In this document: one piece after another, positions 1 to 64,000 of the stretch | Numbering within the stretch: position 1 is the stretch's first letter | Layout: the number at the start of each line of letters is the position of its first letter | Assembly (NCBI RefSeq): GCF_000147875.1 | Contig: NC_014507.1 | Span: forward strand, 2,418,001 to 2,482,000 | Length of the DNA: 64,000 bases | Direction of reading: 5' to 3' | From: Methanolacinia petrolearia DSM 11571 | GTDB taxonomy: Archaea; Halobacteriota; Methanomicrobia; Methanomicrobiales; Methanomicrobiaceae | Notes under the pieces: generated by a model | What the model saw: the letters and a program-made list of their open reading frames with translations, nothing else | What the model was told of the DNA's origin: nothing | Databases searched by the model: none | Translations under genes and position numbers: made by a program

Positions 1-43
1 CAACATTTGATGTACCTGGTCCATACTGTGGTGTGTATGCCAT
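1..43 (-). CDS. mcrG: McrG, methyl-coenzyme M reductase gamma subunit (N-terminal fragment)
   Basis: Only the first 14 codons are inside the window; the gene runs off the left edge on the minus strand. They read MAYTPQYGPGTSNV, the typical start of McrG. The ATG at 43 is chosen because a GAGGTGA ribosome-binding site lies at 51-57, 7 nt upstream; the in-frame ATG at 49 is too close to it. It follows mcrC by 17 nt, which fits the usual mcrBDCGA order. McrG is part of the (alpha-beta-gamma)2 enzyme that makes methane and CoM-S-S-CoB in the cytoplasm. Confidence 0.9.
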   Translation of the reverse strand, partial: MAYTPQYGPGTSNV

Positions 44-60
44 TTTCATTTCACCTCAAA

Positions 61-681
61 TTATTCTTTAATCGTTTTCATAACAGCTGAAATCACTTCT
101 GCCAGATTTTCTCTTGTTGGTGTCTGGCCACGGGTAACCCCGCTGACAATCGCAACAACTTTTCCCTTAGTGCGAATATTTTTCTCGTCAGGCATGACGT
201 ATGCCGTCTTTACTCCGACCTTTGCAAGATCTTCGTAGTCTACAGGCGCCTGGGAAACAAGAATCGCGTTGATTTCACAATGCTGAAGGATAAAGCGAAC
301 CTTCTCAACAACATGGGATCTTACGTTCCCGTGATGAAGTATCGCAACCTTGTGCTGTTCAATCTGCGAGATCTCTTTTGCATTGAGACCGAAATAGGCC
401 CCAAGAACCGAACCTGCGATTCCGGGAGCATCCGAAGGCACACCGCTTCCCGCATTGAGGACAAGCGTGCTTACGGAAAACTCAACTCCTTCTCTCCTGA
501 GACCTGATGTGATATCGCATACAGGTTTAGTTACATGCCTCCTGCCGGGAGACATACCGACTACTATTATATCAGGATAACGGCACTCCGAAATAGTGCC
601 TCTCTGGGCAAGGCCTCCGCCCTTTCCCATACCCATACTTTCGCGGCAGTCTACAACCTGTGTGACCCGGCCAATCGGCAT
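61..681 (-). CDS. mcrC: McrC, methyl-coenzyme M reductase operon protein C
   Basis: A 206-residue protein between mcrD and mcrG, of the usual McrC length. It begins MPIGRVTQVVDCRESMGMGKGG, a glycine-rich N-terminus typical of the family. McrC is not a subunit of the methane-forming enzyme; family work links it to the ATP-dependent activation complex that reduces the nickel of F430. The gene starts 2 nt after the mcrD stop, so the two are probably translationally coupled and expressed with the mcr operon. Nothing looks damaged. Confidence 0.93.
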   Translation of the reverse strand: MPIGRVTQVVDCRESMGMGKGGGLAQRGTISECRYPDIIVVGMSPGRRHVTKPVCDITSGLRREGVEFSVSTLVLNAGSGVPSDAPGIAGSVLGAYFGLNAKEISQIEQHKVAILHHGNVRSHVVEKVRFILQHCEINAILVSQAPVDYEDLAKVGVKTAYVMPDEKNIRTKGKVVAIVSGVTRGQTPTRENLAEVISAVMKTIKE

Positions 682-683
682 AT

Positions 684-1163
684 TTATTTCAAACCCTGTA
701 TGATAACCGGACCCTCCTTCTTACGCGGATCGACCAATCCCAAAATCATCTCGTCCGCATTAGGCCCGTATTTTGCATAATCACTCGTAGTAGGCTCTGT
801 CTTCATGAACTTTCCTTCCATTACCTGGCAGGAAAATTTGCCTTCAAAGAATTCTGATGTGACCTTTCGGATCTCATCAATAACGGATCTTTCTTCAACC
901 TCGAGTATGATAACCCCGACCTGAACTCTAAGCTCCGTCTCTGTATCCCCTATTTGTATAACTCTCCTGTTTGAATTGGGATTGGGTTTACCTCTTGCAG
1001 GACCATAAGGTACGGTTTTGGGAAGAGAAGGTCCGTTTATTACGAACCTCCTGATCCCTTTCACCCTGACAATAAGGTTAAGGAATTTCTCAGCTGTTTC
1101 CGGAGAGAGCATCCTTATAGGGACTATTTTGCACTGGGGATAGTGTTTCTGGCTTTCTGTCAT
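684..1163 (-). CDS. mcrD: McrD, methyl-coenzyme M reductase operon protein D
   Basis: A 159-residue protein in the standard place between mcrB and mcrC. Recognisable family stretches include KIVPIRMLSPETAEKFLN near the N-terminus and VPYGPARGKPNPN in the middle. McrD is an accessory protein that associates with Mcr and is thought to help assembly or cofactor loading; it is not needed for catalysis in the purified enzyme. It sits 23 nt downstream of mcrB and 2 nt upstream of mcrC, in one minus-strand operon. Confidence 0.93.
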   Translation of the reverse strand: MTESQKHYPQCKIVPIRMLSPETAEKFLNLIVRVKGIRRFVINGPSLPKTVPYGPARGKPNPNSNRRVIQIGDTETELRVQVGVIILEVEERSVIDEIRKVTSEFFEGKFSCQVMEGKFMKTEPTTSDYAKYGPNADEMILGLVDPRKKEGPVIIQGLK

Positions 1164-1186
1164 TCCAATCTGTCAATCTGGTTTAT

Positions 1187-2491
1187 TCAGACTCCGTTTG
1201 CGATCTGCTGGATCGGCTTGTTGAACTCTGGGATCTGACCGTAGGTCTGGCCCATAACTGCCGATGTTCCCTCAGGGGTGAACATCTGTGTACCTGCATC
1301 AAGTGCACATGCAGCAACTACACACGGAATTGCACAGCCGTTTGCGTGGCGTGTAACTACGTGGTTTCCGTTGAAGATACCGGGACCGCCGCCACCATAG
1401 ATCGAGTGGCTGAAGAACGAGAAACCGACAGCTGTTCCCATTACACGACCGAAGTCGGTCGACGGGAGACCGGTCTCGTGCTCAAGAAGGTCGTTGAAGT
1501 AGAGCAGTGTTGATGAAACTGCCTGTGCGAAACGTCCTGCACCACAGTTGACCATTGTTGCGGCCATTGTTCCTGCTGCTGCATATGCGTTCCACATCAT
1601 CGGGTCCTTCGTGTCGTAGAACTGGAAGTATCCGCCCTTCTTTCCGGGGACGATTACCTTGTCCTCGATTGCCTTCTCGACAAGTGACTGAACTACTGTT
1701 CCGACTGTACCGGTCTTACCGTTCTCCTTAACAAGGTCATAGACCATGTTGTTTGCGTTAAGACCCTGATATGCGTACTGGAGAAGCATGTGGCGCTCGA
1801 ACGGGCCGATTGCACCGCCCATCTCGAACTCTCCGGCTGTCTCGAGTGTGGCTGCAAGAGCTGCACCCTGCATTGCATTCCTGCCGGTCATCATAACGAA
1901 GTGGTTGACACCGATGTTACGAAGAGCATATCCGAGACCCTCATTGTTCTGTGGGTTGCTCAGGACTGATGTTACAAGTGCTCCTTCGGGGTCCATCGTG
2001 TGCGGGTATCCACCGAATGTTGCCGCCTTTACGGTTGATGCATTGAATGCATCGATGTCGAACTGGTCGACGATTGCGTAGGTTGTTGCTGCTGCAACTG
2101 CTGTAAATGCTGCATCGTATGTAGATGCTGCTGCGAGACGGGCCTTTGGAGCCTCTACAAGAAGGAGGTTTCCACCCTTGTACTCGTTTATAACTGTTCC
2201 TTCGCCTTCAACATCGAGCATGTCCTTGATCTTTGCGACGATGGCGTCTTTGTTTGCCATAATCGGAAGGTCAAGTTCACGGCCCATGATCATTCCGCCT
2301 TTTCCAAGCTTTCCGGTCTTAAGTGCTGCTTCGATTCCACCAAGGTTAACTGCAATGCTCCTCTTGGTTAAGTCGATGAGCTTAAGTGTTGCCGGGTTTA
2401 CAAGCGGACTGATAGCACCGAGGTTTACGTTGCTCTTCAGGACTTTTCCGTCATCTGAATAGAGATCAATTGTTTCGGAATATTTTGCCAT
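1187..2491 (-). CDS. mcrB: McrB, methyl-coenzyme M reductase beta subunit
   Basis: A 434-residue beta subunit of the cytoplasmic enzyme that reduces methyl-coenzyme M with coenzyme B to methane and the heterodisulfide. It starts [20 protein letters not shown], and the late motif [15 protein letters not shown] carries the conserved Tyr that points toward F430. The C-terminal part ([19 protein letters not shown]) is also typical. The ATG at 2491 has a strong AGGAGG site 6-7 nt upstream. As the first gene of the operon it is preceded by a 594-bp gap that should hold the mcr promoter and leader. Confidence 0.98.
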
Positions 2492-2541
2492 TTATTTTCC
2501 TCCTATACCCTTTGTGCAATGCCTTACTTTCACTGAACTCT

Positions 2542-2557
2542 GACAGCGGATGCTGTC
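2542..2557 (-). promoter_or_regulatory. Hairpin in the mcr 5' leader
   Basis: GACAGC and GCTGTC form a perfect 6-bp stem with a 4-nt loop, 50 nt upstream of the mcrB start. It would lie in the mRNA leader if transcription starts at either TATA-like site further upstream. A role is not shown by sequence alone. Confidence 0.3.
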
Positions 2558-2618
2558 GCTATCGATGTTAATCACTACTGCACGTCCCCGCATGGGACAA
2601 AGGTACAATATCATATCT

Positions 2619-2655
2619 CAGAATATAAGCGTTCCTAATAAAAACAAATATAATA
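2619..2655 (-). promoter_or_regulatory. Candidate mcr promoter (TATA-like boxes)
   Basis: Read on the minus strand this stretch has two TATA-like boxes, ATTATATTT (about 2644-2655) and CTTATATTC (about 2619-2630), in an A+T-rich zone. Transcription from them would give a leader of roughly 100-135 nt before mcrB. An inverted repeat GTCGAA-N5-TTCGAC lies just upstream at 2677-2693 and could be a regulator site. The rest of the 2492-3085 gap has only short, unconvincing reading frames. Confidence 0.35.
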
Positions 2656-2676
2656 CTAATAAAATAGAAGGTAAAA

Positions 2677-2693
2677 GTCGAACGAATTTCGAC
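2677..2693. repeat. Inverted repeat upstream of the mcr promoter
   Basis: GTCGAA-CGAAT-TTCGAC, a perfect 6-bp dyad with a 5-nt centre, just upstream of the TATA-like boxes for mcrB. Its position and symmetry would suit a transcription-factor operator. This is inference from position only. Confidence 0.3.
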
Positions 2694-3085
2694 AAAAACC
2701 GTAATATTGATATTATTCGGCCGTTCGTAATACATGAATAACTATTTAGTAATACTCTTTATGGCAATAATTGATGATAAATCGTGATCGCATTGTGCGC
2801 CCCGAAGAAATCGATTTTCTGCGTTTTTTAGGAAAAACAAATGTAGCCCGGGAACTAAATTCACAGAACATAAGAAAAGGGGGATTATGCGAGCCGGATT
2901 TCCTGTCTTCTTTATGAGAAAAATAAGAAAAAAAGATACACGCATAACAACCCGACATTGTATCAGGCAGATACTTCTAGTTTGATCATGATTCAACCGG
3001 CAAATCTACCGCAGGTATGAGACCAGGATTGCCTTGCCGGGAATCAACAGAAAATAGAAAATATTAATCGTGCAGATCTGGTTAT

Positions 3086-3823
3086 ATGAAGATCATCCAC
3101 ATAACAGGAGATTCCCATCCAGAAAATAACACTGCAATTGCAGAATTTATAGAAAAACTTTCAGTTCTCAATCCGGGAAAAAACGGTGTCATCTGTGATT
3201 CAGGAGCAGAAGAACTGCCGGAATCGAAATGTAATGCTCCATATTCCGCAAAAGTTCATGATGCAGGGACGATCGTTGCAATAAAGGATGGAGATCTCTC
3301 AGGCACCCTCGATCTTTTTTCCGATTCCGGAATATTTTATGCGATAATTCTGGGATTTGAAGGGTTAAATTACAAAAAGGCAGTATTTGGGGATTTTGAA
3401 GCTGAGAACTGCATCCTTAAAGATCCATCTGCGGATGAAATGATTGAGGCACTCGACAAATTCGACGACCATTACACGATGCAGGGCCTTGTGAAAGAGC
3501 TCAAGGAGGAAGTCGATATCCCTAAAACAGGGTGTTACCTCCACTTCAACGGAATTGTCAGGGAGATCACCGGCGAAGAGAGAACCGAATACATGGATTT
3601 TTCCGATTATGATTATATTGACAGGATAATTGCTGAAATCAGGAAGGATATGGAGAAAGTTCCGGGAGTTCTGGGAGTCCGTTTCTACCACAGCAAAGGG
3701 AGGTTATATGCCAGCGACGACGTTACCTACATTGCCGTTGCTGCATCGCACAGGCAGGAGGCATTCAAAGCCATGATGGATGCGATCGACAGGCTGAAGG
3801 CTGAGCTTCACAACAAAAAATGA
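3086..3823 (+). CDS. MobB-like/MoaE-like fusion protein (degenerate GTPase half, MoaE half kept)
   Basis: A 245-residue protein with two parts. Residues 1 to about 145 align by eye with the MobB-like half of the paralogue at 5433-6116 (shared patterns such as LKDPSADEMIEALDKFDDHYTMQGLVKEL), but the P-loop is gone: where the paralogue has GRSNSGKT this one has GDSHPENN. Residues about 150-245 resemble MoaE, the large subunit of molybdopterin synthase, with HFNGIVRE, a later HSKGRLYASDDVTYIAVAASHRQEAF and a Lys in DRLKAEL; the usual PxWKxE ending is missing. The likely role is in molybdopterin synthesis near fmdC, but the sulfur-transfer activity is unproven. It is divergent from mcr. Confidence 0.6.
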   Translation: MKIIHITGDSHPENNTAIAEFIEKLSVLNPGKNGVICDSGAEELPESKCNAPYSAKVHDAGTIVAIKDGDLSGTLDLFSDSGIFYAIILGFEGLNYKKAVFGDFEAENCILKDPSADEMIEALDKFDDHYTMQGLVKELKEEVDIPKTGCYLHFNGIVREITGEERTEYMDFSDYDYIDRIIAEIRKDMEKVPGVLGVRFYHSKGRLYASDDVTYIAVAASHRQEAFKAMMDAIDRLKAELHNKK

Positions 3824-3875
3824 CAGAAATGAAATTATTCAAAAAATAATAAATTTTCGGGCTTAAAAACTCAAA

Positions 3876-4649
3876 CTAATAGTACTCATATTCTTTTACG
3901 TAAAGGGAGCCCTTCCCCCGGTTTGCCACATCACCAGTGAAATAATGCATTATTTTCCCGTCGACGTCCGTCTCCCCTTCATCCCTGAATGTCGGGTGCA
4001 TTTCATTCACTTTCCCGAAGAAATATGCAGTGCCGCCCTTCATGTTCCCGCAGGCCCTTCTGCATTCGCCGTAGACCTTAAGGATGCCGTCTCTCATATC
4101 GACTCCCGTCATATCGCCGCAGCTTCCGTGAATTATGATCTCTCCGCCTGCAAGGAATTCGGCACAGAAATCACCTGTGTCTCCCATCACCTCGAGGACG
4201 CCTCCACGCATTCCTCTCTTCTCTCCGCGGTACCCCGATCCGCAGTAATGGCCTGCATTCCCGTGACACAGAATCCTTCCGCCCCTCATCTCGCGGCCGA
4301 GCCACCCGTCCGCATCTCCCATGATCTCAATTATCCCGCCGCTCATGAAATTCCCGCAGTGCATTCCGATATCACCTTCGACAGTGATCTTTCCTGCGGC
4401 CATATACTCGCCGATACGCTTTAAAGTCCTGGTCTCACCTGCAAGCACAAGTTCGATATCTTCAGAGGAAGAAGCTTCGCCGGCAATTTCTATATCGAAG
4501 AAATCACAAAAGCTTCTCTCCTTGTTCCCCTCCCATACACTGAGGTCGCGGAATGATTCATCCATAAAGTGTTCGGGGATTACTGATTCTGCTTCTACGG
4601 GAAGATTGGGATTTTTTCGCGGTTTTGGCGTAAGTTTTACAACTCTCAT
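3876..4649 (-). CDS. fmdC: Formylmethanofuran dehydrogenase subunit C (first set)
   Basis: A 257-residue subunit C, built of repeated GG-x-(I/L)-x-(I/V)-x-G units from about residue 75 on (for example MSGGIIEIMGDADGWLG, MRGGRILCHGNAGHYCG), the right-handed beta-helix shared with the glutamate synthase C-terminal domain. The start at 4649 (MRVVKLTPKPRKN) is preferred over an upstream in-frame ATG at 4673 because GGAG lies 8 nt before it. Subunit C helps hold the formate dehydrogenase-like and amidohydrolase halves of the complex together. It stands alone here, some 14 kb from fmdA and fmdDB, among molybdenum cofactor genes. Confidence 0.88.
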   Translation of the reverse strand: MRVVKLTPKPRKNPNLPVEAESVIPEHFMDESFRDLSVWEGNKERSFCDFFDIEIAGEASSSEDIELVLAGETRTLKRIGEYMAAGKITVEGDIGMHCGNFMSGGIIEIMGDADGWLGREMRGGRILCHGNAGHYCGSGYRGEKRGMRGGVLEVMGDTGDFCAEFLAGGEIIIHGSCGDMTGVDMRDGILKVYGECRRACGNMKGGTAYFFGKVNEMHPTFRDEGETDVDGKIMHYFTGDVANRGKGSLYVKEYEYY

Positions 4650-4828
4650 AAACAATTCTCCGGGAAAGGCCACAGCACCTGCAGCATATGTGTAGATCTA
4701 ATTATTTTTTACCAGTTAATTAGAAAAAGGTTTCATTTCCAGCAACAATCCGGCCATTAAAAGAAAAAGTCCATTTAACGGCTGGATGTTGAAACGATTA
4801 TATCCCTGTCTTTCCATAATAATATCCC

Positions 4829-5419
4829 ATGGGTGCAGAAGAGCAGGCCGCATTTTTCCTGACAGAGATTCATGAGAAATTCAGGAACAATGTGACTGAG
4901 ATCAAAGAGATTACAGGAGTTCTACAGGATCTGAAAAAAGACCTGGAGAAGATGGACTCCCTCGGCGAAAAGGAAATAAAGTTCGGAATCAGCGGGGTTG
5001 GCAATTCACTGGACTTCCTGGCAAAAAGACTTGATGATGCAGCAGATTTCTTTGAATTCTATCTCGGCAACGAATCTTCCGTCAATGTCGTTCTTCTCGA
5101 ACGCGACGCATATATGAAGATCAACCAGATACTCAGATGGAACAAGGTCGATGTAAGAGAGCTGAAACGGTGGGTTGAAGAGCTTGAGGAGATCGCCGGA
5201 GATCTTAAGAGAAATCCGCACGACCTCCTGAATTTCAGGAAGCTCCCCACAATTGACATCCCGGATGCTGCAATAAAATACCCGGTATGGGCCATAGATA
5301 AATCCGGGTACTGCCTCGCAGGTTCGGACTACAGCGAAATAATCCATATCGACGAAGTCCTTGAAGAGATGGAATCAGGAAATGTTCCCTTCCCGGTTCA
5401 TTCAGTGAGCACGCGGTAA
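4829..5419 (+). CDS. Protein of unknown function, acidic and helical
   Basis: A 196-residue protein I do not recognise. Residues about 10-140 are rich in Glu, Lys and Leu with heptad-like spacing, so helical or coiled-coil structure is likely. The last 50 residues contain a more ordered stretch, IKYPVWAIDKSGYCLAGSDYSEIIHIDEVLEEM. There is no signal peptide or membrane segment. It is divergent from fmdC and only 13 nt upstream of a mobB-like gene, so the two are probably co-transcribed. A link to molybdenum cofactor or Fmd maturation is suggested by position only. Confidence 0.6.
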   Translation: MGAEEQAAFFLTEIHEKFRNNVTEIKEITGVLQDLKKDLEKMDSLGEKEIKFGISGVGNSLDFLAKRLDDAADFFEFYLGNESSVNVVLLERDAYMKINQILRWNKVDVRELKRWVEELEEIAGDLKRNPHDLLNFRKLPTIDIPDAAIKYPVWAIDKSGYCLAGSDYSEIIHIDEVLEEMESGNVPFPVHSVSTR

Positions 5420-5432
5420 GGACTGTTTTGGG

Positions 5433-6116
5433 ATGAAAGTAATTCAGGTAGTCGGACGTTCAAACTCCGGCAAAACCTATTTTATACACCGCCTTCTCGA
5501 AAGAATGACTGTAATGTTTCCGGGAAAGGTCGGAGTAATCAAGCACATGGGCCACCACATCTTTGAGCTCTCTGAAGGAAAGGATACGACGACACATTAC
5601 GAGCACGGTGCCGAATGTGTTGCGGGAGTTGACGCGGAAAAGACCGTTCTTACAGTAAGGGATGACAACCTTGACAAATCCCTTGAAATTCTCTGTGACC
5701 TCGGGATGAAGTATGCGATAATCGAGGGGTTCAAGGAGTACGGATTCAAAAAGATAGTCAAGGGAGAACTGGAATCCGGCGAATGCCTGCTGAGAGACCC
5801 GACGGTCGATGACGTAACCGAATCGCTCGATGCATTCGATGATTATTATACTCTTGGCGGGCTTGTCAAAGAACTGGAGGAGGATGAAAGAGCTCCTGCA
5901 GGTGCCTCAATTGTAACTTTTTCCGGTGTTTTCGAGAATATTCCCATGGATTACGGAAAGATCGCCGGGAAGATCGGGGAGAACGAAGGCATAGTCTCCG
6001 TGAAAACATCATTAAACGGAAAAAAAGTGATGATCGGTGTCGCCTCCGTTGACACACGGTCTGCCTGCAATGCAATCGATAAAGCAGTATCAGAACTGGC
6101 AGGCATGAAGAGCTGA
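5433..6116 (+). CDS. mobB: MobB-like GTPase with a degenerate MoaE-like C-terminus
   Basis: A 227-residue protein. The N-terminal half has the MobB P-loop GRSNSGKT at residues 8-15, then GVIKHMGHH and TTHYEHGAE, as in the GTP-binding protein that assists attachment of a nucleotide to molybdopterin. Residues about 150-227 correspond to the MoaE-like half of the paralogue at 3086-3823 but are shortened (SIVTFSGVFENI, then VMIGVASVDTRSACNAIDKAVSEL) and lack the basic active-site pattern. It probably works in making the pterin guanine dinucleotide used by Fmd/Fwd. It follows the unknown gene at 4829-5419 by 13 nt. Confidence 0.8.
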   Translation: MKVIQVVGRSNSGKTYFIHRLLERMTVMFPGKVGVIKHMGHHIFELSEGKDTTTHYEHGAECVAGVDAEKTVLTVRDDNLDKSLEILCDLGMKYAIIEGFKEYGFKKIVKGELESGECLLRDPTVDDVTESLDAFDDYYTLGGLVKELEEDERAPAGASIVTFSGVFENIPMDYGKIAGKIGENEGIVSVKTSLNGKKVMIGVASVDTRSACNAIDKAVSELAGMKS

Positions 6117-6120
6117 AAGA

Positions 6121-7170
6121 TCACGAAAATACGTGAACAGCAGCAGCCTTGAAGGTCAGGAAGACCGAATCCCCTTCCATTATTCCGATATCGCTGAATC
6201 CTCTTCTCGTAAGGACGGTAACAAACGGGATTCCTGCGTCTACCCTGATCTCGACCATTGTTCCGTTGTTGGTGATACTTTCTACAATACCTTCGAATGA
6301 ATTTCTTGCAGGTGTCTTCAAAGGTTCCCTTGAGAGCATTATGTCTTCCGGCCTCACTGAGGCATAGACCTTCCCTTCAATTCCTGTAGCAGTGGATACA
6401 ATGTCAAGCCCATCGACCGTAATAACAGAACAGCCTGAACCGGATGTTATATCACCGCGGAATATGTTCTCCGTGCCCACGAATTCGGCAATGAACTTCG
6501 ATTCGGGCTGTGAAAACACCTGATTGGGGACACCGGTTTGTATTATCTTTCCCTGGTTGAGGACTGCAACACGATCGGCAAGGGAGAAGACCTCCTCGAA
6601 GTTGTGGGTCACATGGAGAACGGTAGTCTTAAACCTCATATGAAGTCTCTTAAGCTCTTTTCTGAGCCTTTCCCGGGTTCTTACGTCAAGTGCGCTGAGA
6701 GGTTCATCAAGAAGAAGAACATCGGGCTCCATCACGATCGCCCTCGATATTGCAGTCCTCTGCTTCTCCCCACCGCTGAGATTAATAACGGACCGGTGAA
6801 GGAGATGCGAGATCCCGAGGATCCCCGCAACCTCGGACACCTTTTTCTCAATCTCGTCTGCCGGATTTTTTTTCACCGAAAGACCGAAGGCGATGTTTTC
6901 ATACACGGAAAGGTGCGGGAAGAGCATATAATCCTGGTATACCATTGAGATGTTCCTGTCCTTCGGGTCGGCAAAAGTGATATCCTCTCCGTTCAGTTCG
7001 ATGCTCCCTGAATCAGGCGGATATATCCCTGCAATAGTTTCGAGGACAATAGTTTTTCCGGCCCCCGTAGGCCCGAGGATAACCACGTATTCACCTTTCT
7101 CGATACTGAGATTTATCTTCTCAAGGGAGAATTCACCCAGTTTAATAGAAATATCTTTTAATTCCAGCAT
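6121..7170 (-). CDS. Molybdate/tungstate ABC transporter ATP-binding protein (ModC/WtpC type)
   Basis: A 349-residue ATPase. Walker A GPTGAGKT is near residue 36, then the Q-loop (MVYQDYMLFPHLSVYEN), signature LSGGEKQR, Walker B VLLLDEPLSALD and H-loop HVTHNFEE. The last 100 residues form a TOBE-like domain (EGKVYASVRPEDIMLS, NNGTMVEIRVDAG), typical of oxyanion-binding importers. It is the third gene of a minus-strand operon after the permease (11-nt gap) and binding protein, and energises import across the cytoplasmic membrane. Whether the ion is molybdate or tungstate cannot be read from sequence; the Fmd/Moe neighbours fit either. Confidence 0.88.
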   Translation of the reverse strand: MLELKDISIKLGEFSLEKINLSIEKGEYVVILGPTGAGKTIVLETIAGIYPPDSGSIELNGEDITFADPKDRNISMVYQDYMLFPHLSVYENIAFGLSVKKNPADEIEKKVSEVAGILGISHLLHRSVINLSGGEKQRTAISRAIVMEPDVLLLDEPLSALDVRTRERLRKELKRLHMRFKTTVLHVTHNFEEVFSLADRVAVLNQGKIIQTGVPNQVFSQPESKFIAEFVGTENIFRGDITSGSGCSVITVDGLDIVSTATGIEGKVYASVRPEDIMLSREPLKTPARNSFEGIVESITNNGTMVEIRVDAGIPFVTVLTRRGFSDIGIMEGDSVFLTFKAAAVHVFS

Positions 7171-7181
7171 AGGCTACACCT

Positions 7182-7976
7182 TTAGATCTGAGTGGTTCCC
7201 CCGTATCTTTCAAACACGTACAATGAGATGATTGCAATAATTATCAGAATGGTCGCGGCAGCCGTTGCCATATTGAGATCACCTGTTGACATGTTCAAAA
7301 ACACCGCAACAGGAAGCGATTCGGTTTTCATTCTCGTTGCCCCTGCGACCATTAAAGCCGCCCCGAATTCTCCTATAGCCCTCGACCAGGTAATCACGGT
7401 TCCTGCAAAAAACCCGTTCTTTGCCATCGGAAGTGTGACCTTTATAAATGCCTGAAGCTCACTGCACCCGAGAGTTCTCGCGACATATTCGTACCTAGGG
7501 CTTACCGACTGGAACGTAGATCTCAGGATTCGCACCATGAACGGAAGATTTACAAAGAACTGCGCCACGATTATCCCAAGAGGAGTGAATATGAATTCTA
7601 TTCCCGCCGCTGCAAGACCTTTCCCAAGAGCTGTCTGCCCGAAGAGAAGAAGAAGGCCCACACCTGCCACAAGGGGAGGAAGTGCGATCGGGAGATCGAT
7701 TGACGTGTTGATCAGATTCTTGAAGGGGAATTCATATCTTGCGAGTGCATAAGAAACCGGAACGGCAAAAAGTATGCAGAGCCCGGTCGAAGTCACTGAC
7801 GTTACGATCGACAGGTAGATCGCAAACATCATCTCGTCCGAAAATATCGATGAGACTAACGCCTCCGGCCCTGGATATGAAACAATCAGCAGGAGCACGA
7901 CCAGTATGAAAGCCGTAACGAATACCCCGACACCTATTGAAAACCTTTTGAGCCTGGAATGCCTGATATCACTCAC
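7182..7976 (-). CDS. Molybdate/tungstate ABC transporter permease (ModB/WtpB type)
   Basis: A 264-residue membrane protein with about six hydrophobic segments, starting near residues 13-33. The cytoplasmic coupling loop has the EAA-like pattern ARTLGCSELQAFIKVTLPMAKNGFFAG followed by AIGEFGAALMVAG, as in ModB/WtpB/CysU permeases. It lies between the binding protein and the ATPase on the minus strand. It makes the membrane channel for the oxyanion; the partner ATPase starts 11 nt downstream. The 163-bp gap to the binding-protein gene shows no clear signal. Confidence 0.88.
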   Translation of the reverse strand: MSDIRHSRLKRFSIGVGVFVTAFILVVLLLIVSYPGPEALVSSIFSDEMMFAIYLSIVTSVTSTGLCILFAVPVSYALARYEFPFKNLINTSIDLPIALPPLVAGVGLLLLFGQTALGKGLAAAGIEFIFTPLGIIVAQFFVNLPFMVRILRSTFQSVSPRYEYVARTLGCSELQAFIKVTLPMAKNGFFAGTVITWSRAIGEFGAALMVAGATRMKTESLPVAVFLNMSTGDLNMATAAATILIIIAIISLYVFERYGGTTQI

Positions 7977-8139
7977 TTATGCCACTCACCTTTCCGGTCA
8001 ATAAAATCCTGGACCATCCATTTACAGATATATACATAAATTTCCTCTTAATCTGTTATGCCGGTTATTCCTGCAGAAATATTGCCAAAAGAACAGATTC
8101 CTGAAAACACAAAAACTGCAGGCTTCATAAATAAAAATA

Positions 8140-8967
8140 TTATGGGGTGATGTCCGCATATTCCGAATTCGGATACACGATAAATCCGTATTCCTCGAAT
8201 ACGGCTTTGCCGCCTGAATCCGAGGCAACGAAATCTACAAACTTCTGGGCTGTCTCCGGTTGATCGGAGAATGTCAGAGTTCCAATAGGAATAATCTTTA
8301 TCAGGTTCTGCGAACGCGGTATCTCAATTATCTCCATTGTTTCAGGATTGTAGAGATCCGACCAGATAATCGCTGCATCGGCATTGCCGAGTGTTATGTC
8401 GGTTACAATCTCGTTCACGGTCGCTCTCTGGACAACGACATTATCCATTACCTCGTCAAGGATGCCGCTCTTGTTGAAAATGTTCTTTGCAATCGTTCCG
8501 AGAGCCATGCTGTCCGGTTCACCCATGGAGACCTTTACGCCCTCTTTCGTGAGATCTTCAAGTGACGTTATGTTTGCGGGATTTCCCAAAGGCACACCGA
8601 TGACCGGGATATGATATGCCACAAGGGATTCATTTCCTACATATCCCTTTTTCATGGCATTATTAAACTCAAGTGTTGCTCCCGGCATGAAGACATCCCC
8701 CATCTGTGTAAGCTCCATCTGGGCAAGGAGCTGACCGCACCCTGCATAATTGTATGTTACCGGAATTCCCGTCTCTTCAGTAAACTTTTCACCGATGATC
8801 TGCATCGGGGCTTTCATTCCTGCGCCGCAGTATACCAGCAGGCTCTCTTCGCCGGATGTATTTTCAGCCTGAACGGTGCCCGAATCGCCTGATCCGGTAC
8901 ATCCGCACAGTAATACGGCAAAAACCAGCAGAAGGCCGACTGTTGCAGCCAATAATTTTTTAACCAT
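8140..8967 (-). CDS. Molybdate/tungstate-binding lipoprotein (ModA/WtpA type)
   Basis: A 275-residue substrate-binding protein. An N-terminal hydrophobic segment ends in LLCGCTGSG, a lipobox-like cysteine that would anchor it to the outer face of the membrane. The mature part has the ModA fold signature LLVYCGAGMKAPMQIIGEKF, then TYNYAGCGQLLAQMELTQMGDVF and later GNADAAIIWSD. It is the first gene of the mod-like operon, ahead of permease and ATPase. It collects molybdate or tungstate for the Fmd/Fwd enzymes coded nearby. Confidence 0.87.
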   Translation of the reverse strand: MVKKLLAATVGLLLVFAVLLCGCTGSGDSGTVQAENTSGEESLLVYCGAGMKAPMQIIGEKFTEETGIPVTYNYAGCGQLLAQMELTQMGDVFMPGATLEFNNAMKKGYVGNESLVAYHIPVIGVPLGNPANITSLEDLTKEGVKVSMGEPDSMALGTIAKNIFNKSGILDEVMDNVVVQRATVNEIVTDITLGNADAAIIWSDLYNPETMEIIEIPRSQNLIKIIPIGTLTFSDQPETAQKFVDFVASDSGGKAVFEEYGFIVYPNSEYADITP

Positions 8968-9072
8968 ACGATTCAGTTTTACTTTTAAGGCATATTAAAC
9001 AATTTCATTTGATTCGTTGATAAAAAAGAATTTTTCCGGATGCTTTGGATGATGAGAAATTTATTTCCAATA

Positions 9073-9627
9073 TCATTCAACCTTGGTTCTTTCCCGGTCT
9101 CTCAGTTCTTTTGGGGTGGCATTCCACTCTTCGATATCGTCAAGGTGCTTTTCATCCACCCAGCCGCTCTTTACCTCCTCGCGGTGATCGAACCTGTATA
9201 CATACGGCTTGATGTCAAGCAACGGTGTTCCGTCCAGGATATCGACCGAACCGATCTTCAGCCTGTTTCCCTTCACACCAAGGAGATCGACAATCGAGAA
9301 TCCGATAGGATTGGGCCTGTTGAAATGACGGATCGCAAAGATCCCTTTCGGGTTCTCACCATCCAGGAAAGGCTCCTGGATCAGCTTAGGGCCTGTGGAG
9401 CGATCGAAATGGTACAAAAGAATGAGATGTGAAAATTTTTCTATATCCTTCAGCCCGGTCTCATACTCGGGGTACAACTCAATTTCACCCACAGAAGGGT
9501 TGAATATTCCCTGGATCGGTGTATTCTCCTGCTCGGTGTGCTCGGAATGTATCACTCCTATCGGCTTGTAGACTATCTCTCTTCCTTTCCAGTAATTTAC
9601 AATATCATCAGTTGCCATAAACATCAC
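9073..9627 (-). CDS. TrmO/TsaA-family tRNA methyltransferase-like protein (UPF0066)
   Basis: A 184-residue protein with the UPF0066 core: YKPIGVIHSEH near residue 20, IELYPEYETGLKDIEKFSHLILLYHF, GIFAIRHFNRPNPIGFSIVDLL and LDGTPLLDIKPYVYRFD. Characterised members (TrmO) methylate the N6 of threonylcarbamoyladenosine at position 37 of some tRNAs, using S-adenosylmethionine. Archaeal members are often found near metal-transport genes; here it lies 105 nt upstream of the mod-like operon on the same strand, so another role cannot be excluded. Confidence 0.82.
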   Translation of the reverse strand: MMFMATDDIVNYWKGREIVYKPIGVIHSEHTEQENTPIQGIFNPSVGEIELYPEYETGLKDIEKFSHLILLYHFDRSTGPKLIQEPFLDGENPKGIFAIRHFNRPNPIGFSIVDLLGVKGNRLKIGSVDILDGTPLLDIKPYVYRFDHREEVKSGWVDEKHLDDIEEWNATPKELRDRERTKVE

Positions 9628-9815
9628 ATTTTATATATTGTGTTAAATCTTTTCGAAACCATGAACGAGGTTATATCGGATTGTAAAGACATTATTACTA
9701 ACTTTTAAGTCCTGTTAAATATTGAGCACTATGATAAGAAAAAACTTCTTTCTTTACATTGCAATCTTAATTTTGAGACCTTTAATTGAGAAGAAACCAT
9801 AATCCAAAAAGAACA

Positions 9816-9823
9816 TTTAAATA
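9816..9823 (+). promoter_or_regulatory. Candidate TATA box for the glutamate decarboxylase operon
   Basis: TTTAAATA lies about 115 nt upstream of the decarboxylase start in a gap of 311 bp (9628-9938) with no other gene. Initiation 25 nt downstream would leave a leader of about 95 nt. The ribosome-binding site GGAGGA is at about 9925-9930. Nothing else in this gap stands out. Confidence 0.4.
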
Positions 9824-9938
9824 CCAGAATTTCATACTGTCAGCTTAACAGAAAATTTCGAACGAATCAGGCATCCGGGATCCTTTGAACTATTTGATTC
9901 GGAACTCCTGATTCATTTTTTTGTTGGAGGAATGAAAA

Positions 9939-11333
9939 ATGGGACTAAAACATCCGAAAGGACCTAAACATAATGCAAAAGAGATAAGAATTGATCCGAT
10001 TTTCGCACAGGAAGGCTTCAGGAGTATTCCCAGGTGCTCAATGCCCGAAAAGGAGATGAGCCCGGACCTGGCCTATCAGATTGTTCACGACGAACTGATG
10101 CTGGACGGAAATGCAAGGCTGAACCTCGCTACATTTGTCGGCACATGGATGGAGCCCCAGGCGCAGAAACTCGCGTCCGAGACATTCGACAAGAACATGA
10201 TCGACAAGGACGAATACCCGCAGACCGCCGAACTTGAGATGCGGTGCGTAAGTATCCTCAGCCACCTCTGGAATTCACCAGATCCCGACAATTCGACCGG
10301 GTGCTCGACTACAGGATCGAGCGAGGCGGCAATGCTCGGGGGCCTTGCGATGAAGAGGAGATGGCAGCACAAGAGAAAGGCCGGAGGAAAACCTATCGAC
10401 AATCCGAACATCGTTATGGGGATCAATGTGCAGGTCTGCTGGGAGAAGTTCGCGAACTACTGGGACGTCGAGATGCGTCTCGTCCCGATGGAAGGAAACC
10501 GCTTCCACCTCTCCGCCGAGGAGGCCATAAAACTCTGCGATGAAAATACCATAGGGGTCATTGCAATACTTGGTTCCACATTTGACGGATCATACGAGCC
10601 GGTAAAGGAGATCTGCGGCGCACTGGACAAGTTCCATGAGAAAACAGGGATCGACATCCCCGTCCATGTGGATGCAGCCTCCGGCGGGATGATCGCGCCC
10701 TTCCTCGACCAGGACCTGATATGGGACTTCCGCCTCCAGAGAGTTGCATCGATCAACACATCCGGGCACAAGTACGGGCTCGTATACCCGGGTGTGGGGT
10801 GGGTTGTCTGGAGAGACGCAAAGATGCTCCCCGAAGACCTGATATTCTACGTCAACTATCTGGGATCGAACATGCCAACATTCGCTCTCAACTTCTCAAG
10901 ACCCGGTTCCCAGATCATACTCCAGTACTACAACTTCCTCCGCCTCGGCTTTGACGGGTATACGAAGGTACAGGGTTATGCACGCGAGGTAGCAATGTAC
11001 CTCTCGAAAGAGATCGAAAATCTCGGACCGTTCGAACTTATTACAAGAGGCGATGAACTACCCGTCTTCGCGTTCAAACTCAGGGACAGCGTGAAAAATT
11101 TCTCTGTATTCGACGTATCGAACAAGATGCGGGAACGCGGGTGGCTCATTCCTGCGTACACGTTCCCGGCTAACAGGACCGATCTCGCAGCACTCCGCAT
11201 AGTGGTAAGGAGAGGCCTCTCACAAGACCTGGCAGACCTCTTCCTCGACGATTTAAAGCGCCAGCTTCCGATACTTCAGAGCCAGCCGGAACCGGTTCAC
11301 GACGAGAAGTCGGGGTCCGGATTCCATCACTGA
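9939..11333 (+). CDS. gadB: Glutamate decarboxylase (GadB type)
   Basis: A 464-residue PLP-dependent decarboxylase, almost the length of E. coli GadB (466). It converts glutamate to GABA and CO2, using up a cytoplasmic proton. The family start region FRSIPRCSMPEKEMSP is present, then TGCSTTGSSEAAMLGGLAMKRRW, HVDAASGGMIAPF and SINTSGHKYGLVYPGVGW with the PLP lysine at residue 278. The protein ends GSGFHH; E. coli GadB also ends with a histidine that closes the active site at neutral pH. It is far from the archaeal MfnA type and looks transferred from bacteria. A strong GGAGG site precedes the ATG, and the antiporter gene follows 12 nt downstream. Confidence 0.93.
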   Translation: MGLKHPKGPKHNAKEIRIDPIFAQEGFRSIPRCSMPEKEMSPDLAYQIVHDELMLDGNARLNLATFVGTWMEPQAQKLASETFDKNMIDKDEYPQTAELEMRCVSILSHLWNSPDPDNSTGCSTTGSSEAAMLGGLAMKRRWQHKRKAGGKPIDNPNIVMGINVQVCWEKFANYWDVEMRLVPMEGNRFHLSAEEAIKLCDENTIGVIAILGSTFDGSYEPVKEICGALDKFHEKTGIDIPVHVDAASGGMIAPFLDQDLIWDFRLQRVASINTSGHKYGLVYPGVGWVVWRDAKMLPEDLIFYVNYLGSNMPTFALNFSRPGSQIILQYYNFLRLGFDGYTKVQGYAREVAMYLSKEIENLGPFELITRGDELPVFAFKLRDSVKNFSVFDVSNKMRERGWLIPAYTFPANRTDLAALRIVVRRGLSQDLADLFLDDLKRQLPILQSQPEPVHDEKSGSGFHH

Positions 11334-11345
11334 AGAGGTCAGACC

Positions 11346-12782
11346 ATGACAAATGAAGATAAGGCCGGACCGGCTGAAGTAAAACAGACAAAGACCATCA
11401 ACTGGATAACGATGGCCCTCCTGACCACCGTCGCGGTCGCAAGCATACGCGGCCTTCCGGCGATGGCACCATACGGGCTGGGCTCCATCATCCTCTATGT
11501 GATCCCTGCCGTCGTTTTCCTTATCCCTACGGCACTTGTGGCAGCCGAACTCGCGAGCGGATGGGAAGGAGGTATATTCGGGTGGGTCTATGCAGCATAC
11601 GGCGGCAGGGCCGGCATGGTCGCCATCTGGCAGCAGTGGATCCAGAATGTCGTCTGGTTCCCTGTACAGCTCGCCTTCTTCGCATCCGCACTTGCATACA
11701 TCTTCAACCCCGGGCTGGCAGGAAGCGGGGTCTTCATCGGGGCCGTCATCATAGTTGTATACTGGATAGCTACTCTCCTGGCGCTGAGAGGTGTTAAGAC
11801 ATTCTCGGAGATAGGAAGTAAAGGGCTCATTATTGGTACACTAATACCGGTACTTGCCCTTGTAGTCCTCGCAATAATATTTATCGGGACCGGGGGGCAG
11901 CCGCAGATGAGTGTCTCGGCCTCAGGTTTCATCCCCGCATGGGCTGGCTTTGCCGGAGTCGTTCTTATAATAAGCAATTTCCTGTCATTTGCAGGCATGG
12001 AGATGAACGCAGTGCACGTCACCGACATGCACGACCCGGGGAAGAACTTCCACAAGTCGATCCTCCTGGCTTCGATCCTTATACTTCTTATCTTCATCCC
12101 CGGAACGCTGGCTATTGCAACCTGCCTTCCTGCATCACAGATCGACCTGACAACAGGTGTGTTCGTGGCATTCGAGACCCTTTTTGCTCATATAGGAATT
12201 ACATGGGGAGCTACACTGATGGCAGTCCTCATCGTCATCGGCATACTTGCATCGGTCGTAACATGGATTCCCGGTCCAAGCAGGGGCCTGCTCCTTGTAG
12301 GAAAGGAAGGCTATCTTCCGCCGTGGTTCCAGAAGACTAACAAGGCAGGGATGCAGGAGAACATAATGGCCGTACAGGGCCTGATCGTCACTGCACTCGC
12401 ACTATTTTATGCACTCATACCTTCTGTAGGCGAGGCCTTCTGGATATTGTCGGCGATGGCAGTTCAGCTCTATCTAATAATGTATGTAATGATGTTCCTG
12501 ACGGCTATACGCCTACGTAAGACAGCTCCGGATGTAAAACGCGGATTCCGTGTCCCCGCGATGAAGCTTGTAGCCTCTGTAGGTGTAATAGCGAGTGTCG
12601 CCGCGTTCCTGATCGGCTTCATACAACCGGCAGGAGAGAACCTGAACCCTTTTTTCTATGCAGGAATACTTCTCATAGGTATCATCATCCTTGGTTCGGG
12701 TCCGTTCATTCTGCATGAATTTAAAAAACCCGAATGGGATCTCAGGCCAAAAGAAAAACCCGCGGCGAAGCAGGAAAACTGA
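11346..12782 (+). CDS. gadC: GadC-like amino acid antiporter (APC superfamily), copy 1
   Basis: A 478-residue membrane protein with about 12 hydrophobic segments. The first contains ASIRGLPAMAPYGL, and later WQQWIQNVVWFPVQLAF, LSFAGMEMNAVHVTDM and WIPGPSRGLL match the glutamate:GABA antiporter group of the APC superfamily. It lies 12 nt after the glutamate decarboxylase gene, so it most likely exchanges external glutamate for GABA at the cytoplasmic membrane. The charged tail (KPEWDLRPKEKPAAKQEN) is shorter than the pH-sensing C-terminal plug of E. coli GadC. A paralogue follows at 12989-14425. Confidence 0.88.
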   Translation: MTNEDKAGPAEVKQTKTINWITMALLTTVAVASIRGLPAMAPYGLGSIILYVIPAVVFLIPTALVAAELASGWEGGIFGWVYAAYGGRAGMVAIWQQWIQNVVWFPVQLAFFASALAYIFNPGLAGSGVFIGAVIIVVYWIATLLALRGVKTFSEIGSKGLIIGTLIPVLALVVLAIIFIGTGGQPQMSVSASGFIPAWAGFAGVVLIISNFLSFAGMEMNAVHVTDMHDPGKNFHKSILLASILILLIFIPGTLAIATCLPASQIDLTTGVFVAFETLFAHIGITWGATLMAVLIVIGILASVVTWIPGPSRGLLLVGKEGYLPPWFQKTNKAGMQENIMAVQGLIVTALALFYALIPSVGEAFWILSAMAVQLYLIMYVMMFLTAIRLRKTAPDVKRGFRVPAMKLVASVGVIASVAAFLIGFIQPAGENLNPFFYAGILLIGIIILGSGPFILHEFKKPEWDLRPKEKPAAKQEN

Positions 12783-12865
12783 AGATACAATATCTTCTTC
12801 ATTTTTTAAAGCTCAGGAACAGGAAATTTCAGAATTCCGTATCATAGCAGCCCAATGACAACACA

Positions 12866-12871
12866 TTTATA
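12866..12871 (+). promoter_or_regulatory. Candidate TATA box for the second antiporter gene
   Basis: TTTATA followed by CTAATC lies about 120 nt upstream of the second antiporter start, inside a 206-bp gap. It suggests the second copy can be transcribed apart from the decarboxylase operon. Position and sequence only. Confidence 0.35.
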
Positions 12872-12988
12872 CTAATCTCAGAAAAATGACGATATATTCC
12901 AAAATAAGTTCACAGAGCATAGAATCGGAATCATACTTGTGCTATAGGACGAAAAACCTGAAGTGAATATAATAGCAGGTGAGCTGAA

Positions 12989-14425
12989 TTGAGAGATAAT
13001 AGCGACAAAAACAAAACGGCACCAACTCCCCCAAAGGCAATCAACTGGATAACGATGGCCCTCCTGACCACCGTCGCGGTCGCAAGCATACGCGGTCTGC
13101 CTGCAATGGCACCCTACGGACTGGCATCGATTCTCCTATACGTGATCCCTGCGGTTGTCTTCCTTATTCCGACCGCCCTCGTATCTGCCGAACTTGCAAG
13201 CGGCTGGGAAGGAGGAGTATTCGGGTGGGTCAACGCAGCATACGGCGGAAACGCAGGAATGTTCGCCATATGGCAGCAGTGGGTACAGAACGTGGTGTGG
13301 TTTCCCGCCCAGCTCGCCTTCTTTGCCGCAGCCCTCGCTTATATATTCGACCCGGGGCTGGCAAACAACGGTTTGTTCGTGGGAATTGTCATAATTGCGG
13401 TCTACTGGATTGCAAACCACCTGGCATTAAGAGGCGTGGAGACTTTCTCGCAGGTCGGAAGCAAGGGGTTAATTGTAGGTACGCTGATTCCAGTTTTAGT
13501 CCTCGTAGTACTGGCAGTCGTCTTCATATCGACAGGAGGAAAGTCGTATATAACCGGGTCCGAGGCCAGCTTCATCCCGGTATGGGCAGGGTTTGCAAGT
13601 ATAGTGCTTATCATAAGCAATTTTCTCTCTTACGCAGGAATGGAGATGAACGCTGTCCATGTCACCGATATGCACAACCCGGAGAAGACATTCCCGAAGG
13701 CAATGCTTCTTGCCTGCATACTTATTCTCCTGGTGTTCATCCCAGGGACCCTGGCAATATCGGTATGCCTCCCGGCATCAGGAATCAACCTGACAACCGG
13801 TGTCCTCCAGGCATTCGACGTCATGTTCTCTTATGTCGGAATCGCGTGGGGGACGCATGTTATGGCAGCTCTTATCGTTATAGGAATTCTGGCATCTGTC
13901 GTTATCTGGATTCCCGGTCCGAGCAAAGGGCTTCTCCTGGTCGGACAGGAGGGTTATCTCCCACCGTGGTTCCAGAAGACCAACAAAAACGGAATGCAGG
14001 AGAACATATTGCTGGTACAGGGAACTGCCGTAACGGTTCTGGCATTGTTCTTTGCATTTATTCCCTCGGTGCAGGAGGCGTTCTGGATACTATCGGCGAT
14101 GTGCGTCCAGCTCTACCTCATCATGTACGTGATGATGTTCCTCTCCGCAATGCGGCTCAGGAAAACGGAGCCGGATAAAAAAAGAGGTTTCAGGGTTCCC
14201 GCGATGGGCGTTGTTGCGTCTCTCGGCCTCATTGCCAGCGTCCTTGCATTCGTCATCGGATTCTTTCAGCCTGCCGGGGCGAATATGAATCCCCTTGTCT
14301 ATGCAGGAATCCTTCTCGCAGGCATATTACTTCTCGGAACATGGCCTATGTTCATCAGCAGATACAAAAAATCCGGCTGGGACCTGAGGCAAAAAGATAA
14401 AACTGAGTCTGAGCAGGGCACTTAA
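12989..14425 (+). CDS. GadC-like amino acid antiporter (APC superfamily), copy 2
   Basis: A 478-residue paralogue of the upstream antiporter, with the same 12-segment layout and the same motifs (ASIRGLPAMAPYGL, WQQWVQNVVWFPAQLAF, LSYAGMEMNAVHVTDM, WIPGPSKGLL). The chosen start is a TTG at 12989 with AGGTGAG just upstream; no nearby in-frame ATG fits the alignment with copy 1. A stretch of about 54 nt near the 5' end is identical in both genes although the rest has drifted, pointing to duplication or local gene conversion. It probably exchanges the same or a related amino acid pair. A T-rich stretch after the stop may end transcription. Confidence 0.87.
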   Translation: MRDNSDKNKTAPTPPKAINWITMALLTTVAVASIRGLPAMAPYGLASILLYVIPAVVFLIPTALVSAELASGWEGGVFGWVNAAYGGNAGMFAIWQQWVQNVVWFPAQLAFFAAALAYIFDPGLANNGLFVGIVIIAVYWIANHLALRGVETFSQVGSKGLIVGTLIPVLVLVVLAVVFISTGGKSYITGSEASFIPVWAGFASIVLIISNFLSYAGMEMNAVHVTDMHNPEKTFPKAMLLACILILLVFIPGTLAISVCLPASGINLTTGVLQAFDVMFSYVGIAWGTHVMAALIVIGILASVVIWIPGPSKGLLLVGQEGYLPPWFQKTNKNGMQENILLVQGTAVTVLALFFAFIPSVQEAFWILSAMCVQLYLIMYVMMFLSAMRLRKTEPDKKRGFRVPAMGVVASLGLIASVLAFVIGFFQPAGANMNPLVYAGILLAGILLLGTWPMFISRYKKSGWDLRQKDKTESEQGT

Positions 14426-14460
14426 AAATAATAAAATCCTGAATATTTTCTTTTTATTAT
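14423..14460. terminator. A+T-rich run between convergent genes, probable two-way terminator
   Basis: ATTTTCTTTTTATTAT on the plus strand (14445-14460) follows the antiporter gene, and a T-rich run on the minus strand (14423-14438) follows moeA. Archaeal termination relies on such U-runs. No stem is needed or seen. Confidence 0.45.
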
Positions 14461-14512
14461 CCGGATTACAGCAGAAGATTCAATTAGCTATAATCAGAAT
14501 TCAGTTTTTCAA

Positions 14513-16375
14513 TTATTGGATTATTCTTCGCTTTCCTGTAATACCGGAATCATAACTGCCGGCATCATCCAGAACCCGCCTGAATTCTTCCGAGGATATT
14601 GCATCGATTAGCCTCATAACTCTCTCGTCCTGCATGTGCTCCGCCCGTACTGCGAGTTCGTACTGTTCGACTGCAACAGGCTCGAATTCAAGGCCGTAGG
14701 TCTTCGCTATCGAATACGACGTAAGTGCCGCATCGCAGTTTCCGCCTGCAACGGCTATTGCGGCAGAGAGCGGGTTGTTTACGACCCGGGAGTACCCGTT
14801 CACGGATTCGGGATCGATCGATCTTCCGGAAAAAAGCCTGTCGAGGACTATCCTGCATTCCGATCCTGCCGGCTGGTTGACTATGGATGAGCCGGGCAGT
14901 TCGTCGATTCCTATACCAGTCTTTGATGCGATGCCGAGAATGATTCCTGCAATCCCGGTCATGTGGATCTCTTCGCCAGGCATGTACTGCCTGATATATT
15001 CGGTATTATACCCCCCTTCGGCCGAGAGTGCATGAAGAGCCGCCGCATGGCAGATGTCTTTTTTCAGGGCGATAATCCCGCTGATATTTCCGGTATTTCC
15101 GTTGTGCAGCCAGATCTCCTCTTCGCTCAGGATGTTCGAGAGCCAGCCCATCGGTGGCTCCATGATCCCGGTCACGAGCAGAGACCTGTCGGCATGGGCG
15201 ATGCTCCGGGTCATATTCAAAAAGACACTCTCTCCTTCGGCATAGCCTTCTATCGGAGCCGGGAGCCTGAGGTAGGCGTTCGATCGTATGGAGGCCATCT
15301 GAACACCTGCACCTCTCGACTGCTGCGACGCAATATAATGATCGCCGTGCTTCGCAACGGAAAGGAGGACGAACTCGTCGTAACCTACGTTCGAAGTAAG
15401 GTCGCCGGCAAGAGAGACCTCAAGTTTTTCCGAAGGCGGACCACTGAAACCGAGAGTATCAAGCAGGGGGCCGAGTATCTCCCTGAGTACAACCTGGGCC
15501 GATATCGGATAGCCCGGGAGGCCGATTACAGGTTTGCCTTCGATCTCCCCGAGGATCATCGGTTTTCCGGGCATCATTGAGATCCCGTGGAACACAAGTC
15601 TCCCCAGATCCCCGATCGCTCCTGCTGTAAAATCTCTTGTTCCAGCGGACGAACCTGCCGAAACAATTATAATATCGTTTTCAAGAACAGCCTCAGAGAT
15701 CACGTCCCTTATCATTTCGGGATCGTCGGGTGTCGGGGGATAGCAGGTCGTATCGACATTTCTCTCACCAAGCCATGCCGCCGCCATTGTTATATTGCTT
15801 TCGACGACCTGTCCGGGTCCCGGTCTCGTTCCGATCGGAACAAGTTCGCTGCCGGTCGGGATCAGGCCGGCCCTGAGCTTTTTGACCACCGGATCGGTTA
15901 CCCCGTATGTCCCGAGCGCCCCTATATCAAACGGCCTGATCCTGTAGTTCTTCGGAACAATGAGCTCTCCCTGCTTTATATCCTCGCCCGCTGCACGGAC
16001 GTTCTGCCAGGGTCTTGCACTCTTCCGAATGGTGATCCCTTCGCCTTTCTCTTCGAACCACACATCCTCTATCATGACGACCGCATCATAGGTAAGCGGC
16101 ACCGCATTCCCTGTATTGACCCTGAGAAAATCCCTGACCGAAACCGGGTTCTGCTCGCTCGCCGCGAACGTGTCGCTGCTCTTCAGTGCGACACCGTCCA
16201 TCGCGGAGACATTGGTCACAGGAACACTGTATTCCGCATATACAGGGGAGGCGGCAACTCTTCCCGCAGATTCTGCAAGAGGAACCGTCCCCGAGGATTT
16301 AAGGGCCCCGAAAAGTTCCAGCACCTTCTCCACAGCCTCATCGAGGGTTATCTGGGAGAGATATCTCTTTACCAA
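14513..16375 (-). CDS. moeA: MoeA-like molybdopterin molybdotransferase fused to a binding-protein-like domain
   Basis: A 620-residue protein. Residues 1 to about 400 are MoeA, which inserts molybdate into adenylylated molybdopterin: SVPVTNVSAMDGVALKS, then GQVVESN, IIVSAGSSAGTRDF and MMPGKPMILGEIEGKPVIGLPGYP. Residues about 410-620 form a second domain like a periplasmic ligand-binding fold (YNTEYIRQYMPGEEIHMTGIAGI, IVNQPAGSECRIVLD), a fusion known in archaea and thought to sense or bind the oxyanion. The gene overlaps the upstream moeA by 7 nt, so the two are co-translated. It is convergent with the antiporter gene. Confidence 0.88.
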   Translation of the reverse strand: MVKRYLSQITLDEAVEKVLELFGALKSSGTVPLAESAGRVAASPVYAEYSVPVTNVSAMDGVALKSSDTFAASEQNPVSVRDFLRVNTGNAVPLTYDAVVMIEDVWFEEKGEGITIRKSARPWQNVRAAGEDIKQGELIVPKNYRIRPFDIGALGTYGVTDPVVKKLRAGLIPTGSELVPIGTRPGPGQVVESNITMAAAWLGERNVDTTCYPPTPDDPEMIRDVISEAVLENDIIIVSAGSSAGTRDFTAGAIGDLGRLVFHGISMMPGKPMILGEIEGKPVIGLPGYPISAQVVLREILGPLLDTLGFSGPPSEKLEVSLAGDLTSNVGYDEFVLLSVAKHGDHYIASQQSRGAGVQMASIRSNAYLRLPAPIEGYAEGESVFLNMTRSIAHADRSLLVTGIMEPPMGWLSNILSEEEIWLHNGNTGNISGIIALKKDICHAAALHALSAEGGYNTEYIRQYMPGEEIHMTGIAGIILGIASKTGIGIDELPGSSIVNQPAGSECRIVLDRLFSGRSIDPESVNGYSRVVNNPLSAAIAVAGGNCDAALTSYSIAKTYGLEFEPVAVEQYELAVRAEHMQDERVMRLIDAISSEEFRRVLDDAGSYDSGITGKRRIIQ

Positions 16376-17580
16376 AGGAATACCTCCACTTCCTCGCCGG
16401 CCTCAAGGCCCTCGCGGCCGGCCGGGATCTTAATTACGCCGTCGCTTTCCACGATGGTATTCAGGAGACCCGACTTTCCGAAAAGAGGCATGGCTTCATT
16501 TTCTGCGACCAGCTTTATACGCACATACTCCTCACGGCCTTTTTCCGAGGATATGTTTGTGACAAGCCTTGCTTTCCTGACAGACTTCATGGTATCTGAG
16601 AAACCGGCCATTGCTACGAGGAGATGGCGGACAATAACAGAGAGAACCATATACGTCGCGGCAGGATGCCCCGGAATTCCGATTACAGGCGTATCTTTAA
16701 CCTTTGCGATAATCGTCGGCTTGCCCGGGGCAAGCATTACACCATGTGCAAGCACCTCGCCTTCGGTGTAGAGAACTCGGGCGGTGATATCGCGTATATC
16801 CTTCGAACTCCCGCCGGATATCAGGATCAGATCGCACTTGTCCACGCCGCTCCGGATAAGGGAGATCATCTCCTCCTCATTGTCCCTGACAATTCCGAGA
16901 TGCAGCGGGATTCCCCCTTGTTTCCTGACGAATGCAGAACAGAGATAGCTGTTTACATCCCTGACCTCTCCAACCTTCGGTTTCTTGTCGACGGGGACGA
17001 TCTCGATTCCTGTAGAGATTATTCCTACGACAGGTTTCTTCATGACCGGCACTTCATAGTAGCCTATCGCCGCCAGGGCCCCGAGATCTGATGCTGAAAG
17101 AACCTCTCCTCTTCCAAAAACAACGCCGCCTTCAGGAAAATCTTCGCCTTTTTTTACAACATTCTCACCGACTGCAACCGGCCGTTTGACAAGAACATCA
17201 CCACCGACCTCATCGGTGTATTCTACCATTACGACCGCATCGGCCCCGTCAGGCATCTGACCGCCGGTAGGGATATTGAAGCATTCCCCCCTCGAAAGCG
17301 ACATTTTCTCCCCGGCACCCATATCGATCCTTCCCTTCAGTTTCAGCATAGATGGGATCGAGTCGGTCGCATTTGTCGTATCCGCCGCGAAGACAGCGTA
17401 GCCGTCCTTCCATGACCGGTCAAAGCCCGGGATATCGATGTCGGACCTGACATCCTCTGAAAGAACCCTGCCAAGGGCATCATCGAGAAGGACTCTCTCC
17501 GGAGGCATCGCCGGTGCAATGGATTTTGCAAGATCCACTGCTTCATCTACTCTAATCAGGCTCAAAAAAGACGATTTCAT
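16369..17580 (-). CDS. moeA: MoeA, molybdopterin molybdotransferase (single-domain copy)
   Basis: A 403-residue MoeA of normal length with DIDIPGFDRSWKDGYAVFA, GGQMPDGADAVVMVEYTDEV, LILISGGSSKDIRD and MLAPGKPTIIAKVKDTPVIGIPGHP. It catalyses metal insertion into molybdopterin to form the Mo or W cofactor in the cytoplasm. It lies upstream of the fused moeA with a 7-nt overlap and 28 nt downstream of a small Cys-rich gene. Two MoeA copies in one operon are common in archaea and may reflect separate molybdenum and tungsten routes; that division is inference. Confidence 0.9.
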   Translation of the reverse strand: MKSSFLSLIRVDEAVDLAKSIAPAMPPERVLLDDALGRVLSEDVRSDIDIPGFDRSWKDGYAVFAADTTNATDSIPSMLKLKGRIDMGAGEKMSLSRGECFNIPTGGQMPDGADAVVMVEYTDEVGGDVLVKRPVAVGENVVKKGEDFPEGGVVFGRGEVLSASDLGALAAIGYYEVPVMKKPVVGIISTGIEIVPVDKKPKVGEVRDVNSYLCSAFVRKQGGIPLHLGIVRDNEEEMISLIRSGVDKCDLILISGGSSKDIRDITARVLYTEGEVLAHGVMLAPGKPTIIAKVKDTPVIGIPGHPAATYMVLSVIVRHLLVAMAGFSDTMKSVRKARLVTNISSEKGREEYVRIKLVAENEAMPLFGKSGLLNTIVESDGVIKIPAGREGLEAGEEVEVFLW

Positions 17581-17608
17581 AACTAACCCTGAATTGTCCC
17601 AAAAATGT

Positions 17609-17794
17609 TTATCTGAAGCAGCCGAGCTGGCACCCGCGGATTTTTATCTGGCTTGTATTGCAGTATTTACCTATATCAGCCAGAGGGATGCCATATTCTT
17701 TGTTTATCTCCATCGCCTGGGGGCATGTCATCACCTTCTCTATCCCCTTTTCCCGGAATATTCCGGCAAGTCTGGCTTTATACTCATCATCCAT
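17609..17794 (-). CDS. Small cysteine-containing protein at the head of the moeA operon
   Basis: A 61-residue protein I cannot assign. It is helical in its first half (ARLAGIFREKGIEKVMTCPQAMEI) and ends NTSQIKIRGCQLGCFR, with a CxxxC pair next to the C-terminus and two more cysteines in the middle. This could bind a metal or form a small DNA-binding unit. It is 28 nt upstream of moeA on the same strand, so it is likely the first gene of the moeA operon. Length and codon pattern look like those of a real gene rather than chance. Confidence 0.65.
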   Translation of the reverse strand: MDDEYKARLAGIFREKGIEKVMTCPQAMEINKEYGIPLADIGKYCNTSQIKIRGCQLGCFR

Positions 17795-17855
17795 ATATGA
17801 TCATTGCTTTACAATAAATTAGAGTTTACCTAATGTTATATACATAAAAAGAGGA

Positions 17856-18449
17856 TTATTTTTCAGCCATTTTATTCAGTATTTTTCTGATCTCCCGCAG
17901 TTCATCGAGGATCTCTCCGGATGAAACCTGTCCGGAACTCTCACTATCATCACCGCCCGTCGCCGCTGCAGCCGGCCCCCTGCTCCTCACGAAACCCATT
18001 ATCATTTCGCGGAGGGGTTCGGGCTCTTCAATACCGGTTATCCTGATTTCCGCAACATTTTGCGCAGAATAACCGGCAGTCTGAATCCTGAGATTCGATA
18101 TTCCGAAAATTCTCATCAGGGGGCCCTGCACGATATCGACATTGGTAATCCTGTTGTACGGAACAATTCCAGTCTGCCTGAACCACACGCCTCTCTTCCA
18201 TGTCATCTCGGTTTCGTTCAGGTGATAGACGATCGATTTGTAATAAAGTGAATTCCATACGACAGTAACCAGGAGGGAGACAATCAACAGGGCAACGACT
18301 ATAATATTCAGAATAGTGTTCTCAAAAACAGGTATGATCCACGCAATACAAAGCCACAGGATGATTACAACCAGGGAGACCACGATAAGATTATATTTTT
18401 TAAACCGCGTCACCGGCTTAAAATCCTTAAATAGCTCTATCTCTGACAT
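17856..18449 (-). CDS. Membrane protein with a bacterial PH-like domain (DUF304/YdbS type)
   Basis: A 197-residue protein. Two hydrophobic segments lie at about residues 24-45 and 47-70, followed by the PH-like core SIVYHLNETEMTWKRGVWFR, VPYNRITNVDIVQGPLMRIFGI and RIQTAGYSAQNVAEIRITGI. The tail after residue 155 is low-complexity and ends in a short helix (EILDELREIRKILNKMAEK). Such proteins sit in the membrane with the PH-like fold on the inside; their function is poorly known. It lies between fmdA and the moeA operon with gaps of 57 and 61 bp, so its operon is unclear. Confidence 0.8.
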   Translation of the reverse strand: MSEIELFKDFKPVTRFKKYNLIVVSLVVIILWLCIAWIIPVFENTILNIIVVALLIVSLLVTVVWNSLYYKSIVYHLNETEMTWKRGVWFRQTGIVPYNRITNVDIVQGPLMRIFGISNLRIQTAGYSAQNVAEIRITGIEEPEPLREMIMGFVRSRGPAAAATGGDDSESSGQVSSGEILDELREIRKILNKMAEK

Positions 18450-18506
18450 ACGGATCTCTTTTGAATGGAGATTATATAAATGAGCACTCAGGGAAGATAT
18501 TGAAAA

Positions 18507-20207
18507 TTAAAAATCAGGTTTTGTCTCGATACAGTAGTTCCTGTGCAGGTACTCCTCGCGGACAGGATAATTGCTCATTCTGACTGTATAATACCTCTCG
18601 AACTTCTTTATGAATTCAGGGTCGCGGCTGATGTCATACTCCTCCGGAACCTCGGGTTTTACCCAGAACGTGGTATTGCTACCGTGAACAAGGCATGCCC
18701 CCTTCCTTGAAACCGGCCTTCCTCTTTTTATCGTATGTTCGGTACACGAAAGACCTGCTATTACCTTTTCGTATTCAACCGAAGGATCGATCTCGTACGG
18801 CTTTAACGGGTATATGGCGATATCAGCGTCAGCACCTACTCCAAGGTGGCCCTTTCCGAGATCTACTATTCCGAGAGCCTTCGCCTGCGCAGCCCGGGTC
18901 ATTATCGCGATCTCGTTCCAGTCGAGTTCGCGGTCAAGAGTCTGAAGCAGAACGCGTTTATAGATATCAGGATGAACGGTCTCCATCTCGAGATCGCGGT
19001 ACTTTTTGCTCATCAAAAGGGCGGCAATCTCGGGATACTTTACAAACGGAGCTCCGTTGGGGTTGTCGGTCGTAAGCATGCAGCGCCACGGGTCCTTCAC
19101 CTGTAGGGCGAGTTCAAGACCTATCGCCCACATTATCGAATTGACGAGATTCTTCCTGCTGTATAATACCGGAATAACTCCTGACCCGGTCTCAAGCTCG
19201 ACATCATGGTTGCTCCACTTGTTGTTGTAGAGACGGAAGAGATTAAACTCCATCGGACCGTCGGCCGTCATCGTGGTCGTCCTCCCGAACATCACCTGGC
19301 CCATATCGATTGCAACCTGGGGTTTTCTGTTCACCATCCACGCGACATCGTCGGACTTCGAGCAGAAATCATGCCAGGAAGAGCCGCCGTAGGAATGGAA
19401 CTGGACGTGAGTGAGGTAAAGGGTCTGCCTCTTGTCGTTTAAGTCCGGCGTCCTGTTCATCGTCTCAAGAGTGCACTTGTAGTTGCCCGGCTTTCCGAGG
19501 TTGTTGCAGTGAAGGTGGACCGAGTGCGGAAGCTTCAGGAACTCGTTCGCCCGTATCATGTAGTCGATGATCTCTGCAGGAGAAACATCGAAGTACGGAA
19601 CCCTGTCGTGAATACAGTTTACATCCTTGCCATATCCCCATGCCTCGGTCCCGCCGGGATTCGTGAGCTTTAACCCGAATCCTTTTGCCGCAGTCAGGTA
19701 CCACGCGACAACGGCGGCGGTCTTCTTAAGGTCGCCGTCATGGATAGCCTCCATCGCCGACCAGTTGCCGTCGAAGAGCGTATTGGCCATCGTATCCTGA
19801 AGGGTCGTATGAGCGAACTCCTCGTGAGTGTGCCGGGCTTCGAACGGAGCCATCGCACCTTCGAGAACTGTCGTGTACCCCATAGCACTGTAGCGGTAGG
19901 TGTTTGCATAAACCGTCGGAACGCTGTAGCCTGAGACCGGGTGCATATTCCGGCGGGCACGCCCCCTGCCTGCCCGCATATCCTCGGGGCTCATGTACCT
20001 GCCGAAGTTCACCTTCGTTCCGCAGATATGTGTATGGGAATCAACACCACCCGGCATAGTCAGGTTTCCGCCGGCATCGATCACCTCGGCGGAACTCCCG
20101 ACGGACTCGACTATCTTTCCGTCCCTGACGGCGATATCCATCGTTTCGCCGTATATATCGTTCAGGGGATCGATGACCCACCCGTTTTTGATGAGATATT
20201 CGCTCAT
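18507..20207 (-). CDS. fmdA: Formylmethanofuran dehydrogenase subunit A (first set)
   Basis: A 566-residue amidohydrolase-like subunit with a binuclear metal site, which joins formate made by the FmdB/D half to methanofuran. The HxH motif is in GGVDSHTHICGTKVN near residue 55; later come TAAKGFGLKLTNPGGTEAWGYG, HVQFHSYGGSSWHDF and LTTDNPNGAPF with the active-site Asp. Its start overlaps the fmdDB stop by 4 nt (ATGA), so the two are translationally coupled. A second, more typical FwdA is coded at 49185-50897. The order fmdDB-fmdA lacks the polyferredoxin and ferredoxin subunits. Confidence 0.94.
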   Translation of the reverse strand: MSEYLIKNGWVIDPLNDIYGETMDIAVRDGKIVESVGSSAEVIDAGGNLTMPGGVDSHTHICGTKVNFGRYMSPEDMRAGRGRARRNMHPVSGYSVPTVYANTYRYSAMGYTTVLEGAMAPFEARHTHEEFAHTTLQDTMANTLFDGNWSAMEAIHDGDLKKTAAVVAWYLTAAKGFGLKLTNPGGTEAWGYGKDVNCIHDRVPYFDVSPAEIIDYMIRANEFLKLPHSVHLHCNNLGKPGNYKCTLETMNRTPDLNDKRQTLYLTHVQFHSYGGSSWHDFCSKSDDVAWMVNRKPQVAIDMGQVMFGRTTTMTADGPMEFNLFRLYNNKWSNHDVELETGSGVIPVLYSRKNLVNSIMWAIGLELALQVKDPWRCMLTTDNPNGAPFVKYPEIAALLMSKKYRDLEMETVHPDIYKRVLLQTLDRELDWNEIAIMTRAAQAKALGIVDLGKGHLGVGADADIAIYPLKPYEIDPSVEYEKVIAGLSCTEHTIKRGRPVSRKGACLVHGSNTTFWVKPEVPEEYDISRDPEFIKKFERYYTVRMSNYPVREEYLHRNYCIETKPDF

Positions 20208-21925
20208 AACCCCTTCGCCTCCTTTATTATATTGTATATCCGGGTAAGAACCTCAAGATCGTTGGGCATGGTGGGTTCAAGGACTTTCTTCACCCAGAGG
20301 GGCAGGGCGTCCAGGCGGTAGCCGGTCCCCTCGGCATCTATTCCGCATGCCGCAACGGGGATATGCACATTGGCGACCGCAGTGCTGAGTGCGACAAATG
20401 GATCTATAACGACACATGGGATCTCGGAAAGGCGCCTGACACATTCTCTCGGGAAATGCGCCCCGGGATCACTGCCTATGATGATACATGCATCAGCTTC
20501 TTTCCTCCTGAGAAGATCGACAGCCGAGGTTTCTCCGGGATTATAGAATGCAGTGCCACGCGAGTAATCGATTGCATACGGGTAACCTCCCAGATAAGCG
20601 AATGTCTGGTTTGTCCCGTATACGTTCCAATGACCCCTCATCGGAGTCAGCGTGAACTTCGTATGCCTCGAGAGCTCATCGACGAGTTCAACTCCGTTCC
20701 TGACGTTTTTGTATTTTCCGGGCGATTCGGTCAGACCGATCCCTGTGAAAAACACACCGAACTTCGCCTTGAGAAGCATGTCCGCAACCCTGAAGAGCTG
20801 TTCTCTCTTCACTCCGGCGACCATGGGGGGAATGACATCCCTCTTTCCCCTGACGATCGCCCTCAGGGCGGAGAACACCGCATAATCGCCACCCGGTTTT
20901 ATCTGGATGAATTCGTCGGCATTCTTCGCGATATCGGTCTCCCTGATGTCGACTACGATAAGTTTCCTCTCGCGGAAGGCGTTGTTCAGGAAGAAGCCGT
21001 CGGCGTATGTGGAATAACGGCTCATATGACGCGGGTGGGATTCTATCGGGTTCGACCCCCAGTAGACTATGACATCCGCCCTGTTCTTGATCTGGCCAAG
21101 CGTACAGCCGGGATGCCCTACTTCCTGAATAGCCATAATAGACGGACCGTGGCAGATCGACGAGCAGTTGTCGATCACCGCACCGGCCATCTCAGCGATC
21201 GAGATCCCCATGCACTGGGCCTCGCCGTAAGTTCCCGAGAAACCGAAGATCAGCGGTCTGTCGGCATCAAGGAGCATATTGGCGGTATAGTCTATCGCCT
21301 CGTCATAGGAGATATTTTTCCAGCCGGAGCCGTCTCTCATTATCGGCTCTTTCAGCCTTCCGCGTGCAGTGAACTTTCCGTTGCTCAAACTGCACCCGTT
21401 ATCGACGCCTGTGATCTGGTTGTCCTTAATTGTTACCCGGATGTCATCGCAGAGACACCCGCAGAGAGGGCAGACGACATCGTCGATTACACAGTCCCCG
21501 CAGGGAGACTTTGTCACGCAGACAGGGTCTCCGATATCAAAACGGCAGCCGCCCTCATGCTCGAGAATCTCCCATGCCGTGAGAATTTCCTCATCTTCGC
21601 CGGCAGGGACAACATCGACATTTACCCATTTGTAATCCGGGGCGCCCGTTCCGTGGGTCTTTGAATGCAGGATATAATTCGCATGCGGACCGACCGGAAT
21701 GAAAACCATCCCCTGTAAAATATCCGCACAGGATACTGCTTTAAAAATGGTTTCTCCGGCTTCGCTGGAGATTTTTACTTTCTGCCCGTCGTCCACCCCG
21801 ATCCCGAGGAGATCCAGGGGGTTGATATAGCATAAAGAGGTCTGGGCAGTATACTCCGGATGATCCTTATAATAAAGCTGTTCGCCCTGCCGTATCGTTC
21901 TGCCACTGGTCATCACTAATTTCAA
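20204..21925 (-). CDS. Formylmethanofuran dehydrogenase subunits D and B fused in one protein (first set)
   Basis: A 573-residue fusion. Residues 1 to about 130 are subunit D, the pterin-binding cap (MTSGRTIRQGEQLYY, LLGIGVDDGQKVKISSEAGE, GMVFIPVGPHANYIL). Residues about 150-573 are subunit B, the formate dehydrogenase-like catalytic subunit, with CPLCGCLCDDI for its [4Fe-4S] cluster and NCSSICHGPS carrying the Cys that binds Mo or W (Cys, not Sec). The linker adds CVTKSPCGDC. In the second set D and B are separate genes. The start is a TTG at 21925, 6 nt after GGAGGT; the next in-frame ATG at 21913 is too far from that site. It is the first gene of the fmdDB-fmdA operon. Confidence 0.92.
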   Translation of the reverse strand: MKLVMTSGRTIRQGEQLYYKDHPEYTAQTSLCYINPLDLLGIGVDDGQKVKISSEAGETIFKAVSCADILQGMVFIPVGPHANYILHSKTHGTGAPDYKWVNVDVVPAGEDEEILTAWEILEHEGGCRFDIGDPVCVTKSPCGDCVIDDVVCPLCGCLCDDIRVTIKDNQITGVDNGCSLSNGKFTARGRLKEPIMRDGSGWKNISYDEAIDYTANMLLDADRPLIFGFSGTYGEAQCMGISIAEMAGAVIDNCSSICHGPSIMAIQEVGHPGCTLGQIKNRADVIVYWGSNPIESHPRHMSRYSTYADGFFLNNAFRERKLIVVDIRETDIAKNADEFIQIKPGGDYAVFSALRAIVRGKRDVIPPMVAGVKREQLFRVADMLLKAKFGVFFTGIGLTESPGKYKNVRNGVELVDELSRHTKFTLTPMRGHWNVYGTNQTFAYLGGYPYAIDYSRGTAFYNPGETSAVDLLRRKEADACIIIGSDPGAHFPRECVRRLSEIPCVVIDPFVALSTAVANVHIPVAACGIDAEGTGYRLDALPLWVKKVLEPTMPNDLEVLTRIYNIIKEAKGL

Positions 21926-21978
21926 AGGGCAACCTCCGACAAAGGCCCCGGAAAGCAGGTTAGAACCTTGTTCTTATC

Positions 21979-21987
21979 GTATAAAAG
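21979..21987 (-). promoter_or_regulatory. Candidate promoter of fmdDB-fmdA
   Basis: On the minus strand CTTTTATAC forms a TATA-like box about 55 nt upstream of the TTG start, giving a leader of about 30 nt. The remainder of the gap up to 22206 is A+T-rich and shows no other feature. Confidence 0.45.
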
Positions 21988-22206
21988 CTGTTCAGGAATG
22001 AATACGCGGGAATATAATCCGGAGTACATCAGTTAATCATCTGTCGGACATCAAACTGAATAAATGTTTCTTTTTTTACACAATCCCGCTTTATATCTTA
22101 TAAATTCCATAAATCAACAATATCATCTGAACATTAAAACAAAAGAAAAGAGATCTGTCAAACTCAGGACATACCATAGATATGGAGAACAAATCCAATC
22201 TTAGCT

Positions 22207-23220
22207 TTAATCCGCCGCATTCAGGAATTTCCTTACGGCCTCTGTGTATTCTTCTTCTTTCTCCAGATGATTCTCATGTGACGCATCTTTGATGATAAGG
22301 AGTTCCGGGTTATTTACAAGGCCGCTGAAGTATTTCATTGATCCGGGCGCCGCCTCATCATATTCCCCGCAGATGAAAAAGACAGGCACATCTATTTCGG
22401 ACAAATTTCCGGTCAGGTTAAACGATTTCAGGGTTCCGGTACATGTGAACTCGCTCGGCCCCCACATATGCATATAAACAGGAATCGACATTTTCTCAAA
22501 CGTTTTGATCAAAACAGGGGGCCACGGATCGAGCCTGCATAGATGAACCGAATAATAATAGTTCATTGCATCCTGGTATTCCTTTGAATCATAATTCCCG
22601 GTCTCCTCCGCGTGCCTGACATGCTCCTGTATCTCTTCAGGCATCTCCGACAGGTACGCCTTCTGGTCTGAGATCCATCTTCCCGTATCGAGAAGAGGGG
22701 AAGATAAGATCAGGCTCTTTACGCCTTCCGGATTCCCGTCGAGATAGTACGCCGCCGCAAGCCCGCCCCCCCACGACTGCCCGAGAATATGAACTTCGTC
22801 AAGCCCGAGAGCACTGCGGACTTCGCCTAATTCTTTCACGTAGTTTTCAACTGTATAAATTGAAAGATCTTCAGGCTTGTCCGAGTTCCCGCAGCCGAGC
22901 TGATCATAGAATATCACCGGCCTTTCATCAGAGAGCACCGACAGGGATTCGAAATAGTCATGGGACGCACCCGGCCCCCCGTGCAGTAGAAGAAGCGGTG
23001 TTTTCTTGCCGTCTGCTCCGACAATCCTGAACCAGATCCGCCCGTTTCCCGTGGAGATATACCCTTCCCGGTTGTTGTCATCCATATTTGTAATATTTAT
23101 CTTATCTCCATATTTAGATGGCATAGTCGTACATAATGCCGCAAATACAAACAACAGCAATAAAATCAGGATTACCGTGGCACACAACACATGATTACCG
23201 GATTCCATGACACCAGTCAT
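22207..23220 (-). CDS. Alpha/beta hydrolase, proline iminopeptidase type, membrane-anchored
   Basis: A 337-residue serine hydrolase. A hydrophobic segment at about residues 12-33 would anchor it to the membrane with the enzyme outside. The fold is clear from LLLLHGGPGASHDYF (oxyanion-hole HGGPG), VIFYDQLGCGNSDKP, nucleophile HILGQSWGGGLAAAY, acid VFFICGEYDEAAPG and a late His in IIKDASHENHLEKE. The HGGPG plus GQSWGG pattern is that of proline iminopeptidases, but the substrate is not certain. It follows the binding-protein gene by 23 nt on the same strand; a link to transport is not obvious. Confidence 0.85.
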   Translation of the reverse strand: MTGVMESGNHVLCATVILILLLLFVFAALCTTMPSKYGDKINITNMDDNNREGYISTGNGRIWFRIVGADGKKTPLLLLHGGPGASHDYFESLSVLSDERPVIFYDQLGCGNSDKPEDLSIYTVENYVKELGEVRSALGLDEVHILGQSWGGGLAAAYYLDGNPEGVKSLILSSPLLDTGRWISDQKAYLSEMPEEIQEHVRHAEETGNYDSKEYQDAMNYYYSVHLCRLDPWPPVLIKTFEKMSIPVYMHMWGPSEFTCTGTLKSFNLTGNLSEIDVPVFFICGEYDEAAPGSMKYFSGLVNNPELLIIKDASHENHLEKEEEYTEAVRKFLNAAD

Positions 23221-23243
23221 GGCACTATTCGAAAAAAAAGGAT

Positions 23244-24458
23244 TTAATGGCTGCGTCTTTTGATCAAAACCGCAACCCCGAGCCCTGCCATCAGTGCGAA
23301 CAATGGTGCCGGCGACTGATTGGCGTAGGCTGAAGTCCCTGTAGATGTAGCTGAACCCTGGGATGATGCACCGGCAGGTTTTGCATATTCCATTAATTCG
23401 GACAGGTCGTCATCGGTCAGGTCATAGTGATAAAACAACGAGTAATACTCCTTTACACGGTCGTCGACGTTATAGTCGAATACATCAGGGTAGTAGAGGT
23501 TCCCTAGCCATATCATAGATAAAAGACGGTTTACAGACGGCGGCCCTCCCATCCAGCTGTAAGGGCCGTATGGTGCTTCATAGACATTTCCATCCTGAAC
23601 AGCCCGGAGCGACTGCCAGTCGGCGCTGTTCATGATCGCATCATAATATTCGTGCTCGTCATCATAAGCGACGATGATATAGTCGGGATTCATCTGGAGA
23701 ATGTCCTCCATCGTATACTCGTCTCCCATACCGCTTGCAGTAACCGCTTCATTTGCAAGATTGTCGCTGATATAGTTGATTACCTCGCCATGATATGAGT
23801 TTTCGCCCGAACCTATGAGATATACCGAATTGCCGTCGACACTGACGACGTAGATCATGCTCTTCCTGTTGTCGCCGATCTCGTTCATTCCCACAGCAAA
23901 CTCTGACAGAAGATCAGAGGTATAAGTCGAGAGCTTCTCACACTGTTCCTCTTCGGAAAGGAGCTCACCGAGGGTAAGATACGATCCCGGAATGTCCGAC
24001 AGGTTGTTCTGCGTTACAAATGCAAAGTTAACACCTGTCTGCGCCTGTATCTTGTCGAGGTCCTCTTTCATCGTGCTCTTCGCCTCACCGATATCAAGCA
24101 CGAGATCAATTCCGAGCTCCTTGTTCATCTCCATGATCTCTTCGGGATTCATGGTAGACTTCGCCCCGTAGAACTGGCCTGTAACAGGCAGGGCGGCAAC
24201 ACGCGGATCTATATACTTCAGCTGTGCATCGCTGTATTCACTCGAAATACTCACGAAGAGATCAGGATCGACCGAATAGAGCACGATCTGGGCCAGCGGA
24301 CCGGAAGGAGATACTGCAGTGATATTTACCGGGAGTATCAGTTCTCTTCCCACATCATCGACAAATGTCCTTGTCTCTTCTGCGGCAGCAATTCCGGAAA
24401 AGAATGCCAGGAAAACACACAACACAATAAAAATACGATAGCCAAAAAGACTTCTCAT
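23244..24458 (-). CDS. Metal- or siderophore-type ABC transporter binding protein, C-terminally anchored
   Basis: A 404-residue TroA/FepB-fold binding protein. It starts at the ATG at 24458 (MRSLFGYRIF) with GGTGA 8 nt upstream; an in-frame GTG at 24473 falls inside that site. A signal peptide ends near AFFSGIAAAEE. The first domain reads TRTFVDDVGRELILPVNITAV, as in iron-complex binding proteins. The C-terminus, after an SGS/STG linker, is a hydrophobic segment plus KRRSH, so it is probably membrane-held or sorted there instead of being a lipoprotein. Likely partners are the FecCD-type permease and ATPase at 33.8-35.6 kb; the ligand is unknown. Confidence 0.82.
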   Translation of the reverse strand: MRSLFGYRIFIVLCVFLAFFSGIAAAEETRTFVDDVGRELILPVNITAVSPSGPLAQIVLYSVDPDLFVSISSEYSDAQLKYIDPRVAALPVTGQFYGAKSTMNPEEIMEMNKELGIDLVLDIGEAKSTMKEDLDKIQAQTGVNFAFVTQNNLSDIPGSYLTLGELLSEEEQCEKLSTYTSDLLSEFAVGMNEIGDNRKSMIYVVSVDGNSVYLIGSGENSYHGEVINYISDNLANEAVTASGMGDEYTMEDILQMNPDYIIVAYDDEHEYYDAIMNSADWQSLRAVQDGNVYEAPYGPYSWMGGPPSVNRLLSMIWLGNLYYPDVFDYNVDDRVKEYYSLFYHYDLTDDDLSELMEYAKPAGASSQGSATSTGTSAYANQSPAPLFALMAGLGVAVLIKRRSH

Positions 24459-24590
24459 AAAAAAAGTGTTCACCTTTTTAACATATAATGCTTTATTATT
24501 AGATCTTGTTAGGTTTTTAATATTAACTTTGTCAACTTAAACAGGAATGACAAAAAAGACAGTTGTTCCGGCTTTCAGCAGGTAAAAAAA

Positions 24591-25667
24591 TTATTTTCTC
24601 CGGGTAATGCCAAACGCAGCCATGATTCCTGCAAGAATCCCAAATACGGAGAGCGGTGTTGCAACGGAATCGGGGTCCACAGGTGCGGAGGTATATACAG
24701 TCTGCCCCTTCTTATTGGTGTATTTTGTCTCATACTGGAATTCAGCACCATCTGTTGAAAAATCAACTCCTTTTTCGACTGCAAGGGTCAGGCCTTCGGG
24801 AATCTCAAAGGGCTTTCCGGGAATCAGGGCGAAGTCCTGTGCCAGCACGGCATTCTTCTGTAGTTTATAAGCGGAGCCTTCACCGGCGAATACGACTGCC
24901 TCGTCTCCCGTGATCGAGGTTACATTTGAGTTGAAGACGTAGTTCTGGTTTTCACCACTCTCGTCTTCATAGATTGTGATTACAGAATCTCCAGAGAATA
25001 CAACTTTTCCGAATCTGCTGTCGACACCGAAGTTTCTCGTTCCGGCGCCTGTAGCAGATACTTCCACCACTCCGCCGGAGATCAGGACACCGCCTTCGCC
25101 ATTATCACCGTCACCGTCTATTCCGAAACTGTTTGCACCGCCGACAGCCGAAGCGGTTACGCTGCCGCCTGAGATGATTACTGACTCGATCGCATAAAGC
25201 GCCTTGTTCTTATGGCTCGTGCTGCTGTCGGCAGTCGCGCTTACAGTTCCGCCGGAGATCGAGATCTGCCCCTCCGAAGAATATATTCCGCACGTTATAT
25301 CCGTGCTCTCCCCTCCGGCCCTGAGATCGATATTTCCGCCTGTGATATCCACGGAAGATCCTTTAATGCCGTATGTTGTTTTGCCGCTGCCTGAAACCGT
25401 TATTTTCAGGATTTTCCCCGTATCGCTCTTTATTGTTATGGAACCTTCCGACTCTATCCCGGAGCAGTTTACAGCAGATATCGTGAAATCGTCCCTGACG
25501 ATTATTACGGCCTCATCCGGCCCCGTATGATTGATCCCGTTTTTGTACATCTCCTGCGTATCCTGGGACAGGATATATTCGGTCGCTGCACACGACGGAG
25601 CAATACATACCCCGCAAAAAAACAATAATCCAAAGATAAAACTCAAACCTGATAACTTAATCTGCAT
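24591..25667 (-). CDS. Secreted beta-helix surface protein with C-terminal anchor
   Basis: A 358-residue protein with a signal peptide (GLLFFCGVCIAPSCAA) and repeated GSxxI(S/T)GG-x-(V/I) units such as GQISISGGTVSATAD, SVIISGGSVTASAV and GGVLISGGVVEVSAT, typical of a right-handed beta-helix or carbohydrate-binding repeat protein. It ends in a hydrophobic segment followed by TRRK, preceded by a Pro-containing stretch, as in the neighbouring binding protein. The ATG at 25667 is chosen because GGTGA lies 5 nt upstream. It probably sits on the cell surface; no enzyme motif is visible. The gene begins 14 nt after the DUF364 stop. Confidence 0.72.
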   Translation of the reverse strand: MQIKLSGLSFIFGLLFFCGVCIAPSCAATEYILSQDTQEMYKNGINHTGPDEAVIIVRDDFTISAVNCSGIESEGSITIKSDTGKILKITVSGSGKTTYGIKGSSVDITGGNIDLRAGGESTDITCGIYSSEGQISISGGTVSATADSSTSHKNKALYAIESVIISGGSVTASAVGGANSFGIDGDGDNGEGGVLISGGVVEVSATGAGTRNFGVDSRFGKVVFSGDSVITIYEDESGENQNYVFNSNVTSITGDEAVVFAGEGSAYKLQKNAVLAQDFALIPGKPFEIPEGLTLAVEKGVDFSTDGAEFQYETKYTNKKGQTVYTSAPVDPDSVATPLSVFGILAGIMAAFGITRRK

Positions 25668-25681
25668 TTTTTCACCACAAT

Positions 25682-26458
25682 TCATCTTTTTGACGAGGAG
25701 GCGAGAAGATTCACCTTCGTTCCCGCTGCATAGATCCTCTGGAATTCAGCCCCCGATGCGATTCTCTTCGCCATTTCCGGATCGTTTATGACAAAACCGG
25801 AGAGATCCCCGACACCGAAATCAAAGAACTGTGGTGCAAGAGGTGTCCCGGGCCCTACAATTGCTACTTTTTCGGCGTTTTCCGACAACTCCAGCAGCCT
25901 GGGAAGGCTCTTGTCGCCAATGGCTGCACATGTTATAAATGCGAAATCGCATTCAGGCAGCAGAAAATCACATGCATTATAAGGATAATCGCCGGGGCCG
26001 GGGTCCCACTCGACGACGCTTAAGTCACACACAGGCTCGAATAGTCCTTCAATAAACGGGAAATGGCCGACAACGCAGACCTTTTTGCCGCGGATTTCGT
26101 TCTGCGAGTTGATGAACGGGTCTTTGAGCCTTCCCTCGACACGTCCAGGTTTTGGAATTTCAACTCCGTTCTTTTGTGCGTTTTCAGGGTGGTTGTACCA
26201 CGCGACAATCGCGGCATTGCCGACAGAAGCTTCGATAAAATTCCATGATTTTACCAGTTCCGCAACCTCTTTCAGGGGTTTGCCTATCTTGTTCCCGGTA
26301 TACTGCGGCGCACGCTGCCAGTAGGGCCTGTAGGGTGCTACACCACCGCCACCGTCTATCTGAACATATGTCAGTTCAGCCCCGATCACCACATCCCCTA
26401 CGATGACATCATCGGGAATCCCTTCGATCAGGGCGTCATAAATCTCCCACTTACTCAT
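25682..26458 (-). CDS. DUF4213/DUF364 protein, putative heavy-metal chelation family
   Basis: A 258-residue cytoplasmic protein of the DUF364 family, named for a proposed metal-chelating role that has not been shown biochemically. Visible family features are VVIGAELTYVQIDGGGGVAPY near the N-terminus, EASVGNAAIVAWYN, KKVCVVGHFPFIEGL and LLPECDFAFITCAAIGDKSLPRLLEL. It lies between a soluble ABC ATPase and the beta-helix gene on the minus strand, with a good GAGGT site before its ATG. Members often occur with FecCD-type transporters, as here. It may handle the imported metal or its cofactor form; this is inference. Confidence 0.8.
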   Translation of the reverse strand: MSKWEIYDALIEGIPDDVIVGDVVIGAELTYVQIDGGGGVAPYRPYWQRAPQYTGNKIGKPLKEVAELVKSWNFIEASVGNAAIVAWYNHPENAQKNGVEIPKPGRVEGRLKDPFINSQNEIRGKKVCVVGHFPFIEGLFEPVCDLSVVEWDPGPGDYPYNACDFLLPECDFAFITCAAIGDKSLPRLLELSENAEKVAIVGPGTPLAPQFFDFGVGDLSGFVINDPEMAKRIASGAEFQRIYAAGTKVNLLASSSKR

Positions 26459-26510
26459 TTTTCAGACCTCTCAATCCGATTTCTTCATTTTTTCTTTCAC
26501 CATACACCTC

Positions 26511-27569
26511 TCATCTCAGAAAAGACCAGAACCATTCATCCATAAACTCCTCGACAACGCCATCGCCAATGACCTCCCCCTTCCTCAGGCTGTTGCGCAG
26601 GCCTAAAAGAATATTGTCGACCTTTTCGATCTTTTCAAGATTCCTCCTTTCGTTCTCCGTCGTAGGGAGAACCTTTGCGATACCCCCGTTTTTGATTACT
26701 ATCCTCTTATCGGCCCTCAGGGCGAGGAGGGGGTCATGCGTGGACATCAGGATTATCTTTTCATTGCCCGCAAGAAGCCTGATGGCCTCCTTACGATCGA
26801 TTCCCGCGTTCTCGATCTCGTCTATCAGAATTACCGGAGAGGCACTCATCAGTGCGGTATCTGCGATCATAAGAGCCCTCGACTGGCCGCCGGAGAGCTG
26901 CGTCACTTTTGTTTCCGGCGAAAACTTCTCTCCCGCAAGGGAATTCGCACATTCGAAACACCGTTCGACAACATCTTCGACATCGGATACCATCCTGCTC
27001 TTCGCATGCATCTCCAGGAACTCCCGGACCGTCAGGTCCATTACGAAGTTCATCGTCTGGGATAGCTGGGCCACGAGTTTCCCGCCGGTATCGAACCTTC
27101 GCATCTCGTCTGGAACAGTTCCGTTGATCAGGATCTGCCTCAGTGTCGGCGTGTCCTTCTGGGCCATGCACTCGATATCCTCAAGAAGCCGGCTCTTACC
27201 AGAACCAGTGGGACCGACGATGCTTATAATCTCGCCTGGCCTGACCGTCAGTTCCACATTCTCCTGTTCACCGGACTTGTTCCGTCCACCGATGATCGTG
27301 ATAGATGAGATTGCATCCGGCCGGTCGTCGTGGTCTGAACGAAATGCCTCGAGAAATGTGCAGAAGTGATCGATTATACTTTCATTGTCGAGCCCGAACT
27401 CCTCGAGCATCTCCGGATCGACATCGAGGAGGGCAGCGGGAAGGGTTTTGGATGAATCTATTCCTCCAAGCCTGTGATTTGCAAGGTAGTCGACGGCAAG
27501 GGGATAGCGTTCCAGGATAACGCAGACAGGTGTCTCTACGATCTCTTCATAGAAGTCGTAAGAACTCAT
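26511..27569 (-). CDS. Soluble ABC ATPase with an extra N-terminal domain
   Basis: A 352-residue ATPase without membrane segments. Residues 1-80 form a small helical domain (ETPVCVILERYPLAVDYLANHRLGG) that recalls DUF1858 but lacks its cysteines. The ABC core follows: Walker A VGPTGSGKSR, signature LSGGQSRALMIADTALM, Walker B VILIDEIENAG with an unusual Glu after Ile, and H-loop MSTHDP. Its start overlaps the stop of the HypB-like GTPase gene by 4 nt (ATGA), so the two proteins are made together. No permease is adjacent; it may load or release a metal or cofactor rather than transport. The role is unknown. Confidence 0.78.
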   Translation of the reverse strand: MSSYDFYEEIVETPVCVILERYPLAVDYLANHRLGGIDSSKTLPAALLDVDPEMLEEFGLDNESIIDHFCTFLEAFRSDHDDRPDAISSITIIGGRNKSGEQENVELTVRPGEIISIVGPTGSGKSRLLEDIECMAQKDTPTLRQILINGTVPDEMRRFDTGGKLVAQLSQTMNFVMDLTVREFLEMHAKSRMVSDVEDVVERCFECANSLAGEKFSPETKVTQLSGGQSRALMIADTALMSASPVILIDEIENAGIDRKEAIRLLAGNEKIILMSTHDPLLALRADKRIVIKNGGIAKVLPTTENERRNLEKIEKVDNILLGLRNSLRKGEVIGDGVVEEFMDEWFWSFLR

Positions 27570-28255
27570 TCCTCGAACTCCATCCTTTTAAGCATCCCCA
27601 TCTGGTAGAAATCGCCGATCCTCGTCTCCCCCGTGCAGTAGGAGCAGATTGCCGCCGGCATCGTAAATCTGAGGGTCCTGTCCTTCAGGGTATCGATCTC
27701 GGTCGCCTCGCTGAAGGATTTGGCAAGCATGAAAGTCCCCTGCCCGGTAATCCCGTTGACGAAGATCACCTTAGCATTCGAATTGACCTCCTTTATGTTG
27801 AAGGAAAAAACCTCGCGTTCGGCCTGCGATACGATATCACCCTTCGTCACGACCACAATATCTGCGTACTTGAGCATTGGTCCGATCTTTCGCGGTGTGT
27901 TTACCCCGGAGAGGTTGTCGATTACGCATACCGAGAGTATGCCCTTGATATACGGCGAACAGCGGTTGCAGAGTCCGGCACTTTCTGTGATTAGAACTGA
28001 AAGGCCCTTCCTCTTCCCCCATGAGACGGCTTCCTCGATATTGCTGACAAAGAAATGATCAGGGCAGATCTTCCCTGCAAATCCGGTCTGGACAGGGATA
28101 TTGCTCTCGCCGTACCGAATGTGATCGAATGATGTGAGTGAGTCGAATTTGACAACACCAACGCTCCCCTCCGGAAGACCGAGCGTTGCAATTGTTTTAA
28201 GAATTACTGAAGTCTTGCCGGAGGACGGAGGCCCGGCAACTGTTATCATCTTCAT
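27566..28255 (-). CDS. HypB/UreG-like GTPase with cysteine pairs
   Basis: A 229-residue SIMIBI-class NTPase. The P-loop is GPPSSGKTS at residues 8-16, the G3-like segment is ITESAGLCNRCSPY with a CxxC placed as in metal-binding HypB proteins, and VVVTKGD gives a G4-like motif. A second pair, ICSYCTGE, is near the C-terminus. Relatives insert nickel into hydrogenase or urease; this one lacks the His-rich tail and is coupled to an ABC ATPase and a DUF364 gene, so it may serve another metal centre. It is the first gene of the minus-strand group that runs to about 22.2 kb. Confidence 0.78.
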   Translation of the reverse strand: MKMITVAGPPSSGKTSVILKTIATLGLPEGSVGVVKFDSLTSFDHIRYGESNIPVQTGFAGKICPDHFFVSNIEEAVSWGKRKGLSVLITESAGLCNRCSPYIKGILSVCVIDNLSGVNTPRKIGPMLKYADIVVVTKGDIVSQAEREVFSFNIKEVNSNAKVIFVNGITGQGTFMLAKSFSEATEIDTLKDRTLRFTMPAAICSYCTGETRIGDFYQMGMLKRMEFEE

Positions 28256-28446
28256 GGATGTTAGTAAAAGGTGCGCCGTTTTTGTTCATAATAATTGCCA
28301 AATTGTGCCGAATAGTAAATAATATCTGCTTAACAAATCTGAAAATATCACCCTTCCCAGGAAAACAGGTTGGGCCACGCTTCCGGGGAGGATCTATACC
28401 CTTACGGGCACCCGGATTTCAAAAATTGGATGGAGATCTTAATTAA

Positions 28447-30936
28447 TTATTTAGCACCGATATCTTCTTCATAGACATCGAAATATTCGTCGGTTTCGAT
28501 GATATGATACTGGCCTATAGCAGTAACATTATACGGGTTGCCTATTGTTGAATACGGGAGTATAAATCTGCCGCCCTCGCTCTTTTGGGCGTATACGAAT
28601 TCTCTCCCGGCATTAGTTTTAAGATTAAGTTCCACTGTGCCTTCTCCCGGGACTTCATAACCGTCTACGTACTCGAAGATCTTGACGTTGTCGTCAGGAT
28701 CTGACGATTCAAAAACAAGCCTGTAGTTTTTAAGCGCCTGAACCGTGCAGCAGGGCATATCCGGGTTCTGGCTTACCAGGATGTCATCGGAAGTCGCTTC
28801 CGAAACTGCAGTATCATAGTCCACGGTCTGATAACCTGTTATGGATTTTACACCGCCGCTTGTGGTGGTCGTAATCACATCGACCTCTTCAGGCTCGATA
28901 TAAGTTCCATCCAAATTTTGGAGCCTTACAACGGTTGTATTATAATAATTTGAGGTATACACCCTCGAATAACCACTATTACCTGAATCGTCAGAGTTGT
29001 AGAGGCTTATCATATAGTCGACCGTAATATCTGCGGGATCGACCCACGAGAGAATCGTAAGAATTCCCTTATCCGGTGTTGTAAGCTCCGAATTCGTGAC
29101 GACAAATCTTGCTCCGGCGTTATCCATTATCCGGTCAGCCTCTTCTTCCGATCCCGAGATTAGGAAGTTTGCACATCCTGTATCTCCCTGAACATTATCC
29201 TGGAACGGATTTGAAACCGGAATTCTTTTTCCAACAAGAGTGATCACATGCCCGAAATCCCACCATGACATTACTCCATACGAATCTTCAGGATATACGA
29301 ACGAATCAGAAGAATATTCCCCGTAATAGTCCACACCCGGATCGGGGGTGTTTTCGTTCATCCATTCCATTGCCTCCAGCCATTTGTCCTTCTCAAAACT
29401 GACTCCTGAATAATCCTCAGTGAACCGGACATCGTTTATAACGGATGCAGCAAAGAAAACGACTGTAATACCGGTAATAACCATAAATATAGCAGTTCCG
29501 GTCAAATGATCGTCATTGGCCTTCGCACTTTTTTTCTTTGATTTTCCTTCAGCAGGCTTTTTCTCTTTTCCGAGGTATGACAGAAAATCGCCGTAATACC
29601 GGGAATATACATAATATATACACAATGCAGAAAGAATTGCAAAGGGCGCTGCGACGAAATAATCAAACCTCATGTGTTTTATCGACACATATACCGTCAT
29701 GAGCATCCAGAGAAGAACAAACAGGTATCCGTTCTCCTTTGTCGAGTACAATTTATATAACGCAACTATTACCCCCCCTGCACCCAGGACCAGGCCGATC
29801 TGATAGCTTTGCAGGATAAAATCAAGGGTCATCGGCTGCATCTCTGCAATCGCAACGTTTCCAAAACCGAAAACAAGGTTTGCAGACGAGAAGAGGGACG
29901 AAAAAATATCCGGCACAACTATTGCGGATGCAAACAGGGCTATAACTCCGGCCAGAATAAGAACGGACGGATATGCAATTTTGTTATCCTTAAGATTTGT
30001 TCTGCCCAGTCCGAATGACAGAAGAATCAGAACCCATGTTGCAACGATTACCAGAACCGGAATTATTACATGAACAACAGTATACGACGAGATCGCAAAT
30101 CCGGCATATTTTATTCCGAAGATCAATGCCATGATTGCCGGAATTATCATTGCGACAGTGTTTACAAAGCCCAATTTATACGGAATATTTCCTGAATTAT
30201 GAGTTATTATGCAGGAGAACAATGTGAATATCGATATTAATACAAGGAAGAGTACCGTTGTCGGGGATGTGAAATAACAGGCACTGTAAAATACGCCTGC
30301 AAGAACGGAATACGCAAAGATCTTCAAAAATTCTTTGTCTTTGATATCCGGTTTGAATTCACCGGAAGAGTCCCTGACTGCAAAGATATAGAACATACAG
30401 AATATTGCTGAAAAGAGAATCTCCGCCGCATGATGATCGACATACCCGTATGACGTATAGTTCAGGAAGAACAGGGAGCTGACGGATATCAGCGCCGCCG
30501 CGATAATCCCGGCAAACCTGCTTTTACTAACGGATTCCGCGATGAAATAGACGACGGGAACCAGCACTGCCGCCATAAGGGGGGGTACGAATGATGCGGC
30601 GTTTACGATCGCGGCCTGTCCTGACGCTCCTGTAATTATTACAAAAGCGCCCGCGATCATCGGGAACAGCGGCCCCCATCCGATATTCTTCCCGTCAGGG
30701 TATGCTGTCATCGGGTCGAACCAGTCATACTGCAGGAAGTTATGGGCCATAACCTCTATCTGCCTGAGGTTGTACTCAGCATCGCCCCGTATCACGTGGA
30801 TATACCCGGTATCAGGGAGGAGAAACAGAGGAATGATTCTCAGCATAAATGCAAGAAGAGCAAATATAAACAAAAGTATTGCCACATTTATGCTTTTTTT
30901 GGTGAAATCAAACATATCAGATAGTATTTCAGCCAT
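28447..30936 (-). CDS. aglB: AglB, archaeal oligosaccharyltransferase (STT3 family)
   Basis: An 829-residue integral membrane enzyme that moves a lipid-linked glycan to Asn in N-x-S/T sequons on the outer face of the membrane. About 12-13 hydrophobic segments fill residues 15-480. The first outer loop holds VIRGDAEYNLRQIE with the acidic metal-binding pair, and GVMSWWDFGHVITLVGKR holds the WWD-x-G catalytic signature near residue 555. The C-terminal third is a soluble domain. It is upstream (5' side) of the pilin pair at 31-32.6 kb on the same strand; those pilins and the ones at 36-48 kb are rich in sequons, so they are likely substrates. Confidence 0.93.
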   Translation of the reverse strand: MAEILSDMFDFTKKSINVAILLFIFALLAFMLRIIPLFLLPDTGYIHVIRGDAEYNLRQIEVMAHNFLQYDWFDPMTAYPDGKNIGWGPLFPMIAGAFVIITGASGQAAIVNAASFVPPLMAAVLVPVVYFIAESVSKSRFAGIIAAALISVSSLFFLNYTSYGYVDHHAAEILFSAIFCMFYIFAVRDSSGEFKPDIKDKEFLKIFAYSVLAGVFYSACYFTSPTTVLFLVLISIFTLFSCIITHNSGNIPYKLGFVNTVAMIIPAIMALIFGIKYAGFAISSYTVVHVIIPVLVIVATWVLILLSFGLGRTNLKDNKIAYPSVLILAGVIALFASAIVVPDIFSSLFSSANLVFGFGNVAIAEMQPMTLDFILQSYQIGLVLGAGGVIVALYKLYSTKENGYLFVLLWMLMTVYVSIKHMRFDYFVAAPFAILSALCIYYVYSRYYGDFLSYLGKEKKPAEGKSKKKSAKANDDHLTGTAIFMVITGITVVFFAASVINDVRFTEDYSGVSFEKDKWLEAMEWMNENTPDPGVDYYGEYSSDSFVYPEDSYGVMSWWDFGHVITLVGKRIPVSNPFQDNVQGDTGCANFLISGSEEEADRIMDNAGARFVVTNSELTTPDKGILTILSWVDPADITVDYMISLYNSDDSGNSGYSRVYTSNYYNTTVVRLQNLDGTYIEPEEVDVITTTTSGGVKSITGYQTVDYDTAVSEATSDDILVSQNPDMPCCTVQALKNYRLVFESSDPDDNVKIFEYVDGYEVPGEGTVELNLKTNAGREFVYAQKSEGGRFILPYSTIGNPYNVTAIGQYHIIETDEYFDVYEEDIGAK

Positions 30937-31117
30937 ATAAACAAATAATTTTACCCCCTGTTTTCCTTTGAATTCACAGGTGCTACAATTCAGTAAAGAT
31001 CTATTTTGACAGAGAAAGAAAGACCGGGAATGAGTCTGTCTTCAGTATAAAAGAGAGGGTTCGGGTTGTACTGGTTTCCTGGCATCCGGTCTTCCATAAA
31101 AAATGAAGAATTTATTT

Positions 31118-31771
31118 TTAGCCCTTGATTGTTACAACTGCACGTGAAATCAGCGTTCCACTGGCCTTGTCGTTTACATCAAGGTAGAACGACTTTCCTA
31201 TGTTTTCCTGATTTACAAAGTCCAGTGCCCAGAAACTATCATCAGCGCTGGTAAGCTTTTCACCTGTATCTGAATCAAGGAACGTCCAGTGCGTACCGTC
31301 AAAATAATAGTCTCCATGACTTGAGTAAACAGTCTTCTGAAGTATCGTTGGTTCACAATTTGTGATATTTACGTAGAGCGTATCTCCAGGGTTGAAAGAA
31401 GATATTCCATAACCCCGGAAGCCACCAGTACTTGAGTTATAGGACATCACAGCCACACCATTTGAAGTAGTAACCGTTGCAAGATTTATTGCACTTGTTG
31501 ACATAGCTTCAAGATTCGGACCGAATGTGGGCCCGTTCTTAACCGTTATCAACATATCGGCAGTAGGAATTGCTTCTCCACCTGCGTGGATGATTGAGAG
31601 ACCTCTGGTTACGCTGAACTCACCCTGAATAGTTGCCTGTGGGGCTTTTGTCTGCCCTTCTGCAAAACCGCCTGCAAATCCGCTAACAACCGCCGCGATA
31701 ATGATTGTTACAACAAGCATTAACATGACACCTACGACGGGAGATACCGCTGAATCGTTATTTTTTATCAT
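31118..31771 (-). CDS. Archaeal type IV pilin, class B, lone pair
   Basis: A 217-residue pilin. MIKNNDS is followed by AVSPVVGVMLMLVVTII, the N-terminal signal and hydrophobic helix of archaeal type IV pilins, which a PibD-type peptidase should cut just before it. The mature part follows the class B pattern of this window: TKAPQATIQGEFSV, IIHAGGEAIPTADM, FGPNLEAM, SSFNPGDTLYVNITNC and ENIGKSFYLDVNDKASG. It has one cysteine. It starts 2 nt after the class A pilin gene stops, so the pair is co-transcribed. It probably forms part of a filament outside the cell. Confidence 0.88.
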   Translation of the reverse strand: MIKNNDSAVSPVVGVMLMLVVTIIIAAVVSGFAGGFAEGQTKAPQATIQGEFSVTRGLSIIHAGGEAIPTADMLITVKNGPTFGPNLEAMSTSAINLATVTTSNGVAVMSYNSSTGGFRGYGISSFNPGDTLYVNITNCEPTILQKTVYSSHGDYYFDGTHWTFLDSDTGEKLTSADDSFWALDFVNQENIGKSFYLDVNDKASGTLISRAVVTIKG

Positions 31772-31773
31772 AA

Positions 31774-32574
31774 TCAGTCCTCCACAGCAATATTGCTATT
31801 ATAAATCGCAGCACCTGTAGGCGTGTAGATAACTTTTACATTAACAGTATCTCCTGCACGAAGCTGTTCCCAGCCATACCCTAGTAATGCCTGAGTCGGA
31901 TCGGCCTGTCCTTCTTCATAGAGGCCCGAGGCATACTTATAAGCATAAAGTGTTTCACCATTGTAACCACTATCTGCAGGTTCTGACAATGCCCCAGCTA
32001 TTGCCTGCCCTGAATCAGATCCGTATGGATATGCAAACAGGTTCACACCCTCCTGTAATGTAAACTGCCCAAACCAACCTGGTTTCTGGTATGCATCAGC
32101 ACTCTTCCCCATTGGATCTGTCGGGTTTGTCTGATCGACTCCTGCTCCTATTCCAAAAGGCGCTGTAGACCAATTTGTCACTGTTTTTGTCTTCATACCC
32201 TGATAACAGATCACATTGGCACTGTTTGGAAGGCTCGTGTTTCCACCTGTAAAAGTATTACCATTAGAGATTGTCTTTTGTTGTTCCGTAAGACCAGGAT
32301 CAGTATTGTCCTTCATAGTTGTCGACCAGGATGTGACAATCTTCAGGTCAGTAGTACTGATTGGTTCACTTACGCCAAGTACCGAGGCCGTAAATCCGCT
32401 TCCTATGTAACTTCCCGTGTTTGCAATTGTAACATCCATGGAAAGCGTCGGAGACTTCTCCTGTCCGGAAATAAGCCCTCCTGCAAAACCGCTCACAACC
32501 GCCGCGATGATAATCGTCACAACAAGCATCAGCATGACGCCCACGACGGGTGAGACCGCATCTTCGTTTTTCAT
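31774..32574 (-). CDS. Archaeal type IV pilin, class A, lone pair
   Basis: A 266-residue pilin beginning MKNEDAVSPVVGVMLML. The start at 32574 is preferred because GGTGA lies about 6 nt upstream and homologues begin here; the reading frame stays open for 35 codons further upstream. The class A body is seen in SPTLSMDVTIANTGSYIGSGF, VLGVSEPISTTDLKIVTSW and, near the end, LLGYGWEQLRAGDTVNVKVIYTPTG. Several N-x-S/T sequons are present. It is the first gene of a class A-class B pair, the same order as in the two big cassettes. Confidence 0.88.
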   Translation of the reverse strand: MKNEDAVSPVVGVMLMLVVTIIIAAVVSGFAGGLISGQEKSPTLSMDVTIANTGSYIGSGFTASVLGVSEPISTTDLKIVTSWSTTMKDNTDPGLTEQQKTISNGNTFTGGNTSLPNSANVICYQGMKTKTVTNWSTAPFGIGAGVDQTNPTDPMGKSADAYQKPGWFGQFTLQEGVNLFAYPYGSDSGQAIAGALSEPADSGYNGETLYAYKYASGLYEEGQADPTQALLGYGWEQLRAGDTVNVKVIYTPTGAAIYNSNIAVED

Positions 32575-32805
32575 ACATTCACCATACATATGATGCACTA
32601 CAGCACCATGATCACCATATTTGTAAAGATTGCTACTTAATATTCGGCTAAAGTAAATTAAATTATATTGATTAATCATCTTATAGTAGACTGAGATGTT
32701 TAACCATTAAAAAAAAAGCTCATTTTTCCGATCATAACCAGCTACAGACCCCGATCAATCTCATAAGAAGATCAGTCAGGTGAACAGGTCCGGAGGTGTG
32801 AAAAT

Positions 32806-32829
32806 TATTCATCGCGCGGAATGCAGATC
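32806..32829 (-). repeat. 24-bp copy of the 3' end of the FecCD-system ATPase gene
   Basis: These 24 bp are identical to 33763-33786, which code for the last residues (ICIPRDE) of the ATPase gene. Here they lie in noncoding DNA in the same orientation, and a weaker match continues for about 20 nt toward higher coordinates. The two copies flank the HepT/MntA module, like a direct repeat left by insertion or recombination. The remaining part of the 32575-32931 gap is A+T-rich and should hold the promoter of the pilin pair. Confidence 0.6.
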
Positions 32830-32931
32830 AGATGATATCATTTACATTCTGCAATCACGGGTGAGTTGCTAAAAATTGTAAAAAAAGCGTAAAACATGAG
32901 ATAGAATAAATACTCAGACAATCTGAGTGCA

Positions 32932-33277
32932 TCACCATTCTTTATCAGAGATTACTGTTGAAATTCCGGATCTTAAGGAGGGAATGTCGTCATTTAAAAC
33001 ATTCCACACAATATCCCAGCTGACATCAAAATAACCATGCGTCAGACGGTCTCTCATTTTTCCAATAACCGACCAGTCAGTGTATTTCAGGATATTCTGC
33101 TTTCAACTCGGGGGATACATTCTTTGCAGCCTCGCCAATAATTTCCAGTGATTTCTGAACGACATGCTGCATTATTTTATCGGCATCAAGTTTTTCATAT
33201 GTCAAAGATTCGGTAGCATCCGAAAGAAACTCTATTTCATCACGGATATGACAGATAAACATCCTGTCGCGATTCAT
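32932..33277 (-). pseudogene. hepT: HepT-like toxin gene (DUF86) with a frameshift
   Basis: The intact frame 33077-33277 codes for 66 residues (MNRDRMFICHIRDEIEFLS, then VVQKSLEIIGEAAKNVSPEL), the N-terminal part of a HepT/DUF86 protein, and stops at 33077. Reading the next frame from about 33088 restores the missing part: DWSVIGKMRDRLTHGYFDV, SWDIVWNVLNDDIPSL, ending at 32932. This includes the R-x4-H motif of HepT RNases/AMPylation targets. A one-base insertion or two-base deletion near 33080-33092 explains it. The start overlaps the mntA stop by 4 nt. It is either inactive, a sequencing error, or rescued by frameshifting. Confidence 0.75.
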
Positions 33278-33585
33278 ACGCGGATTACCTCGGACATAAC
33301 ATCCTGACGAATATAAGAACTCAAAGCACGTTCGGTAACCAGATCTACTTTTCGACCGAATAATTCTTCCAAATAATCTCCCAAATTAACCAGATTTGAA
33401 AGAGTAGCCTGACCGGCCGAAAATGAAATTAGTACATCGATATCACTATCTGCGGTGTCCTCTCCCCTGCTGACAGAACCAAATATGCCGATAGATTCAA
33501 TCCCAAAATGCTGTTGAATATAAGGCAGATTTGCATCAAGTTTCTCTAAAATCTCCTCCCTGATGCTTTTATAAGTACCTGCCAT
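33274..33585 (-). CDS. mntA: MntA-like nucleotidyltransferase antitoxin
   Basis: A 103-residue minimal nucleotidyltransferase with GIFGSVSRGEDTADSDIDVLISF, the GS-x10-DxD active-site motif, at residues about 32-54. In characterised HepT/MntA pairs this enzyme AMPylates the HepT toxin to neutralise it. The ATG at 33585 has GGGGA upstream, and the stop overlaps the toxin start by 4 nt (ATGA). It looks intact whereas the toxin frame is broken. The gene lies between two copies of a 24-bp direct repeat. Confidence 0.85.
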   Translation of the reverse strand: MAGTYKSIREEILEKLDANLPYIQQHFGIESIGIFGSVSRGEDTADSDIDVLISFSAGQATLSNLVNLGDYLEELFGRKVDLVTERALSSYIRQDVMSEVIRV

Positions 33586-33761
33586 AAAAAATCCCCGGTT
33601 TATGAATAGTATATCCAGACGAGTTAATGAGGTTTACTATGGAAATCAGTTCTGGGTTTATCTTCCGCAGGGACAGGATCAACCTTTGTCAATGCCTGAT
33701 ATGAAAAAAATATGAGACTAATCAGCAGTAATGCACCCTGCTATATTGAAAATATCGCTGT

Positions 33762-34547
33762 CTATTCATCGCGCGGAATGCAGATCTTATGAGTACGGTT
33801 GACATTCTCGTAGTCTTCGATACATACACTCACGCCATACACATCCCTGATCAGATCGGGAGTCATGACATCCTCGGGAGGACCGTCCGCTATTACCTTC
33901 CCTCCCTGGATCATCAGAACGCGGTTTGCATAGAGAAATGCATGATCCGGATTATGGGTGGAAAGAATCACGATATACCCGTCATTTGCAAGATTCACAA
34001 TCCTTCTCATCACCCTCCACTGGTTTCCGTAGTCCAGGTTAGCGGTCGGCTCGTCCATGATCAGTATCTTCGCCTTCTGGACAAGTGCACGAGCGATAAG
34101 TGCAAGCTGCCGTTCCCCCCCGGAGATTTCCCCGTAACCCGCATTTTTCAGGTGGGCGATTCCGAGACTCTTCATCGCCTCATACGCCTCGTCGACATGC
34201 TGCTGCTTCGGCTCGGAGAGGATACTGATCTGGTTCGTAAGCCCCATAAGGACGACATCCAGAACAGTGAAATTGAAGACAGGAAAAGTCGACTGCGGAA
34301 TATATGCAATCTTCTTTGCAATCTGCTTGTGATCGAGTGTCTTTATATCAGCTCCTTCCAGAAAAACTGAGCCGGTATAATTCCTGAGAAACCCGAGAAT
34401 GCAGCGAAACATCGTGCTCTTCCCAACCCCGTTAGGTCCCAGAACTGCAAGAAGGTCTCCATCCTTTGCAGAAAACGATACATCACATAATACATCCCTG
34501 AGATTTTTTTCGTAGGAAAACGTCAGATTTTCAACCTCAAGTGTCAT
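33762..34547 (-). CDS. ABC transporter ATPase of the FecE/BtuD family
   Basis: A 261-residue ATPase with Walker A LGPNGVGKST near residue 36, Q-loop IPQSTFPVFNF, signature EISGGERQLALIARAL, Walker B ILIMDEPTANLD and H-loop LSTHNPDHAF. This is the subfamily that powers import of iron-siderophores, cobalamin, haem or, in MolBC, molybdate. Its ATG overlaps the permease stop by 4 nt. No binding protein is adjacent; the one at 23244-24458 is the likely partner. Its last codons are duplicated at 32806-32829. Confidence 0.9.
   Translation of the reverse strand: MTLEVENLTFSYEKNLRDVLCDVSFSAKDGDLLAVLGPNGVGKSTMFRCILGFLRNYTGSVFLEGADIKTLDHKQIAKKIAYIPQSTFPVFNFTVLDVVLMGLTNQISILSEPKQQHVDEAYEAMKSLGIAHLKNAGYGEISGGERQLALIARALVQKAKILIMDEPTANLDYGNQWRVMRRIVNLANDGYIVILSTHNPDHAFLYANRVLMIQGGKVIADGPPEDVMTPDLIRDVYGVSVCIEDYENVNRTHKICIPRDE
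33763..33786 (-). repeat. 24-bp direct repeat inside the 3' end of the ATPase gene
   Basis: Identical to 32806-32829 and in the same orientation. It codes for the C-terminal ICIPRDE of the ATPase. See the partner copy for the match and its reach. Confidence 0.65.
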
Positions 34548-35596
34548 GATCGCCTCCCGTTGACAATCAAAAGATATGCAAAGATCGGTCCGCCGACGAA
34601 TGCAGTAAGGATTCCCAGAGGAACCTCGATCGATGCCATCGTGCGTGCAAAATCATCGACCAGGAGGAGGAAACCACCACCCATAAAGATAGATGCCGGA
34701 ATGATCATCCTGTAATCATACCCGAAGACCATCCTGCAGAAATGCGGAATAACAAGACCTACCCACCCGATTATCCCCGAGATTGCCACGGCAACCGCAG
34801 TGACAAGCGTTGCGCATACGATAACGACAACACGCAGAAGCCTGGTATTGACCCCCATGCTCTTCGCCTCGTCCTCGCCGAGAGTCAGTATGTTCAGCCT
34901 CCATTTAAGGAGAACAAGCGGGATCAGTCCGGCAATAATCAGCGGTCCGGCATAAAAAACATCGGACATCGTTGCGGCCGAGAGGCTCCCCATGAGCCAG
35001 TAGGTTATTGCCGGAAGTTGTTCCGTCGTATCGGCGATCAGCTTGATATAGGAAAGAGAAGCCGAAAACAGACTTCCTACAAGAATACCTGCAAGAACCA
35101 TCCCCAAAATCGGAGACCCTTTGGTAAGCCGGCTTATGCAATATGCGACACCGACCGCGGTGATAGCGCCTGTAAATGCAAAAATCGTAACAGCACTGCT
35201 TCCCAGGGAGAGATAAATTGCAAGCGATGCCCCGAAACCCGCACCTGCCGATGCACCGAGAATGTCGGGGGAGACCAGCGGATTCTGAAACATTCCCTGG
35301 TATGCTGCACCTGCAGTAGATAAAGCTGCACCGACAAGCAATGCTGCGAGGATTCTTGGAAGGCGGATATTCATCACGACACTGTTCATCGCATAATCCC
35401 ATGTTTCTTCAATAGGAGATGCGTTTATTATCGAGAGAATATTTGAAATGAGAATCATCACAACATCGGGCATGCTGATGGAAAAACGCCCGACTCCAAG
35501 CGAAAACAGGGCACAGAAAAAGACTGCGGCAACAAGGATCACAAACCTGAACCGGTAATTCGGAAGTATTCTCTCATTATTGTCGGGATCGCTCAT
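34544..35596 (-). CDS. ABC transporter permease of the FecCD/BtuC family
   Basis: A 350-residue permease with about ten hydrophobic segments. Family motifs include LPRILAALLVGAALSTAGAAYQGMFQNPLVSPDILGASAGAG near residues 75-115, GEDEAKSMGVNTRLLR (the coupling helix region) and GIIGWVGLVIPHFCRMVFGYD. The ATG at 35596 is used because the longer frame begins with a TTG lacking a ribosome-binding site. It makes the membrane channel for a metal chelate or oxyanion. It is followed by its ATPase gene with a 4-nt overlap. Confidence 0.9.
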   Translation of the reverse strand: MSDPDNNERILPNYRFRFVILVAAVFFCALFSLGVGRFSISMPDVVMILISNILSIINASPIEETWDYAMNSVVMNIRLPRILAALLVGAALSTAGAAYQGMFQNPLVSPDILGASAGAGFGASLAIYLSLGSSAVTIFAFTGAITAVGVAYCISRLTKGSPILGMVLAGILVGSLFSASLSYIKLIADTTEQLPAITYWLMGSLSAATMSDVFYAGPLIIAGLIPLVLLKWRLNILTLGEDEAKSMGVNTRLLRVVVIVCATLVTAVAVAISGIIGWVGLVIPHFCRMVFGYDYRMIIPASIFMGGGFLLLVDDFARTMASIEVPLGILTAFVGGPIFAYLLIVNGRRS

Positions 35597-35683
35597 AAAA
35601 TGCAATAAGATGTTGGGTAATTAGTTAAATAACTCATAAAGTTAAATGAACATGATTACAACAACAATAGTGTCCGGATTTAA

Positions 35684-36349
35684 TTAAGATTTAAAACTAA
35701 AATTAAGACAAGCCCATTTTATCCAACTTAACACTGTAGAAGCCCTCCTTCTGCTTGTCGTCCGGGTATATTTACTATAATTTTCCCTGATGACAGGTAC
35801 CAAAGATTCTATAGTAACCTTATTTAAATCATAATTACAGTGTTTCAATAAAACGATTGCTGATCGCAAGACCGGTTTTTTTAACATTTGAACGAATAAA
35901 ATCCTCTTACGGCACCTCTGCGTTGAACAGCGCTTAATCTCTCTACCAAGCCCTGTTAAAATAAAAGAACCGGCGTTCTCATGATTTCTCTCCAGAAAAC
36001 CGAGAAATATTGCTGCATTTGCATAATAATCCCCCTGCCTGCCGTGAAATTTAAATTTACTCGATATTTGTTCAGTTGTTTTACCTTTTTCGTCGAAAAA
36101 GACTATTATATCAAGGACCTTGTCAAGATCATTTGCCTGCGGAAACGGCACTTTAAACGGATTTGATGAATCTTCTTTCACGGAAAGGAGCAGTTCATCA
36201 AGATCGACTGATAATTCAGACACGACATCGACCGGAAACGGCTGCGGATTTTGTGCGTCAGAATTATCCTGAACTATTCCAAAATTTTTTTTTCGCATGA
36301 GATTCCTTTCCATGTCCGGCAATAATGGCGCAATTCTGCCGATTTCCAC
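35684..36349 (-). CDS. Protein with a winged-helix-like region, unknown function
   Basis: A 221-residue protein I cannot name. The middle part (KVLDIIVFFDEKGKTTEQISSKF, then GRQGDYYANAAIFLGFLERN and SFILTGLGREI) looks like a winged helix-turn-helix, and the basic C-terminus TTSRRRASTVLSWIKW resembles segments found beside nuclease or regulatory domains. The start is a GTG at 36349 with AGGAGG just upstream; an ATG at 36313 is the alternative. It is divergent from the first pilin cassette, with about 360 bp between, so it could regulate that cassette. There is no direct evidence. Confidence 0.6.
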   Translation of the reverse strand: MEIGRIAPLLPDMERNLMRKKNFGIVQDNSDAQNPQPFPVDVVSELSVDLDELLLSVKEDSSNPFKVPFPQANDLDKVLDIIVFFDEKGKTTEQISSKFKFHGRQGDYYANAAIFLGFLERNHENAGSFILTGLGREIKRCSTQRCRKRILFVQMLKKPVLRSAIVLLKHCNYDLNKVTIESLVPVIRENYSKYTRTTSRRRASTVLSWIKWACLNFSFKS

Positions 36350-36600
36350 TGCCTCCTAAAGGAAACCGGGCGGTATACTATTATGATTCCTGTATTTTAA
36401 GATAATTATTCTTCTACTCATAAACTTCATTTGATACACCTCTCATATATCTTTAGCATCCAGAAAGAGTGGGTTTCAAACAGGCTGTATTATGACGTTT
36501 TTTTAATTTTGAAATCGCCGATGAAATAAATTCAGTCGTCTGATAATAAATCTTCTGTAAATCCTGTTAAGTAAGTAAAGTAAATATTATTATTGAACAA
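36350..36600. other. A+T-rich gap between the winged-helix gene and pilin cassette 1
   Basis: No reading frame of note. It should hold the promoter of the divergent winged-helix gene and the outer part of the cassette promoter. Short tandem-like TAAGTAAGTAAAGTAAAT lies at about 36569-36586. Confidence 0.4.
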
Positions 36601-36618
36601 ATGATCATTATTAAGTAT
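36601..36618 (+). promoter_or_regulatory. Conserved upstream element of pilin cassette 1
   Basis: ATGATCATTATTAAGTAT matches 43130-43147 at 15 of 18 positions. Both end at the same distance (about 100 nt) before the first pilin ATG while flanking bases differ more. It may be a promoter or operator; the A+T-rich TATTAC/TTTACATA just after could be the TATA region. Confidence 0.4.
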
Positions 36619-36683
36619 ATTACTTTACATATCCCTATCTTAGAGGTGGTCTCTCACAGTTGTTCTGATCCACTTCTACAGGA

Positions 36684-36699
36684 TTGGCCTGTCGGCCAA
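36684..36699 (+). promoter_or_regulatory. Leader hairpin before pilin A1, cassette 1
   Basis: TTGGCC-TGTC-GGCCAA, a perfect 6-bp stem with a 4-nt loop ending 11 nt before the ATG. Cassette 2 has the same structure with a compensated base pair (C-G in place of T-A at the stem foot). It could influence translation of the first pilin. Confidence 0.5.
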
Positions 36700-36710
36700 A
36701 GGGAATTAAC

Positions 36711-37484
36711 ATGAATTTTCTAAAGAAAGAACCGGGGCATAGCGAAGCGGCTGTGTCACCCGTTGTCGGTGTAATGCTGATGCTGGTTGTCACCATCATC
36801 ATTGCAGCGGTAGTAAGCGGTTTTGCAGGCGGTCTGGTAGGAGGAACCGATCAAAAGGCCCCGTTGCTTACATTGGATGTAAAGATTTCAAACACCGGAA
36901 CCTACATAGGAAGCGGATTTTCGGCAACCGTTACAAGTGTCAGCGATCCCATACCCACCAAGGATATAAAGATCGCGACTTCCTGGAGAGTTAAGGACAG
37001 TAATACCAGCGATATTACTTCAGGGGGAAACACTTCAACGCCTCTTGTTGCCAATGTCAACAGCCCTGAGATAGAAGGAACTTCGCTCATTAAGAGTAAT
37101 GCACCGTACGGGTACGGTCCTGGTGTGAATTCTTCATCAGGCGCACAGTCCCTGACTAATCCTTTCGACAAACCTGATCAGCAGTTCGGAAACTATTCCC
37201 TGGTCCAGGGGACAGGACTCGTTGCATTCGCTTATGGCAGCAACTCGGAAAAAGCGATCGGTTCGTCAACAGGTTTGAGTGATGACGGCGGTTACGGCGT
37301 AGTTACGGATTATGAATATATTTCCGACGGTTACTTTGGGACCGGAGCACTTGACGCCGCACAGGCAGTACTTGGAACAAACTGGGAAAAACTGAGAGTA
37401 GGTGACACAGTGAACGTCAAGGTAATTCATATTCCGACCGGGAAAGTGATCTTTGAAAAGGATGTCGCAGTTACGGAGGGCTAA
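36711..37484 (+). CDS. Type IV pilin A1, cassette 1
   Basis: A 257-residue class A pilin. MNFLKKEPGHSEA precedes AVSPVVGVMLMLVVTII, the signal and hydrophobic helix; a PibD-type peptidase should cut just before it. The ATG at 36711 is chosen because the cassette 2 homologue begins here and a hairpin lies upstream; an in-frame TTG at 36684 is inside that hairpin. The mature part has LLTLDVKISNTGTYIGSGF, VTSVSDPIPTKDIKIATSW and LGTNWEKLRVGDTVNVKVIHIPTG. It has no cysteine and several N-x-S/T sequons. It is the first gene of the cassette, 2 nt before B1. Confidence 0.9.
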   Translation: MNFLKKEPGHSEAAVSPVVGVMLMLVVTIIIAAVVSGFAGGLVGGTDQKAPLLTLDVKISNTGTYIGSGFSATVTSVSDPIPTKDIKIATSWRVKDSNTSDITSGGNTSTPLVANVNSPEIEGTSLIKSNAPYGYGPGVNSSSGAQSLTNPFDKPDQQFGNYSLVQGTGLVAFAYGSNSEKAIGSSTGLSDDGGYGVVTDYEYISDGYFGTGALDAAQAVLGTNWEKLRVGDTVNVKVIHIPTGKVIFEKDVAVTEG

Positions 37485-37486
37485 TC

Positions 37487-38095
37487 ATGGTATTTAAATT
37501 AAATAGCGAAGCGGTTTCACCTGTTGTTGGCGTTATGATGATGCTTGTCGTAACCATCATCATAGCAGCGGTGGTTTCGGCTTTTGCTGGCAGTTCGATG
37601 GACAGCCAGCAGACAGCACCGCAGGCGACTATCCAAGGAAAATTCAGCATAGGGACAGGCATGGAGATCATTCATATGGGCGGAGATGCTCTTGCAACCT
37701 ATGATCTCGTGTTCACTGTAAGAAACAGTCATGTATTCGGCCCGAACCTTGAGCAGGTGACTGCACAGATCATCGATAAGACACTAATTATTGACAGCCG
37801 GGGAAGGCCGCTTGATTACGGGGACGGCAGTACAAATGTTACATCATTTAAATCCGGGGATACCCTTTACATCAATTCTTCATCCATAAGGTGCGATTTG
37901 CTTCAGCCAATAGTCGTCCCGGATGATTATACCGATAATCTCGGAACCGACGGCTACAGTTATACCGGAGATAACGAAGAGTTCTGGGGTCTGTGTTTTA
38001 AAAATAACGACAACATAGGCAACACCTTCTATCTGGATATAAGCGACAAAAACGGGAATCTCATCTGCAGAAGTAAGGTAACGATTACTTCGTAA
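37487..38095 (+). CDS. Type IV pilin B1, cassette 1
   Basis: A 202-residue class B pilin: MVFKLNSE, AVSPVVGVMMMLVVTII, then the class B body APQATIQGKFSIGTGMEIIHMGG, LVFTVRNSHVFGPNLEQV, FKSGDTLYINSSSIRCDLLQP and NNDNIGNTFYLDISDKNGNLICRSKV. Three cysteines lie in the mature part (RCDLLQP, LCFKN, LICRSK) and are kept in the cassette 2 homologue, which suggests a role such as disulfide bonding. A GGAGG site overlaps the end of A1. It is likely an outer-face filament subunit paired with A1. Confidence 0.9.
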   Translation: MVFKLNSEAVSPVVGVMMMLVVTIIIAAVVSAFAGSSMDSQQTAPQATIQGKFSIGTGMEIIHMGGDALATYDLVFTVRNSHVFGPNLEQVTAQIIDKTLIIDSRGRPLDYGDGSTNVTSFKSGDTLYINSSSIRCDLLQPIVVPDDYTDNLGTDGYSYTGDNEEFWGLCFKNNDNIGNTFYLDISDKNGNLICRSKVTITS

Positions 38096-38103
38096 CGGGG
38101 GAA

Positions 38104-38889
38104 ATGCGGATGTTAATAAAAAATGATCAGGCGGTATCTCCTGTTGTAGGTGTAATGCTGATGCTCGTCGTCGTCATCATAATCGCAACAGTAGTCAGCG
38201 GTTTTGCAGGCGGCCTTGTTGCAGGAAACAGCCAGAAATCTCCAACTCTTTCCATGGATGTTAAGATTTCCAATTCGGGAACGTGGACGAACAGCGGTTT
38301 TTCTGCGATTGTGACAGGGGTCAGCGAACCAATCCAGACAAGCGATCTCAAGATCATCACATCGTGGAAGACCAGGATGAAATACAACTACGGTACTGCA
38401 AATGACGAGTTAAGACTCGTTACAAACGGAACGGTTTTCACAGGCGGCAATACGACTGCAGGAAAGGTGGCCAACGTCTTTGAGCCGTCGATTGCTACGG
38501 CCGGTTTAAATGTAGCGAGCATCGCGCCATACGGTTCCGGAATGGCGACAGCTCCGGGAGAATCGGCAGTATCCGGAAATTTCCTGACACCATATAAGGT
38601 TCCCGAGTGGCAGTTCGGCAATTACACGCTGACAACCGGTGTAAGCATGAGCGCAAAGCCTTACGGCGGTATGCACGACGGAACAGGAAATGCGTATACG
38701 AGCGGTTATGGAGTTGATTCTCTTTTTGCATACACTTCGGACAGCGACGCTTATACGGATCCCATGCAGGCTGTACTCGGTTACGGATGGGAAGAGCTAA
38801 GATCGGGAGATACGGTCTCCGTGAAGGTCATCTTTGTACCGACCGGGAAGACGATCTTTTCAAAGGATGTCTCAGTTGTGGAGGGCTGA
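38104..38889 (+). CDS. Type IV pilin A2, cassette 1
   Basis: A 261-residue class A pilin. It starts MRMLIKNDQAVSPVVGVMLML; an alternative ATG lies two codons later. The mature body reads SPTLSMDVKISNSGTWTNSGF, VTGVSEPIQTSDLKIITSWK and, near the end, LGYGWEELRSGDTVSVKVIFVPTG. There is no cysteine; N-x-S/T sites such as NTT and NYT are present. It sits 8 nt after B1 and 3 nt before B2, so all are in one operon. Homologue in cassette 2: 44648-45373. Confidence 0.9.
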   Translation: MRMLIKNDQAVSPVVGVMLMLVVVIIIATVVSGFAGGLVAGNSQKSPTLSMDVKISNSGTWTNSGFSAIVTGVSEPIQTSDLKIITSWKTRMKYNYGTANDELRLVTNGTVFTGGNTTAGKVANVFEPSIATAGLNVASIAPYGSGMATAPGESAVSGNFLTPYKVPEWQFGNYTLTTGVSMSAKPYGGMHDGTGNAYTSGYGVDSLFAYTSDSDAYTDPMQAVLGYGWEELRSGDTVSVKVIFVPTGKTIFSKDVSVVEG

Positions 38890-38892
38890 AAT

Positions 38893-39507
38893 ATGAGAGA
38901 TAATAATTCAGGAGTCTCCCCTGTCGTGGGGGTTATGATGATGCTTGTCGTGACAATCATTATCGCAGCCGTAGTGTCGGCTTTTTCAGGGGGCCTAACC
39001 AGCGGGCAGACAAAAGCTCCACAGGCAAACATCAAGGGAACTTTCAGCGTATCCGAAGGCATGACCATCTCTCATGCAGGCGGAGACTCTCTCGCAACAA
39101 AAGACCTTATATTCACCATCCGTGACGGTGACACATTCGGGCCGAATCTCGAGTCATCAACTGCACAGACGCTTGATATGACTACAATAAATGTAAATAC
39201 GCCCGACAGGGGGTCTGGTCAGATGAGGACGGTCGACGGTGCTTTTTACATGACCTCGTTCAACTCGGGCGACACCGTTACCATTGACCCGGATGACTGC
39301 ACATGTAATATTCTTCAGCCAAATGTAGCACCGACGGATTTTGAGGACAATGTTGCAGCTGACGGCTATACGTATACGGGAACCCAGACTGCTTCATGGG
39401 CATACTGCATCAGGAACCAGAACAGCATCGGCAAAAGCTTCATACTCGAGGTGAGCGATACGGCAGGTCACCTGATCTCGACAAACAAGGTGTTGATCAC
39501 CACATGA
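38893..39507 (+). CDS. Type IV pilin B2, cassette 1
   Basis: A 204-residue class B pilin: MRDNNSG, VSPVVGVMMMLVVTII, then APQANIKGTFSVSEGMTISHAGG, LIFTIRDGDTFGPNLESS, FNSGDTVTIDPDDCTCNILQP and IRNQNSIGKSFILEVSDTAGHL. Cysteines fall in DDCTCN and AYCIRN, as in its cassette 2 homologue. The ATG follows A2 after 3 nt. It is probably partnered with A2 in the filament. Homologue: 45377-46003. Confidence 0.9.
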   Translation: MRDNNSGVSPVVGVMMMLVVTIIIAAVVSAFSGGLTSGQTKAPQANIKGTFSVSEGMTISHAGGDSLATKDLIFTIRDGDTFGPNLESSTAQTLDMTTINVNTPDRGSGQMRTVDGAFYMTSFNSGDTVTIDPDDCTCNILQPNVAPTDFEDNVAADGYTYTGTQTASWAYCIRNQNSIGKSFILEVSDTAGHLISTNKVLITT

Positions 39508-39542
39508 TGATCTCATTTTTTGATTTAAAGGAGGGTTAAATT

Positions 39543-40502
39543 ATGAAGAGCAAAATTAAAAAGAATCTTCCTGCCTGCATGCTGTCTTATGAGCACAGGA
39601 GAGAATCTGCGGTATCTCCTGTTGTCGGAGTCATGCTGATGCTTGTCGTGACGATTATCATCGCGGCGGTTGTGAGCGGTTTTGCAGGAGGGCTTATTGA
39701 AAACGGCGCCCAGAAGACTCCATCACTTACTATGGATGTCAAAATCACAAATTCCGGCACATACAGAGGGAGCGAGTTCTCTGCAACCGTTACAGGAGTC
39801 AGCGAACCAATCCAGACAAGCAATCTCAAGATCATCACTTCATGGACAACAACGGTAAAGACGAATACCTATATTAAGAGTAGTGGAGGCACAGAGATCA
39901 ATGGTACCGGCTGCATCCTCAGCCTGCCGCTTGGAACAGTCTATCACGGCGGTACGGAATGCATTCCGGGTGTTTCAAATTCATATACACAAAAAACAGC
40001 AAAAAGCGTAGCGCCTTATGGATTTGGTCCGGGAGTAACCAATACGACCACCTCTGATATGGGAAATTACATGTACAACGGTCCTATCATTCCGATGTAT
40101 AACTGGCAGTTCTTTTCTGTAACCCATTTCGGAAACTACAGCCTTGAGCAGGGCACAGTTATGCTCGCCGAGGCAGGCGGACGTTGCATATATTACCCAG
40201 TAACAGGTGGTATTCCTGACACTTTTAATATGGGAGGTTATGGTACCATGACATACCTAAATGGAGAGTATGTAGCTCACACATATCATTACAAAACCGG
40301 AAACGTCTATGGTGTTTACACCGGCGATGAAACTGTGCCAATGGATATTATCGCCGACGGAGGACAGATCGACGGCATGCAGGCCGTCCTTGGCTGTGGC
40401 TGGGAAAATCTCAGGGGCGGCGATGTCGTAAACGTAAAGGTTGTCTACACGCCTTCAGGAAAAACTATCTTCGACCAGGACGTGGTGGTGGACTACTCAT
40501 GA
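39543..40502 (+). CDS. Type IV pilin A3, cassette 1 (cysteine-rich class A)
   Basis: A 319-residue class A pilin, larger than A1 and A2. Its leader MKSKIKKNLPACMLSYEHRRES is longer than usual and is followed by AVSPVVGVMLMLVVTII. The body has SLTMDVKITNSGTYRGSEF, VTGVSEPIQTSNLKIITSW and LGCGWENLRGGDVVNVKVVYTPSG. Four mature-part cysteines are visible (TGCILS, TECIPG, GRCIYY, LGCGWE), unlike A1 and A2. AAAGGAGGG lies just before the ATG. The stop overlaps the B3 start by 4 nt (ATGA), so A3 and B3 are tightly coupled. Confidence 0.9.
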   Translation: MKSKIKKNLPACMLSYEHRRESAVSPVVGVMLMLVVTIIIAAVVSGFAGGLIENGAQKTPSLTMDVKITNSGTYRGSEFSATVTGVSEPIQTSNLKIITSWTTTVKTNTYIKSSGGTEINGTGCILSLPLGTVYHGGTECIPGVSNSYTQKTAKSVAPYGFGPGVTNTTTSDMGNYMYNGPIIPMYNWQFFSVTHFGNYSLEQGTVMLAEAGGRCIYYPVTGGIPDTFNMGGYGTMTYLNGEYVAHTYHYKTGNVYGVYTGDETVPMDIIADGGQIDGMQAVLGCGWENLRGGDVVNVKVVYTPSGKTIFDQDVVVDYS

Positions 40503-41158
40503 GATCTATCATAACAAATTACAGGAATCATGAAGCGGTATCACCTGTCATCGGCATTATGCTGATGCTTGTCGTAACGATCATAATCGCCGCAGTTGTT
40601 TCGGCATTCGGCTCGGGACTTGTGGACAGCCAGTCCAAGGCATTGCAGGCAAAGATCGGCGCAACTTTCAGCGTTTCCCAGGGAATGACAATCACCCATG
40701 ATGGAGGTGACGCAATACCCCTTGACGATCTGATCTTCATAACGAACAACGGAGACGGCTTCGGGCCGAATGCCCAGAAAGTTACGACACAGCAGATTGA
40801 TTTGAATCTCATCACTGACAAAGAAGGGAATCCGGTTTTCTCAACAAACAGTATCGGTGGCAAGTCATCCTTCAACCCGGGAGATACTCTCTATATCACC
40901 CCTTACAACTGCACATGCAGTCTTCTGCAGTATTCAGTTTCAGCACCTTTATTTGAAAATGTAGGAGATTCCCATTGTATGAGTGAGGGGGTATGGGACT
41001 GGGAGAACTACCCGACTACATACGAAGGAAATTCCTGCGATGCATTATGGAAGCTCTGCTTCAGGAATCCTGACAATGTAGGGAAGGTGTTCATATTCAA
41101 GGCAAGCGACAGGGACGGAAATATAATCTCGACGTGCGAGGTGAAGATCACATCGTAA
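40499..41158 (+). CDS. Type IV pilin B3, cassette 1
   Basis: A 219-residue class B pilin: MRSIITNYRNHEAVSPVIGIMLML, then SAFGSGLVDSQ, AKIGATFSVSQGMTITHDGGD, IFITNNGDGFGPNAQKV, SFNPGDTLYITPYNCTCSLLQ and NPDNVGKVFIFKASDRDGNIIS. It carries six cysteines in the mature part (CTC, HCM, SCD, LCF, TCE). Its start overlaps A3 by 4 nt. It is the last pilin of the cassette; a hairpin and then the thioredoxin-CcdA gene follow. Homologue: 46960-47535. Confidence 0.9.
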   Translation: MRSIITNYRNHEAVSPVIGIMLMLVVTIIIAAVVSAFGSGLVDSQSKALQAKIGATFSVSQGMTITHDGGDAIPLDDLIFITNNGDGFGPNAQKVTTQQIDLNLITDKEGNPVFSTNSIGGKSSFNPGDTLYITPYNCTCSLLQYSVSAPLFENVGDSHCMSEGVWDWENYPTTYEGNSCDALWKLCFRNPDNVGKVFIFKASDRDGNIISTCEVKITS

Positions 41159-41224
41159 CTGACCATCAACTAAACAATGCCTGATAACGGCTGCTATGGA
41201 AAAGGGGGCAGGGAAAGGGGTGGG

Positions 41225-41265
41225 TATAAGGCGTGATATGTCCTTTCAGGGCATTCCGTCTTATA
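41225..41265 (+). promoter_or_regulatory. Hairpin between last pilin and thioredoxin-CcdA gene, cassette 1
   Basis: TATAAG pairs with CTTATA at the base and ATGTCC with GGGCAT (one G-U) around a 5-nt loop. The same structure, with a better inner stem, lies at 47603-47642. There is no U-run after it, so it is not a plain archaeal terminator. Confidence 0.45.
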
Positions 41266-41423
41266 ACAGACACCGCAAATTCACCATACATTCACAAAAA
41301 GCATCACAGATTAACTAATTGTTAATCACAGAATCAAATCTTCTCCGGGCCTTTCCCGGGGAAGCCGGTGTCTTTCCATTATTAAAACTGAAAACTAAAG
41401 AGAATTGATACGGGAAGTCTCAA

Positions 41424-42605
41424 ATGCTGAAGACAAAGTACAATATTGCCCTATTTTTAATTTTAATCCTTTTCACGCAGGCTGTTTATGCTTTGGACGG
41501 AGATGCAAATTTTTCATATGACCACACAGGAGTATCACAGGAAGATCAGATCAGGCAACTGATTTCAACTGCAAATACGACTGTAACCGTATTTTACAGC
41601 AGCCATTGCAGTTCGTGCAGCAGGGTAATACCCTTCATCGAGAACCTCTCGGAGAGTTATCCGGAGATCGAAGTGCAATATTATGACCTGTACAATTCCA
41701 CGGAAAACCTGACTCTCATGTATGAATTCGGGGTCCGCTACAACATGCACTACGTATCTTACCCTATCCTCTTTACCGGGGACACCGTGGTCCTGCCCGG
41801 AATGTCACCGATAATGGAGAATGCCGGGGATGTGTTTGACTCTCTCGATAAAGGACTGATTCCTGACACGGATTACGAAAAACAATGGCTGACAGAAGAT
41901 GAATATTCCCAGGAAGAAGACCTGGGAGAGGACATACTGACAGATCTGTCGATCATCGCAGCCGCCGGACTTTTAGACGGAATTAATCCCTGTGCATTTG
42001 CAGTCCTCGTTTTTCTTCTGGTCTCCCTCATGGCATCGGGCCCGGGAAAAAAAGTCCTTATTTCGGGACTGCTCTATACATCTGCAGTATTCATCTTTTA
42101 CGTCCTGGCCGGACTCGGGATAATGTGCATTGTGGGTTTTTCAGGTTTATCGTTCTATTTCTCGATATTTGCCGGCATTGTTGCGATAACGGCCGGACTG
42201 ATCAATATTACCGACGCATTACAAAAGAACCCGGAGGCGTCCCTATCGATCCCTGCCTCTTCAAAAGGAGTCATCGGCCGGTTCATCGCCAAAGCAACAC
42301 TTCCCTCCTCGTTTTTCCTCGGAATTATTGTCGGAATGTTCGAACTCCCGTGTACCGGGGGGATCTATCTTGCAATAATCAGCCTGTTTTCATCGGAGAT
42401 GACATTCTATGAAGGAGTTCCATACCTGATTTTGTACAATTTTTTCTTTGTGATGCCCCTGCTTCTGATCACATTCGCAGTCGCTCTCGGGCTTTCACCG
42501 AAGTTCGTCGATTTTGCAAGAATAAAATACAGGAATAAACTCAGGCTCGTAATGGGAATAGTTCTCATCATAATCGGTGCATTCGTCGTTTGGTGGCAGA
42601 TTTAA
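41424..42605 (+). CDS. Thioredoxin-CcdA fusion membrane protein
   Basis: A 393-residue protein. A signal peptide (NIALFLILILFTQAVYA) is followed by an outer thioredoxin-like domain at residues about 40-140 with FYSSHCSSCSRVIPFIE, a CxxC redox site. Six hydrophobic segments follow from about residue 180, with the CcdA/DsbD cysteines in DGINPCAFAVLV and MFELPCTGGIYL. Such proteins carry electrons across the membrane to outer thiols. It closes a cassette of cysteine-containing pilins, so disulfide control of the pilins is a fair inference. A defective copy is at 47806-48277. Confidence 0.88.
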   Translation: MLKTKYNIALFLILILFTQAVYALDGDANFSYDHTGVSQEDQIRQLISTANTTVTVFYSSHCSSCSRVIPFIENLSESYPEIEVQYYDLYNSTENLTLMYEFGVRYNMHYVSYPILFTGDTVVLPGMSPIMENAGDVFDSLDKGLIPDTDYEKQWLTEDEYSQEEDLGEDILTDLSIIAAAGLLDGINPCAFAVLVFLLVSLMASGPGKKVLISGLLYTSAVFIFYVLAGLGIMCIVGFSGLSFYFSIFAGIVAITAGLINITDALQKNPEASLSIPASSKGVIGRFIAKATLPSSFFLGIIVGMFELPCTGGIYLAIISLFSSEMTFYEGVPYLILYNFFFVMPLLLITFAVALGLSPKFVDFARIKYRNKLRLVMGIVLIIIGAFVVWWQI

Positions 42606-42661
42606 TGAACGATCTTTTTTTCAGGTTAGATCCTTATACATGCAAATCACGTTGTGACTTA

Positions 42662-42681
42662 CATGAAACCTCTGTTTCATG
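42662..42681. repeat. Inverted repeat after cassette 1
   Basis: CATGAAAC-CTCT-GTTTCATG, a perfect 8-bp dyad with a 4-nt centre, 57 nt after the fusion gene. It may help end transcription or bind a protein. Confidence 0.35.
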
Positions 42682-42707
42682 AACGTTTTCGTGAAATAAA
42701 TGTCGCC

Positions 42708-42791
42708 AAAAAACGGCAATTTGAGCTTATTTTGCTCTTTTAACAGGCTTTATTGAGAACAAAATTATAAAACGGAGAACTGCCGTTTTTT
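42708..42791. repeat. Long-spaced inverted repeat with T-run between cassettes
   Basis: AAAAAACGGCA at 42708-42718 and TGCCGTTTTTT at 42781-42791 are exact reverse complements with 62 nt between. The right arm ends in a run of seven T, which could stop transcripts coming from cassette 1. The rest of the 42606-43129 gap is A+T-rich and shows no gene. Confidence 0.35.
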
Positions 42792-43129
42792 TAACGATTT
42801 AAGCCCGGAACGCATCGAAATAACGGCATAAGAATGACCTCTTTTTTTCAGACGATGTTTATATCGAAGAAGGAGGAGATCGTGGAATCTGAGGCTTCTG
42901 TGTGGATGTAAAAAATCACGCTTTTCGCTATTTTTCGCCTTATTTAAGCTTTACTTTACAATCAGGGTTTAGTTTGAAAAAATCTATCCCCTTTTCCGGA
43001 TTTTTCCCGACATCAATGAGACAGGACAATTATGCGCATTTGCGCACTAATAAATTTCCCGGTATTTAAAATTTTTTCAGCAGCGTAGATCTAATTAATT
43101 TGGTTATGTTAACAAATAATGCTTAATTT

Positions 43130-43147
43130 ATGATCTATTTTAAGTAT
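43130..43147 (+). promoter_or_regulatory. Conserved upstream element of pilin cassette 2
   Basis: ATGATCTATTTTAAGTAT; 15 of 18 positions match the cassette 1 element, again about 100 nt before the first pilin ATG. Probable promoter or operator. Confidence 0.4.
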
Positions 43148-43213
43148 CGGTACTAATTAATCCACTTATGGTAGAGTGGTTTCACGTAATTCTTATGAAC
43201 CACTTTTGGAGAA

Positions 43214-43230
43214 CTGGCCTTCATGGCCAG
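43214..43230 (+). promoter_or_regulatory. Leader hairpin before pilin A1, cassette 2
   Basis: CTGGCC-TTCAT-GGCCAG, a perfect 6-bp stem with a 5-nt loop ending 10 nt before the ATG. The foot base pair differs from cassette 1 but pairing is kept, and the loop differs in length. Confidence 0.5.
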
Positions 43231-43240
43231 AGGATTTAAC

Positions 43241-44014
43241 ATGGATTTTCTAAAGAAAGAACCGGGGCATAGCGAAGCGGCTGTGTCACCCGTTGTCGGT
43301 GTAATGCTGATGCTGGTTGTTACCATCATCATTGCAGCAGTAGTAAGCGGTTTTGCCGGCGGCCTGGTTGGGGGAACAAGTCAAAGTGCTCCGCTGCTTA
43401 CAATGGATGTAAAGATTTCAAACACAGGGACCTACATTGGAAGCGGATTTTCGGCAACGGTTACAAGTGTCAGCGATCCGATCCAGACAAAGGATATAAA
43501 GATCGTAACATCCTGGAGAGTTACGGACAGCAATTCCGGTGACACTACTTCAGGGGGAAACACTTCAATGCCTCTTGTTGCCAATGTCAACAGCCCTGAG
43601 ATAGAAGGAACTTCGCTCATTAAGAGTAATGCACCATACGGGTATGGTTCGGGTGTGAACTCTTCATCAGACGCACAGTCACTGACCAATCCTTTCGATA
43701 AACCCGATCAGCAGTTCGGAAACTATTCCCTGATCCAGGGAACAGGACTCGTTGCATTCGCTTATGGCAGCAACTCGGAAAAAGCGATCGGTTCTTCAAC
43801 AGGTCTGAGTGATGACGGCGGTTACGGCGTAGTTACGAATTATGAATATACTTCCGGCGGTTACTTTGGGACCGGAGCGCTTGATGCCGCAACAGCAGTG
43901 CTTGGTTCTGGCTGGCAAGCACTGAGAGCCGGAAATACAGTGAATGTCAAGGTAATTCATATTCCAACCGGGAAAGTGATCTTCGAAAAGGATGTCGCAG
44001 TAACGGAGGGCTAA
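43241..44014 (+). CDS. Type IV pilin A1, cassette 2
   Basis: A 257-residue class A pilin, the same length as its cassette 1 homologue and very similar: MDFLKKEPGHSEAAVSPVV, LLTMDVKISNTGTYIGSGF and LGSGWQALRAGNTVNVKVIHIPTG. An in-frame ATG six codons earlier overlaps the leader hairpin, so 43241 is preferred. In place of the usual GDT of the end motif it has GNT. There is no cysteine; N-x-S/T sequons are present. It is the first pilin gene of cassette 2, 3 nt before B1. Confidence 0.9.
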   Translation: MDFLKKEPGHSEAAVSPVVGVMLMLVVTIIIAAVVSGFAGGLVGGTSQSAPLLTMDVKISNTGTYIGSGFSATVTSVSDPIQTKDIKIVTSWRVTDSNSGDTTSGGNTSMPLVANVNSPEIEGTSLIKSNAPYGYGSGVNSSSDAQSLTNPFDKPDQQFGNYSLIQGTGLVAFAYGSNSEKAIGSSTGLSDDGGYGVVTNYEYTSGGYFGTGALDAATAVLGSGWQALRAGNTVNVKVIHIPTGKVIFEKDVAVTEG

Positions 44015-44017
44015 ATC

Positions 44018-44632
44018 ATGGAATTAAAATCTGATAACAATGCAGTTTCACCGGTCGTCGGTGTTATGATGATGCTTGTCGTAACAATCATCATTGCAGC
44101 GGTAGTTTCAGCCTTTGCAGGAAGTTCGGTGGGCAGCCAGCAGGTAGCACCGCAGGCAACGATCCAGGGGACATTCAGCATTGGCTCGGGAATGGAGATC
44201 ATTCACATGGGCGGAGATGCTCTTGCAACAAATGATCTTGTGTTTACGGTCAGAAACAGTCCTGTGTTTGGCGCGAATCTCGAACAGGTGACTGCACAGA
44301 TTATCGATAAGACATTAATTATCGATAGTCAGGAAAGACCACTGGATACCGGAGATGGCAGCACATCTGTTACATCGTTTAAAGCCGGAGATACCCTGTA
44401 CATCAATTCATCGAGTATAAGATGCGATCTGCTCCAGCCACTAATCGTCCCGAATGATTATTCTGATCATCTTGGAAACGACGGCTACAGCTATAACAAT
44501 TCTGGTGACTATCAGGAACAATGGAATCTATGCTTTAAAAACAACGACAACATAGGAAACACCTTCTATCTCGATGTCAGCGACAAGAGCGGGAATCTCA
44601 TCTGCAGAAGCAAGGTCACGATAACTGCGTGA
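44018..44632 (+). CDS. Type IV pilin B1, cassette 2
   Basis: A 204-residue class B pilin: MELKSDNN, AVSPVVGVMMMLVVTII, APQATIQGTFSIGSGMEIIHMGG, FKAGDTLYINSSSIRCDLLQP and NNDNIGNTFYLDVSDKSGNLICRSKV. The three cysteines of the cassette 1 homologue (37487-38095) are kept in the same places. The gene lies 3 nt after A1 and 15 nt before A2. Its likely place is the filament, beside A1. Confidence 0.9.
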   Translation: MELKSDNNAVSPVVGVMMMLVVTIIIAAVVSAFAGSSVGSQQVAPQATIQGTFSIGSGMEIIHMGGDALATNDLVFTVRNSPVFGANLEQVTAQIIDKTLIIDSQERPLDTGDGSTSVTSFKAGDTLYINSSSIRCDLLQPLIVPNDYSDHLGNDGYSYNNSGDYQEQWNLCFKNNDNIGNTFYLDVSDKSGNLICRSKVTITA

Positions 44633-44647
44633 TCAGGGGGAGAAGGG

Positions 44648-45373
44648 ATGACGATGAAGAATGATCAGGCTGTGTCCCCTGTTGTCGGTGTCATGCTGAT
44701 GCTTGTCGTAACGATAATCATCGCAACTGTTGTCAGCGGGTTCGCAGGCGGTCTTGTTGCAGGAGGCAGCCAAAAGTCTCCGGACCTTGCCATGGATGTC
44801 AAGATTACTAATTCAGGGACTTGGGCAAACAGCGGTTTTTCCGCGATTGTAACCGGGGTCAGCGATCCGATCCAGACAAGCGACCTTAAAATAGTCACTT
44901 CATGGAAGAAGAACGATGCTATAGGCGGCAATATTTCCGTAGGAAACGTGGTAAATGTTATTGAGCCGTCCATTGTTTCATCAGGCCTGAACGTGGCAAG
45001 TACCGCGCCTTATGGTTTCGGAATGGCGACCGTAGCAGGAGAATCGGCGATTAGCGGAAGTTCCCTGAGACCTAACAACGCTTCCGAGCGTTGGTTCGGC
45101 AATTACACACTTGCACCGGGCGTGAGCATGAGTGCACAGCCGTTCGGCGGCATGAATGACGGAACAGGACAGGCGTATACAAGCGGCTACGGCATAGAAA
45201 ACTCTTATGAATATACCGGGTTTGACAGCGATAAGTACACGGATCCAATGCAGGCAGTGCTTGGTTCTGGCTGGGAAGACCTAAGGACTGGAGATACCGT
45301 TTCGGTAAAGGTGATCTTCGTACCGAGCGGGAAGACGATCTTTGCAAAGGACGTCACCGTCCGGGGGGGCTGA
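44648..45373 (+). CDS. Type IV pilin A2, cassette 2
   Basis: A 241-residue class A pilin, about 20 residues shorter than the cassette 1 homologue because the stretch after ITSWK is trimmed. It begins MTMKNDQAVSPVVGVMLML and ends LGSGWEDLRTGDTVSVKVIFVPSG, with SPDLAMDVKITNSGTWANSGF near the start of the mature part. No cysteine is present. It starts after GGGGGAGAAGGG and stops 3 nt before B2. Confidence 0.9.
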   Translation: MTMKNDQAVSPVVGVMLMLVVTIIIATVVSGFAGGLVAGGSQKSPDLAMDVKITNSGTWANSGFSAIVTGVSDPIQTSDLKIVTSWKKNDAIGGNISVGNVVNVIEPSIVSSGLNVASTAPYGFGMATVAGESAISGSSLRPNNASERWFGNYTLAPGVSMSAQPFGGMNDGTGQAYTSGYGIENSYEYTGFDSDKYTDPMQAVLGSGWEDLRTGDTVSVKVIFVPSGKTIFAKDVTVRGG

Positions 45374-45376
45374 GAT

Positions 45377-46003
45377 ATGAGCGAGAATAATTCTGCGGTC
45401 TCTCCTGTTATCGGCGTCATGCTGATGCTTGTCGTGACGATTGTTATAGCGGCGGTTGTCTCTGCTTTTTCCGGCGGATTCATCGACGGACAGACTAAAG
45501 CTCCTCAGGCGAATGTCAAAGGAACTTTCAGCATATCCGGGGGCATGACTATCACCAATGCAGGCGGCGACTCGCTTGCAACAAAAGACCTCATATTCAC
45601 AATCCGTGATGGTCCCACTTTCGGGCCGAACCTCGAGTCGTCGACTGCACAGACATTGGATATGTCCACGATAATGGTAGACACTGACAGGAGTCAGACA
45701 TATGAGGATGGAGAGCCACAGCCAATGCTGACAACATGGGGAGTATACTTCATGGTATCGTTCAATCCGGGAGACACCGTTACTATTGAACCGGAAGACT
45801 GCACGTGCAATATTCTTCAGCCGAACGTTGCCCCTACTGACTTTGAGGAGTACCATGACGGCTACACATACGAAGGAACCCAGGCAGCAGCATGGGCGCA
45901 TTGTATCAGGAACCAGGACAGTATCGGCAAGAGCTTCATACTTGAAGTGAGTGACACGGAGGGTCACCTGATCTCAAAGAGTGATGTACTGATCACTGTA
46001 TGA
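45377..46003 (+). CDS. Type IV pilin B2, cassette 2
   Basis: A 208-residue class B pilin: MSENNSAVSPVIGVMLMLVV, APQANVKGTFSISGGMTITNAGG, FNPGDTVTIEPEDCTCNILQP and IRNQDSIGKSFILEVSDTEGHL. Cysteines of EDCTCN and AHCIRN match the homologue at 38893-39507. It lies 3 nt after A2 and 24 nt before A3, with AAGGAGG ahead of the next gene. Confidence 0.9.
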   Translation: MSENNSAVSPVIGVMLMLVVTIVIAAVVSAFSGGFIDGQTKAPQANVKGTFSISGGMTITNAGGDSLATKDLIFTIRDGPTFGPNLESSTAQTLDMSTIMVDTDRSQTYEDGEPQPMLTTWGVYFMVSFNPGDTVTIEPEDCTCNILQPNVAPTDFEEYHDGYTYEGTQAAAWAHCIRNQDSIGKSFILEVSDTEGHLISKSDVLITV

Positions 46004-46027
46004 GATTTATCTTTCAAGGAGGATCAA

Positions 46028-46963
46028 ATGATGAAAAAACTATTTAAATTCCAGGAATCCGACTGCGCTGTTTCTCCGGTCGTCGGCGTTATGCTGATGC
46101 TTGTCGTCACCATTATAATCGCGGCGGTTGTAAGTGGATTTGCAGGCGGACTAATTGACAGCGGTAGCCAGAAGACACCCACTCTCAGTATGGATGTCAG
46201 CATAAAAAACTCCGGCACATGCCACGGCAGTGGATTCTACGCACTGGTAACAGGTGTGAGCGAGCCTATCAATACAAGTGACCTGAAACTCATCACCTCA
46301 TGGACCACCACCGTGAAGAAGAATACGTATATCACTTCTTCTAATGGGGAAGCTACAGGTGTTGGCTGCATTCTTGGGCTGAATATAGGTACTGTATATC
46401 ATGGCGGAGCTGAAGTCCTGCCGGGTGTCTCCAACACTATGACTAAGTTGACATACACAGATGGAGGCGGAGTGGCCCCATTCGGGTCAGGTACCGGCGT
46501 AGAGGGAACCGTTCCTGCTAATAAGCACGCAAATTATGAAGAAACAGCTTATTTCGGAAATTACATTCTGGACATAGGCACTGTTATGGCAGCCGAACCT
46601 ATTGGGGAATGCCATAATACTTACTCCATGGTCGGAGGTTATCACGTGAGAAATAACATGGGTGATATCGCTATTAGTCCAAAGGCAGGAGGATATGGTC
46701 AAACGACTGGATTCCCACCCTCTTCCACCACTTTTTTGTACCAATACAAAGACGATAATAACGCCTTTGTGTACAAGGTATATACCGGTGAAGAAACTAC
46801 ACCTGCAGGCATCATTGCCGACGGCGGGCAGGTAGACAATATACAGGCCGTGCTCGGCTGCGGGTGGGAGAACCTGCGGAGCGGTGACACCGTGAACGTC
46901 AAGATTGTCTACATACCAAGCGGGAAGACGATATTCAATAAGGATGTTGTGGTGAGCGCATGA
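46028..46963 (+). CDS. Type IV pilin A3, cassette 2 (cysteine-rich class A)
   Basis: A 311-residue class A pilin, with MMKKLFKFQESDCAVSPVVG at the start and SLTMD replaced by TLSMDVSIKNSGTCHGSGF. The end is LGCGWENLRSGDTVNVKIVYIPSG. Cysteines are seen in SGTCHG, GVGCILG, GECHNT and LGCGWE, as well as one next to the expected cleavage site (SDCAVSP). The middle region differs strongly from the homologue at 39543-40502. The stop overlaps B3 by 4 nt. Confidence 0.9.
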   Translation: MMKKLFKFQESDCAVSPVVGVMLMLVVTIIIAAVVSGFAGGLIDSGSQKTPTLSMDVSIKNSGTCHGSGFYALVTGVSEPINTSDLKLITSWTTTVKKNTYITSSNGEATGVGCILGLNIGTVYHGGAEVLPGVSNTMTKLTYTDGGGVAPFGSGTGVEGTVPANKHANYEETAYFGNYILDIGTVMAAEPIGECHNTYSMVGGYHVRNNMGDIAISPKAGGYGQTTGFPPSSTTFLYQYKDDNNAFVYKVYTGEETTPAGIIADGGQVDNIQAVLGCGWENLRSGDTVNVKIVYIPSGKTIFNKDVVVSA

Positions 46964-47535
46964 AACCAAAATTAAGAAACGATGCGGTTTCACCTGTGAT
47001 CGGAATCATGCTGATGCTCGTAGTCACGATCATAATTGCCGCGGTCGTATCGGCATTCGGCTCGGGGATGATCGACAGCCAGGCCAAGACCCCACAGGCA
47101 AAGATCGGCGCGACGTTCAGTGTCTCGCAGGGCATGACCATCACCCATGACGGCGGGGATGCAATTCCTCTCGACAGTATCGTCTTTATCACCCAGCACG
47201 GACCAGGCTTCGGGCCGAGTACCGAGCCGTTCGCCGAGGTTCTGAACACAAGCATAATCGCCGATGAGGACGGGAACCAGGTGTTCCTCACCAGCAGTAC
47301 CGGCGGAAAGTCCTCTTTCAACCCGGGGGACACCCTGTATATCTCAACAGATAATTGCTCGATGGAAATGCTCCAGCCGGGACTATATAAAACCTCGAAA
47401 ACAAGTTTTTCCGGTGGCGCCATAACAGCTCTCAAGTACCAGAGAACCCAGAATGTCGGCAAGACCTTTATATTGAAGGTAAATGATAAGGACGGGAATC
47501 TCATCTCGACATGCGAGGTGAAGATCACATCGTAA
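46960..47535 (+). CDS. Type IV pilin B3, cassette 2
   Basis: A 191-residue class B pilin, about 28 residues shorter than the cassette 1 homologue. It reads MKPKLRNDAVSPVIGIMLML, SAFGSGMIDSQ, AKIGATFSVSQGMTITHDGGD, SFNPGDTLYISTDNCSMEMLQ and NVGKTFILKVNDKDGNLISTCEVKITS. Only two cysteines remain (DNCSM, STCEV), compared with six in the homologue. Its ATG overlaps the A3 stop by 4 nt. It closes the pilin series of cassette 2. Confidence 0.9.
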   Translation: MKPKLRNDAVSPVIGIMLMLVVTIIIAAVVSAFGSGMIDSQAKTPQAKIGATFSVSQGMTITHDGGDAIPLDSIVFITQHGPGFGPSTEPFAEVLNTSIIADEDGNQVFLTSSTGGKSSFNPGDTLYISTDNCSMEMLQPGLYKTSKTSFSGGAITALKYQRTQNVGKTFILKVNDKDGNLISTCEVKITS

Positions 47536-47602
47536 AAGAGTTTCATAAAACAATAACCAGCAATGCCGGCCGAAATTAGAAGGAAGAAGGGGCAGGGCCG
47601 GG

Positions 47603-47642
47603 TATAAGGGAAGGATGTCCGTAAGGGACATCCTGCCTTATA
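47603..47642 (+). promoter_or_regulatory. Hairpin between last pilin and thioredoxin-CcdA remnant, cassette 2
   Basis: TATAAGG pairs with CCTTATA, and inside it AGGATGTCC pairs perfectly with GGACATCCT around GTAAG, giving a 16-bp interrupted stem. It is the counterpart of 41225-41265. No U-run follows. Confidence 0.55.
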
Positions 47643-47805
47643 ATGACACCGCAAATTCACCATATATTCACTAAATAAGCACCATAGACTGACAAATTAT
47701 TGTGATTCCGAAATCAGTCTTATCCGGACATCTTTCCGAAGAAGCCGGTGTTTTTCCATTTTAAAACTGAAAATCCAGAAATACAAGTAATGTAAGATAT
47801 TTCAA

Positions 47806-48277
47806 ATGCAGAAAACTAAATTCCTTATCGCCTTATTCTTAATTTTAATCGTTTCCATCCAGGCCGTTCAGGCTTACGACGGCGATCAAAATATTTCACA
47901 GAATTACAGCCAGAAGGTTGCAGCTGCAAACACTACGGTAACCGTATTTTACAGCAGCCATTGCATTTCTTGCGACAGGGTAATACCATTCATCGAAAAC
48001 CTCACGGAAAGTTATCCGGAGATCGAAGTGAACTATCTATCTCGCAATAATCAGCCTGCTTTCATCGGAGATGGCATTCTATGAAGGAGTTCCATACCTG
48101 ATTTTGTACAATTTTTTCTTTGTGATGCCCCTGCTTCTGATCACATTCGCAGTCGCTCTCGGGCTTTCACCGAAGTTCGTCGATTTTGCAAGAATAAAAC
48201 ACAGGAATAAACTCAGGCTCGTAATGGGACTTGCTCTGATTATAATCGGTGCATTCGTCGTTTGGTGGCAGATTTAA
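47806..48277 (+). pseudogene. Thioredoxin-CcdA fusion gene remnant, cassette 2 (internal deletion)
   Basis: The first 76 codons match the intact gene at 41424-42605: signal peptide (LIALFLILIVSIQAVQA) and FYSSHCISCDRVIPFIE with its CxxC. After IEIEV the sequence jumps to the region coding for the last transmembrane segments (MAFYEGVPYLILYNFF to FVVWWQI), now in another frame. About 690 bp, including the end of the thioredoxin domain and both CcdA cysteines, are missing relative to the intact gene. The loss shifts the frame and stops the first part at 48084. It cannot make a working membrane redox protein; a short secreted CxxC protein is possible. Confidence 0.85.
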
Positions 48278-48373
48278 AACAAATTTTTCATCAGGACAAC
48301 ACGAGAATAATTACAATAACAAAATCATTCACAAGCATTTCATCAAAATACCCGGGAAAACAAAAAAATTGTT

Positions 48374-49174
48374 TTAGAGTTTTTTATAGATGTTACCGTA
48401 GACGATCTGGCCCTTCCTCTTGGGATGGCGCTCGCCCAGGTCACCGATATAGTGTGCGAATTTTGCAGTCTCGCCGTCGACTTCGGCCTCGACCTCGTCG
48501 ACGTACTTGAATCCGGGCATCATGTATTTGATGTCACCGAAGACATATACGTCGCCTTTGACCATCTGACCGCCGACACGGCCCTCTACGTTTCCTTTCA
48601 CGATGACGGTTCCGCCCTCTCCATGTGTAGAGACATGGATGAATGCGTCACCCTCTATGATGATTGTACCGCCGTTGATGAATGTTCCGACATCGTTTCC
48701 GACGCTGCCCTTTACGCGGAGAACTCCGCCGGTCATTCCACGCCAGTCACCGCGGTATGCGGAACCAACGTGGTTCTGTGCATCGCCCTCGACGGTAAGC
48801 TCTCCGCCGGCCATTGCGATACCGCAGAACGAATCGACATTGCCCTTTACAAGGAGCTTTCCGCCCTGCATCCAGCCGCCGATGTACATGTCGCAGTCAC
48901 CCTCGATGATGACATTGCCTGCGGACATCTTCTGGCCGATGCGCTTGATCTTTTTGCAGTCGCCCTTTACGATGATCGTGGTCTCTTCCGCTGTTGCACC
49001 GGCCGCACCTGCAATATCGAAGTATTCCCCGAGGGTTCCCTTGTAGTTACCCTCGTGGCACTCGATCTCTGCAATCTCTGCAGGTGTCTTTCCGGCAAAT
49101 GCGTCAGGGGTTACATTGTATGCCTCAAGGTAAAGTTCATGAGCGCCTTTTGCTGTAATTGTAACTGTACTCAT
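48374..49174 (-). CDS. fwdC: FwdC, formylmethanofuran dehydrogenase subunit C (second set)
   Basis: A 266-residue subunit C. The ATG at 49174 (MSTVTITAKG) has GGTGA about 8 nt upstream; the frame stays open for 28 codons before it but those belong to the end of fwdA. From about residue 75 the protein is a chain of GG-x-(L/V)-x-V-x-G units (MQGGKLLVKGNVDSFCG, MTGGVLRVKGSVGNDVG, INGGTIIIEGDAFIHV), the beta-helix of the family. It links the catalytic halves of the complex. It is the last gene of the ten-gene fwd-hdr operon, 10 nt after fwdA. Confidence 0.95.
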   Translation of the reverse strand: MSTVTITAKGAHELYLEAYNVTPDAFAGKTPAEIAEIECHEGNYKGTLGEYFDIAGAAGATAEETTIIVKGDCKKIKRIGQKMSAGNVIIEGDCDMYIGGWMQGGKLLVKGNVDSFCGIAMAGGELTVEGDAQNHVGSAYRGDWRGMTGGVLRVKGSVGNDVGTFINGGTIIIEGDAFIHVSTHGEGGTVIVKGNVEGRVGGQMVKGDVYVFGDIKYMMPGFKYVDEVEAEVDGETAKFAHYIGDLGERHPKRKGQIVYGNIYKKL

Positions 49175-49184
49175 TTTTTTCACC

Positions 49185-50897
49185 TCACGCTGCCGGGGAT
49201 TCAACCTCGAGCGGAACCGTGTTGTACACGTGTTCATCAAAGACCATGTAGTTCTCAAGTTCGACTGTGTAATACTTCAGGAACTTCTCGCGGATATCAC
49301 GCTCGACAAGTTCGTTGAGCGGATACTTCGCATCGGTCCAGATTGTCTTCCTCGGGGTTGTCGCAATGACATCTCCGTTCTCAACAACAACTACACCATC
49401 CTTGATCATGTATGCTGCACGTGAGAATGCATTCTCGATCATCTCGGGGTCCTTCGGCATGTCCTCCGGGTTGAGGTCGTAGATTGCTACGTTTGCATTC
49501 ATGCCGGGTGTGAGTCCTCCATACATGTTCGAGATACCGAGACATTTTGCCGTACCTGCACGGGTCATCTGTGCAATCTCGTAGAGATCAAGTTCACGGT
49601 CCATCGATTCGATGATCGTTGCGTCGATGACCTTGTCTGCATACTTGAAGGAGTGCAGGAGTTCGTCACGTGACTGCTTGGACATGAGCCACTTAATTAC
49701 ACGCGGGTAGCGTGTGAACGGACCGGCGTTCGGGTGGTCTGTTGTAAGGTGGCACTTCATGTGGTCCTTTGCGAGCAGTGCAAGCTCAAGACCAATTGCC
49801 CACTGTATGTCGCAGACTTTGCTGTTCTTGTCGTAGACAAACGGAACGACACCGGCTGCAGTCTCGAGTTCGACATCAACATTCGCCCACTTCAGGTGGT
49901 TGAGGTGGTTGAGGTGGTACTCGAACGGACCGTCTGCGGTCATAGTTGTCGTCTCGTCGAGTGTAACGAAACCGACATCGAACGAGATGTTCTTCTGCTT
50001 GTTCACGTAGTCCATCATCTTCTGTGATGCGGACTCGAAGTCTCCCCAACCGGTTCCGCCGTATGAGTGGAACTGAAGGTGAGTGTTGTGGAGAACCTGT
50101 TCACGTCCGAACTTGTTGTGGGTCGTGATGCCTTCGGCAAGTTTGAGAGTGTCGAGTGTTGTCTCTGCACTGCCCGGGTTTCCGAGGTTGTTACCGTGAA
50201 CATGGAGCGAGTGTGGAAGGCCGAGGAATTCGTTCGTCTGGATCTGTCCCTTGACGATCTCCGCCGGAGTTATGTCGAAGTACGGGACCGGGTCGTGAAT
50301 TGTAAGACAGTTCATACCCCATCCCCATGCCTCTGTACCGCCGGGGTTGACGCACTTTATACCGATACCCTTCGTGGCCCTGAGGAGCCATGCGGTGTAT
50401 GCGGCGTTGTTCTCGATCTCGCCCTGCTTGAGATACTCCATCTGGAACCAGTTGTTGCCCATTACGGGCATTGCCGAGATATCCAGGATAGGTGTATCAC
50501 GGATCTCCTCGTGAACGTGAGGAGAGTGGAGCGGCGGCATTGCTGCCTCGTTCACATATGCGTATCCCATACGTGCGTATGCATACCCTGTTGCATATGT
50601 GCTCGGGACGGCGAATCCCATCTGCATCCTTGTGTTGCGCTCCTTGGTCCTGCTCCTGAAGAGCTTGTCCTCGGGACGCATCAGGCGGCCGACATTGACC
50701 TTAGGTCCGACAACGTGCGTGTGGATATCCACACCGCCGGCCATTACGGTCTTGCCGGATGCATCGATCTCTTTGCCCTTTTTGACTTCCGAGGCATCGA
50801 CGATCTTGCCATCTTTAATTCCGATGTCCTTCTTCTCGCCTTTGATGCCTGCCAGAGGGTCAAAAACAAATCCGTTTTTGATGATCATTTCACTCAT
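49185..50897 (-). CDS. fwdA: FwdA, formylmethanofuran dehydrogenase subunit A (second set)
   Basis: A 570-residue amidohydrolase-like subunit that condenses formate with methanofuran at a two-metal site. The HxH motif is in GGVDIHTHVVGPKVN, then TKGIGIKCVNPGGTEAWGWG, HLQFHSYGGTGWGDF and LTTDHPNAGPF with the active-site Asp. The ATG at 50897 has GGGAGAAG upstream and overlaps the fwdB stop by 8 nt. Compared with FmdA at 18507-20207 it keeps His in TTDHPN where that one has Asn. Its place is the cytoplasmic Fwd complex. Confidence 0.96.
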   Translation of the reverse strand: MSEMIIKNGFVFDPLAGIKGEKKDIGIKDGKIVDASEVKKGKEIDASGKTVMAGGVDIHTHVVGPKVNVGRLMRPEDKLFRSRTKERNTRMQMGFAVPSTYATGYAYARMGYAYVNEAAMPPLHSPHVHEEIRDTPILDISAMPVMGNNWFQMEYLKQGEIENNAAYTAWLLRATKGIGIKCVNPGGTEAWGWGMNCLTIHDPVPYFDITPAEIVKGQIQTNEFLGLPHSLHVHGNNLGNPGSAETTLDTLKLAEGITTHNKFGREQVLHNTHLQFHSYGGTGWGDFESASQKMMDYVNKQKNISFDVGFVTLDETTTMTADGPFEYHLNHLNHLKWANVDVELETAAGVVPFVYDKNSKVCDIQWAIGLELALLAKDHMKCHLTTDHPNAGPFTRYPRVIKWLMSKQSRDELLHSFKYADKVIDATIIESMDRELDLYEIAQMTRAGTAKCLGISNMYGGLTPGMNANVAIYDLNPEDMPKDPEMIENAFSRAAYMIKDGVVVVENGDVIATTPRKTIWTDAKYPLNELVERDIREKFLKYYTVELENYMVFDEHVYNTVPLEVESPAA

Positions 50898-52227
50898 CGA
50901 ACTTCTCCCCCTCAAGCTCTACCATGCGTTCGTAAACTCCGTCGAGGAATTCCTCATCCGAGGGAACACCGTCGGGTGCGTTTACTACCTGCCTGAACTG
51001 AATAGGAACGTTATCCATACGATATACGATACCGCCGTCATCAACACCGCAGATCTTTACCGGGACGTGAAGATCGGAGATCTCACTTGCCATATTGACA
51101 CTGGGGTCGATTGTGATGAACGGGTGCTTCTTTAAGTGCTGCACTGCCGGAATCGGGAAGTGAGCACCTGCATCCGTACCGATGTTAACGAATGCGTCGA
51201 CTTCGTCACGCATTGCAAGGTCTACCGAACTTGTCTCACCGGGGTTCATGTGAGCCATGTTCTTCTTCGTCAGGTCAAGGCAGTAAGGGAATCCGAAGAC
51301 CCACGACCATACCTGACCGGGACCTGCAATGTTGTAGTGTCCACGCATTGCCATGATCGTACACTTCGTGAACTGGTTGATGTCACGTGTCATCGAGATG
51401 GCGATGTCGATGTTGTGGTTCCTTCCGTCGGAGTGGCAGAGACCCATTCCGAAGAAGATGTTTACGAAACGTGCGTTCTTCAGGATCTCTGCAACCTCGA
51501 GGATCTTCTCCTTCGGGATGTTTGCAACGACATCGGGGATATCGTCAGCGTGTCCGTGAAGAACCATACGGAATGCACAGAACAGGTCGTAGTCATGACC
51601 CTGCCTTACCTGGAGGACATGGTCTGCGACACGTGCCGTGTCTGTGAAACGCGGGTCTACTACGATAACGGTCTTGCCCTTGTGTCCCTTTCCTGAGAAG
51701 TATCCACGCGGGAAGATCGAGTAACGTGACATGTGGCGCGGGTGTGCGTGTGCAGGGTTAGATCCCCAGTACACGATTACGTCTGCACGGTTCTTGACTT
51801 CACCGAGTGTACAGGACGGGTAACCGTTGTCGAAGATTGCAAGGAATGAACTTCCGTGGCAGATTGATGCACAGTTGTCGAGCATTCCGCCTGCCCTCTC
51901 CATGACACGGGCCGCTGCAGCCTGTCCTTCGCAGTTTGTTGATCCGAAACCATACATAAGAGGCTTCTTTGCCTTAAGGAGCGTCTTTGCCATGAAGTCT
52001 GTTGCCTCTTCAAAGCTGACGTCCTTGAATGTGCCGTCTTCCTGGCGCATACGTGGAAGCCTGATACGGCCCTCGCGGTCACCGCCGTGCATGAAGATCT
52101 CTGTACCGATTGCACATACGTTCTTGACTTCGAGAACATGCTTTCCGTCATCGGAAACAGTTACCTCAACATCATCGCATGAGCAGCCGCAGTACGGACA
52201 TCCGACGTTCTTGATTACTTTTGGCAT
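50890..52227 (-). CDS. fwdB: FwdB, formylmethanofuran dehydrogenase catalytic subunit B (second set)
   Basis: A 445-residue molybdopterin or tungstopterin subunit that reduces CO2 to formate. CPYCGCSCDDVEV at residues 10-22 holds the [4Fe-4S] cluster, and LDNCASICHGSSFL carries the metal-binding Cys (a Cys codon, not UGA). VIVYWGSNPAHAHPRHMSRY and VIVVDPRFTDTARVADHVLQV fit the formate dehydrogenase fold. It is a separate gene, adjoining fwdD without a gap, unlike the fused D-B gene of the first set. Metal identity (W or Mo) cannot be read from the sequence. Confidence 0.96.
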   Translation of the reverse strand: MPKVIKNVGCPYCGCSCDDVEVTVSDDGKHVLEVKNVCAIGTEIFMHGGDREGRIRLPRMRQEDGTFKDVSFEEATDFMAKTLLKAKKPLMYGFGSTNCEGQAAAARVMERAGGMLDNCASICHGSSFLAIFDNGYPSCTLGEVKNRADVIVYWGSNPAHAHPRHMSRYSIFPRGYFSGKGHKGKTVIVVDPRFTDTARVADHVLQVRQGHDYDLFCAFRMVLHGHADDIPDVVANIPKEKILEVAEILKNARFVNIFFGMGLCHSDGRNHNIDIAISMTRDINQFTKCTIMAMRGHYNIAGPGQVWSWVFGFPYCLDLTKKNMAHMNPGETSSVDLAMRDEVDAFVNIGTDAGAHFPIPAVQHLKKHPFITIDPSVNMASEISDLHVPVKICGVDDGGIVYRMDNVPIQFRQVVNAPDGVPSDEEFLDGVYERMVELEGEKFDE

Positions 52228-52641
52228 TTACTCATCACCTATCCAGAGACCGACTGCTCCCTGAACACATTCAAGGGCGGTCTTGATCTTCTCATTGGGG
52301 GCCGGCTCCACGATTACAGGGAAACCGCTGTACTGGGGCTCTCCTGTGGACTGTGTCCTCGGGGGAACGACCTGGTTTGCCCATACACCCTGCCTGATGT
52401 GGCAGAGACCCTTGTAGCAGGTCTGGCGTGCAATTACGGCCTTTACAATAACTTCGCCGCTCTCGCTTGTCACTTTGACATTTGTGTTTGGTGTGATACC
52501 GAGTTCATCGATATCATGTTCGTTCATCTCAATCAGTGAACAGGCCTCAAAGTATTGGGGAGATGTCTTACCGATCTCCATTGCGATACCCTCTTCGACA
52601 GCGCGCTGGGTAATCATATTCAATAATATCTGCTTAGCCAT
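52228..52641 (-). CDS. fwdD: FwdD, formylmethanofuran dehydrogenase subunit D (second set)
   Basis: A 137-residue pterin-binding cap subunit: LNMITQRAVEEGIAMEIGK, LIEMNEHDIDELGITPNTNVKVTSESGE and CHIRQGVWANQVV. It corresponds to the N-terminal third of the fused protein at 20204-21925. It is coded directly before fwdB and 6 nt after mvhD. It helps hold the metallopterin in the cytoplasmic complex. Length and sequence are typical. Confidence 0.94.
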   Translation of the reverse strand: MAKQILLNMITQRAVEEGIAMEIGKTSPQYFEACSLIEMNEHDIDELGITPNTNVKVTSESGEVIVKAVIARQTCYKGLCHIRQGVWANQVVPPRTQSTGEPQYSGFPVIVEPAPNEKIKTALECVQGAVGLWIGDE

Positions 52642-52647
52642 TGCGAT

Positions 52648-53061
52648 TCACCTCTTCAGGGGGCTTGGGCCCAGTTCTTTAACCGTCCTGACAACATCTT
52701 CCATGACCATACCCCACTTTGCACCTTCCGATGCTGATACAAATGTCATACGGATCCTGTTATCGTCGAGACCGATGTTCTTGAGCACGTTCTTGATAAG
52801 GAACATACGCTTTGCGCATTTGTAGTTGCCCTCAAGATAATGGCAGTCACCGAAGTGGCAGCCGGAGACAAGCACTCCGTCAGCTCCGTCCTGAAATGCC
52901 CTCATAATAAAGAGGGGGTCGACACGGCCCGTGCACATTACCCTGATAGCCCGAACATCTGTCGGGTACTGGATACGTGCACCGCCTGCAAGATCAGCAC
53001 CGGCGTAGGAACACCAGTTGCAGATGATTGCGATAATCTTAGGATTCCACTCGTCTCCCAT
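52648..53061 (-). CDS. mvhD: MvhD-type electron-transfer subunit, copy 1
   Basis: A 137-residue protein that carries a [2Fe-2S] cluster and passes electrons to HdrA. The cysteines are in ICNWCSYAGADLAGG, VRVMCTGRVDP-type segment (RVMCTGRVDP), GCHFGDCHYLEG and YKCAKR. There are no mvhA or mvhG hydrogenase genes nearby, so electrons may instead come from formate dehydrogenase or another donor, as in related methanogens. The protein is identical to that of copy 2 at 58766-59179. It starts where hdrA ends (1 nt apart) and precedes fwdD. Confidence 0.94.
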   Translation of the reverse strand: MGDEWNPKIIAIICNWCSYAGADLAGGARIQYPTDVRAIRVMCTGRVDPLFIMRAFQDGADGVLVSGCHFGDCHYLEGNYKCAKRMFLIKNVLKNIGLDDNRIRMTFVSASEGAKWGMVMEDVVRTVKELGPSPLKR

Positions 53062-55089
53062 TTACTCTTCACCTCCAAGGCCGCCAAGAAGGAACGCATC
53101 GATCTGTGCGCAGATCTGCGGCGTTGTGAAGTGCTGCATCTTGATAGCTCCGCCGGGGCAGAAACCTCCGCAGGTTCCGCAGCCCTTACACTTGGCTTCG
53201 GTTACCTGCATGACCTGACGACCGTTCTTCTCCGTAAGCGACAGTGCACCGTATGGGCACTGGGGGACACACATTCCGCAACCTGCACAGAGGTCCTCCA
53301 TGCACTGGGCGAAGTAAGGTTCGAGCTGAACCTTGCCCTGGTGGATCGGGATACTTGCAGCGGACGCTGCTCCCTCGGCCTGGGCAACCGTGTCAGGAAT
53401 GTCCTTCGGACCCTGGCAGACACCTGCGAGGAATATACCTGCAGTCGTTGTTCCGCAGGGGTTGAGCTTCGGGTGAGCCTCGAGATACCAGCCGTCCTGC
53501 GACTTCGAGATACCGAACATCTGGCGGATAGGCTCTGCGTCAGGCTTCGGCTGGATTGCAGCCGCGAGAACGACGAGGTCGCACTCGATGCTGACAGGCC
53601 TTCCGAGAAGCGTGTCCTCGGTCTTGACGATGACGTTCTTGGTATTCGGATCTTCGAGAAGTTCGGCGACACGACCGCGGACGAACTTCGCACCCTCATT
53701 CTGGATACGATAGTAGAACTCCTCGTACATCTTGCCGAACGAACGGATATCCATGTAGAACAGATACGGCTGGCAGCCGGGGATCTTCTCCATCAGCTGG
53801 TGGGCGTGCTTGAGCGAGTACATGCAGCAGAACCTTGAACAGTAAGGCTTGCCGACCCCGCCGGTGTTGTCACGCGAACCTGCACAGAGGACGAAACCGA
53901 CCTTCATCGGCGTTGCACCGTCGGACGGGCGGATCATGTGGCCGCCGGTAGGTCCGGATGCACAGATCAGGCGCTCGAACTCGAGACCGGTGATGACGTT
54001 CTCGTAGCGCTTGTAGCCCCATTCCTTCTTGTCCTCGATAGGAATGAGATCGTAACCGGTTGCAAGGATACAGCACCCGACCTTGATCTTCTCGAAGGTA
54101 TCGACCATGTTAAGGTCGATGGCGTTCTTCTCGACACCGCACGCGTCAACACAGAGACCGCACTTAACACACGCATCGTAGTCGATCGTGTACTGGAGCG
54201 GCATGACCTGGGCGTGGTAGATGTAGATTGCCTTTCTCGGAGCCATTCCGAACTCGAACGGGTTAGGTTTGATGACCGGACACACAGTGGCACAGTCACC
54301 GCAGCCGTTACAGCCGGAGCCTGTGATACCGTCGGCCTTCATCTCGGCCTCGTTACGCGTTCCGCGGGCCTTCTTCCTGAGAGTGATCTCGAAGTTGCCG
54401 ATGTAACCCTCGACGTTCTCGACCTCGTGATAGGTCCTTAGGATAATATTGGGGTGACGGCCTGCGTCCACCATCTTAGGCGTAAGGATACACTGCGAAC
54501 AGTCGAGTGTAGGGAAGGTCTTGTCGAGCTGCGACATTCTGCCGCCGATTGTAGGGGTCTGCTCGACAAGGTAGGTCTTGATGCCGGCGTTCGCAAGGTC
54601 GAGGGCGGCCTGGATACCGCCGACACCTGCACCGACGACCATTGCGGCGTGCTCCACAGGCACTTCCTTGGGCTCGAGGTCTTCAAGCAGCCTTGCCTTG
54701 GCGACTGCGATTCTTACCTGGTCCTTGGCCTTGCTGGTCGCAAGGTCCCAGTCGTGCATGTGAACCCACGAATTGTGCTCACGGATGTTGGCCATCTCGA
54801 AGCGGAACTTGTTGAGGCCTCCTTCCGCAGTTGCAACCCTGAACGTGGGCTCGTGAAGACGTGGCGAACATGCTGCGACAACGATTCCGGTCAGGTTGTG
54901 CTCTTTGATAGCATCGATGATCTTGGTCTGGCCGGGTGTCGAACACATATACTGGTACTCGTCTGCAACGATGACATTTGGAAGCGTCGTGGCATAATCC
55001 TTGACTGCCTGGATGTCGATCGAGCCTGCGATGTTGGTTCCGCAGTGGCAGATGAATACACCGATTCTTGGTTCCTGATTTTCAGACAT
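53062..55089 (-). CDS. hdrA: HdrA, heterodisulfide reductase flavoprotein subunit, copy 1
   Basis: A 675-residue flavin-bifurcating subunit. The ATG at 55089 (MSENQEPRIGVFICHCG) has GGAGG upstream; the longer frame overlaps hdrB. In order it shows the FAD-binding VVGAGVGGIQAALDLANAG near residue 150, DCSQCILTPKM, CNGCGDCATVCPVIK, CVKCGLCVDACG, then near the C-terminus CAGCGMCVPQCPYGAL and CKGCGTCGGFCPGGAI for iron-sulfur clusters. It splits electron pairs between CoM-S-S-CoB (through HdrBC) and ferredoxin or the Fwd polyferredoxin. The protein is identical to copy 2. It is followed at once by mvhD. Confidence 0.97.
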   Translation of the reverse strand: MSENQEPRIGVFICHCGTNIAGSIDIQAVKDYATTLPNVIVADEYQYMCSTPGQTKIIDAIKEHNLTGIVVAACSPRLHEPTFRVATAEGGLNKFRFEMANIREHNSWVHMHDWDLATSKAKDQVRIAVAKARLLEDLEPKEVPVEHAAMVVGAGVGGIQAALDLANAGIKTYLVEQTPTIGGRMSQLDKTFPTLDCSQCILTPKMVDAGRHPNIILRTYHEVENVEGYIGNFEITLRKKARGTRNEAEMKADGITGSGCNGCGDCATVCPVIKPNPFEFGMAPRKAIYIYHAQVMPLQYTIDYDACVKCGLCVDACGVEKNAIDLNMVDTFEKIKVGCCILATGYDLIPIEDKKEWGYKRYENVITGLEFERLICASGPTGGHMIRPSDGATPMKVGFVLCAGSRDNTGGVGKPYCSRFCCMYSLKHAHQLMEKIPGCQPYLFYMDIRSFGKMYEEFYYRIQNEGAKFVRGRVAELLEDPNTKNVIVKTEDTLLGRPVSIECDLVVLAAAIQPKPDAEPIRQMFGISKSQDGWYLEAHPKLNPCGTTTAGIFLAGVCQGPKDIPDTVAQAEGAASAASIPIHQGKVQLEPYFAQCMEDLCAGCGMCVPQCPYGALSLTEKNGRQVMQVTEAKCKGCGTCGGFCPGGAIKMQHFTTPQICAQIDAFLLGGLGGEE

Positions 55090-55102
55090 TTCTTTTGCCT
55101 CC

Positions 55103-56008
55103 TTACAGTATCTTCTCCAGGAATGGTGTGCAGTCGATTGCATGCAGATCCAATGCAAGCTCCTGGGGGGTCATGCCCTGGGCAAGTCCCAAAAGCTCGT
55201 TGTAGTGCAGAACCGGAAGGCCGTAATCCTGGCCGAAGTTCTGCTTGATCTCGATCTGACCGCGGTCGAACTGAAGCTGGCAGAAAGGACAGACCTCAGT
55301 AAGAGCGTCGGCGTCGGCTTCACGGATATTGATCAGCTTCTCGTTGGTGATATCGAGAGAGTGAAGGATATCGTAGCCTCTTACGCCGCCGCCGGCACCA
55401 CAGCACTGCATCTTGTTTCTGTACTGGACGGGTTCTGCACCGAGCGCTGCGACGAGTTCCTCGATCCACATGGGGTTCTCGGTGTCGCCGAAGTGGCGAT
55501 CCTTCTGCGGCTTCATTAAGTGACAGCCGTAGTGGACTGCAACTTTGGTGCCCCTCAGGGGACGGGTGACGCTGTCGGCGACCTTCTTGATGCCGCAGAT
55601 CTTCTCGTCGTAGTAAAGTTCGGCAAGGTGCCAGACGTCGATCGAGCCTTTGTACTGCATGTCGATCTCGGCCAGAACCTCGTTGACGTTGTCGCGAAGC
55701 TCGTCGTTGTGTTTGAGCTTGTGGTTGACCTCCCAGATGGACTTGTAGCAGCCGTTGCAGAGAAGAGCAATGTCTTTCTTCATCTCTTCGGCAAGGCACA
55801 GGTTCCTTGCGGCCATCGCATACCAGACATTGAGGTTGATGGCACCGAAGGCACCGGGCGCAGGACAGCAGCTCGCTCCCTTGAGAGGAAGAAGCTCTAT
55901 CCCGAGTTTGGCACTTGTCCTGATGGCAGATGCCTCGCAGCCGGGGTAACGGTTGGGGGCAATGCAGCCGAGGAAGAATGCGTATGAATGATCAAAGCCT
56001 TTTACCAT
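55103..56008 (-). CDS. hdrB: HdrB, heterodisulfide reductase catalytic subunit, copy 1
   Basis: A 301-residue subunit with two CCG-type cysteine sets: GASCCPAPGAFG with CNGCY, and QCCGAGGGVRGYD with CPFCQLQFD. These hold the noncubane clusters that cleave the CoM-S-S-CoB disulfide. The N-terminus MVKGFDHSYAFFLGCIAPNRYPG fits the family. It lies 2 nt after hdrC and 13 nt before hdrA. The protein matches copy 2 residue for residue. Confidence 0.96.
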   Translation of the reverse strand: MVKGFDHSYAFFLGCIAPNRYPGCEASAIRTSAKLGIELLPLKGASCCPAPGAFGAINLNVWYAMAARNLCLAEEMKKDIALLCNGCYKSIWEVNHKLKHNDELRDNVNEVLAEIDMQYKGSIDVWHLAELYYDEKICGIKKVADSVTRPLRGTKVAVHYGCHLMKPQKDRHFGDTENPMWIEELVAALGAEPVQYRNKMQCCGAGGGVRGYDILHSLDITNEKLINIREADADALTEVCPFCQLQFDRGQIEIKQNFGQDYGLPVLHYNELLGLAQGMTPQELALDLHAIDCTPFLEKIL

Positions 56009-56010
56009 CT

Positions 56011-56595
56011 TTAATTACCTCCTTCGGAAAGGATACGGTCGGCGTTCTCCTTGAGTTTGTAGTGGTCGATGATCTTACGGATACCTTCCAGGTATTCAGG
56101 ATATGAATGCGTGGTCGGAGGGTCGCGGGGAAGACCGAGCTTCTCGCGGGCCGCACGGTTGACGTCGTTGTTGGGCACACCGTGGCCGGATGTGTAGATC
56201 AGGTTCACGGTCTGAAGGAAGTTCCTAGGAACGATGTCTCGCTCGAAAGCGAGGTTCCTCATGGCCATGATGACGTCGGTCGGGAAAAGGTCACGCGGAC
56301 AGCGGTCCGAACATGAGTAGCACGTCGTGCAGAGCCAGAGATCCGGATCGGTCAATGCCTCGTCCTCGAGACCGAGGACGGCTCGCCTCATGAAAAGGCG
56401 AATCCTGTAAGAACTCCGGGGCGCAGACGGACAGGACCCGGTGCATGTTCCGCACTGGAAACACATGTGCGACATTGTACCGCTGATCTTCTCGACACGC
56501 TTGCTGAAGTCCTTGTGCGAATCGGAGGTATAGTAATTCCTGTCCGCAAGTTTCTTCTCGAGGTCAGGGTTTCCATAATTTTTTTCTACTGCCAT
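56011..56595 (-). CDS. hdrC: HdrC, heterodisulfide reductase iron-sulfur subunit, copy 1
   Basis: A 194-residue subunit with two cubane [4Fe-4S] sites: CFQCGTCTGSCPSAP and CTTCYSCSDRCPRDL. It passes electrons from HdrA to HdrB. The ATG at 56595 (MAVEKNYGNPDL) has GAGGTGA 8 nt upstream; an earlier in-frame GTG lies within that site. It follows fwdF by 13 nt in the operon. Copy 2 encodes an identical protein. Confidence 0.96.
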   Translation of the reverse strand: MAVEKNYGNPDLEKKLADRNYYTSDSHKDFSKRVEKISGTMSHMCFQCGTCTGSCPSAPRSSYRIRLFMRRAVLGLEDEALTDPDLWLCTTCYSCSDRCPRDLFPTDVIMAMRNLAFERDIVPRNFLQTVNLIYTSGHGVPNNDVNRAAREKLGLPRDPPTTHSYPEYLEGIRKIIDHYKLKENADRILSEGGN

Positions 56596-56608
56596 TTTTA
56601 GTCTCACC

Positions 56609-57769
56609 TCATTCTGCGGTCTTCAGCTCAACCTTACCAAAGTCCCCTTCCCTGACCTTGGAAGTACGCGGCCGAAGCAGCTTATCCTTGATTGTCTTAA
56701 AGAGGTCCGTCTCCTTGCCCTTCATACGGATGCCAGTCCTTTTCAGGACGATGATGTCCTCACCGGGGCAAGCGTTAACACATGCACCACAGAGGATACA
56801 GAGATCCTTGTTGACTGCGATGTTCGGCTCGATCTGGCCGTGCATCTCCGCCGGGGGCTTGGGTGTCGGGAGGTAGATCGCGTTTGCGGGACAAACGTCA
56901 ACGCATGTCGAACATCCGCCGGGACACTTCTCGGCATGGAACTCGATGTCTCCCTCAAAGAACTTCTCAACAGTAATCGCCTCGGTCGGGCAGTTTGTAG
57001 CACACCAGCGGCATGTACAGCACTCGTCCTTGTCGATTTCGACCTTGCCGATCTTCTTCTTCTTGATCTCTCCGGCCTTCTTGACTTCTATTGCATCGGA
57101 AGGACAGATATCGGCACAGACTCCGCAGCCGTCGCAAAGCTCTTCCGTCCACTTAACCTCTCCCTCTACTGAGCCGGTTTCAGCTGAAAACGGTTTCTTT
57201 ACGACATCGATTGCTGCACATACGTCTCCGCACAGTCCGCAGACAGTACACTTCTCTGTATCGCAGTCGAAGGTTATCTCGGCGTCAATTGCCTCTCCCT
57301 TCTTAAGACCAAGCCAGTCAGTGCCTTCAAACGGAGGAACATCGCGGATGATCGCGTCACGCGGGCACACGTCTTCACAGGTCGTACATTCGACACACTT
57401 CTCTGCGTCGATCTCCATGACCTTCTCGTATGTGGGGAATCCTTCCCTCTCGACGATCGGAAGGCTGTCTTCACCGTCAACCTGCAGGTTCATCGCATTG
57501 AAGGGACACATTACGACACATACACCACAGTAAGAGCACTTTGTCTCGTCTACCTGGATTGGTGAACCGTAATCAATGGCCCCCCTGCGGAATGCACCGA
57601 CAGGTCCGAGGCTGATCGCGTCTTCAGGACAGGATTCTACACAGATACCGCAGCCAGTACACTTCTCGTTGTCCTGTATGAGGTTGTTTACCTGCTTTAA
57701 GAGCTTCTGCTCGTAAATAGAATAACATCCGTCCTGTTTCCGGGAGTATTTTGGAAAAAGCGTATTCAT
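56609..57769 (-). CDS. fwdF: FwdF, polyferredoxin subunit, copy 1
   Basis: A 386-residue polyferredoxin with eight Cx2Cx2Cx3CP-type motifs, each able to bind a [4Fe-4S] cluster (first CTGCGICVESCPEDA, last CILCGACVNACPGED). It acts as an electron wire to the Fwd catalytic subunits and, in the Hdr-Fmd supercomplex, joins them to HdrABC. It lies between fwdG and hdrC. The C-terminal 57 residues are the same as in copy 2, but the rest differs clearly (for example CSTCVDVCPANA versus CSTCVEICPANA), so the two genes are mosaics. Confidence 0.96.
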   Translation of the reverse strand: MNTLFPKYSRKQDGCYSIYEQKLLKQVNNLIQDNEKCTGCGICVESCPEDAISLGPVGAFRRGAIDYGSPIQVDETKCSYCGVCVVMCPFNAMNLQVDGEDSLPIVEREGFPTYEKVMEIDAEKCVECTTCEDVCPRDAIIRDVPPFEGTDWLGLKKGEAIDAEITFDCDTEKCTVCGLCGDVCAAIDVVKKPFSAETGSVEGEVKWTEELCDGCGVCADICPSDAIEVKKAGEIKKKKIGKVEIDKDECCTCRWCATNCPTEAITVEKFFEGDIEFHAEKCPGGCSTCVDVCPANAIYLPTPKPPAEMHGQIEPNIAVNKDLCILCGACVNACPGEDIIVLKRTGIRMKGKETDLFKTIKDKLLRPRTSKVREGDFGKVELKTAE

Positions 57770-57800
57770 AATTTAACACTCCTAAAATTGTGGTCCGGGA

Positions 57801-58211
57801 TTACTCCTTTGCTCCGGACTGAGCAAATTCCTTTCTTAATTCCCAGAACTCAGGAATCTTCTTGAGTTTTGCCTTTCTTTCCTCAAGGGCTTCATACTCC
57901 TCTTCGTAGTCCCTGATCTCCTCAAGTCCTTCCATAAGAGGATGTGTGAACCTGTCCTCGTTTTTGAGCGTGTCAAAACGCCCTTTTAAGGTGATAACAT
58001 CGTATGGACATGCCTCGATGCATATACCGCAGCCGGCACAGAGCTCACTGTTAGCGTCAAGGACGATCGCCTTGCCGCCGATAACCTTGTAGATCTTGTC
58101 AGTAGTGACAGGATCCACAGTCGAAAGCTCAAGTGCATCAACCGGGCATGCAACCACGCAATTGTTACAACCTGTACAATTATTCATGTTTACATGAACT
58201 GCAAATGCCAT
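57801..58211 (-). CDS. fwdG: FwdG, ferredoxin subunit
   Basis: A 136-residue ferredoxin with two motifs: CTGCNNCVVACPVDAL and CAGCGICIEACPYDVI, separated by about 45 residues. The C-terminal third is charged and helical (RDYEEEYEALEERKAKLKK). It starts the fwd-hdr operon. The ATG at 58211 is preferred over a GTG four codons earlier because GGTG lies about 8 nt before it. No second fwdG is seen before copy 2 of fwdF. The gene is followed by fwdF after 31 nt. Confidence 0.92.
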   Translation of the reverse strand: MAFAVHVNMNNCTGCNNCVVACPVDALELSTVDPVTTDKIYKVIGGKAIVLDANSELCAGCGICIEACPYDVITLKGRFDTLKNEDRFTHPLMEGLEEIRDYEEEYEALEERKAKLKKIPEFWELRKEFAQSGAKE

Positions 58212-58267
58212 TATATCACGCACCGCTATATCGATCTGAATCGATCGTTAAAAGTTGGAAAAAAAAA

Positions 58268-58277
58268 TAGATAAATG
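58268..58277 (-). promoter_or_regulatory. Candidate promoter of the fwd-hdr operon
   Basis: CATTTATCTA on the minus strand is a TATA-like box about 60 nt before the fwdG start. A second one, ACTATATTTC, lies at about 58319-58328. The gap 58224-58764 is A+T-rich and otherwise without genes. Confidence 0.35.
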
Positions 58278-58635
58278 TTCTGAAGTTGCAAAACGCCCGA
58301 AACTTTAAAAATCGGCCGAAATATAGTTCTTTTAATTAACAAATATCAAAAGTAAATTATGTTAGCTTGATGGACCCCATGTTTTGCAATGCGATGAAAA
58401 GAACGAATAGAAACCGTTATATCAAACTACATCACCCAATCCTGCTTTTTTCTTAAAAAGCGTAGCAGTATACAAATTTAAATCGCCCATAATGCCATAA
58501 AAACCTTTTAATCAAAATAATAATTTTTTTGGCTATCCGAAAAAAGTTTGTAAAAATGGATTTAGCCTATGTTTGTTTAACATGTTGAATATTATAGAGA
58601 CAAGTTTAACAGGTTTCCGGCAATTATTTTCAGGC

Positions 58636-58668
58636 TGCCGCACAACCCCCCGCACACCCGGTGCGGCA
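58636..58668 (-). terminator. G+C-rich hairpin downstream of mvhD copy 2
   Basis: TGCCGCAC and GTGCGGCA form a perfect 8-bp stem with a 17-nt C-rich loop, in an otherwise A+T-rich gap about 100 nt after the mvhD copy 2 stop. It may mark the end of that operon. A U-run is missing, so the role is uncertain. Confidence 0.35.
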
Positions 58669-58765
58669 CAATATATCAGATCAATAATTAATGAAAGATC
58701 ATAAGAATTGATATTTCAAAAGAATTTTTAAAAAATCGGATTTTGTGTCAGGTTAATCCTGCAGT

Positions 58766-59179
58766 TCACCTCTTCAGGGGGCTTGGGCCCAGTTCTTTAA
58801 CCGTCCTGACAACATCTTCCATGACCATACCCCACTTTGCACCTTCCGATGCTGATACGAATGTCATACGGATCCTGTTATCGTCGAGACCGATGTTCTT
58901 GAGCACGTTCTTGATAAGGAACATACGCTTTGCGCATTTGTAGTTGCCCTCAAGATAATGGCAGTCACCGAAGTGGCAGCCGGAGACAAGCACTCCGTCA
59001 GCTCCGTCCTGAAATGCCCTCATAATAAAGAGGGGGTCGACACGGCCCGTGCACATTACCCTGATAGCCCGAACATCTGTCGGGTACTGGATACGTGCAC
59101 CGCCTGCAAGATCAGCACCGGCGTAGGAACACCAGTTGCAGATGATTGCGATAATCTTAGGATTCCACTCGTCTCCCAT
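58766..59179 (-). CDS. mvhD: MvhD-type electron-transfer subunit, copy 2
   Basis: A 137-residue protein, identical to copy 1 at 52648-53061; the one base difference seen in the gene (58859) is silent. It holds the same [2Fe-2S] cysteines. Unlike copy 1 it is the last gene of its operon: fwdD, fwdB, fwdA and fwdC do not follow, and 554 bp of A+T-rich DNA separate it from fwdG. Confidence 0.94.
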   Translation of the reverse strand: MGDEWNPKIIAIICNWCSYAGADLAGGARIQYPTDVRAIRVMCTGRVDPLFIMRAFQDGADGVLVSGCHFGDCHYLEGNYKCAKRMFLIKNVLKNIGLDDNRIRMTFVSASEGAKWGMVMEDVVRTVKELGPSPLKR

Positions 59180-61207
59180 TTACTCTTCACCTCCAAGGCC
59201 GCCAAGAAGGAACGCATCGATCTGTGCGCAGATCTGCGGCGTTGTGAAGTGCTGCATCTTGATAGCTCCGCCGGGGCAGAAACCTCCGCAGGTTCCGCAG
59301 CCCTTACACTTGGCTTCGGTTACCTGCATGACCTGGCGACCGTTTTTCTCCGTGAGCGACAGTGCACCGTACGGGCACTGGGGCACACACATTCCGCAAC
59401 CTGCACAGAGGTCCTCCATGCACTGGGCGAAGTAAGGTTCGAGCTGAACCTTGCCCTGGTGGATCGGGATACTTGCAGCGGACGCTGCTCCCTCGGCCTG
59501 GGCAACCGTGTCAGGAATGTCCTTCGGACCCTGGCAGACACCTGCGAGGAATATACCTGCAGTCGTTGTTCCGCAGGGGTTGAGCTTCGGATGAGCCTCA
59601 AGATACCAGCCGTCCTGCGACTTCGAGATACCGAACATCTGGCGGATAGGCTCTGCGTCGGGCTTCGGCTGGATTGCAGCCGCAAGGACGACGAGGTCGC
59701 ACTCGATGCTGACAGGCCTTCCGAGAAGCGTGTCCTCGGTCTTGACGATGACGTTCTTGGTATTCGGATCTTCGAGAAGTTCGGCGACACGACCGCGGAC
59801 GAACTTCGCACCCTCATTCTGGATACGATAGTAGAACTCCTCGTACATCTTGCCGAACGAACGGATATCCATGTAGAACAGATACGGCTGGCAGCCGGGG
59901 ATCTTCTCCATCAGCTGGTGGGCGTGCTTGAGCGAGTACATGCAGCAGAACCTTGAACAGTAAGGCTTGCCGACCCCGCCGGTGTTGTCACGCGAACCTG
60001 CACAGAGGACGAAACCGACCTTCATCGGCGTTGCACCGTCGGACGGGCGGATCATGTGGCCGCCGGTAGGTCCGGATGCACAGATCAGGCGCTCGAACTC
60101 GAGACCGGTGATGACGTTCTCGTAGCGCTTGTAGCCCCATTCCTTCTTGTCCTCGATAGGAATGAGATCGTAACCGGTTGCAAGGATACAGCACCCGACC
60201 TTGATCTTCTCGAAGGTATCGACCATGTTAAGGTCGATGGCGTTCTTCTCGACACCGCACGCGTCAACACAGAGACCGCACTTAACACACGCATCGTAGT
60301 CGATCGTGTACTGGAGCGGCATGACCTGGGCGTGGTAGATGTAGATTGCCTTTCTCGGAGCCATTCCGAACTCGAACGGGTTAGGTTTGATGACCGGACA
60401 CACAGTGGCACAGTCACCGCAGCCGTTACAGCCGGAGCCTGTGATACCGTCGGCCTTCATCTCGGCCTCGTTACGCGTTCCGCGGGCCTTCTTCCTGAGA
60501 GTGATCTCGAAGTTGCCGATGTAACCCTCGACGTTCTCGACCTCGTGATAGGTCCTTAGGATAATATTGGGGTGACGGCCTGCGTCCACCATCTTAGGCG
60601 TAAGGATACACTGCGAACAGTCGAGTGTAGGGAAGGTCTTGTCGAGCTGCGACATTCTGCCGCCGATTGTAGGGGTCTGCTCGACAAGGTAGGTCTTGAT
60701 GCCGGCGTTCGCAAGGTCGAGGGCGGCCTGGATACCGCCGACACCTGCACCGACGACCATTGCGGCGTGCTCCACAGGCACTTCCTTGGGCTCGAGGTCT
60801 TCAAGCAGCCTTGCCTTGGCGACTGCGATTCTTACCTGGTCCTTGGCCTTGCTGGTCGCAAGGTCCCAGTCGTGCATGTGAACCCACGAATTGTGCTCAC
60901 GGATGTTGGCCATCTCGAAGCGGAACTTGTTGAGGCCTCCTTCCGCAGTTGCAACCCTGAACGTGGGCTCGTGAAGACGTGGCGAACATGCTGCGACAAC
61001 GATTCCGGTCAGGTTGTGCTCTTTGATAGCATCGATGATCTTGGTCTGGCCGGGTGTCGAACACATATACTGGTACTCGTCTGCAACGATGACATTTGGA
61101 AGCGTCGTGGCATAATCCTTGACTGCCTGGATGTCGATCGAGCCTGCGATGTTGGTTCCGCAGTGGCAGATGAATACACCGATTCTTGGTTCCTGATTTT
61201 CAGACAT
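59180..61207 (-). CDS. hdrA: HdrA, heterodisulfide reductase flavoprotein subunit, copy 2
   Basis: A 675-residue protein, identical to copy 1 in every residue I compared. About ten silent base changes separate the genes, all between 59336 and about 59693, the region coding for the last third. The ATG at 61207 is placed as in copy 1. The function should be the same: flavin-based electron bifurcation in HdrABC-MvhD. The genes may supply more enzyme or serve different Fmd/Fwd partners. Confidence 0.97.
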   Translation of the reverse strand: MSENQEPRIGVFICHCGTNIAGSIDIQAVKDYATTLPNVIVADEYQYMCSTPGQTKIIDAIKEHNLTGIVVAACSPRLHEPTFRVATAEGGLNKFRFEMANIREHNSWVHMHDWDLATSKAKDQVRIAVAKARLLEDLEPKEVPVEHAAMVVGAGVGGIQAALDLANAGIKTYLVEQTPTIGGRMSQLDKTFPTLDCSQCILTPKMVDAGRHPNIILRTYHEVENVEGYIGNFEITLRKKARGTRNEAEMKADGITGSGCNGCGDCATVCPVIKPNPFEFGMAPRKAIYIYHAQVMPLQYTIDYDACVKCGLCVDACGVEKNAIDLNMVDTFEKIKVGCCILATGYDLIPIEDKKEWGYKRYENVITGLEFERLICASGPTGGHMIRPSDGATPMKVGFVLCAGSRDNTGGVGKPYCSRFCCMYSLKHAHQLMEKIPGCQPYLFYMDIRSFGKMYEEFYYRIQNEGAKFVRGRVAELLEDPNTKNVIVKTEDTLLGRPVSIECDLVVLAAAIQPKPDAEPIRQMFGISKSQDGWYLEAHPKLNPCGTTTAGIFLAGVCQGPKDIPDTVAQAEGAASAASIPIHQGKVQLEPYFAQCMEDLCAGCGMCVPQCPYGALSLTEKNGRQVMQVTEAKCKGCGTCGGFCPGGAIKMQHFTTPQICAQIDAFLLGGLGGEE

Positions 61208-61220
61208 TTCTTTTGCCTCC

Positions 61221-62126
61221 TTACAGTATCTTCTCCAGGAATGGTGTGCAGTCGATTGCATGCAGATCCAATGCAAGCTCCTGGGGGGTCATGCCCTGGG
61301 CAAGTCCCAAAAGCTCGTTGTAGTGCAGAACCGGAAGGCCGTAATCCTGGCCGAAGTTCTGCTTGATCTCGATCTGACCGCGGTCGAACTGAAGCTGGCA
61401 GAAAGGACAGACCTCAGTAAGAGCGTCGGCGTCGGCTTCACGGATATTGATCAGCTTCTCGTTGGTGATATCGAGAGAGTGAAGGATATCGTAGCCTCTT
61501 ACGCCGCCGCCGGCACCACAGCACTGCATCTTGTTTCTGTACTGGACGGGTTCTGCACCGAGCGCTGCGACGAGTTCCTCGATCCACATGGGGTTCTCGG
61601 TGTCGCCGAAGTGGCGATCCTTCTGCGGCTTCATTAAGTGACAGCCGTAGTGGACTGCAACTTTGGTGCCCCTCAGGGGACGGGTGACGCTGTCGGCGAC
61701 CTTCTTGATGCCGCAGATCTTCTCGTCGTAGTAAAGTTCGGCAAGGTGCCAGACGTCGATCGAGCCTTTGTACTGCATGTCGATCTCGGCCAGAACCTCG
61801 TTGACGTTGTCGCGAAGCTCGTCGTTGTGTTTGAGCTTGTGGTTGACCTCCCAGATGGACTTGTAGCAGCCGTTGCAGAGAAGAGCAATGTCTTTCTTCA
61901 TCTCTTCGGCAAGGCACAGGTTCCTTGCGGCCATCGCATACCAGACATTGAGGTTGATGGCACCGAAGGCACCGGGCGCAGGACAGCAGCTCGCTCCCTT
62001 GAGAGGAAGAAGCTCTATCCCGAGTTTGGCACTTGTCCTGATGGCAGATGCCTCGCAGCCGGGGTAACGGTTGGGGGCAATGCAGCCGAGGAAGAATGCG
62101 TATGAATGATCAAAGCCTTTTACCAT
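61221..62126 (-). CDS. hdrB: HdrB, heterodisulfide reductase catalytic subunit, copy 2
   Basis: A 301-residue protein identical to copy 1 at 55103-56008, with both CCG-type cluster sites (GASCCPAPG, QCCGAGGG). I found no base difference between the two genes. Spacing to hdrC (2 nt) and hdrA (13 nt) is also the same. Only one copy is needed for activity, so selection or gene conversion must be keeping both alike. Confidence 0.96.
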   Translation of the reverse strand: MVKGFDHSYAFFLGCIAPNRYPGCEASAIRTSAKLGIELLPLKGASCCPAPGAFGAINLNVWYAMAARNLCLAEEMKKDIALLCNGCYKSIWEVNHKLKHNDELRDNVNEVLAEIDMQYKGSIDVWHLAELYYDEKICGIKKVADSVTRPLRGTKVAVHYGCHLMKPQKDRHFGDTENPMWIEELVAALGAEPVQYRNKMQCCGAGGGVRGYDILHSLDITNEKLINIREADADALTEVCPFCQLQFDRGQIEIKQNFGQDYGLPVLHYNELLGLAQGMTPQELALDLHAIDCTPFLEKIL

Positions 62127-62128
62127 CT

Positions 62129-62713
62129 TTAATTACCTCCTTCGGAAAGGATACGGTCGGCGTTCTCCTTGAGTTTGTAGTGGTCGATGATCTTACGGAT
62201 ACCTTCCAGGTATTCAGGATATGAATGCGTGGTCGGAGGGTCGCGGGGAAGACCGAGCTTCTCGCGGGCCGCACGGTTGACGTCGTTGTTGGGCACACCG
62301 TGGCCGGATGTGTAGATCAGGTTCACGGTCTGAAGGAAGTTCCTAGGAACGATGTCTCGCTCGAAAGCGAGGTTCCTCATGGCCATGATGACGTCGGTCG
62401 GGAAAAGGTCACGCGGACAGCGGTCCGAACATGAGTAGCACGTCGTGCAGAGCCAGAGATCCGGATCGGTCAATGCCTCGTCCTCGAGACCGAGGACGGC
62501 TCGCCTCATGAAAAGGCGAATCCTGTAAGAACTCCGGGGCGCAGACGGACAGGACCCGGTGCATGTTCCGCACTGGAAACACATGTGCGACATTGTACCG
62601 CTGATCTTCTCGACACGCTTGCTGAAGTCCTTGTGCGAATCGGAGGTATAGTAATTCCTGTCCGCAAGTTTCTTCTCGAGGTCAGGGTTTCCATAATTTT
62701 TTTCTACTGCCAT
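62129..62713 (-). CDS. hdrC: HdrC, heterodisulfide reductase iron-sulfur subunit, copy 2
   Basis: A 194-residue protein identical to copy 1, with CFQCGTCTGSCPSAP and CTTCYSCSDRCPRDL as its cluster sites. No base difference was seen in the gene or in the ribosome-binding site before the ATG at 62713. It lies 13 nt after fwdF copy 2. Confidence 0.96.
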   Translation of the reverse strand: MAVEKNYGNPDLEKKLADRNYYTSDSHKDFSKRVEKISGTMSHMCFQCGTCTGSCPSAPRSSYRIRLFMRRAVLGLEDEALTDPDLWLCTTCYSCSDRCPRDLFPTDVIMAMRNLAFERDIVPRNFLQTVNLIYTSGHGVPNNDVNRAAREKLGLPRDPPTTHSYPEYLEGIRKIIDHYKLKENADRILSEGGN

Positions 62714-62726
62714 TTTTAGTCTCACC

Positions 62727-63890
62727 TCATTCTGCGGTCTTCAGCTCAACCTTACCAAAGTCCCCTTCCCTGACCTTGGAAGTACGCGGCCGAAGCAGCT
62801 TATCCTTGATTGTCTTAAAGAGGTCCGTCTCCTTGCCCTTCATACGGATGCCAGTCCTTTTCAGGACGATGATGTCCTCACCGGGGCAAGCGTTAACACA
62901 GACACCGCAAAGGATACAGAAGTCCTTGTTGACACCAATCTTTGCTTCAACCTCCCCGTGCATATCGGCGGGATTCTTCGGGCTTGGCAGGTATATCGCA
63001 TTGGCCGGGCAGATCTCGACACATGTCGAACAGCCTCCGGGACACTTCTCGGTATGGAACTCTATGTCTCCTTCGAAGAGTTTCTCGACAGTAATCGCTT
63101 CGGTCGGGCAGTTCACGGCGCACCAGCGGCACGTGATGCAGTCCCCGGTGATGCTGACCTTCCCTCTCTTCTCCTGGACCGCCTCTTCGCGTGTGACTGT
63201 AATTGCATCCGAAGGGCAGATCTCGGAACAGACACCGCAGCCGTCGCAGAGTTTCTGCGTCCACTTAACCTCTCCCCGGACCTTTCCTATCTCGGGTGAG
63301 AACGGCTTCTTCTTGACAGTCAGTGCCGCACATACGTCTCCGCACAGTCCGCAGACCGTACACTTCTCTTCATCGCAGTCGAAGGTTATATTTGCATGAA
63401 TGGCCTCGGCTTTCTTCAGGCCGGCGGCGTCGGTTCCTTCGAATGCAGGGACATCACGCAGGATTGCCTTCTCGGGCGTCCGCGGGCACACATCTTTGCA
63501 TGTCGTGCAGAGTATGCATTTCTCGTCGTCGATCGCCCTGACGGGATCATATGTAGGAAATCCCTCCCTCTCGATGATCGGGAGCTTCTCCTCACCGTCG
63601 ATCCTGAGACTCATCGCGTTGAACGGGCACATTACGACACATACACCGCAGTATGAGCACTTCTTTTCATCAACGCTTACGGCCTCGCCATACTGAATCG
63701 CACCTCTCCTGACCGCTCCGACGGGACCGAGAACTATAGCCTCTTCAGGGCAGGCGTCAACGCAGATTCCGCAGCCGGTGCAGTTGTCCAGGTCGAATAC
63801 AAGATGATTGACCTGTTTTAAGAGCCTCTGCTCCATTATTGTGAGGTTTCCCTCTTTCCTGTGCGAATATTTTGGAAAAAGCGTATTCAT
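62727..63890 (-). CDS. fwdF: FwdF, polyferredoxin subunit, copy 2
   Basis: A 387-residue polyferredoxin with eight cluster motifs, starting MNTLFPKYSHRKEGNLTIM at the ATG at 63890 (GGAG about 10 nt upstream; an in-frame GTG three codons earlier is less likely). Over the first 330 residues it differs from copy 1 at many places (DACPEEAI for ESCPEDAI, extra residues in CPRTPEKAILRD), but its last 57 residues are identical. No fwdG is seen in the 110 bp upstream, so it seems to head its own operon with hdrCBA-mvhD. It may connect the second Hdr set to an Fmd or Fwd enzyme. Confidence 0.95.
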   Translation of the reverse strand: MNTLFPKYSHRKEGNLTIMEQRLLKQVNHLVFDLDNCTGCGICVDACPEEAIVLGPVGAVRRGAIQYGEAVSVDEKKCSYCGVCVVMCPFNAMSLRIDGEEKLPIIEREGFPTYDPVRAIDDEKCILCTTCKDVCPRTPEKAILRDVPAFEGTDAAGLKKAEAIHANITFDCDEEKCTVCGLCGDVCAALTVKKKPFSPEIGKVRGEVKWTQKLCDGCGVCSEICPSDAITVTREEAVQEKRGKVSITGDCITCRWCAVNCPTEAITVEKLFEGDIEFHTEKCPGGCSTCVEICPANAIYLPSPKNPADMHGEVEAKIGVNKDFCILCGVCVNACPGEDIIVLKRTGIRMKGKETDLFKTIKDKLLRPRTSKVREGDFGKVELKTAE

Positions 63891-64000
63891 AACTAACACT
63901 CCATGCTAAATCAGGCCTACCGGATGGCAAACAATGCAACAACCTCTAAAACGCATTATTTCAGCATCTCCAACTGCTGTTTTATTCCGACACACCTTTA
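63891..64000 (-). other. Upstream region of fwdF copy 2, cut by the window edge
   Basis: 110 bp with no reading frame that looks like a gene. It should hold the start of the leader or promoter of the second fwdF-hdr operon, unless fwdG or another gene lies beyond the edge. Confidence 0.4.

Follow-up and report, generated by a model that had tools for sequence, protein, structure and literature searches.

Why should an archaeal genome carry fourteen pilin genes that fall into two classes and alternate along the chromosome? We analysed a window of 64,000 nucleotides from Methanolacinia petrolearia DSM 11571 (NC_014507.1, positions 2,418,001 to 2,482,000), in which such genes lie between positions 31118 and 47535. 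A sequence-only reading of the locus had proposed that a class A and a class B pilin strictly alternate, that they work as an A-B heterodimer, perhaps in filaments of alternating subunits, and that pairs are exchanged to vary the cell surface.

Seven gene pairs and two pilin classes

Examining the ORFs together with class profiles, we confirmed the strict A/B alternation. All 14 pilin ORFs were found as seven same-strand pairs running A then B, and no gene among them lacks a start, a signal peptide or the helix. The lone pair lies on the minus strand (A0, 31774..32679; B0, 31118..31771), with a gap of 2 nt. Cassette 1 (alpha) lies on the plus strand and consists of A1 (36684..37484), B1 (37487..38095), A2 (38104..38889), B2 (38893..39507), A3 (39543..40502) and B3 (40499..41158), with within-pair gaps of +2, +3 and -4 nt. 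Cassette 2 (beta), also on the plus strand, consists of A1 (43223..44014), B1 (44018..44632), A2 (44648..45373), B2 (45377..46003), A3 (46028..46963) and B3 (46960..47535), with gaps of +3, +3 and -4 nt; at the A3-B3 junction of both cassettes the genes overlap by 4 nt. The tight spacing of 2-3 nt gaps or 4-nt overlaps, claimed for most pairs, is therefore a feature of all seven. A likely ATG lies downstream of the ORF start in A1 of cassette 1 (~36711), A1 of cassette 2 (~43241) and the lone A (~32574).

All 14 genes encode archaeal type IV pilins. Scanning the genome with PF07790 (Pilin_N), we obtained 46 matches, which cover every pilin gene of the window. The window pilins scanned with Pfam, among them A0, B0 and A1, B1 and B3 of cassette 1, score 57-77 bits against a cut-off of 25.2, with B0 at 77 bits. 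The predicted cleavage sites over all pairs are mostly DAVS, EAVS or SAVS, the xAVS type of a class III signal peptide, and the genome has one prepilin peptidase gene (Arc_PepC_II). Neither PHROGs nor NCBIfam yielded a narrower family for these pilins. The only match to the archaellin family Arch_flagellin (PF01917) was the lone B, at 17 bits versus a cut-off of 29.5, and the genome's own archaellins are located elsewhere.

The two classes differ chiefly in their heads, which are 19-32% identical between A and B, versus 41-90% within A and 35-84% within B. Class A pilins are larger and richer in long inserts. The profile-profile alignment of A and B spans 83 columns, comprising the N-terminal helix and first strands only; the helix common to both shows that A and B derive from one ancestral pilin. 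The class profiles place A0 and cassette 1 A2 and A3 in class A, and B0 and cassette 1 B2 in class B. The motifs originally used to define the classes are roughly right but not strict: cassette 1 A1 has NW-E-KLR, cassette 1 A3 has GDVV, cassette 2 A1 has GNTV, and B3 carries ALQA or TPQA.

Pairing and co-divergence across genomes

We applied class profiles seeded on the 14 window pilins to the pilins of Methanomicrobiales. The profiles assigned 279 of 285 pilins to A or B, and leave-one-family-out calls agreed for 132/132 A and 147/147 B. The search for adjacent A-B pairs in other genomes, suggested along with the original proposal, showed that pairs occur order-wide and are not confined to the window locus. 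A class B gene comes directly after 123 of the 132 A genes, so A genes commonly standing without a B neighbour, which the proposal had named as its refutation, are not what the order holds. In named genomes, B follows 23 of 26 A genes. Among 78 multi-pilin runs, 70 were perfect (AB)n (46 AB, 8 ABAB and 16 ABABAB), while 10,000 label shuffles yielded a mean of 12 and a maximum of 26 perfect runs; thus, the pairing is not due to chance. Across the order, gaps within a pair are mostly -4 or 1-3 nt, and those from B to the next A mostly 8-35 nt. The M. petrolearia genome alone holds 19 A and 20 B-type genes, about two of the latter being short GEM-type pilins that stand alone, and about 18 A-B pairs.

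Using the class A head alone as a query and then classing the neighbours, we found B next to 24 of 25 testable A genes inside Methanomicrobiales. Outside the order, 18 of 19 A genes have B as their immediate downstream neighbour; these genes belong to two families, f7 and f8, the former including Methanomethylovorans and Methanolobus. The exceptions to the pairing comprise one lone-A lineage (G000:625204 and G025:594.7 kb), three successive A genes in one Methanoregula (L163) and an A-A step in another (L207), and a six-pilin cluster with the order AABABB, AABAB or AABBAB in five genomes. Beside the lone A at G000:625204 we looked for a broken B and found none.

Partners also diverge together. 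The A and B distance matrices correlate with r = 0.67, while within-genome shuffles reach at most 0.18. Cognate partners share an alpha1 helix identity of 0.846, against a mean of 0.816 and a maximum of 0.830 for within-genome shuffles. On a set of 60 non-redundant pairs, at least six alpha1 positions match between partners 4-6 SD above expectation. Residue co-variation signals between A and B exceed those of randomly shuffled pairings as well, but the strongest couplings mostly seem to reflect subfamilies; we therefore used only the alpha1 co-variation on the non-redundant set.

Mirror trees are no proof of contact, because joint duplication and gene conversion also make neighbours co-diverge. 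An ancestral AB operon may simply have been duplicated many times, leaving mere neighbours that each build a filament of their own. Joint duplication would account for the mirror trees, and several pilins per machine are reported elsewhere in archaea, as in Haloferax volcanii (PMC4858521, PMC12448462). Relics, however, would lose partners often, and loss of either partner is rare both among the 42 lineages of pairs defined by a Kimura distance cut-off of 0.8 and among 184 distinct pairs. The alpha1 co-variation on the non-redundant set also argues against such a history, and we regard it as improbable. In summary, adjacency inside and outside the order, co-divergence and alpha1 co-variation lend good support to the A-B pair as the working unit, and the partners very probably act together.

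Conservation and surroundings of the cassettes

We compared the cassettes with each other and with those of related genomes. Pairs 1, 2 and 3 have position-specific orthologues, kept together and in the same order in six genomes of three families; within the order (232 genomes), A3 has orthologues in six, each of which also carries A1. The lone A0 has an orthologue of 66% identity in a Methanoregula cassette locus. Between the two cassettes of the window, identity is 90% for A1, 84% for B1, 76% for A2, 77% for B2, 62% for A3 and 63% for B3. A2 of cassette 1 falls in an alpha-type clade, and A2 of cassette 2 groups with G054 in a beta-type clade. The unit of turnover is the whole three-pair cassette, and three species keep two of three cassette types each.

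The suggestion that pairs are exchanged to vary the surface did not gain support. Under antigenic or phase variation, the cassettes would store alternative pairs, and recombining these would alter the surface. Whole cassettes do occur in tandem copies, with turnover from species to species, and A1 has been homogenised by recent gene conversion, its dS being 0.29 between cassettes versus 0.80 between species. Against this stand the positional orthology and constant order of pairs 1-3 across three families, and the dN/dS of about 0.09-0.26, which points to purifying selection on the cassette pilins. Silent cassettes would hold copies that lack a start and N-terminus and donate sequence to one expressed locus, but each of the 14 genes here has its start, signal peptide and helix and is thus no such copy. 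We rejected pair exchange on the grounds of position-specific orthology and low dN/dS, and we consider a variation system at this locus very improbable.

Each cassette is preceded on the plus strand by a conserved leader (36557..36683 for cassette 1, 43085..43222 for cassette 2), recognised from leader comparisons. In an alignment of leaders from four genomes, that of cassette 1 contains an ATGATC-N4-TTAAGTA block and an imperfect GTGG...CCACTT inverted repeat. The seventh gene of cassette 1 (41424..42605, plus strand) encodes a CcdA-like membrane protein with a thioredoxin domain, recognised by weak Pfam thioredoxin and SfLAP matches. Its counterpart after cassette 2 (47806..48295, plus strand) is a remnant corresponding to residues 1-92 and 314-393 of the cassette 1 protein; both ends are retained, and a middle part of ~680 bp is deleted. 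Intact copies follow both cassettes in two other genomes (G054 and G013) and the cassette of a third (G201). The Methanoregula cassettes lack this gene, and we therefore set it aside as accessory.

Adjoining the lone pair on the minus strand is an AglB-type oligosaccharyltransferase gene (28447..30936; TIGR04154, 646 bits versus a cut-off of 450), which is possibly related to N-glycosylation of the pilins. In the genome, PilB/PilC genes lie beside A-B clusters, e.g. at genome positions 2221676-2236275 and 366004-377662.

Proposed co-assembly and comparison with known filaments

How might the partners work together? The explanation we favour, with reasonable though not high confidence, is that each A-B pair encodes an obligate module of two cognate pilins, which assemble together in one archaeal type IV filament. 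The pair would be translated as a coupled unit through its 4-nt overlaps or few-nt gaps, both pilins would be processed by the single prepilin peptidase, and one of the PilB/PilC machines would draw them into one filament. The two alpha1 helices would pack in one core with both heads exposed. That cognate partners, which would touch each other, end up in the same filament is probable. Such a filament would most likely hold A and B in similar amounts, either as A-B heterodimers or as subunits that alternate; a regular alternation along its length is plausible, with the M. villosus archaellum as precedent, at slightly less than even odds. The three cassette pairs would be conserved components that differ from each other, not variants that can replace one another, and may serve three types of filament or three zones within a single one.

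AlphaFold2 monomer models of cassette 1 A1 (pLDDT 80.6) and B1 (pLDDT 84.1) show one N-terminal helix followed by a beta-rich head. The top fold match of A is the C. divulgatum pilin 8rey, and that of B is the H. volcanii pilin 8fj5, also its best sequence match. Against 8fj5, the B profile scores 65 bits (profile positions 4-119) and the A profile 50 bits (5-77), suggesting that B is closer than A to known PilA-like shaft pilins.

This longer reach of B, along with the larger, insert-rich A, would suit a major/minor pair, the main rival to co-assembly, in which the shaft would consist of a single class, probably B, and the cognate A would be a minor pilin that primes, caps or anchors the filament. 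There are precedents in the Aap pili of Sulfolobus acidocaldarius and the CdiP pili of C. divulgatum, where the shaft consists solely of AapB or CdiPB, with AapA and CdiPA regarded as minor pilins (PMC11178815, PMC12448462). However, nearly every B lineage has its own co-diverging A and the gene numbers are near 1:1; a general cap needs no private copies, so a private A for each shaft protein argues against a cap. Moreover, 8rey is itself a shaft-forming pilin, and the helix of A resembles that of B about as much as that of another A. On balance, we find a major/minor division unlikely, though the least so among the rivals.

Alternatively, A and B may both be major pilins incorporated without fixed order. 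Random mixing was proposed for Streptococcus sanguinis PilE1/PilE2, which share extensive identity (PMC10628169), and UpsA/UpsB of Sulfolobales are thought to be both major subunits of mixed pili (PMC3892339, PMC7064770). The strict one-to-one pairing and the strongly diverged heads of A and B, unlike those of PilE1/PilE2, make such stochastic filaments doubtful here.

Extending co-assembly further, we speculate that Methanomicrobiales, some Methanosarcinaceae and one further family might possess a separate class of obligately two-subunit type IV pili, many per cell, each filament alternating a cognate A and B, with the three-pair cassette giving a six-subunit filament of three A-B zones. We consider this broader picture less likely than not.

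The archaeal pilus structures in the cited literature are homopolymers, and the one regularly alternating structure is an archaellum (PMC8821640). Should A and B assemble together, pili of two subunits would be usual, not exceptional, in a large methanogen order, and the ~18 pairs of one genome would constitute a natural experiment on pilin partner recognition. The question whether type IV filaments form from preformed heterodimers becomes directly testable. Since the profile separates A from B, it also offers a simple annotation rule. Our literature search, which covered few subscription journals, found no published pairing rule for archaeal pilins, so a prior description may exist; a query aimed at archaeal pilin pairs gave no result, and otherwise the search brought up only the two-pilin systems Ups, Aap, CdiP, M. 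villosus ArlB1/ArlB2 and PilE1/PilE2.

The A-B pairs resemble the known systems in part. Like Ups, they are two pilin genes in one operon, but Ups is one pair within its machinery operon, and the UpsA equivalog model matches far below its cut-off here (B3 22.6 bits and A1 17.5 bits versus 130). Aap and CdiP likewise have two pilins encoded near each other, and A finds its best fold match in the shaft pilin of C. divulgatum; these systems differ in their one-pilin shafts, in cdiP pilin genes that are uncoupled and 862 bp apart, and in that no order-wide pairing rule is described for them. H. volcanii has six PilA pilins, any one or any combination of which suffices for pili (PMC4858521). They share with the window genes the Pilin_N family, the match to B and a DAVS-type cleavage site (PilA1), but no A-B classes are recorded among them. 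The S. sanguinis system is bacterial, with subunits much alike. In the archaellum of Methanocaldococcus villosus, ArlB1 and ArlB2 alternate and assembly from preformed heterodimers was proposed (PMC8821640). This too is a filament of two homologous type IV subunits, but its subunits are archaellins forming one alternating pair, whereas A and B are Pilin_N pilins, with ~18 pairs in the M. petrolearia genome.

Pairing of the two pilin classes

Between 31118 and 47535, the window carries 14 complete Pilin_N (PF07790) genes, forming seven pairs in which a class A gene is followed by a class B gene. A lone pair (A0/B0, 31118-32679) is encoded on the minus strand. The plus strand holds two cassettes of three pairs each, cassette 1 (36684-41158) and cassette 2 (43223-47535), both running A1 B1 A2 B2 A3 B3. 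The sequence-only reading had described tight A-B spacing for most pairs, and this holds for every pair in the window, at 2, 3 or -4 nt. The N-terminal helix is almost the same in both classes, the heads of A and B are 19-32% identical, and a profile-profile alignment of A with B spans only 83 columns, all N-terminal. The M. petrolearia genome, a single contig of 2,843,290 bp, has 46 Pilin_N matches. It also has an archaellin gene broken by a TAG stop and adjoining an intact archaellin gene (G000:C1:2033088-2033625). The lone pair is separated from the cassettes by genes (33274-36349) for an MNT-type nucleotidyltransferase, the permease and ATPase of an ABC transporter, and a DUF7226 protein.

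Pilin clusters were collected from M. petrolearia and 27 other genomes of Methanomicrobiales, and classes were called on the head only by iterated profiles seeded with the 14 window pilins. The 285 pilins comprised 132 A, 147 B and 6 of neither class; remaking the profiles without the tested family left all calls unchanged. Looking for A genes without B neighbours, as the sequence-only reading had proposed, we found B directly 3′ of A on the same strand for 123 of the 132. The pairing rule thus extends beyond the window locus. Pilin runs in the order were mainly AB (n = 46), ABAB (n = 8) and ABABAB (n = 16), with few of other kinds. Of the 78 multi-gene runs, 70 were perfect (AB)n arrays; 10,000 shuffles yielded 12 on average and 26 at most. 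Gaps were mostly -4 or 1-3 nt within a pair and 8-35 nt from pair to pair. With the Kimura distance cut-off set to 0.8, the pairs formed 42 lineages.

Two further sets share some of their members with the earlier ones. Scanning named genomes with an A-head motif returned 14 loci (in Methanoregula, Methanocorpusculum petauri, Methanoculleus chikugoensis, Methanolinea, Methanomethylovorans, Methanolobus and others), and B followed A in 23 of 26 cases there. Searching 296 genomes of the phylum with a profile built only from the A head gave matches outside the order in two families: Methanosarcinaceae (including Methanomethylovorans and Methanolobus) and a second that is probably Archaeoglobaceae. 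B lay directly downstream of 18 of 19 A genes there, and of 24 of 25 testable A genes inside the order. Combining all sets yields 184 distinct A-B pairs. Tandem pilins of presumed haloarchaea, among those examined, had no clear fit to A or B.

The exceptions are few in kind. One orthologous six-pilin cluster (locus L009, 11005-14755, and orthologues) is conserved in five genomes in the scrambled order AABABB, except for AABBAB in one of the five and AABAB up to the contig end in another; where complete, it still holds three genes of each class. Only one lineage of A clearly lacks a neighbouring B: it comprises a lone gene adjoining a PilB/PilC locus in M. petrolearia (G000:C1:625204-625851) and its likewise lone counterpart in genome G025. 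One Methanoregula has three successive A genes (L163) and another an A-A step (L207). Short lone GEM-type pilins gave weak B scores and are probably of a different kind from B.

Partnership of A and B

Comparing the A and B distance matrices, we obtained r = 0.67, while shuffling partners within each genome never exceeded 0.18. This correlation shows the pair to be the unit of duplication, which by itself does not prove contact. More telling is the likeness of partners in the alpha1 helix, since alpha1 helices form the core of such filaments. Cognate A and B were 0.846 identical in alpha1, compared with a mean of 0.816 and a maximum of 0.830 for same-genome shuffled partners. Among 60 non-redundant pairs, A and B matched 4-6 SD over expectation at positions scattered along alpha1, with genome identity uncorrected. 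The simplest reason would be a common filament core; the alternatives are that gene conversion, or genome-wide drift, made the helices alike.

AlphaFold2 monomer models, one per class (from alignments of 45 and 44 sequences), showed beta-rich, mostly confident heads. The best fold matches, at modest scores, were both filament-forming pilins: the Haloferax volcanii pilus for B (8fj5, E 4e-4) and the Cuniculiplasma divulgatum filament for A (8rey, E 1.9e-3).

We are highly confident in an obligate, cognate partnership of A and B, and most likely the two share one and the same filament. A-B alternation based on a heterodimer is the likeliest single arrangement, which we put forward tentatively. 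The strongest rival is that each major pilin would have a private minor pilin, in the manner of Aap and CdiP, which set a precedent for such a pair (PMC11178815, PMC12448462); the near-equal dosage of A and B genes, their coupling and their co-divergence all make it less likely.

Origin and constraint of the cassettes

Judged from their sequences, cassettes 1 and 2 are an old tandem duplication, with A/B identities between them of 90/84% for pair 1, 76/77% for pair 2 and 62/63% for pair 3. In trees of A2, A3, B2 and B3 alike, the cassettes of three species fall into three types, the same in every tree, with the order alpha-beta in M. petrolearia, gamma-beta in genome G054 and alpha-gamma in genome G013. 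An alpha-gamma-beta ancestor that lost one cassette per species would fit all three. A1 departs from this pattern: dS is 0.29 between the two M. petrolearia copies and 0.80 between the beta copies of M. petrolearia and G054, indicating that A1 was homogenised by gene conversion.

Pairs 1, 2 and 3 of a cassette are not interchangeable: A3 orthologues, present in 6 of the order's 232 genomes, never occur without A1, and each gene of the Methanoregula and G201 cassettes is closest to an M. petrolearia gene at the same position. dN/dS was about 0.10-0.21 between cassettes and 0.09-0.26 between species. In the G201 cassette, A3 (L205, 9148-10188) has an in-frame stop or frameshift close to its end, and this A3-B3 pair may be decaying.

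The leaders of cassette 1 (36557-36683) and cassette 2 (43085-43222) have in common an ATGATC-N4-TTAA(G/A)TA block, which also precedes a Methanoregula cassette (L161). Both leaders further contain an imperfect GTGG...CCACTT inverted repeat that is common within the family. These elements may represent a promoter with an operator, or else a 5′ hairpin. A CcdA-thioredoxin gene is the last gene of each cassette in G054, G013 and G201, and is absent next to the Methanoregula cassettes. In M. petrolearia it is intact 3′ of cassette 1 and internally deleted 3′ of cassette 2 (47806-48295; the middle ~680 bp is gone and the 3′ piece is 94% identical to the first copy); this second copy is intact in G054 and G013. 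Cysteines are frequent in B1-B3 and A3, and CcdA-thioredoxin may service those of the cassette pilins.

Relation to known filaments

A survey of type IV pili across archaea records singleton and tandem pilin genes (PMC4858521), and we found no description there of two pilin classes in fixed pairs. Nor did we find the A-B pairing rule described in the open-access literature. Type IV filaments with two subunits are already known, namely ArlB1/ArlB2 (PMC8821640), PilE1/PilE2 (PMC10628169) and UpsA/UpsB (PMC3892339); what we report here is, as far as that literature shows, the first sign of pairing as the rule for a whole order.

Follow-up and report, generated by a model that had tools for sequence, protein, structure and literature searches.

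Do the pilins of a methanogen have a thiol redox enzyme at their service? The question is raised by a 64,000-nucleotide stretch of the Methanolacinia petrolearia DSM 11571 genome (hereafter the window), in which a cassette of cysteine-bearing pilin genes is followed by a gene encoding a thioredoxin domain fused to a DsbD/CcdA-like membrane domain (Trx-CcdA). The original prediction saw in this arrangement a dedicated disulfide system for pilus assembly. We consider the chances about even that the protein is an envelope thiol reductase, one lineage of which settled with a six-pilin cassette, with the cysteine-bearing pilins as its likeliest substrates and its action an aid to them, not a requirement. 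The observed basis of this proposal is gene order, a single clade, invariant catalytic residues and conserved pilin cysteines.

Pilin cassettes and their cysteines

Cassette 1 consists of six pilin genes on the plus strand: A1 (36684..37484; Pilin_N, PF07790, 64.6 bits), B1 (37487..38095), A2 (38104..38889), B2 (38893..39507), A3 (39543..40502) and B3 (40499..41158). It had been thought to begin at 37487, a boundary that we correct, as A1 opens the cassette; for A1 itself an ATG at 36711 is a more likely start than 36684. The same order recurs on the same strand in cassette 2, with A1' (43223..44014), B1' (44018..44632), A2' (44648..45373), B2' (45377..46003), A3' (46028..46963) and B3' (46960..47535), and a lone A/B pair lies on the minus strand (B0, 31118..31771; A0, 31774..32679). 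The eight pilins of cassette 1 and the lone pair score 57.5 to 77.3 bits against PF07790 (cut-off 25.2), and the other window pilins match this family in a whole-genome search. Altogether the window holds 14 pilins, and haem attachment to them was ruled out, with CxxCH present in none of the 14.

Like archaeal type IV pilins such as those of Haloferax volcanii (PDB 8fj5), these proteins match Pilin_N above its cut-off, but they differ in their alternating class A and class B sets with cysteines and in their longer chains. The best Foldseek match of the B1 model was 8fj5 (E 9e-4), at a TM-score of only 0.31/0.42, and fold comparison with the weak A3 model (pLDDT 69.5) returned archaeal filament proteins at Z scores of at most 6.0, mixed with unrelated beta sandwiches.

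As predicted, all six class B pilins of the cassettes carry cysteines (two to six), as do the mature parts of both A3 pilins, while those of A1, A1', A2 and A2' have none; the genes and motifs named beforehand also lie where they had been placed. Mature-part counts are three in B1 (residues 128, 162 and 186), B2 (CTC and CIRN), B1' and B2', six in B3, two in B3' and four each in A3 and A3'; B0 has one cysteine, as does the mature part of A0. Invariant across all nine six-pilin cassettes are two B1 sites, which read CDLLQP and LCFKN in the window, together with CTC and CIRN in B2 and three A3 sites. The six cassette B pilins are richer in cysteine than other Pilin_N proteins of the same genome (one-sided Mann-Whitney p = 6e-5; of the 34 others, the comparison used the 28 at loci that had been retrieved and identified). 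Across the genomes, 28 rows of class B pilins from six-pilin cassettes, representing 27 genes of which one is present additionally as a fragment, likewise exceed the 55 remaining class B rows (p = 7e-10, kinship ignored).

The cysteines at sites 1 and 2 of class B pilins tend to occur together: both are present in 33 rows, neither in 30, the first only in 17 and the second only in three (p = 2.5e-7), in a non-random set of 83 rows chosen by likeness to B1 among the matches listed and including some truncated or nearly identical sequences. When each cluster at 70, 60 or 55% is represented by a single row, the p value is 0.003 to 0.006; with clusters at 50% it is 0.16. Thirteen of the 17 rows with site 1 only have a single cysteine in all, so that an intramolecular disulfide is impossible in these proteins. 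At the level of genomes, all nine with the cysteine pair have a Trx-CcdA homologue covering both domains somewhere among the matches listed, and none of the nine without a homologue among those matches has the pair; 12 genomes carry a homologue but lack the pair (p = 0.03).

The Trx-CcdA fusion protein

The fusion gene (41424..42605, plus strand) encodes a signal peptide, a thioredoxin domain with C62SSC65, and a membrane domain with Cys190 and Cys310 that comprises several membrane segments by hydropathy. Pro114 stands at the cis-Pro place and, to judge from that place, is probably cis. Among the matches listed, Cys190, Cys310 and Pro114 are present in 110 of 110 homologues and the CxxC in 102, the other eight being gaps there; at least one of these gaps, that in G173, is artificial, since its called start lay behind its CEHC.

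The protein resembles DsbD/CcdA (PF02683) in its several membrane segments, in two invariant membrane cysteines at matching places, one in each of two segments (TM1 and TM4), and in a profile match. When compared with DsbD_TM proteins, the membrane domain matched at 97.9% over 206 columns with both cysteines aligned with the template PC cysteines, in a comparison to which 17 of 25 loci contributed a row, some of these rows starting in the wrong reading frame. It is unlike DsbD/CcdA in its N-terminal thioredoxin domain and in that the window protein has no match to PF02683 up to E 1, with none in its genome at E 0.01; same-family homologues in G007, G088, G071 and G040 pass the PF02683 cut-off. 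No cytochrome c was found in the neighbourhood read around the fusion gene. Because the scores against thioredoxin models fall short of their cut-offs (PF14595, 22.7 against 25 bits; PF00085, 19.7 against 23.5 bits), as they do for each Pfam model touched by the window protein, we call the domain thioredoxin-like and do not file it in those families. When PDB sequences were searched with the fusion protein, thioredoxins were among the matches, and also opioid receptors matching the membrane part, which we took to be artefacts of composition.

By analogy with the DsbD/CcdA family, from which we infer the direction of electron flow, cytoplasmic thiols would reduce the Cys190/Cys310 pair, which would in turn reduce the outward-facing thioredoxin domain (CSSC) of the same protein, and this domain would reduce or reshuffle disulfides of exported proteins.

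Genomic distribution of the fusion gene

The distribution of the gene was assessed in 110 homologues of at least 250 aa at the places fetched, among the matches listed. Of these, 53 follow argCJB, eight lie at DUF4013/dcd, six stand directly behind pilins, two are encoded on the opposite strand within 7 kb of pilins and 41 are found elsewhere. The original prediction had named a fusion gene mostly beside unrelated genes as the contrary outcome, and for the family as a whole, with only 6/110 behind pilins, this is largely what was found. It could therefore be that a general envelope reductase stands behind the pilins by accident and is not specifically connected with them, an explanation that we regard as somewhat unlikely. 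The argCJB and DUF4013/dcd counts favour it, as do two of the nine six-pilin cassettes, both from Methanoregula, which have similar cysteines (14 each) and no such gene behind them, a Trx-CcdA homologue being present elsewhere in both genomes. So does the spacing: in all six intact pilin-linked cases the last pilin and the redox gene share a strand at a distance of 192-334 bp, and in four Methanolacinia copies the spacer contains a hairpin (41222..41274, plus strand, 17 pairs, three changed on both sides; second copy at 47600..47650, plus strand), absent from the G013 and G088 spacers, so that co-transcription cannot be assumed.

The descent of the linked genes speaks against an accidental arrangement. 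The six intact ones form one clade (support 95/88; 88 in the 110-row tree), separate from the genome's other Trx-CcdA paralogue and spanning three genera and two families (G000 and G060 of the same genus, G013 of the same family, G088 of another family), with each member directly behind a six-pilin cassette with cysteines. In both G060 and G013 the link is kept in both copies of a duplicated cassette. The expectation that the gene would follow only cysteine-bearing pilin sets holds for all six linked genes, but it is qualified by the two cysteine-bearing cassettes that lack one. Similarly, the claim that a Trx (CSSC)-CcdA gene ends the cassette is accurate for cassette 1, whereas behind cassette 2 there is only a remnant (47806..48277, plus strand), a pseudogene that has lost about 0.68 kb relative to the 41424..42605 gene through an internal deletion with a frame change. 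The two cassettes are thus served by one pilin-linked gene at most.

One clade of six among 110, the 53 members at argCJB, the two cassettes without the gene and the lack of VKOR and Thioredoxin_4 matches (see below) lead us to view Trx-CcdA as a general extracytoplasmic thiol-reductase family that was recruited once to the six-pilin cassette, where it is perhaps helpful and is not required. The family is spread through Methanomicrobiales, most examined members not lying beside pilins; one lineage would have settled behind the ABABAB cassette and been duplicated along with it, and this lineage now accompanies the cassette in two families of methanogens. The heads of the cysteine-bearing B and A3 pilins would be its likeliest substrates, in which it may resolve incorrect disulfides or hold unpaired thiols in the reduced state, either before or after assembly; any benefit would be that of an aid. 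If the gene does serve the pilins, it would be a case of a reductive thiol enzyme associated with a type IV pilus of an archaeon; our literature search found no pilus-linked thiol enzyme in Archaea, the cases found being bacterial. TrbB, the thiol-disulfide isomerase of F-type conjugative pili (TIGR02738), is also an envelope thioredoxin-like enzyme beside pilus genes, and the fusion protein matches its model weakly (18.4 bits, cut-off 132). TrbB is not known to have a membrane electron carrier and serves a conjugative pilus, whereas the neighbours of Trx-CcdA are archaeal type IV pilins.

Importer genes near class A and class B pilins

A role of the pilins beyond ordinary adhesion is hinted at by nearby importer genes. 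On the minus strand of the window, a FecCD permease of a metal-complex-type importer (34544..35605; PF01032, 286 bits) lies between two pilin sets and is adjoined by an ABC ATPase (33762..34547; PF00005, 109 bits); a substrate-binding protein of the Peripla_BP_2 kind (23244..24473; PF01497, 38 bits) and a DUF364/DUF4213 protein, in Pfam 'putative heavy-metal chelation' (25682..26458), are encoded on the same strand. FecCD or SBP_bac_5-type importer genes are present at 21 of 26 class A/B pilin loci, compared with 4 of 102 control loci. Among further class A/B loci an importer lies within 15 kb in 17 of 20 (0.94 expected), and in ten genomes importers occur at 10 of the 11 class B loci and at 2 of the 33 loci of other pilins, ten of the 20 further loci being also inside this ten-genome class B set. 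The tie of class A/B pilins to importers of the metal-complex or peptide/nickel type is the stronger and testable result, and offers a clue to the function of the many methanogen pilins that have no role assigned.

This proximity suggests a part for the pilins in metal-complex uptake, with their thiols kept reduced. As an explanation of the redox gene it would mean that the class A/B pilin-like proteins of these loci bind metal or a metal complex via thiols and that Trx-CcdA keeps these thiols reduced or aids metal release, which appears quite unlikely. The general form, in which class A/B pairs of Methanomicrobiales would capture a metal complex by thiols at the cell surface and pass it to the FecCD/SBP_bac_5 importer, with Trx-CcdA keeping the thiols reduced in some lineages, we hold to be distinctly improbable. 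In addition to the enrichment and to the metal-related genes around the window pilins, uptake is favoured by another Trx-CcdA group, two of whose three members (G060 and G013) are in such importer clusters. However, importers of these types are also used for cobalamin, haem, molybdate or peptides, and some class B pilins near importers are free of cysteine. Moreover, no importer is in reach at 5/26 and 3/20 loci, the G088 six-pilin locus being among the five, and six loci of M. petrolearia itself that were first taken as other pilins include two with FecCD, one of them with a class A pilin.

If class A/B pilins do act in uptake, the nearest model would be the Sulfolobus bindosome, in which the substrate-binding proteins themselves bear pilin-like signals, whereas here pilins and separate binding proteins stand side by side. 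Bindosome loci are named in the accessible part of PMC4858521. One may ask whether surface filaments serve methanogens in collecting scarce metals; the accessible part of PMC10390477, on metal uptake by methanogens, does not mention pili.

Disulfide formation and a third cysteine in B1

Highly improbable is the proposal in its original form, that the pilins need disulfides and that this gene is their dedicated catalyst: conserved, co-occurring pilin cysteines, an adjoining thiol enzyme of one clade with its catalytic residues kept, and pilus-linked thiol enzymes known in bacteria (from the literature found and the family name of TrbB) speak for it, but the linked enzyme belongs to a reducing type, stands behind pilins in so few cases and is missing from two cassettes, and a search of the genome for VKOR and a Thioredoxin_4-type DsbA, the two kinds covered, gave no match at E 0.01, so that a full disulfide system is unsupported.

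Cysteine load as the cause of gene presence was ruled out, cassettes with the gene or its remnant having 10-21 cysteines and the two others 14 and 14. A third B1 cysteine (LICRS) occurs in six of the seven B1 pilins whose cassettes precede the gene or remnant and in neither of the two others, numbers so small that they are at most a hint of a tie between this cysteine and the redox gene. The B1 pilin of G088 has, in place of the LICRS cysteine, one located two residues further on.

Pilin cassettes and the adjoining redox gene

The window (position 2418001-2482000 of a 2,843,290-base contig) contains two tandem six-pilin cassettes, at 36684-41158 and 43223-47535, in which class A and class B pilins alternate in the order A1-B1-A2-B2-A3-B3. 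The first is followed 3' by an intact redox gene (Trx-CcdA, 41424-42605, + strand) of 393 codons encoding a signal peptide, a thioredoxin domain and a membrane domain, and the second is trailed by a remnant of this gene (47806-48277) with an internal deletion and a change of frame. The cysteines of both the pilins and the redox gene were confirmed as originally noted. The remnant shares 96% identity with the intact gene over its 3' part, against 73% over its 5' part, as if the 3' part had been converted recently. Between B3 and the redox gene, the spacer holds a hairpin (41222-41274, with a second copy at 47600-47650) conserved with pair-keeping changes. It is present in the four Methanolacinia copies, is absent from G013 and G088 (genomes of the same and another family), and may act in processing or expression.

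The analysis found nine six-pilin cassettes: two each in the window, in G060 (same genus) and in G013, and one each in the genomes G088, G173 and G160. The 3' neighbour is an intact redox gene in six of the nine, a remnant in one and methyltransferase genes instead in two. Key cysteines of B1, B2 and A3 are kept in all nine, and those of B3 are variable, most being gone in two cassettes. Across 83 class B rows, cysteines at the two main positions, site 1 and site 2, tend to co-occur (both, 33; neither, 30; first only, 17; second only, 3), an association that weakens when each cluster contributes a single row and loses significance at 50% clustering. In 13 of these rows, the B0 pilin (31118-31771) of the lone A/B pair and its relatives, site 1 carries the sole cysteine, and an intra-protein disulfide is therefore impossible. 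All nine genomes with the cysteine pair have a two-domain redox homologue somewhere, as do 12 genomes without it. The model of B1 is fair (pLDDT 80.9), with a Haloferax pilus as nearest fold match.

Within the redox protein family, all 110 rows keep Cys190, Cys310 and Pro114, and 102 have CxxC, the other eight having gaps; one of these eight, on inspection, has CEHC upstream of the called start. The window protein is above the cut-off for no Pfam model, PF02683 is passed by homologues in other genomes, and a profile comparison of the membrane domain with 17 DsbD_TM rows gave 97.9% with both membrane cysteines aligned. Judging from the family, electrons would run outward through the protein, which would make it a reductase or isomerase. 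Neither VKOR nor Thioredoxin_4 has a match in the genome at E 0.01.

Distribution and descent of the redox gene

Homologues occur in at least 115 of 199 genomes of the order (E 1e-10), some as the membrane domain only. For 110 homologues, each 250 aa or longer, we read the surroundings: 53 are located at argCJB, eight at DUF4013/dcd, six directly 3' of pilins on the same strand, two on the other strand within 7 kb of pilins, and 41 in remaining places. A search at E 1e-90 across 232 genomes of the order returned eight genomes, all already known, and no further close relative. The own genome encodes a second paralogue, 45% identical and without pilins. In G178 (f5), a 526-aa homologue (L102:4951-6531) has adjoining genes that are hydrogenase-like by eye and a second thioredoxin-like gene upstream.

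The six pilin-linked redox genes group as a single clade, whose support is 88 when all 110 rows are in the tree and 95/88 in a careful analysis restricted to 29 selected rows. This clade nests among sequences of the window's own taxonomic family and includes a member from another family (G088), whose B1 pilin shares 70% identity with the window B1; the simplest reading of these sequences is that the whole unit, cassette and redox gene, moved by transfer. The original prediction of a dedicated disulfide system for pilus assembly is partly supported: the neighbour gene is true, conserved and singly recruited, but the family resides mostly elsewhere and the gene does not stand behind every six-pilin set. 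Searches of open-licence papers on archaeal CcdA with thioredoxin and pilins or with disulfides, methanogen pilin disulfides, Methanolacinia pili and the Trx-CcdA fusion gave, among the titles and abstract openings listed, none that describes such a pilin-linked redox gene, and the main text of the archaeal pilus census PMC4858521 leaves CcdA unmentioned.

Importer genes at class A/B pilin loci

The outcome most deserving follow-up is the tie of class A/B pilins to importers. The stretch from the lone A/B pair to the six-pilin cassettes contains a FecCD permease and ATPase. Other genes near the window pilins encode a CobW-type GTPase, a Peripla_BP_2 protein and a 'heavy-metal chelation' protein, and some resemble those of a molybdate-type importer; we therefore tested for importers at pilin loci. 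Importer genes (FecCD, Peripla_BP_2, SBP_bac_5 and Dpp permeases) occur at 21/26 class A/B loci, mostly 20 kb, and at 4/102 control loci around Trx-CcdA genes, mostly 15 kb (p = 1e-15), a test that is partly circular because queries derive from some of the 26 loci. Methyltransferases (14/26 vs 4/102) and FmdE-like genes (3/26 vs 0/102) were counted in the same sets. Of six own-genome loci first classed as other pilins, two have FecCD, and a class A pilin is present at one of these two.

For a positional test, 20 further class B loci were chosen before importer positions were seen. FecCD or SBP_bac_5 lies within 15 kb of 17 loci (expected 0.94), within 10 kb of 12 (0.70) and within 5 kb of six (0.41), under a uniform null that ignores kinship. 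In ten genomes drawn from those of the 20 loci, an importer lies within 15 kb of 10/11 class B loci, which overlap the 20, vs 2/33 other pilin loci; the tie is therefore special to class B-type pilins. Searches of open-licence papers on FmdE with importers, Methanomicrobiales pilins with iron/ABC transporters, and pyrite with methanogen pilins likewise gave, among the titles and abstract openings listed, none that describes this arrangement.

Two loci, L041 in G060 and L045 in G013, are clusters of FecCD, Peripla_BP_2, FmdE-like genes, methyltransferases and class A/B pilins, and also hold another Trx-CcdA paralogue. Elsewhere in the window, two ORF runs at 52648-57769 and 58766-63899 match each other in the lengths and the first 70 residues of several of their ORFs, which by eye suggests that heterodisulfide-reductase-type genes were duplicated in tandem on a large scale. 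Two very similar tandem genes (11346-12782 and 12989-14425) have the appearance, also by eye, of amino-acid-type transporters.
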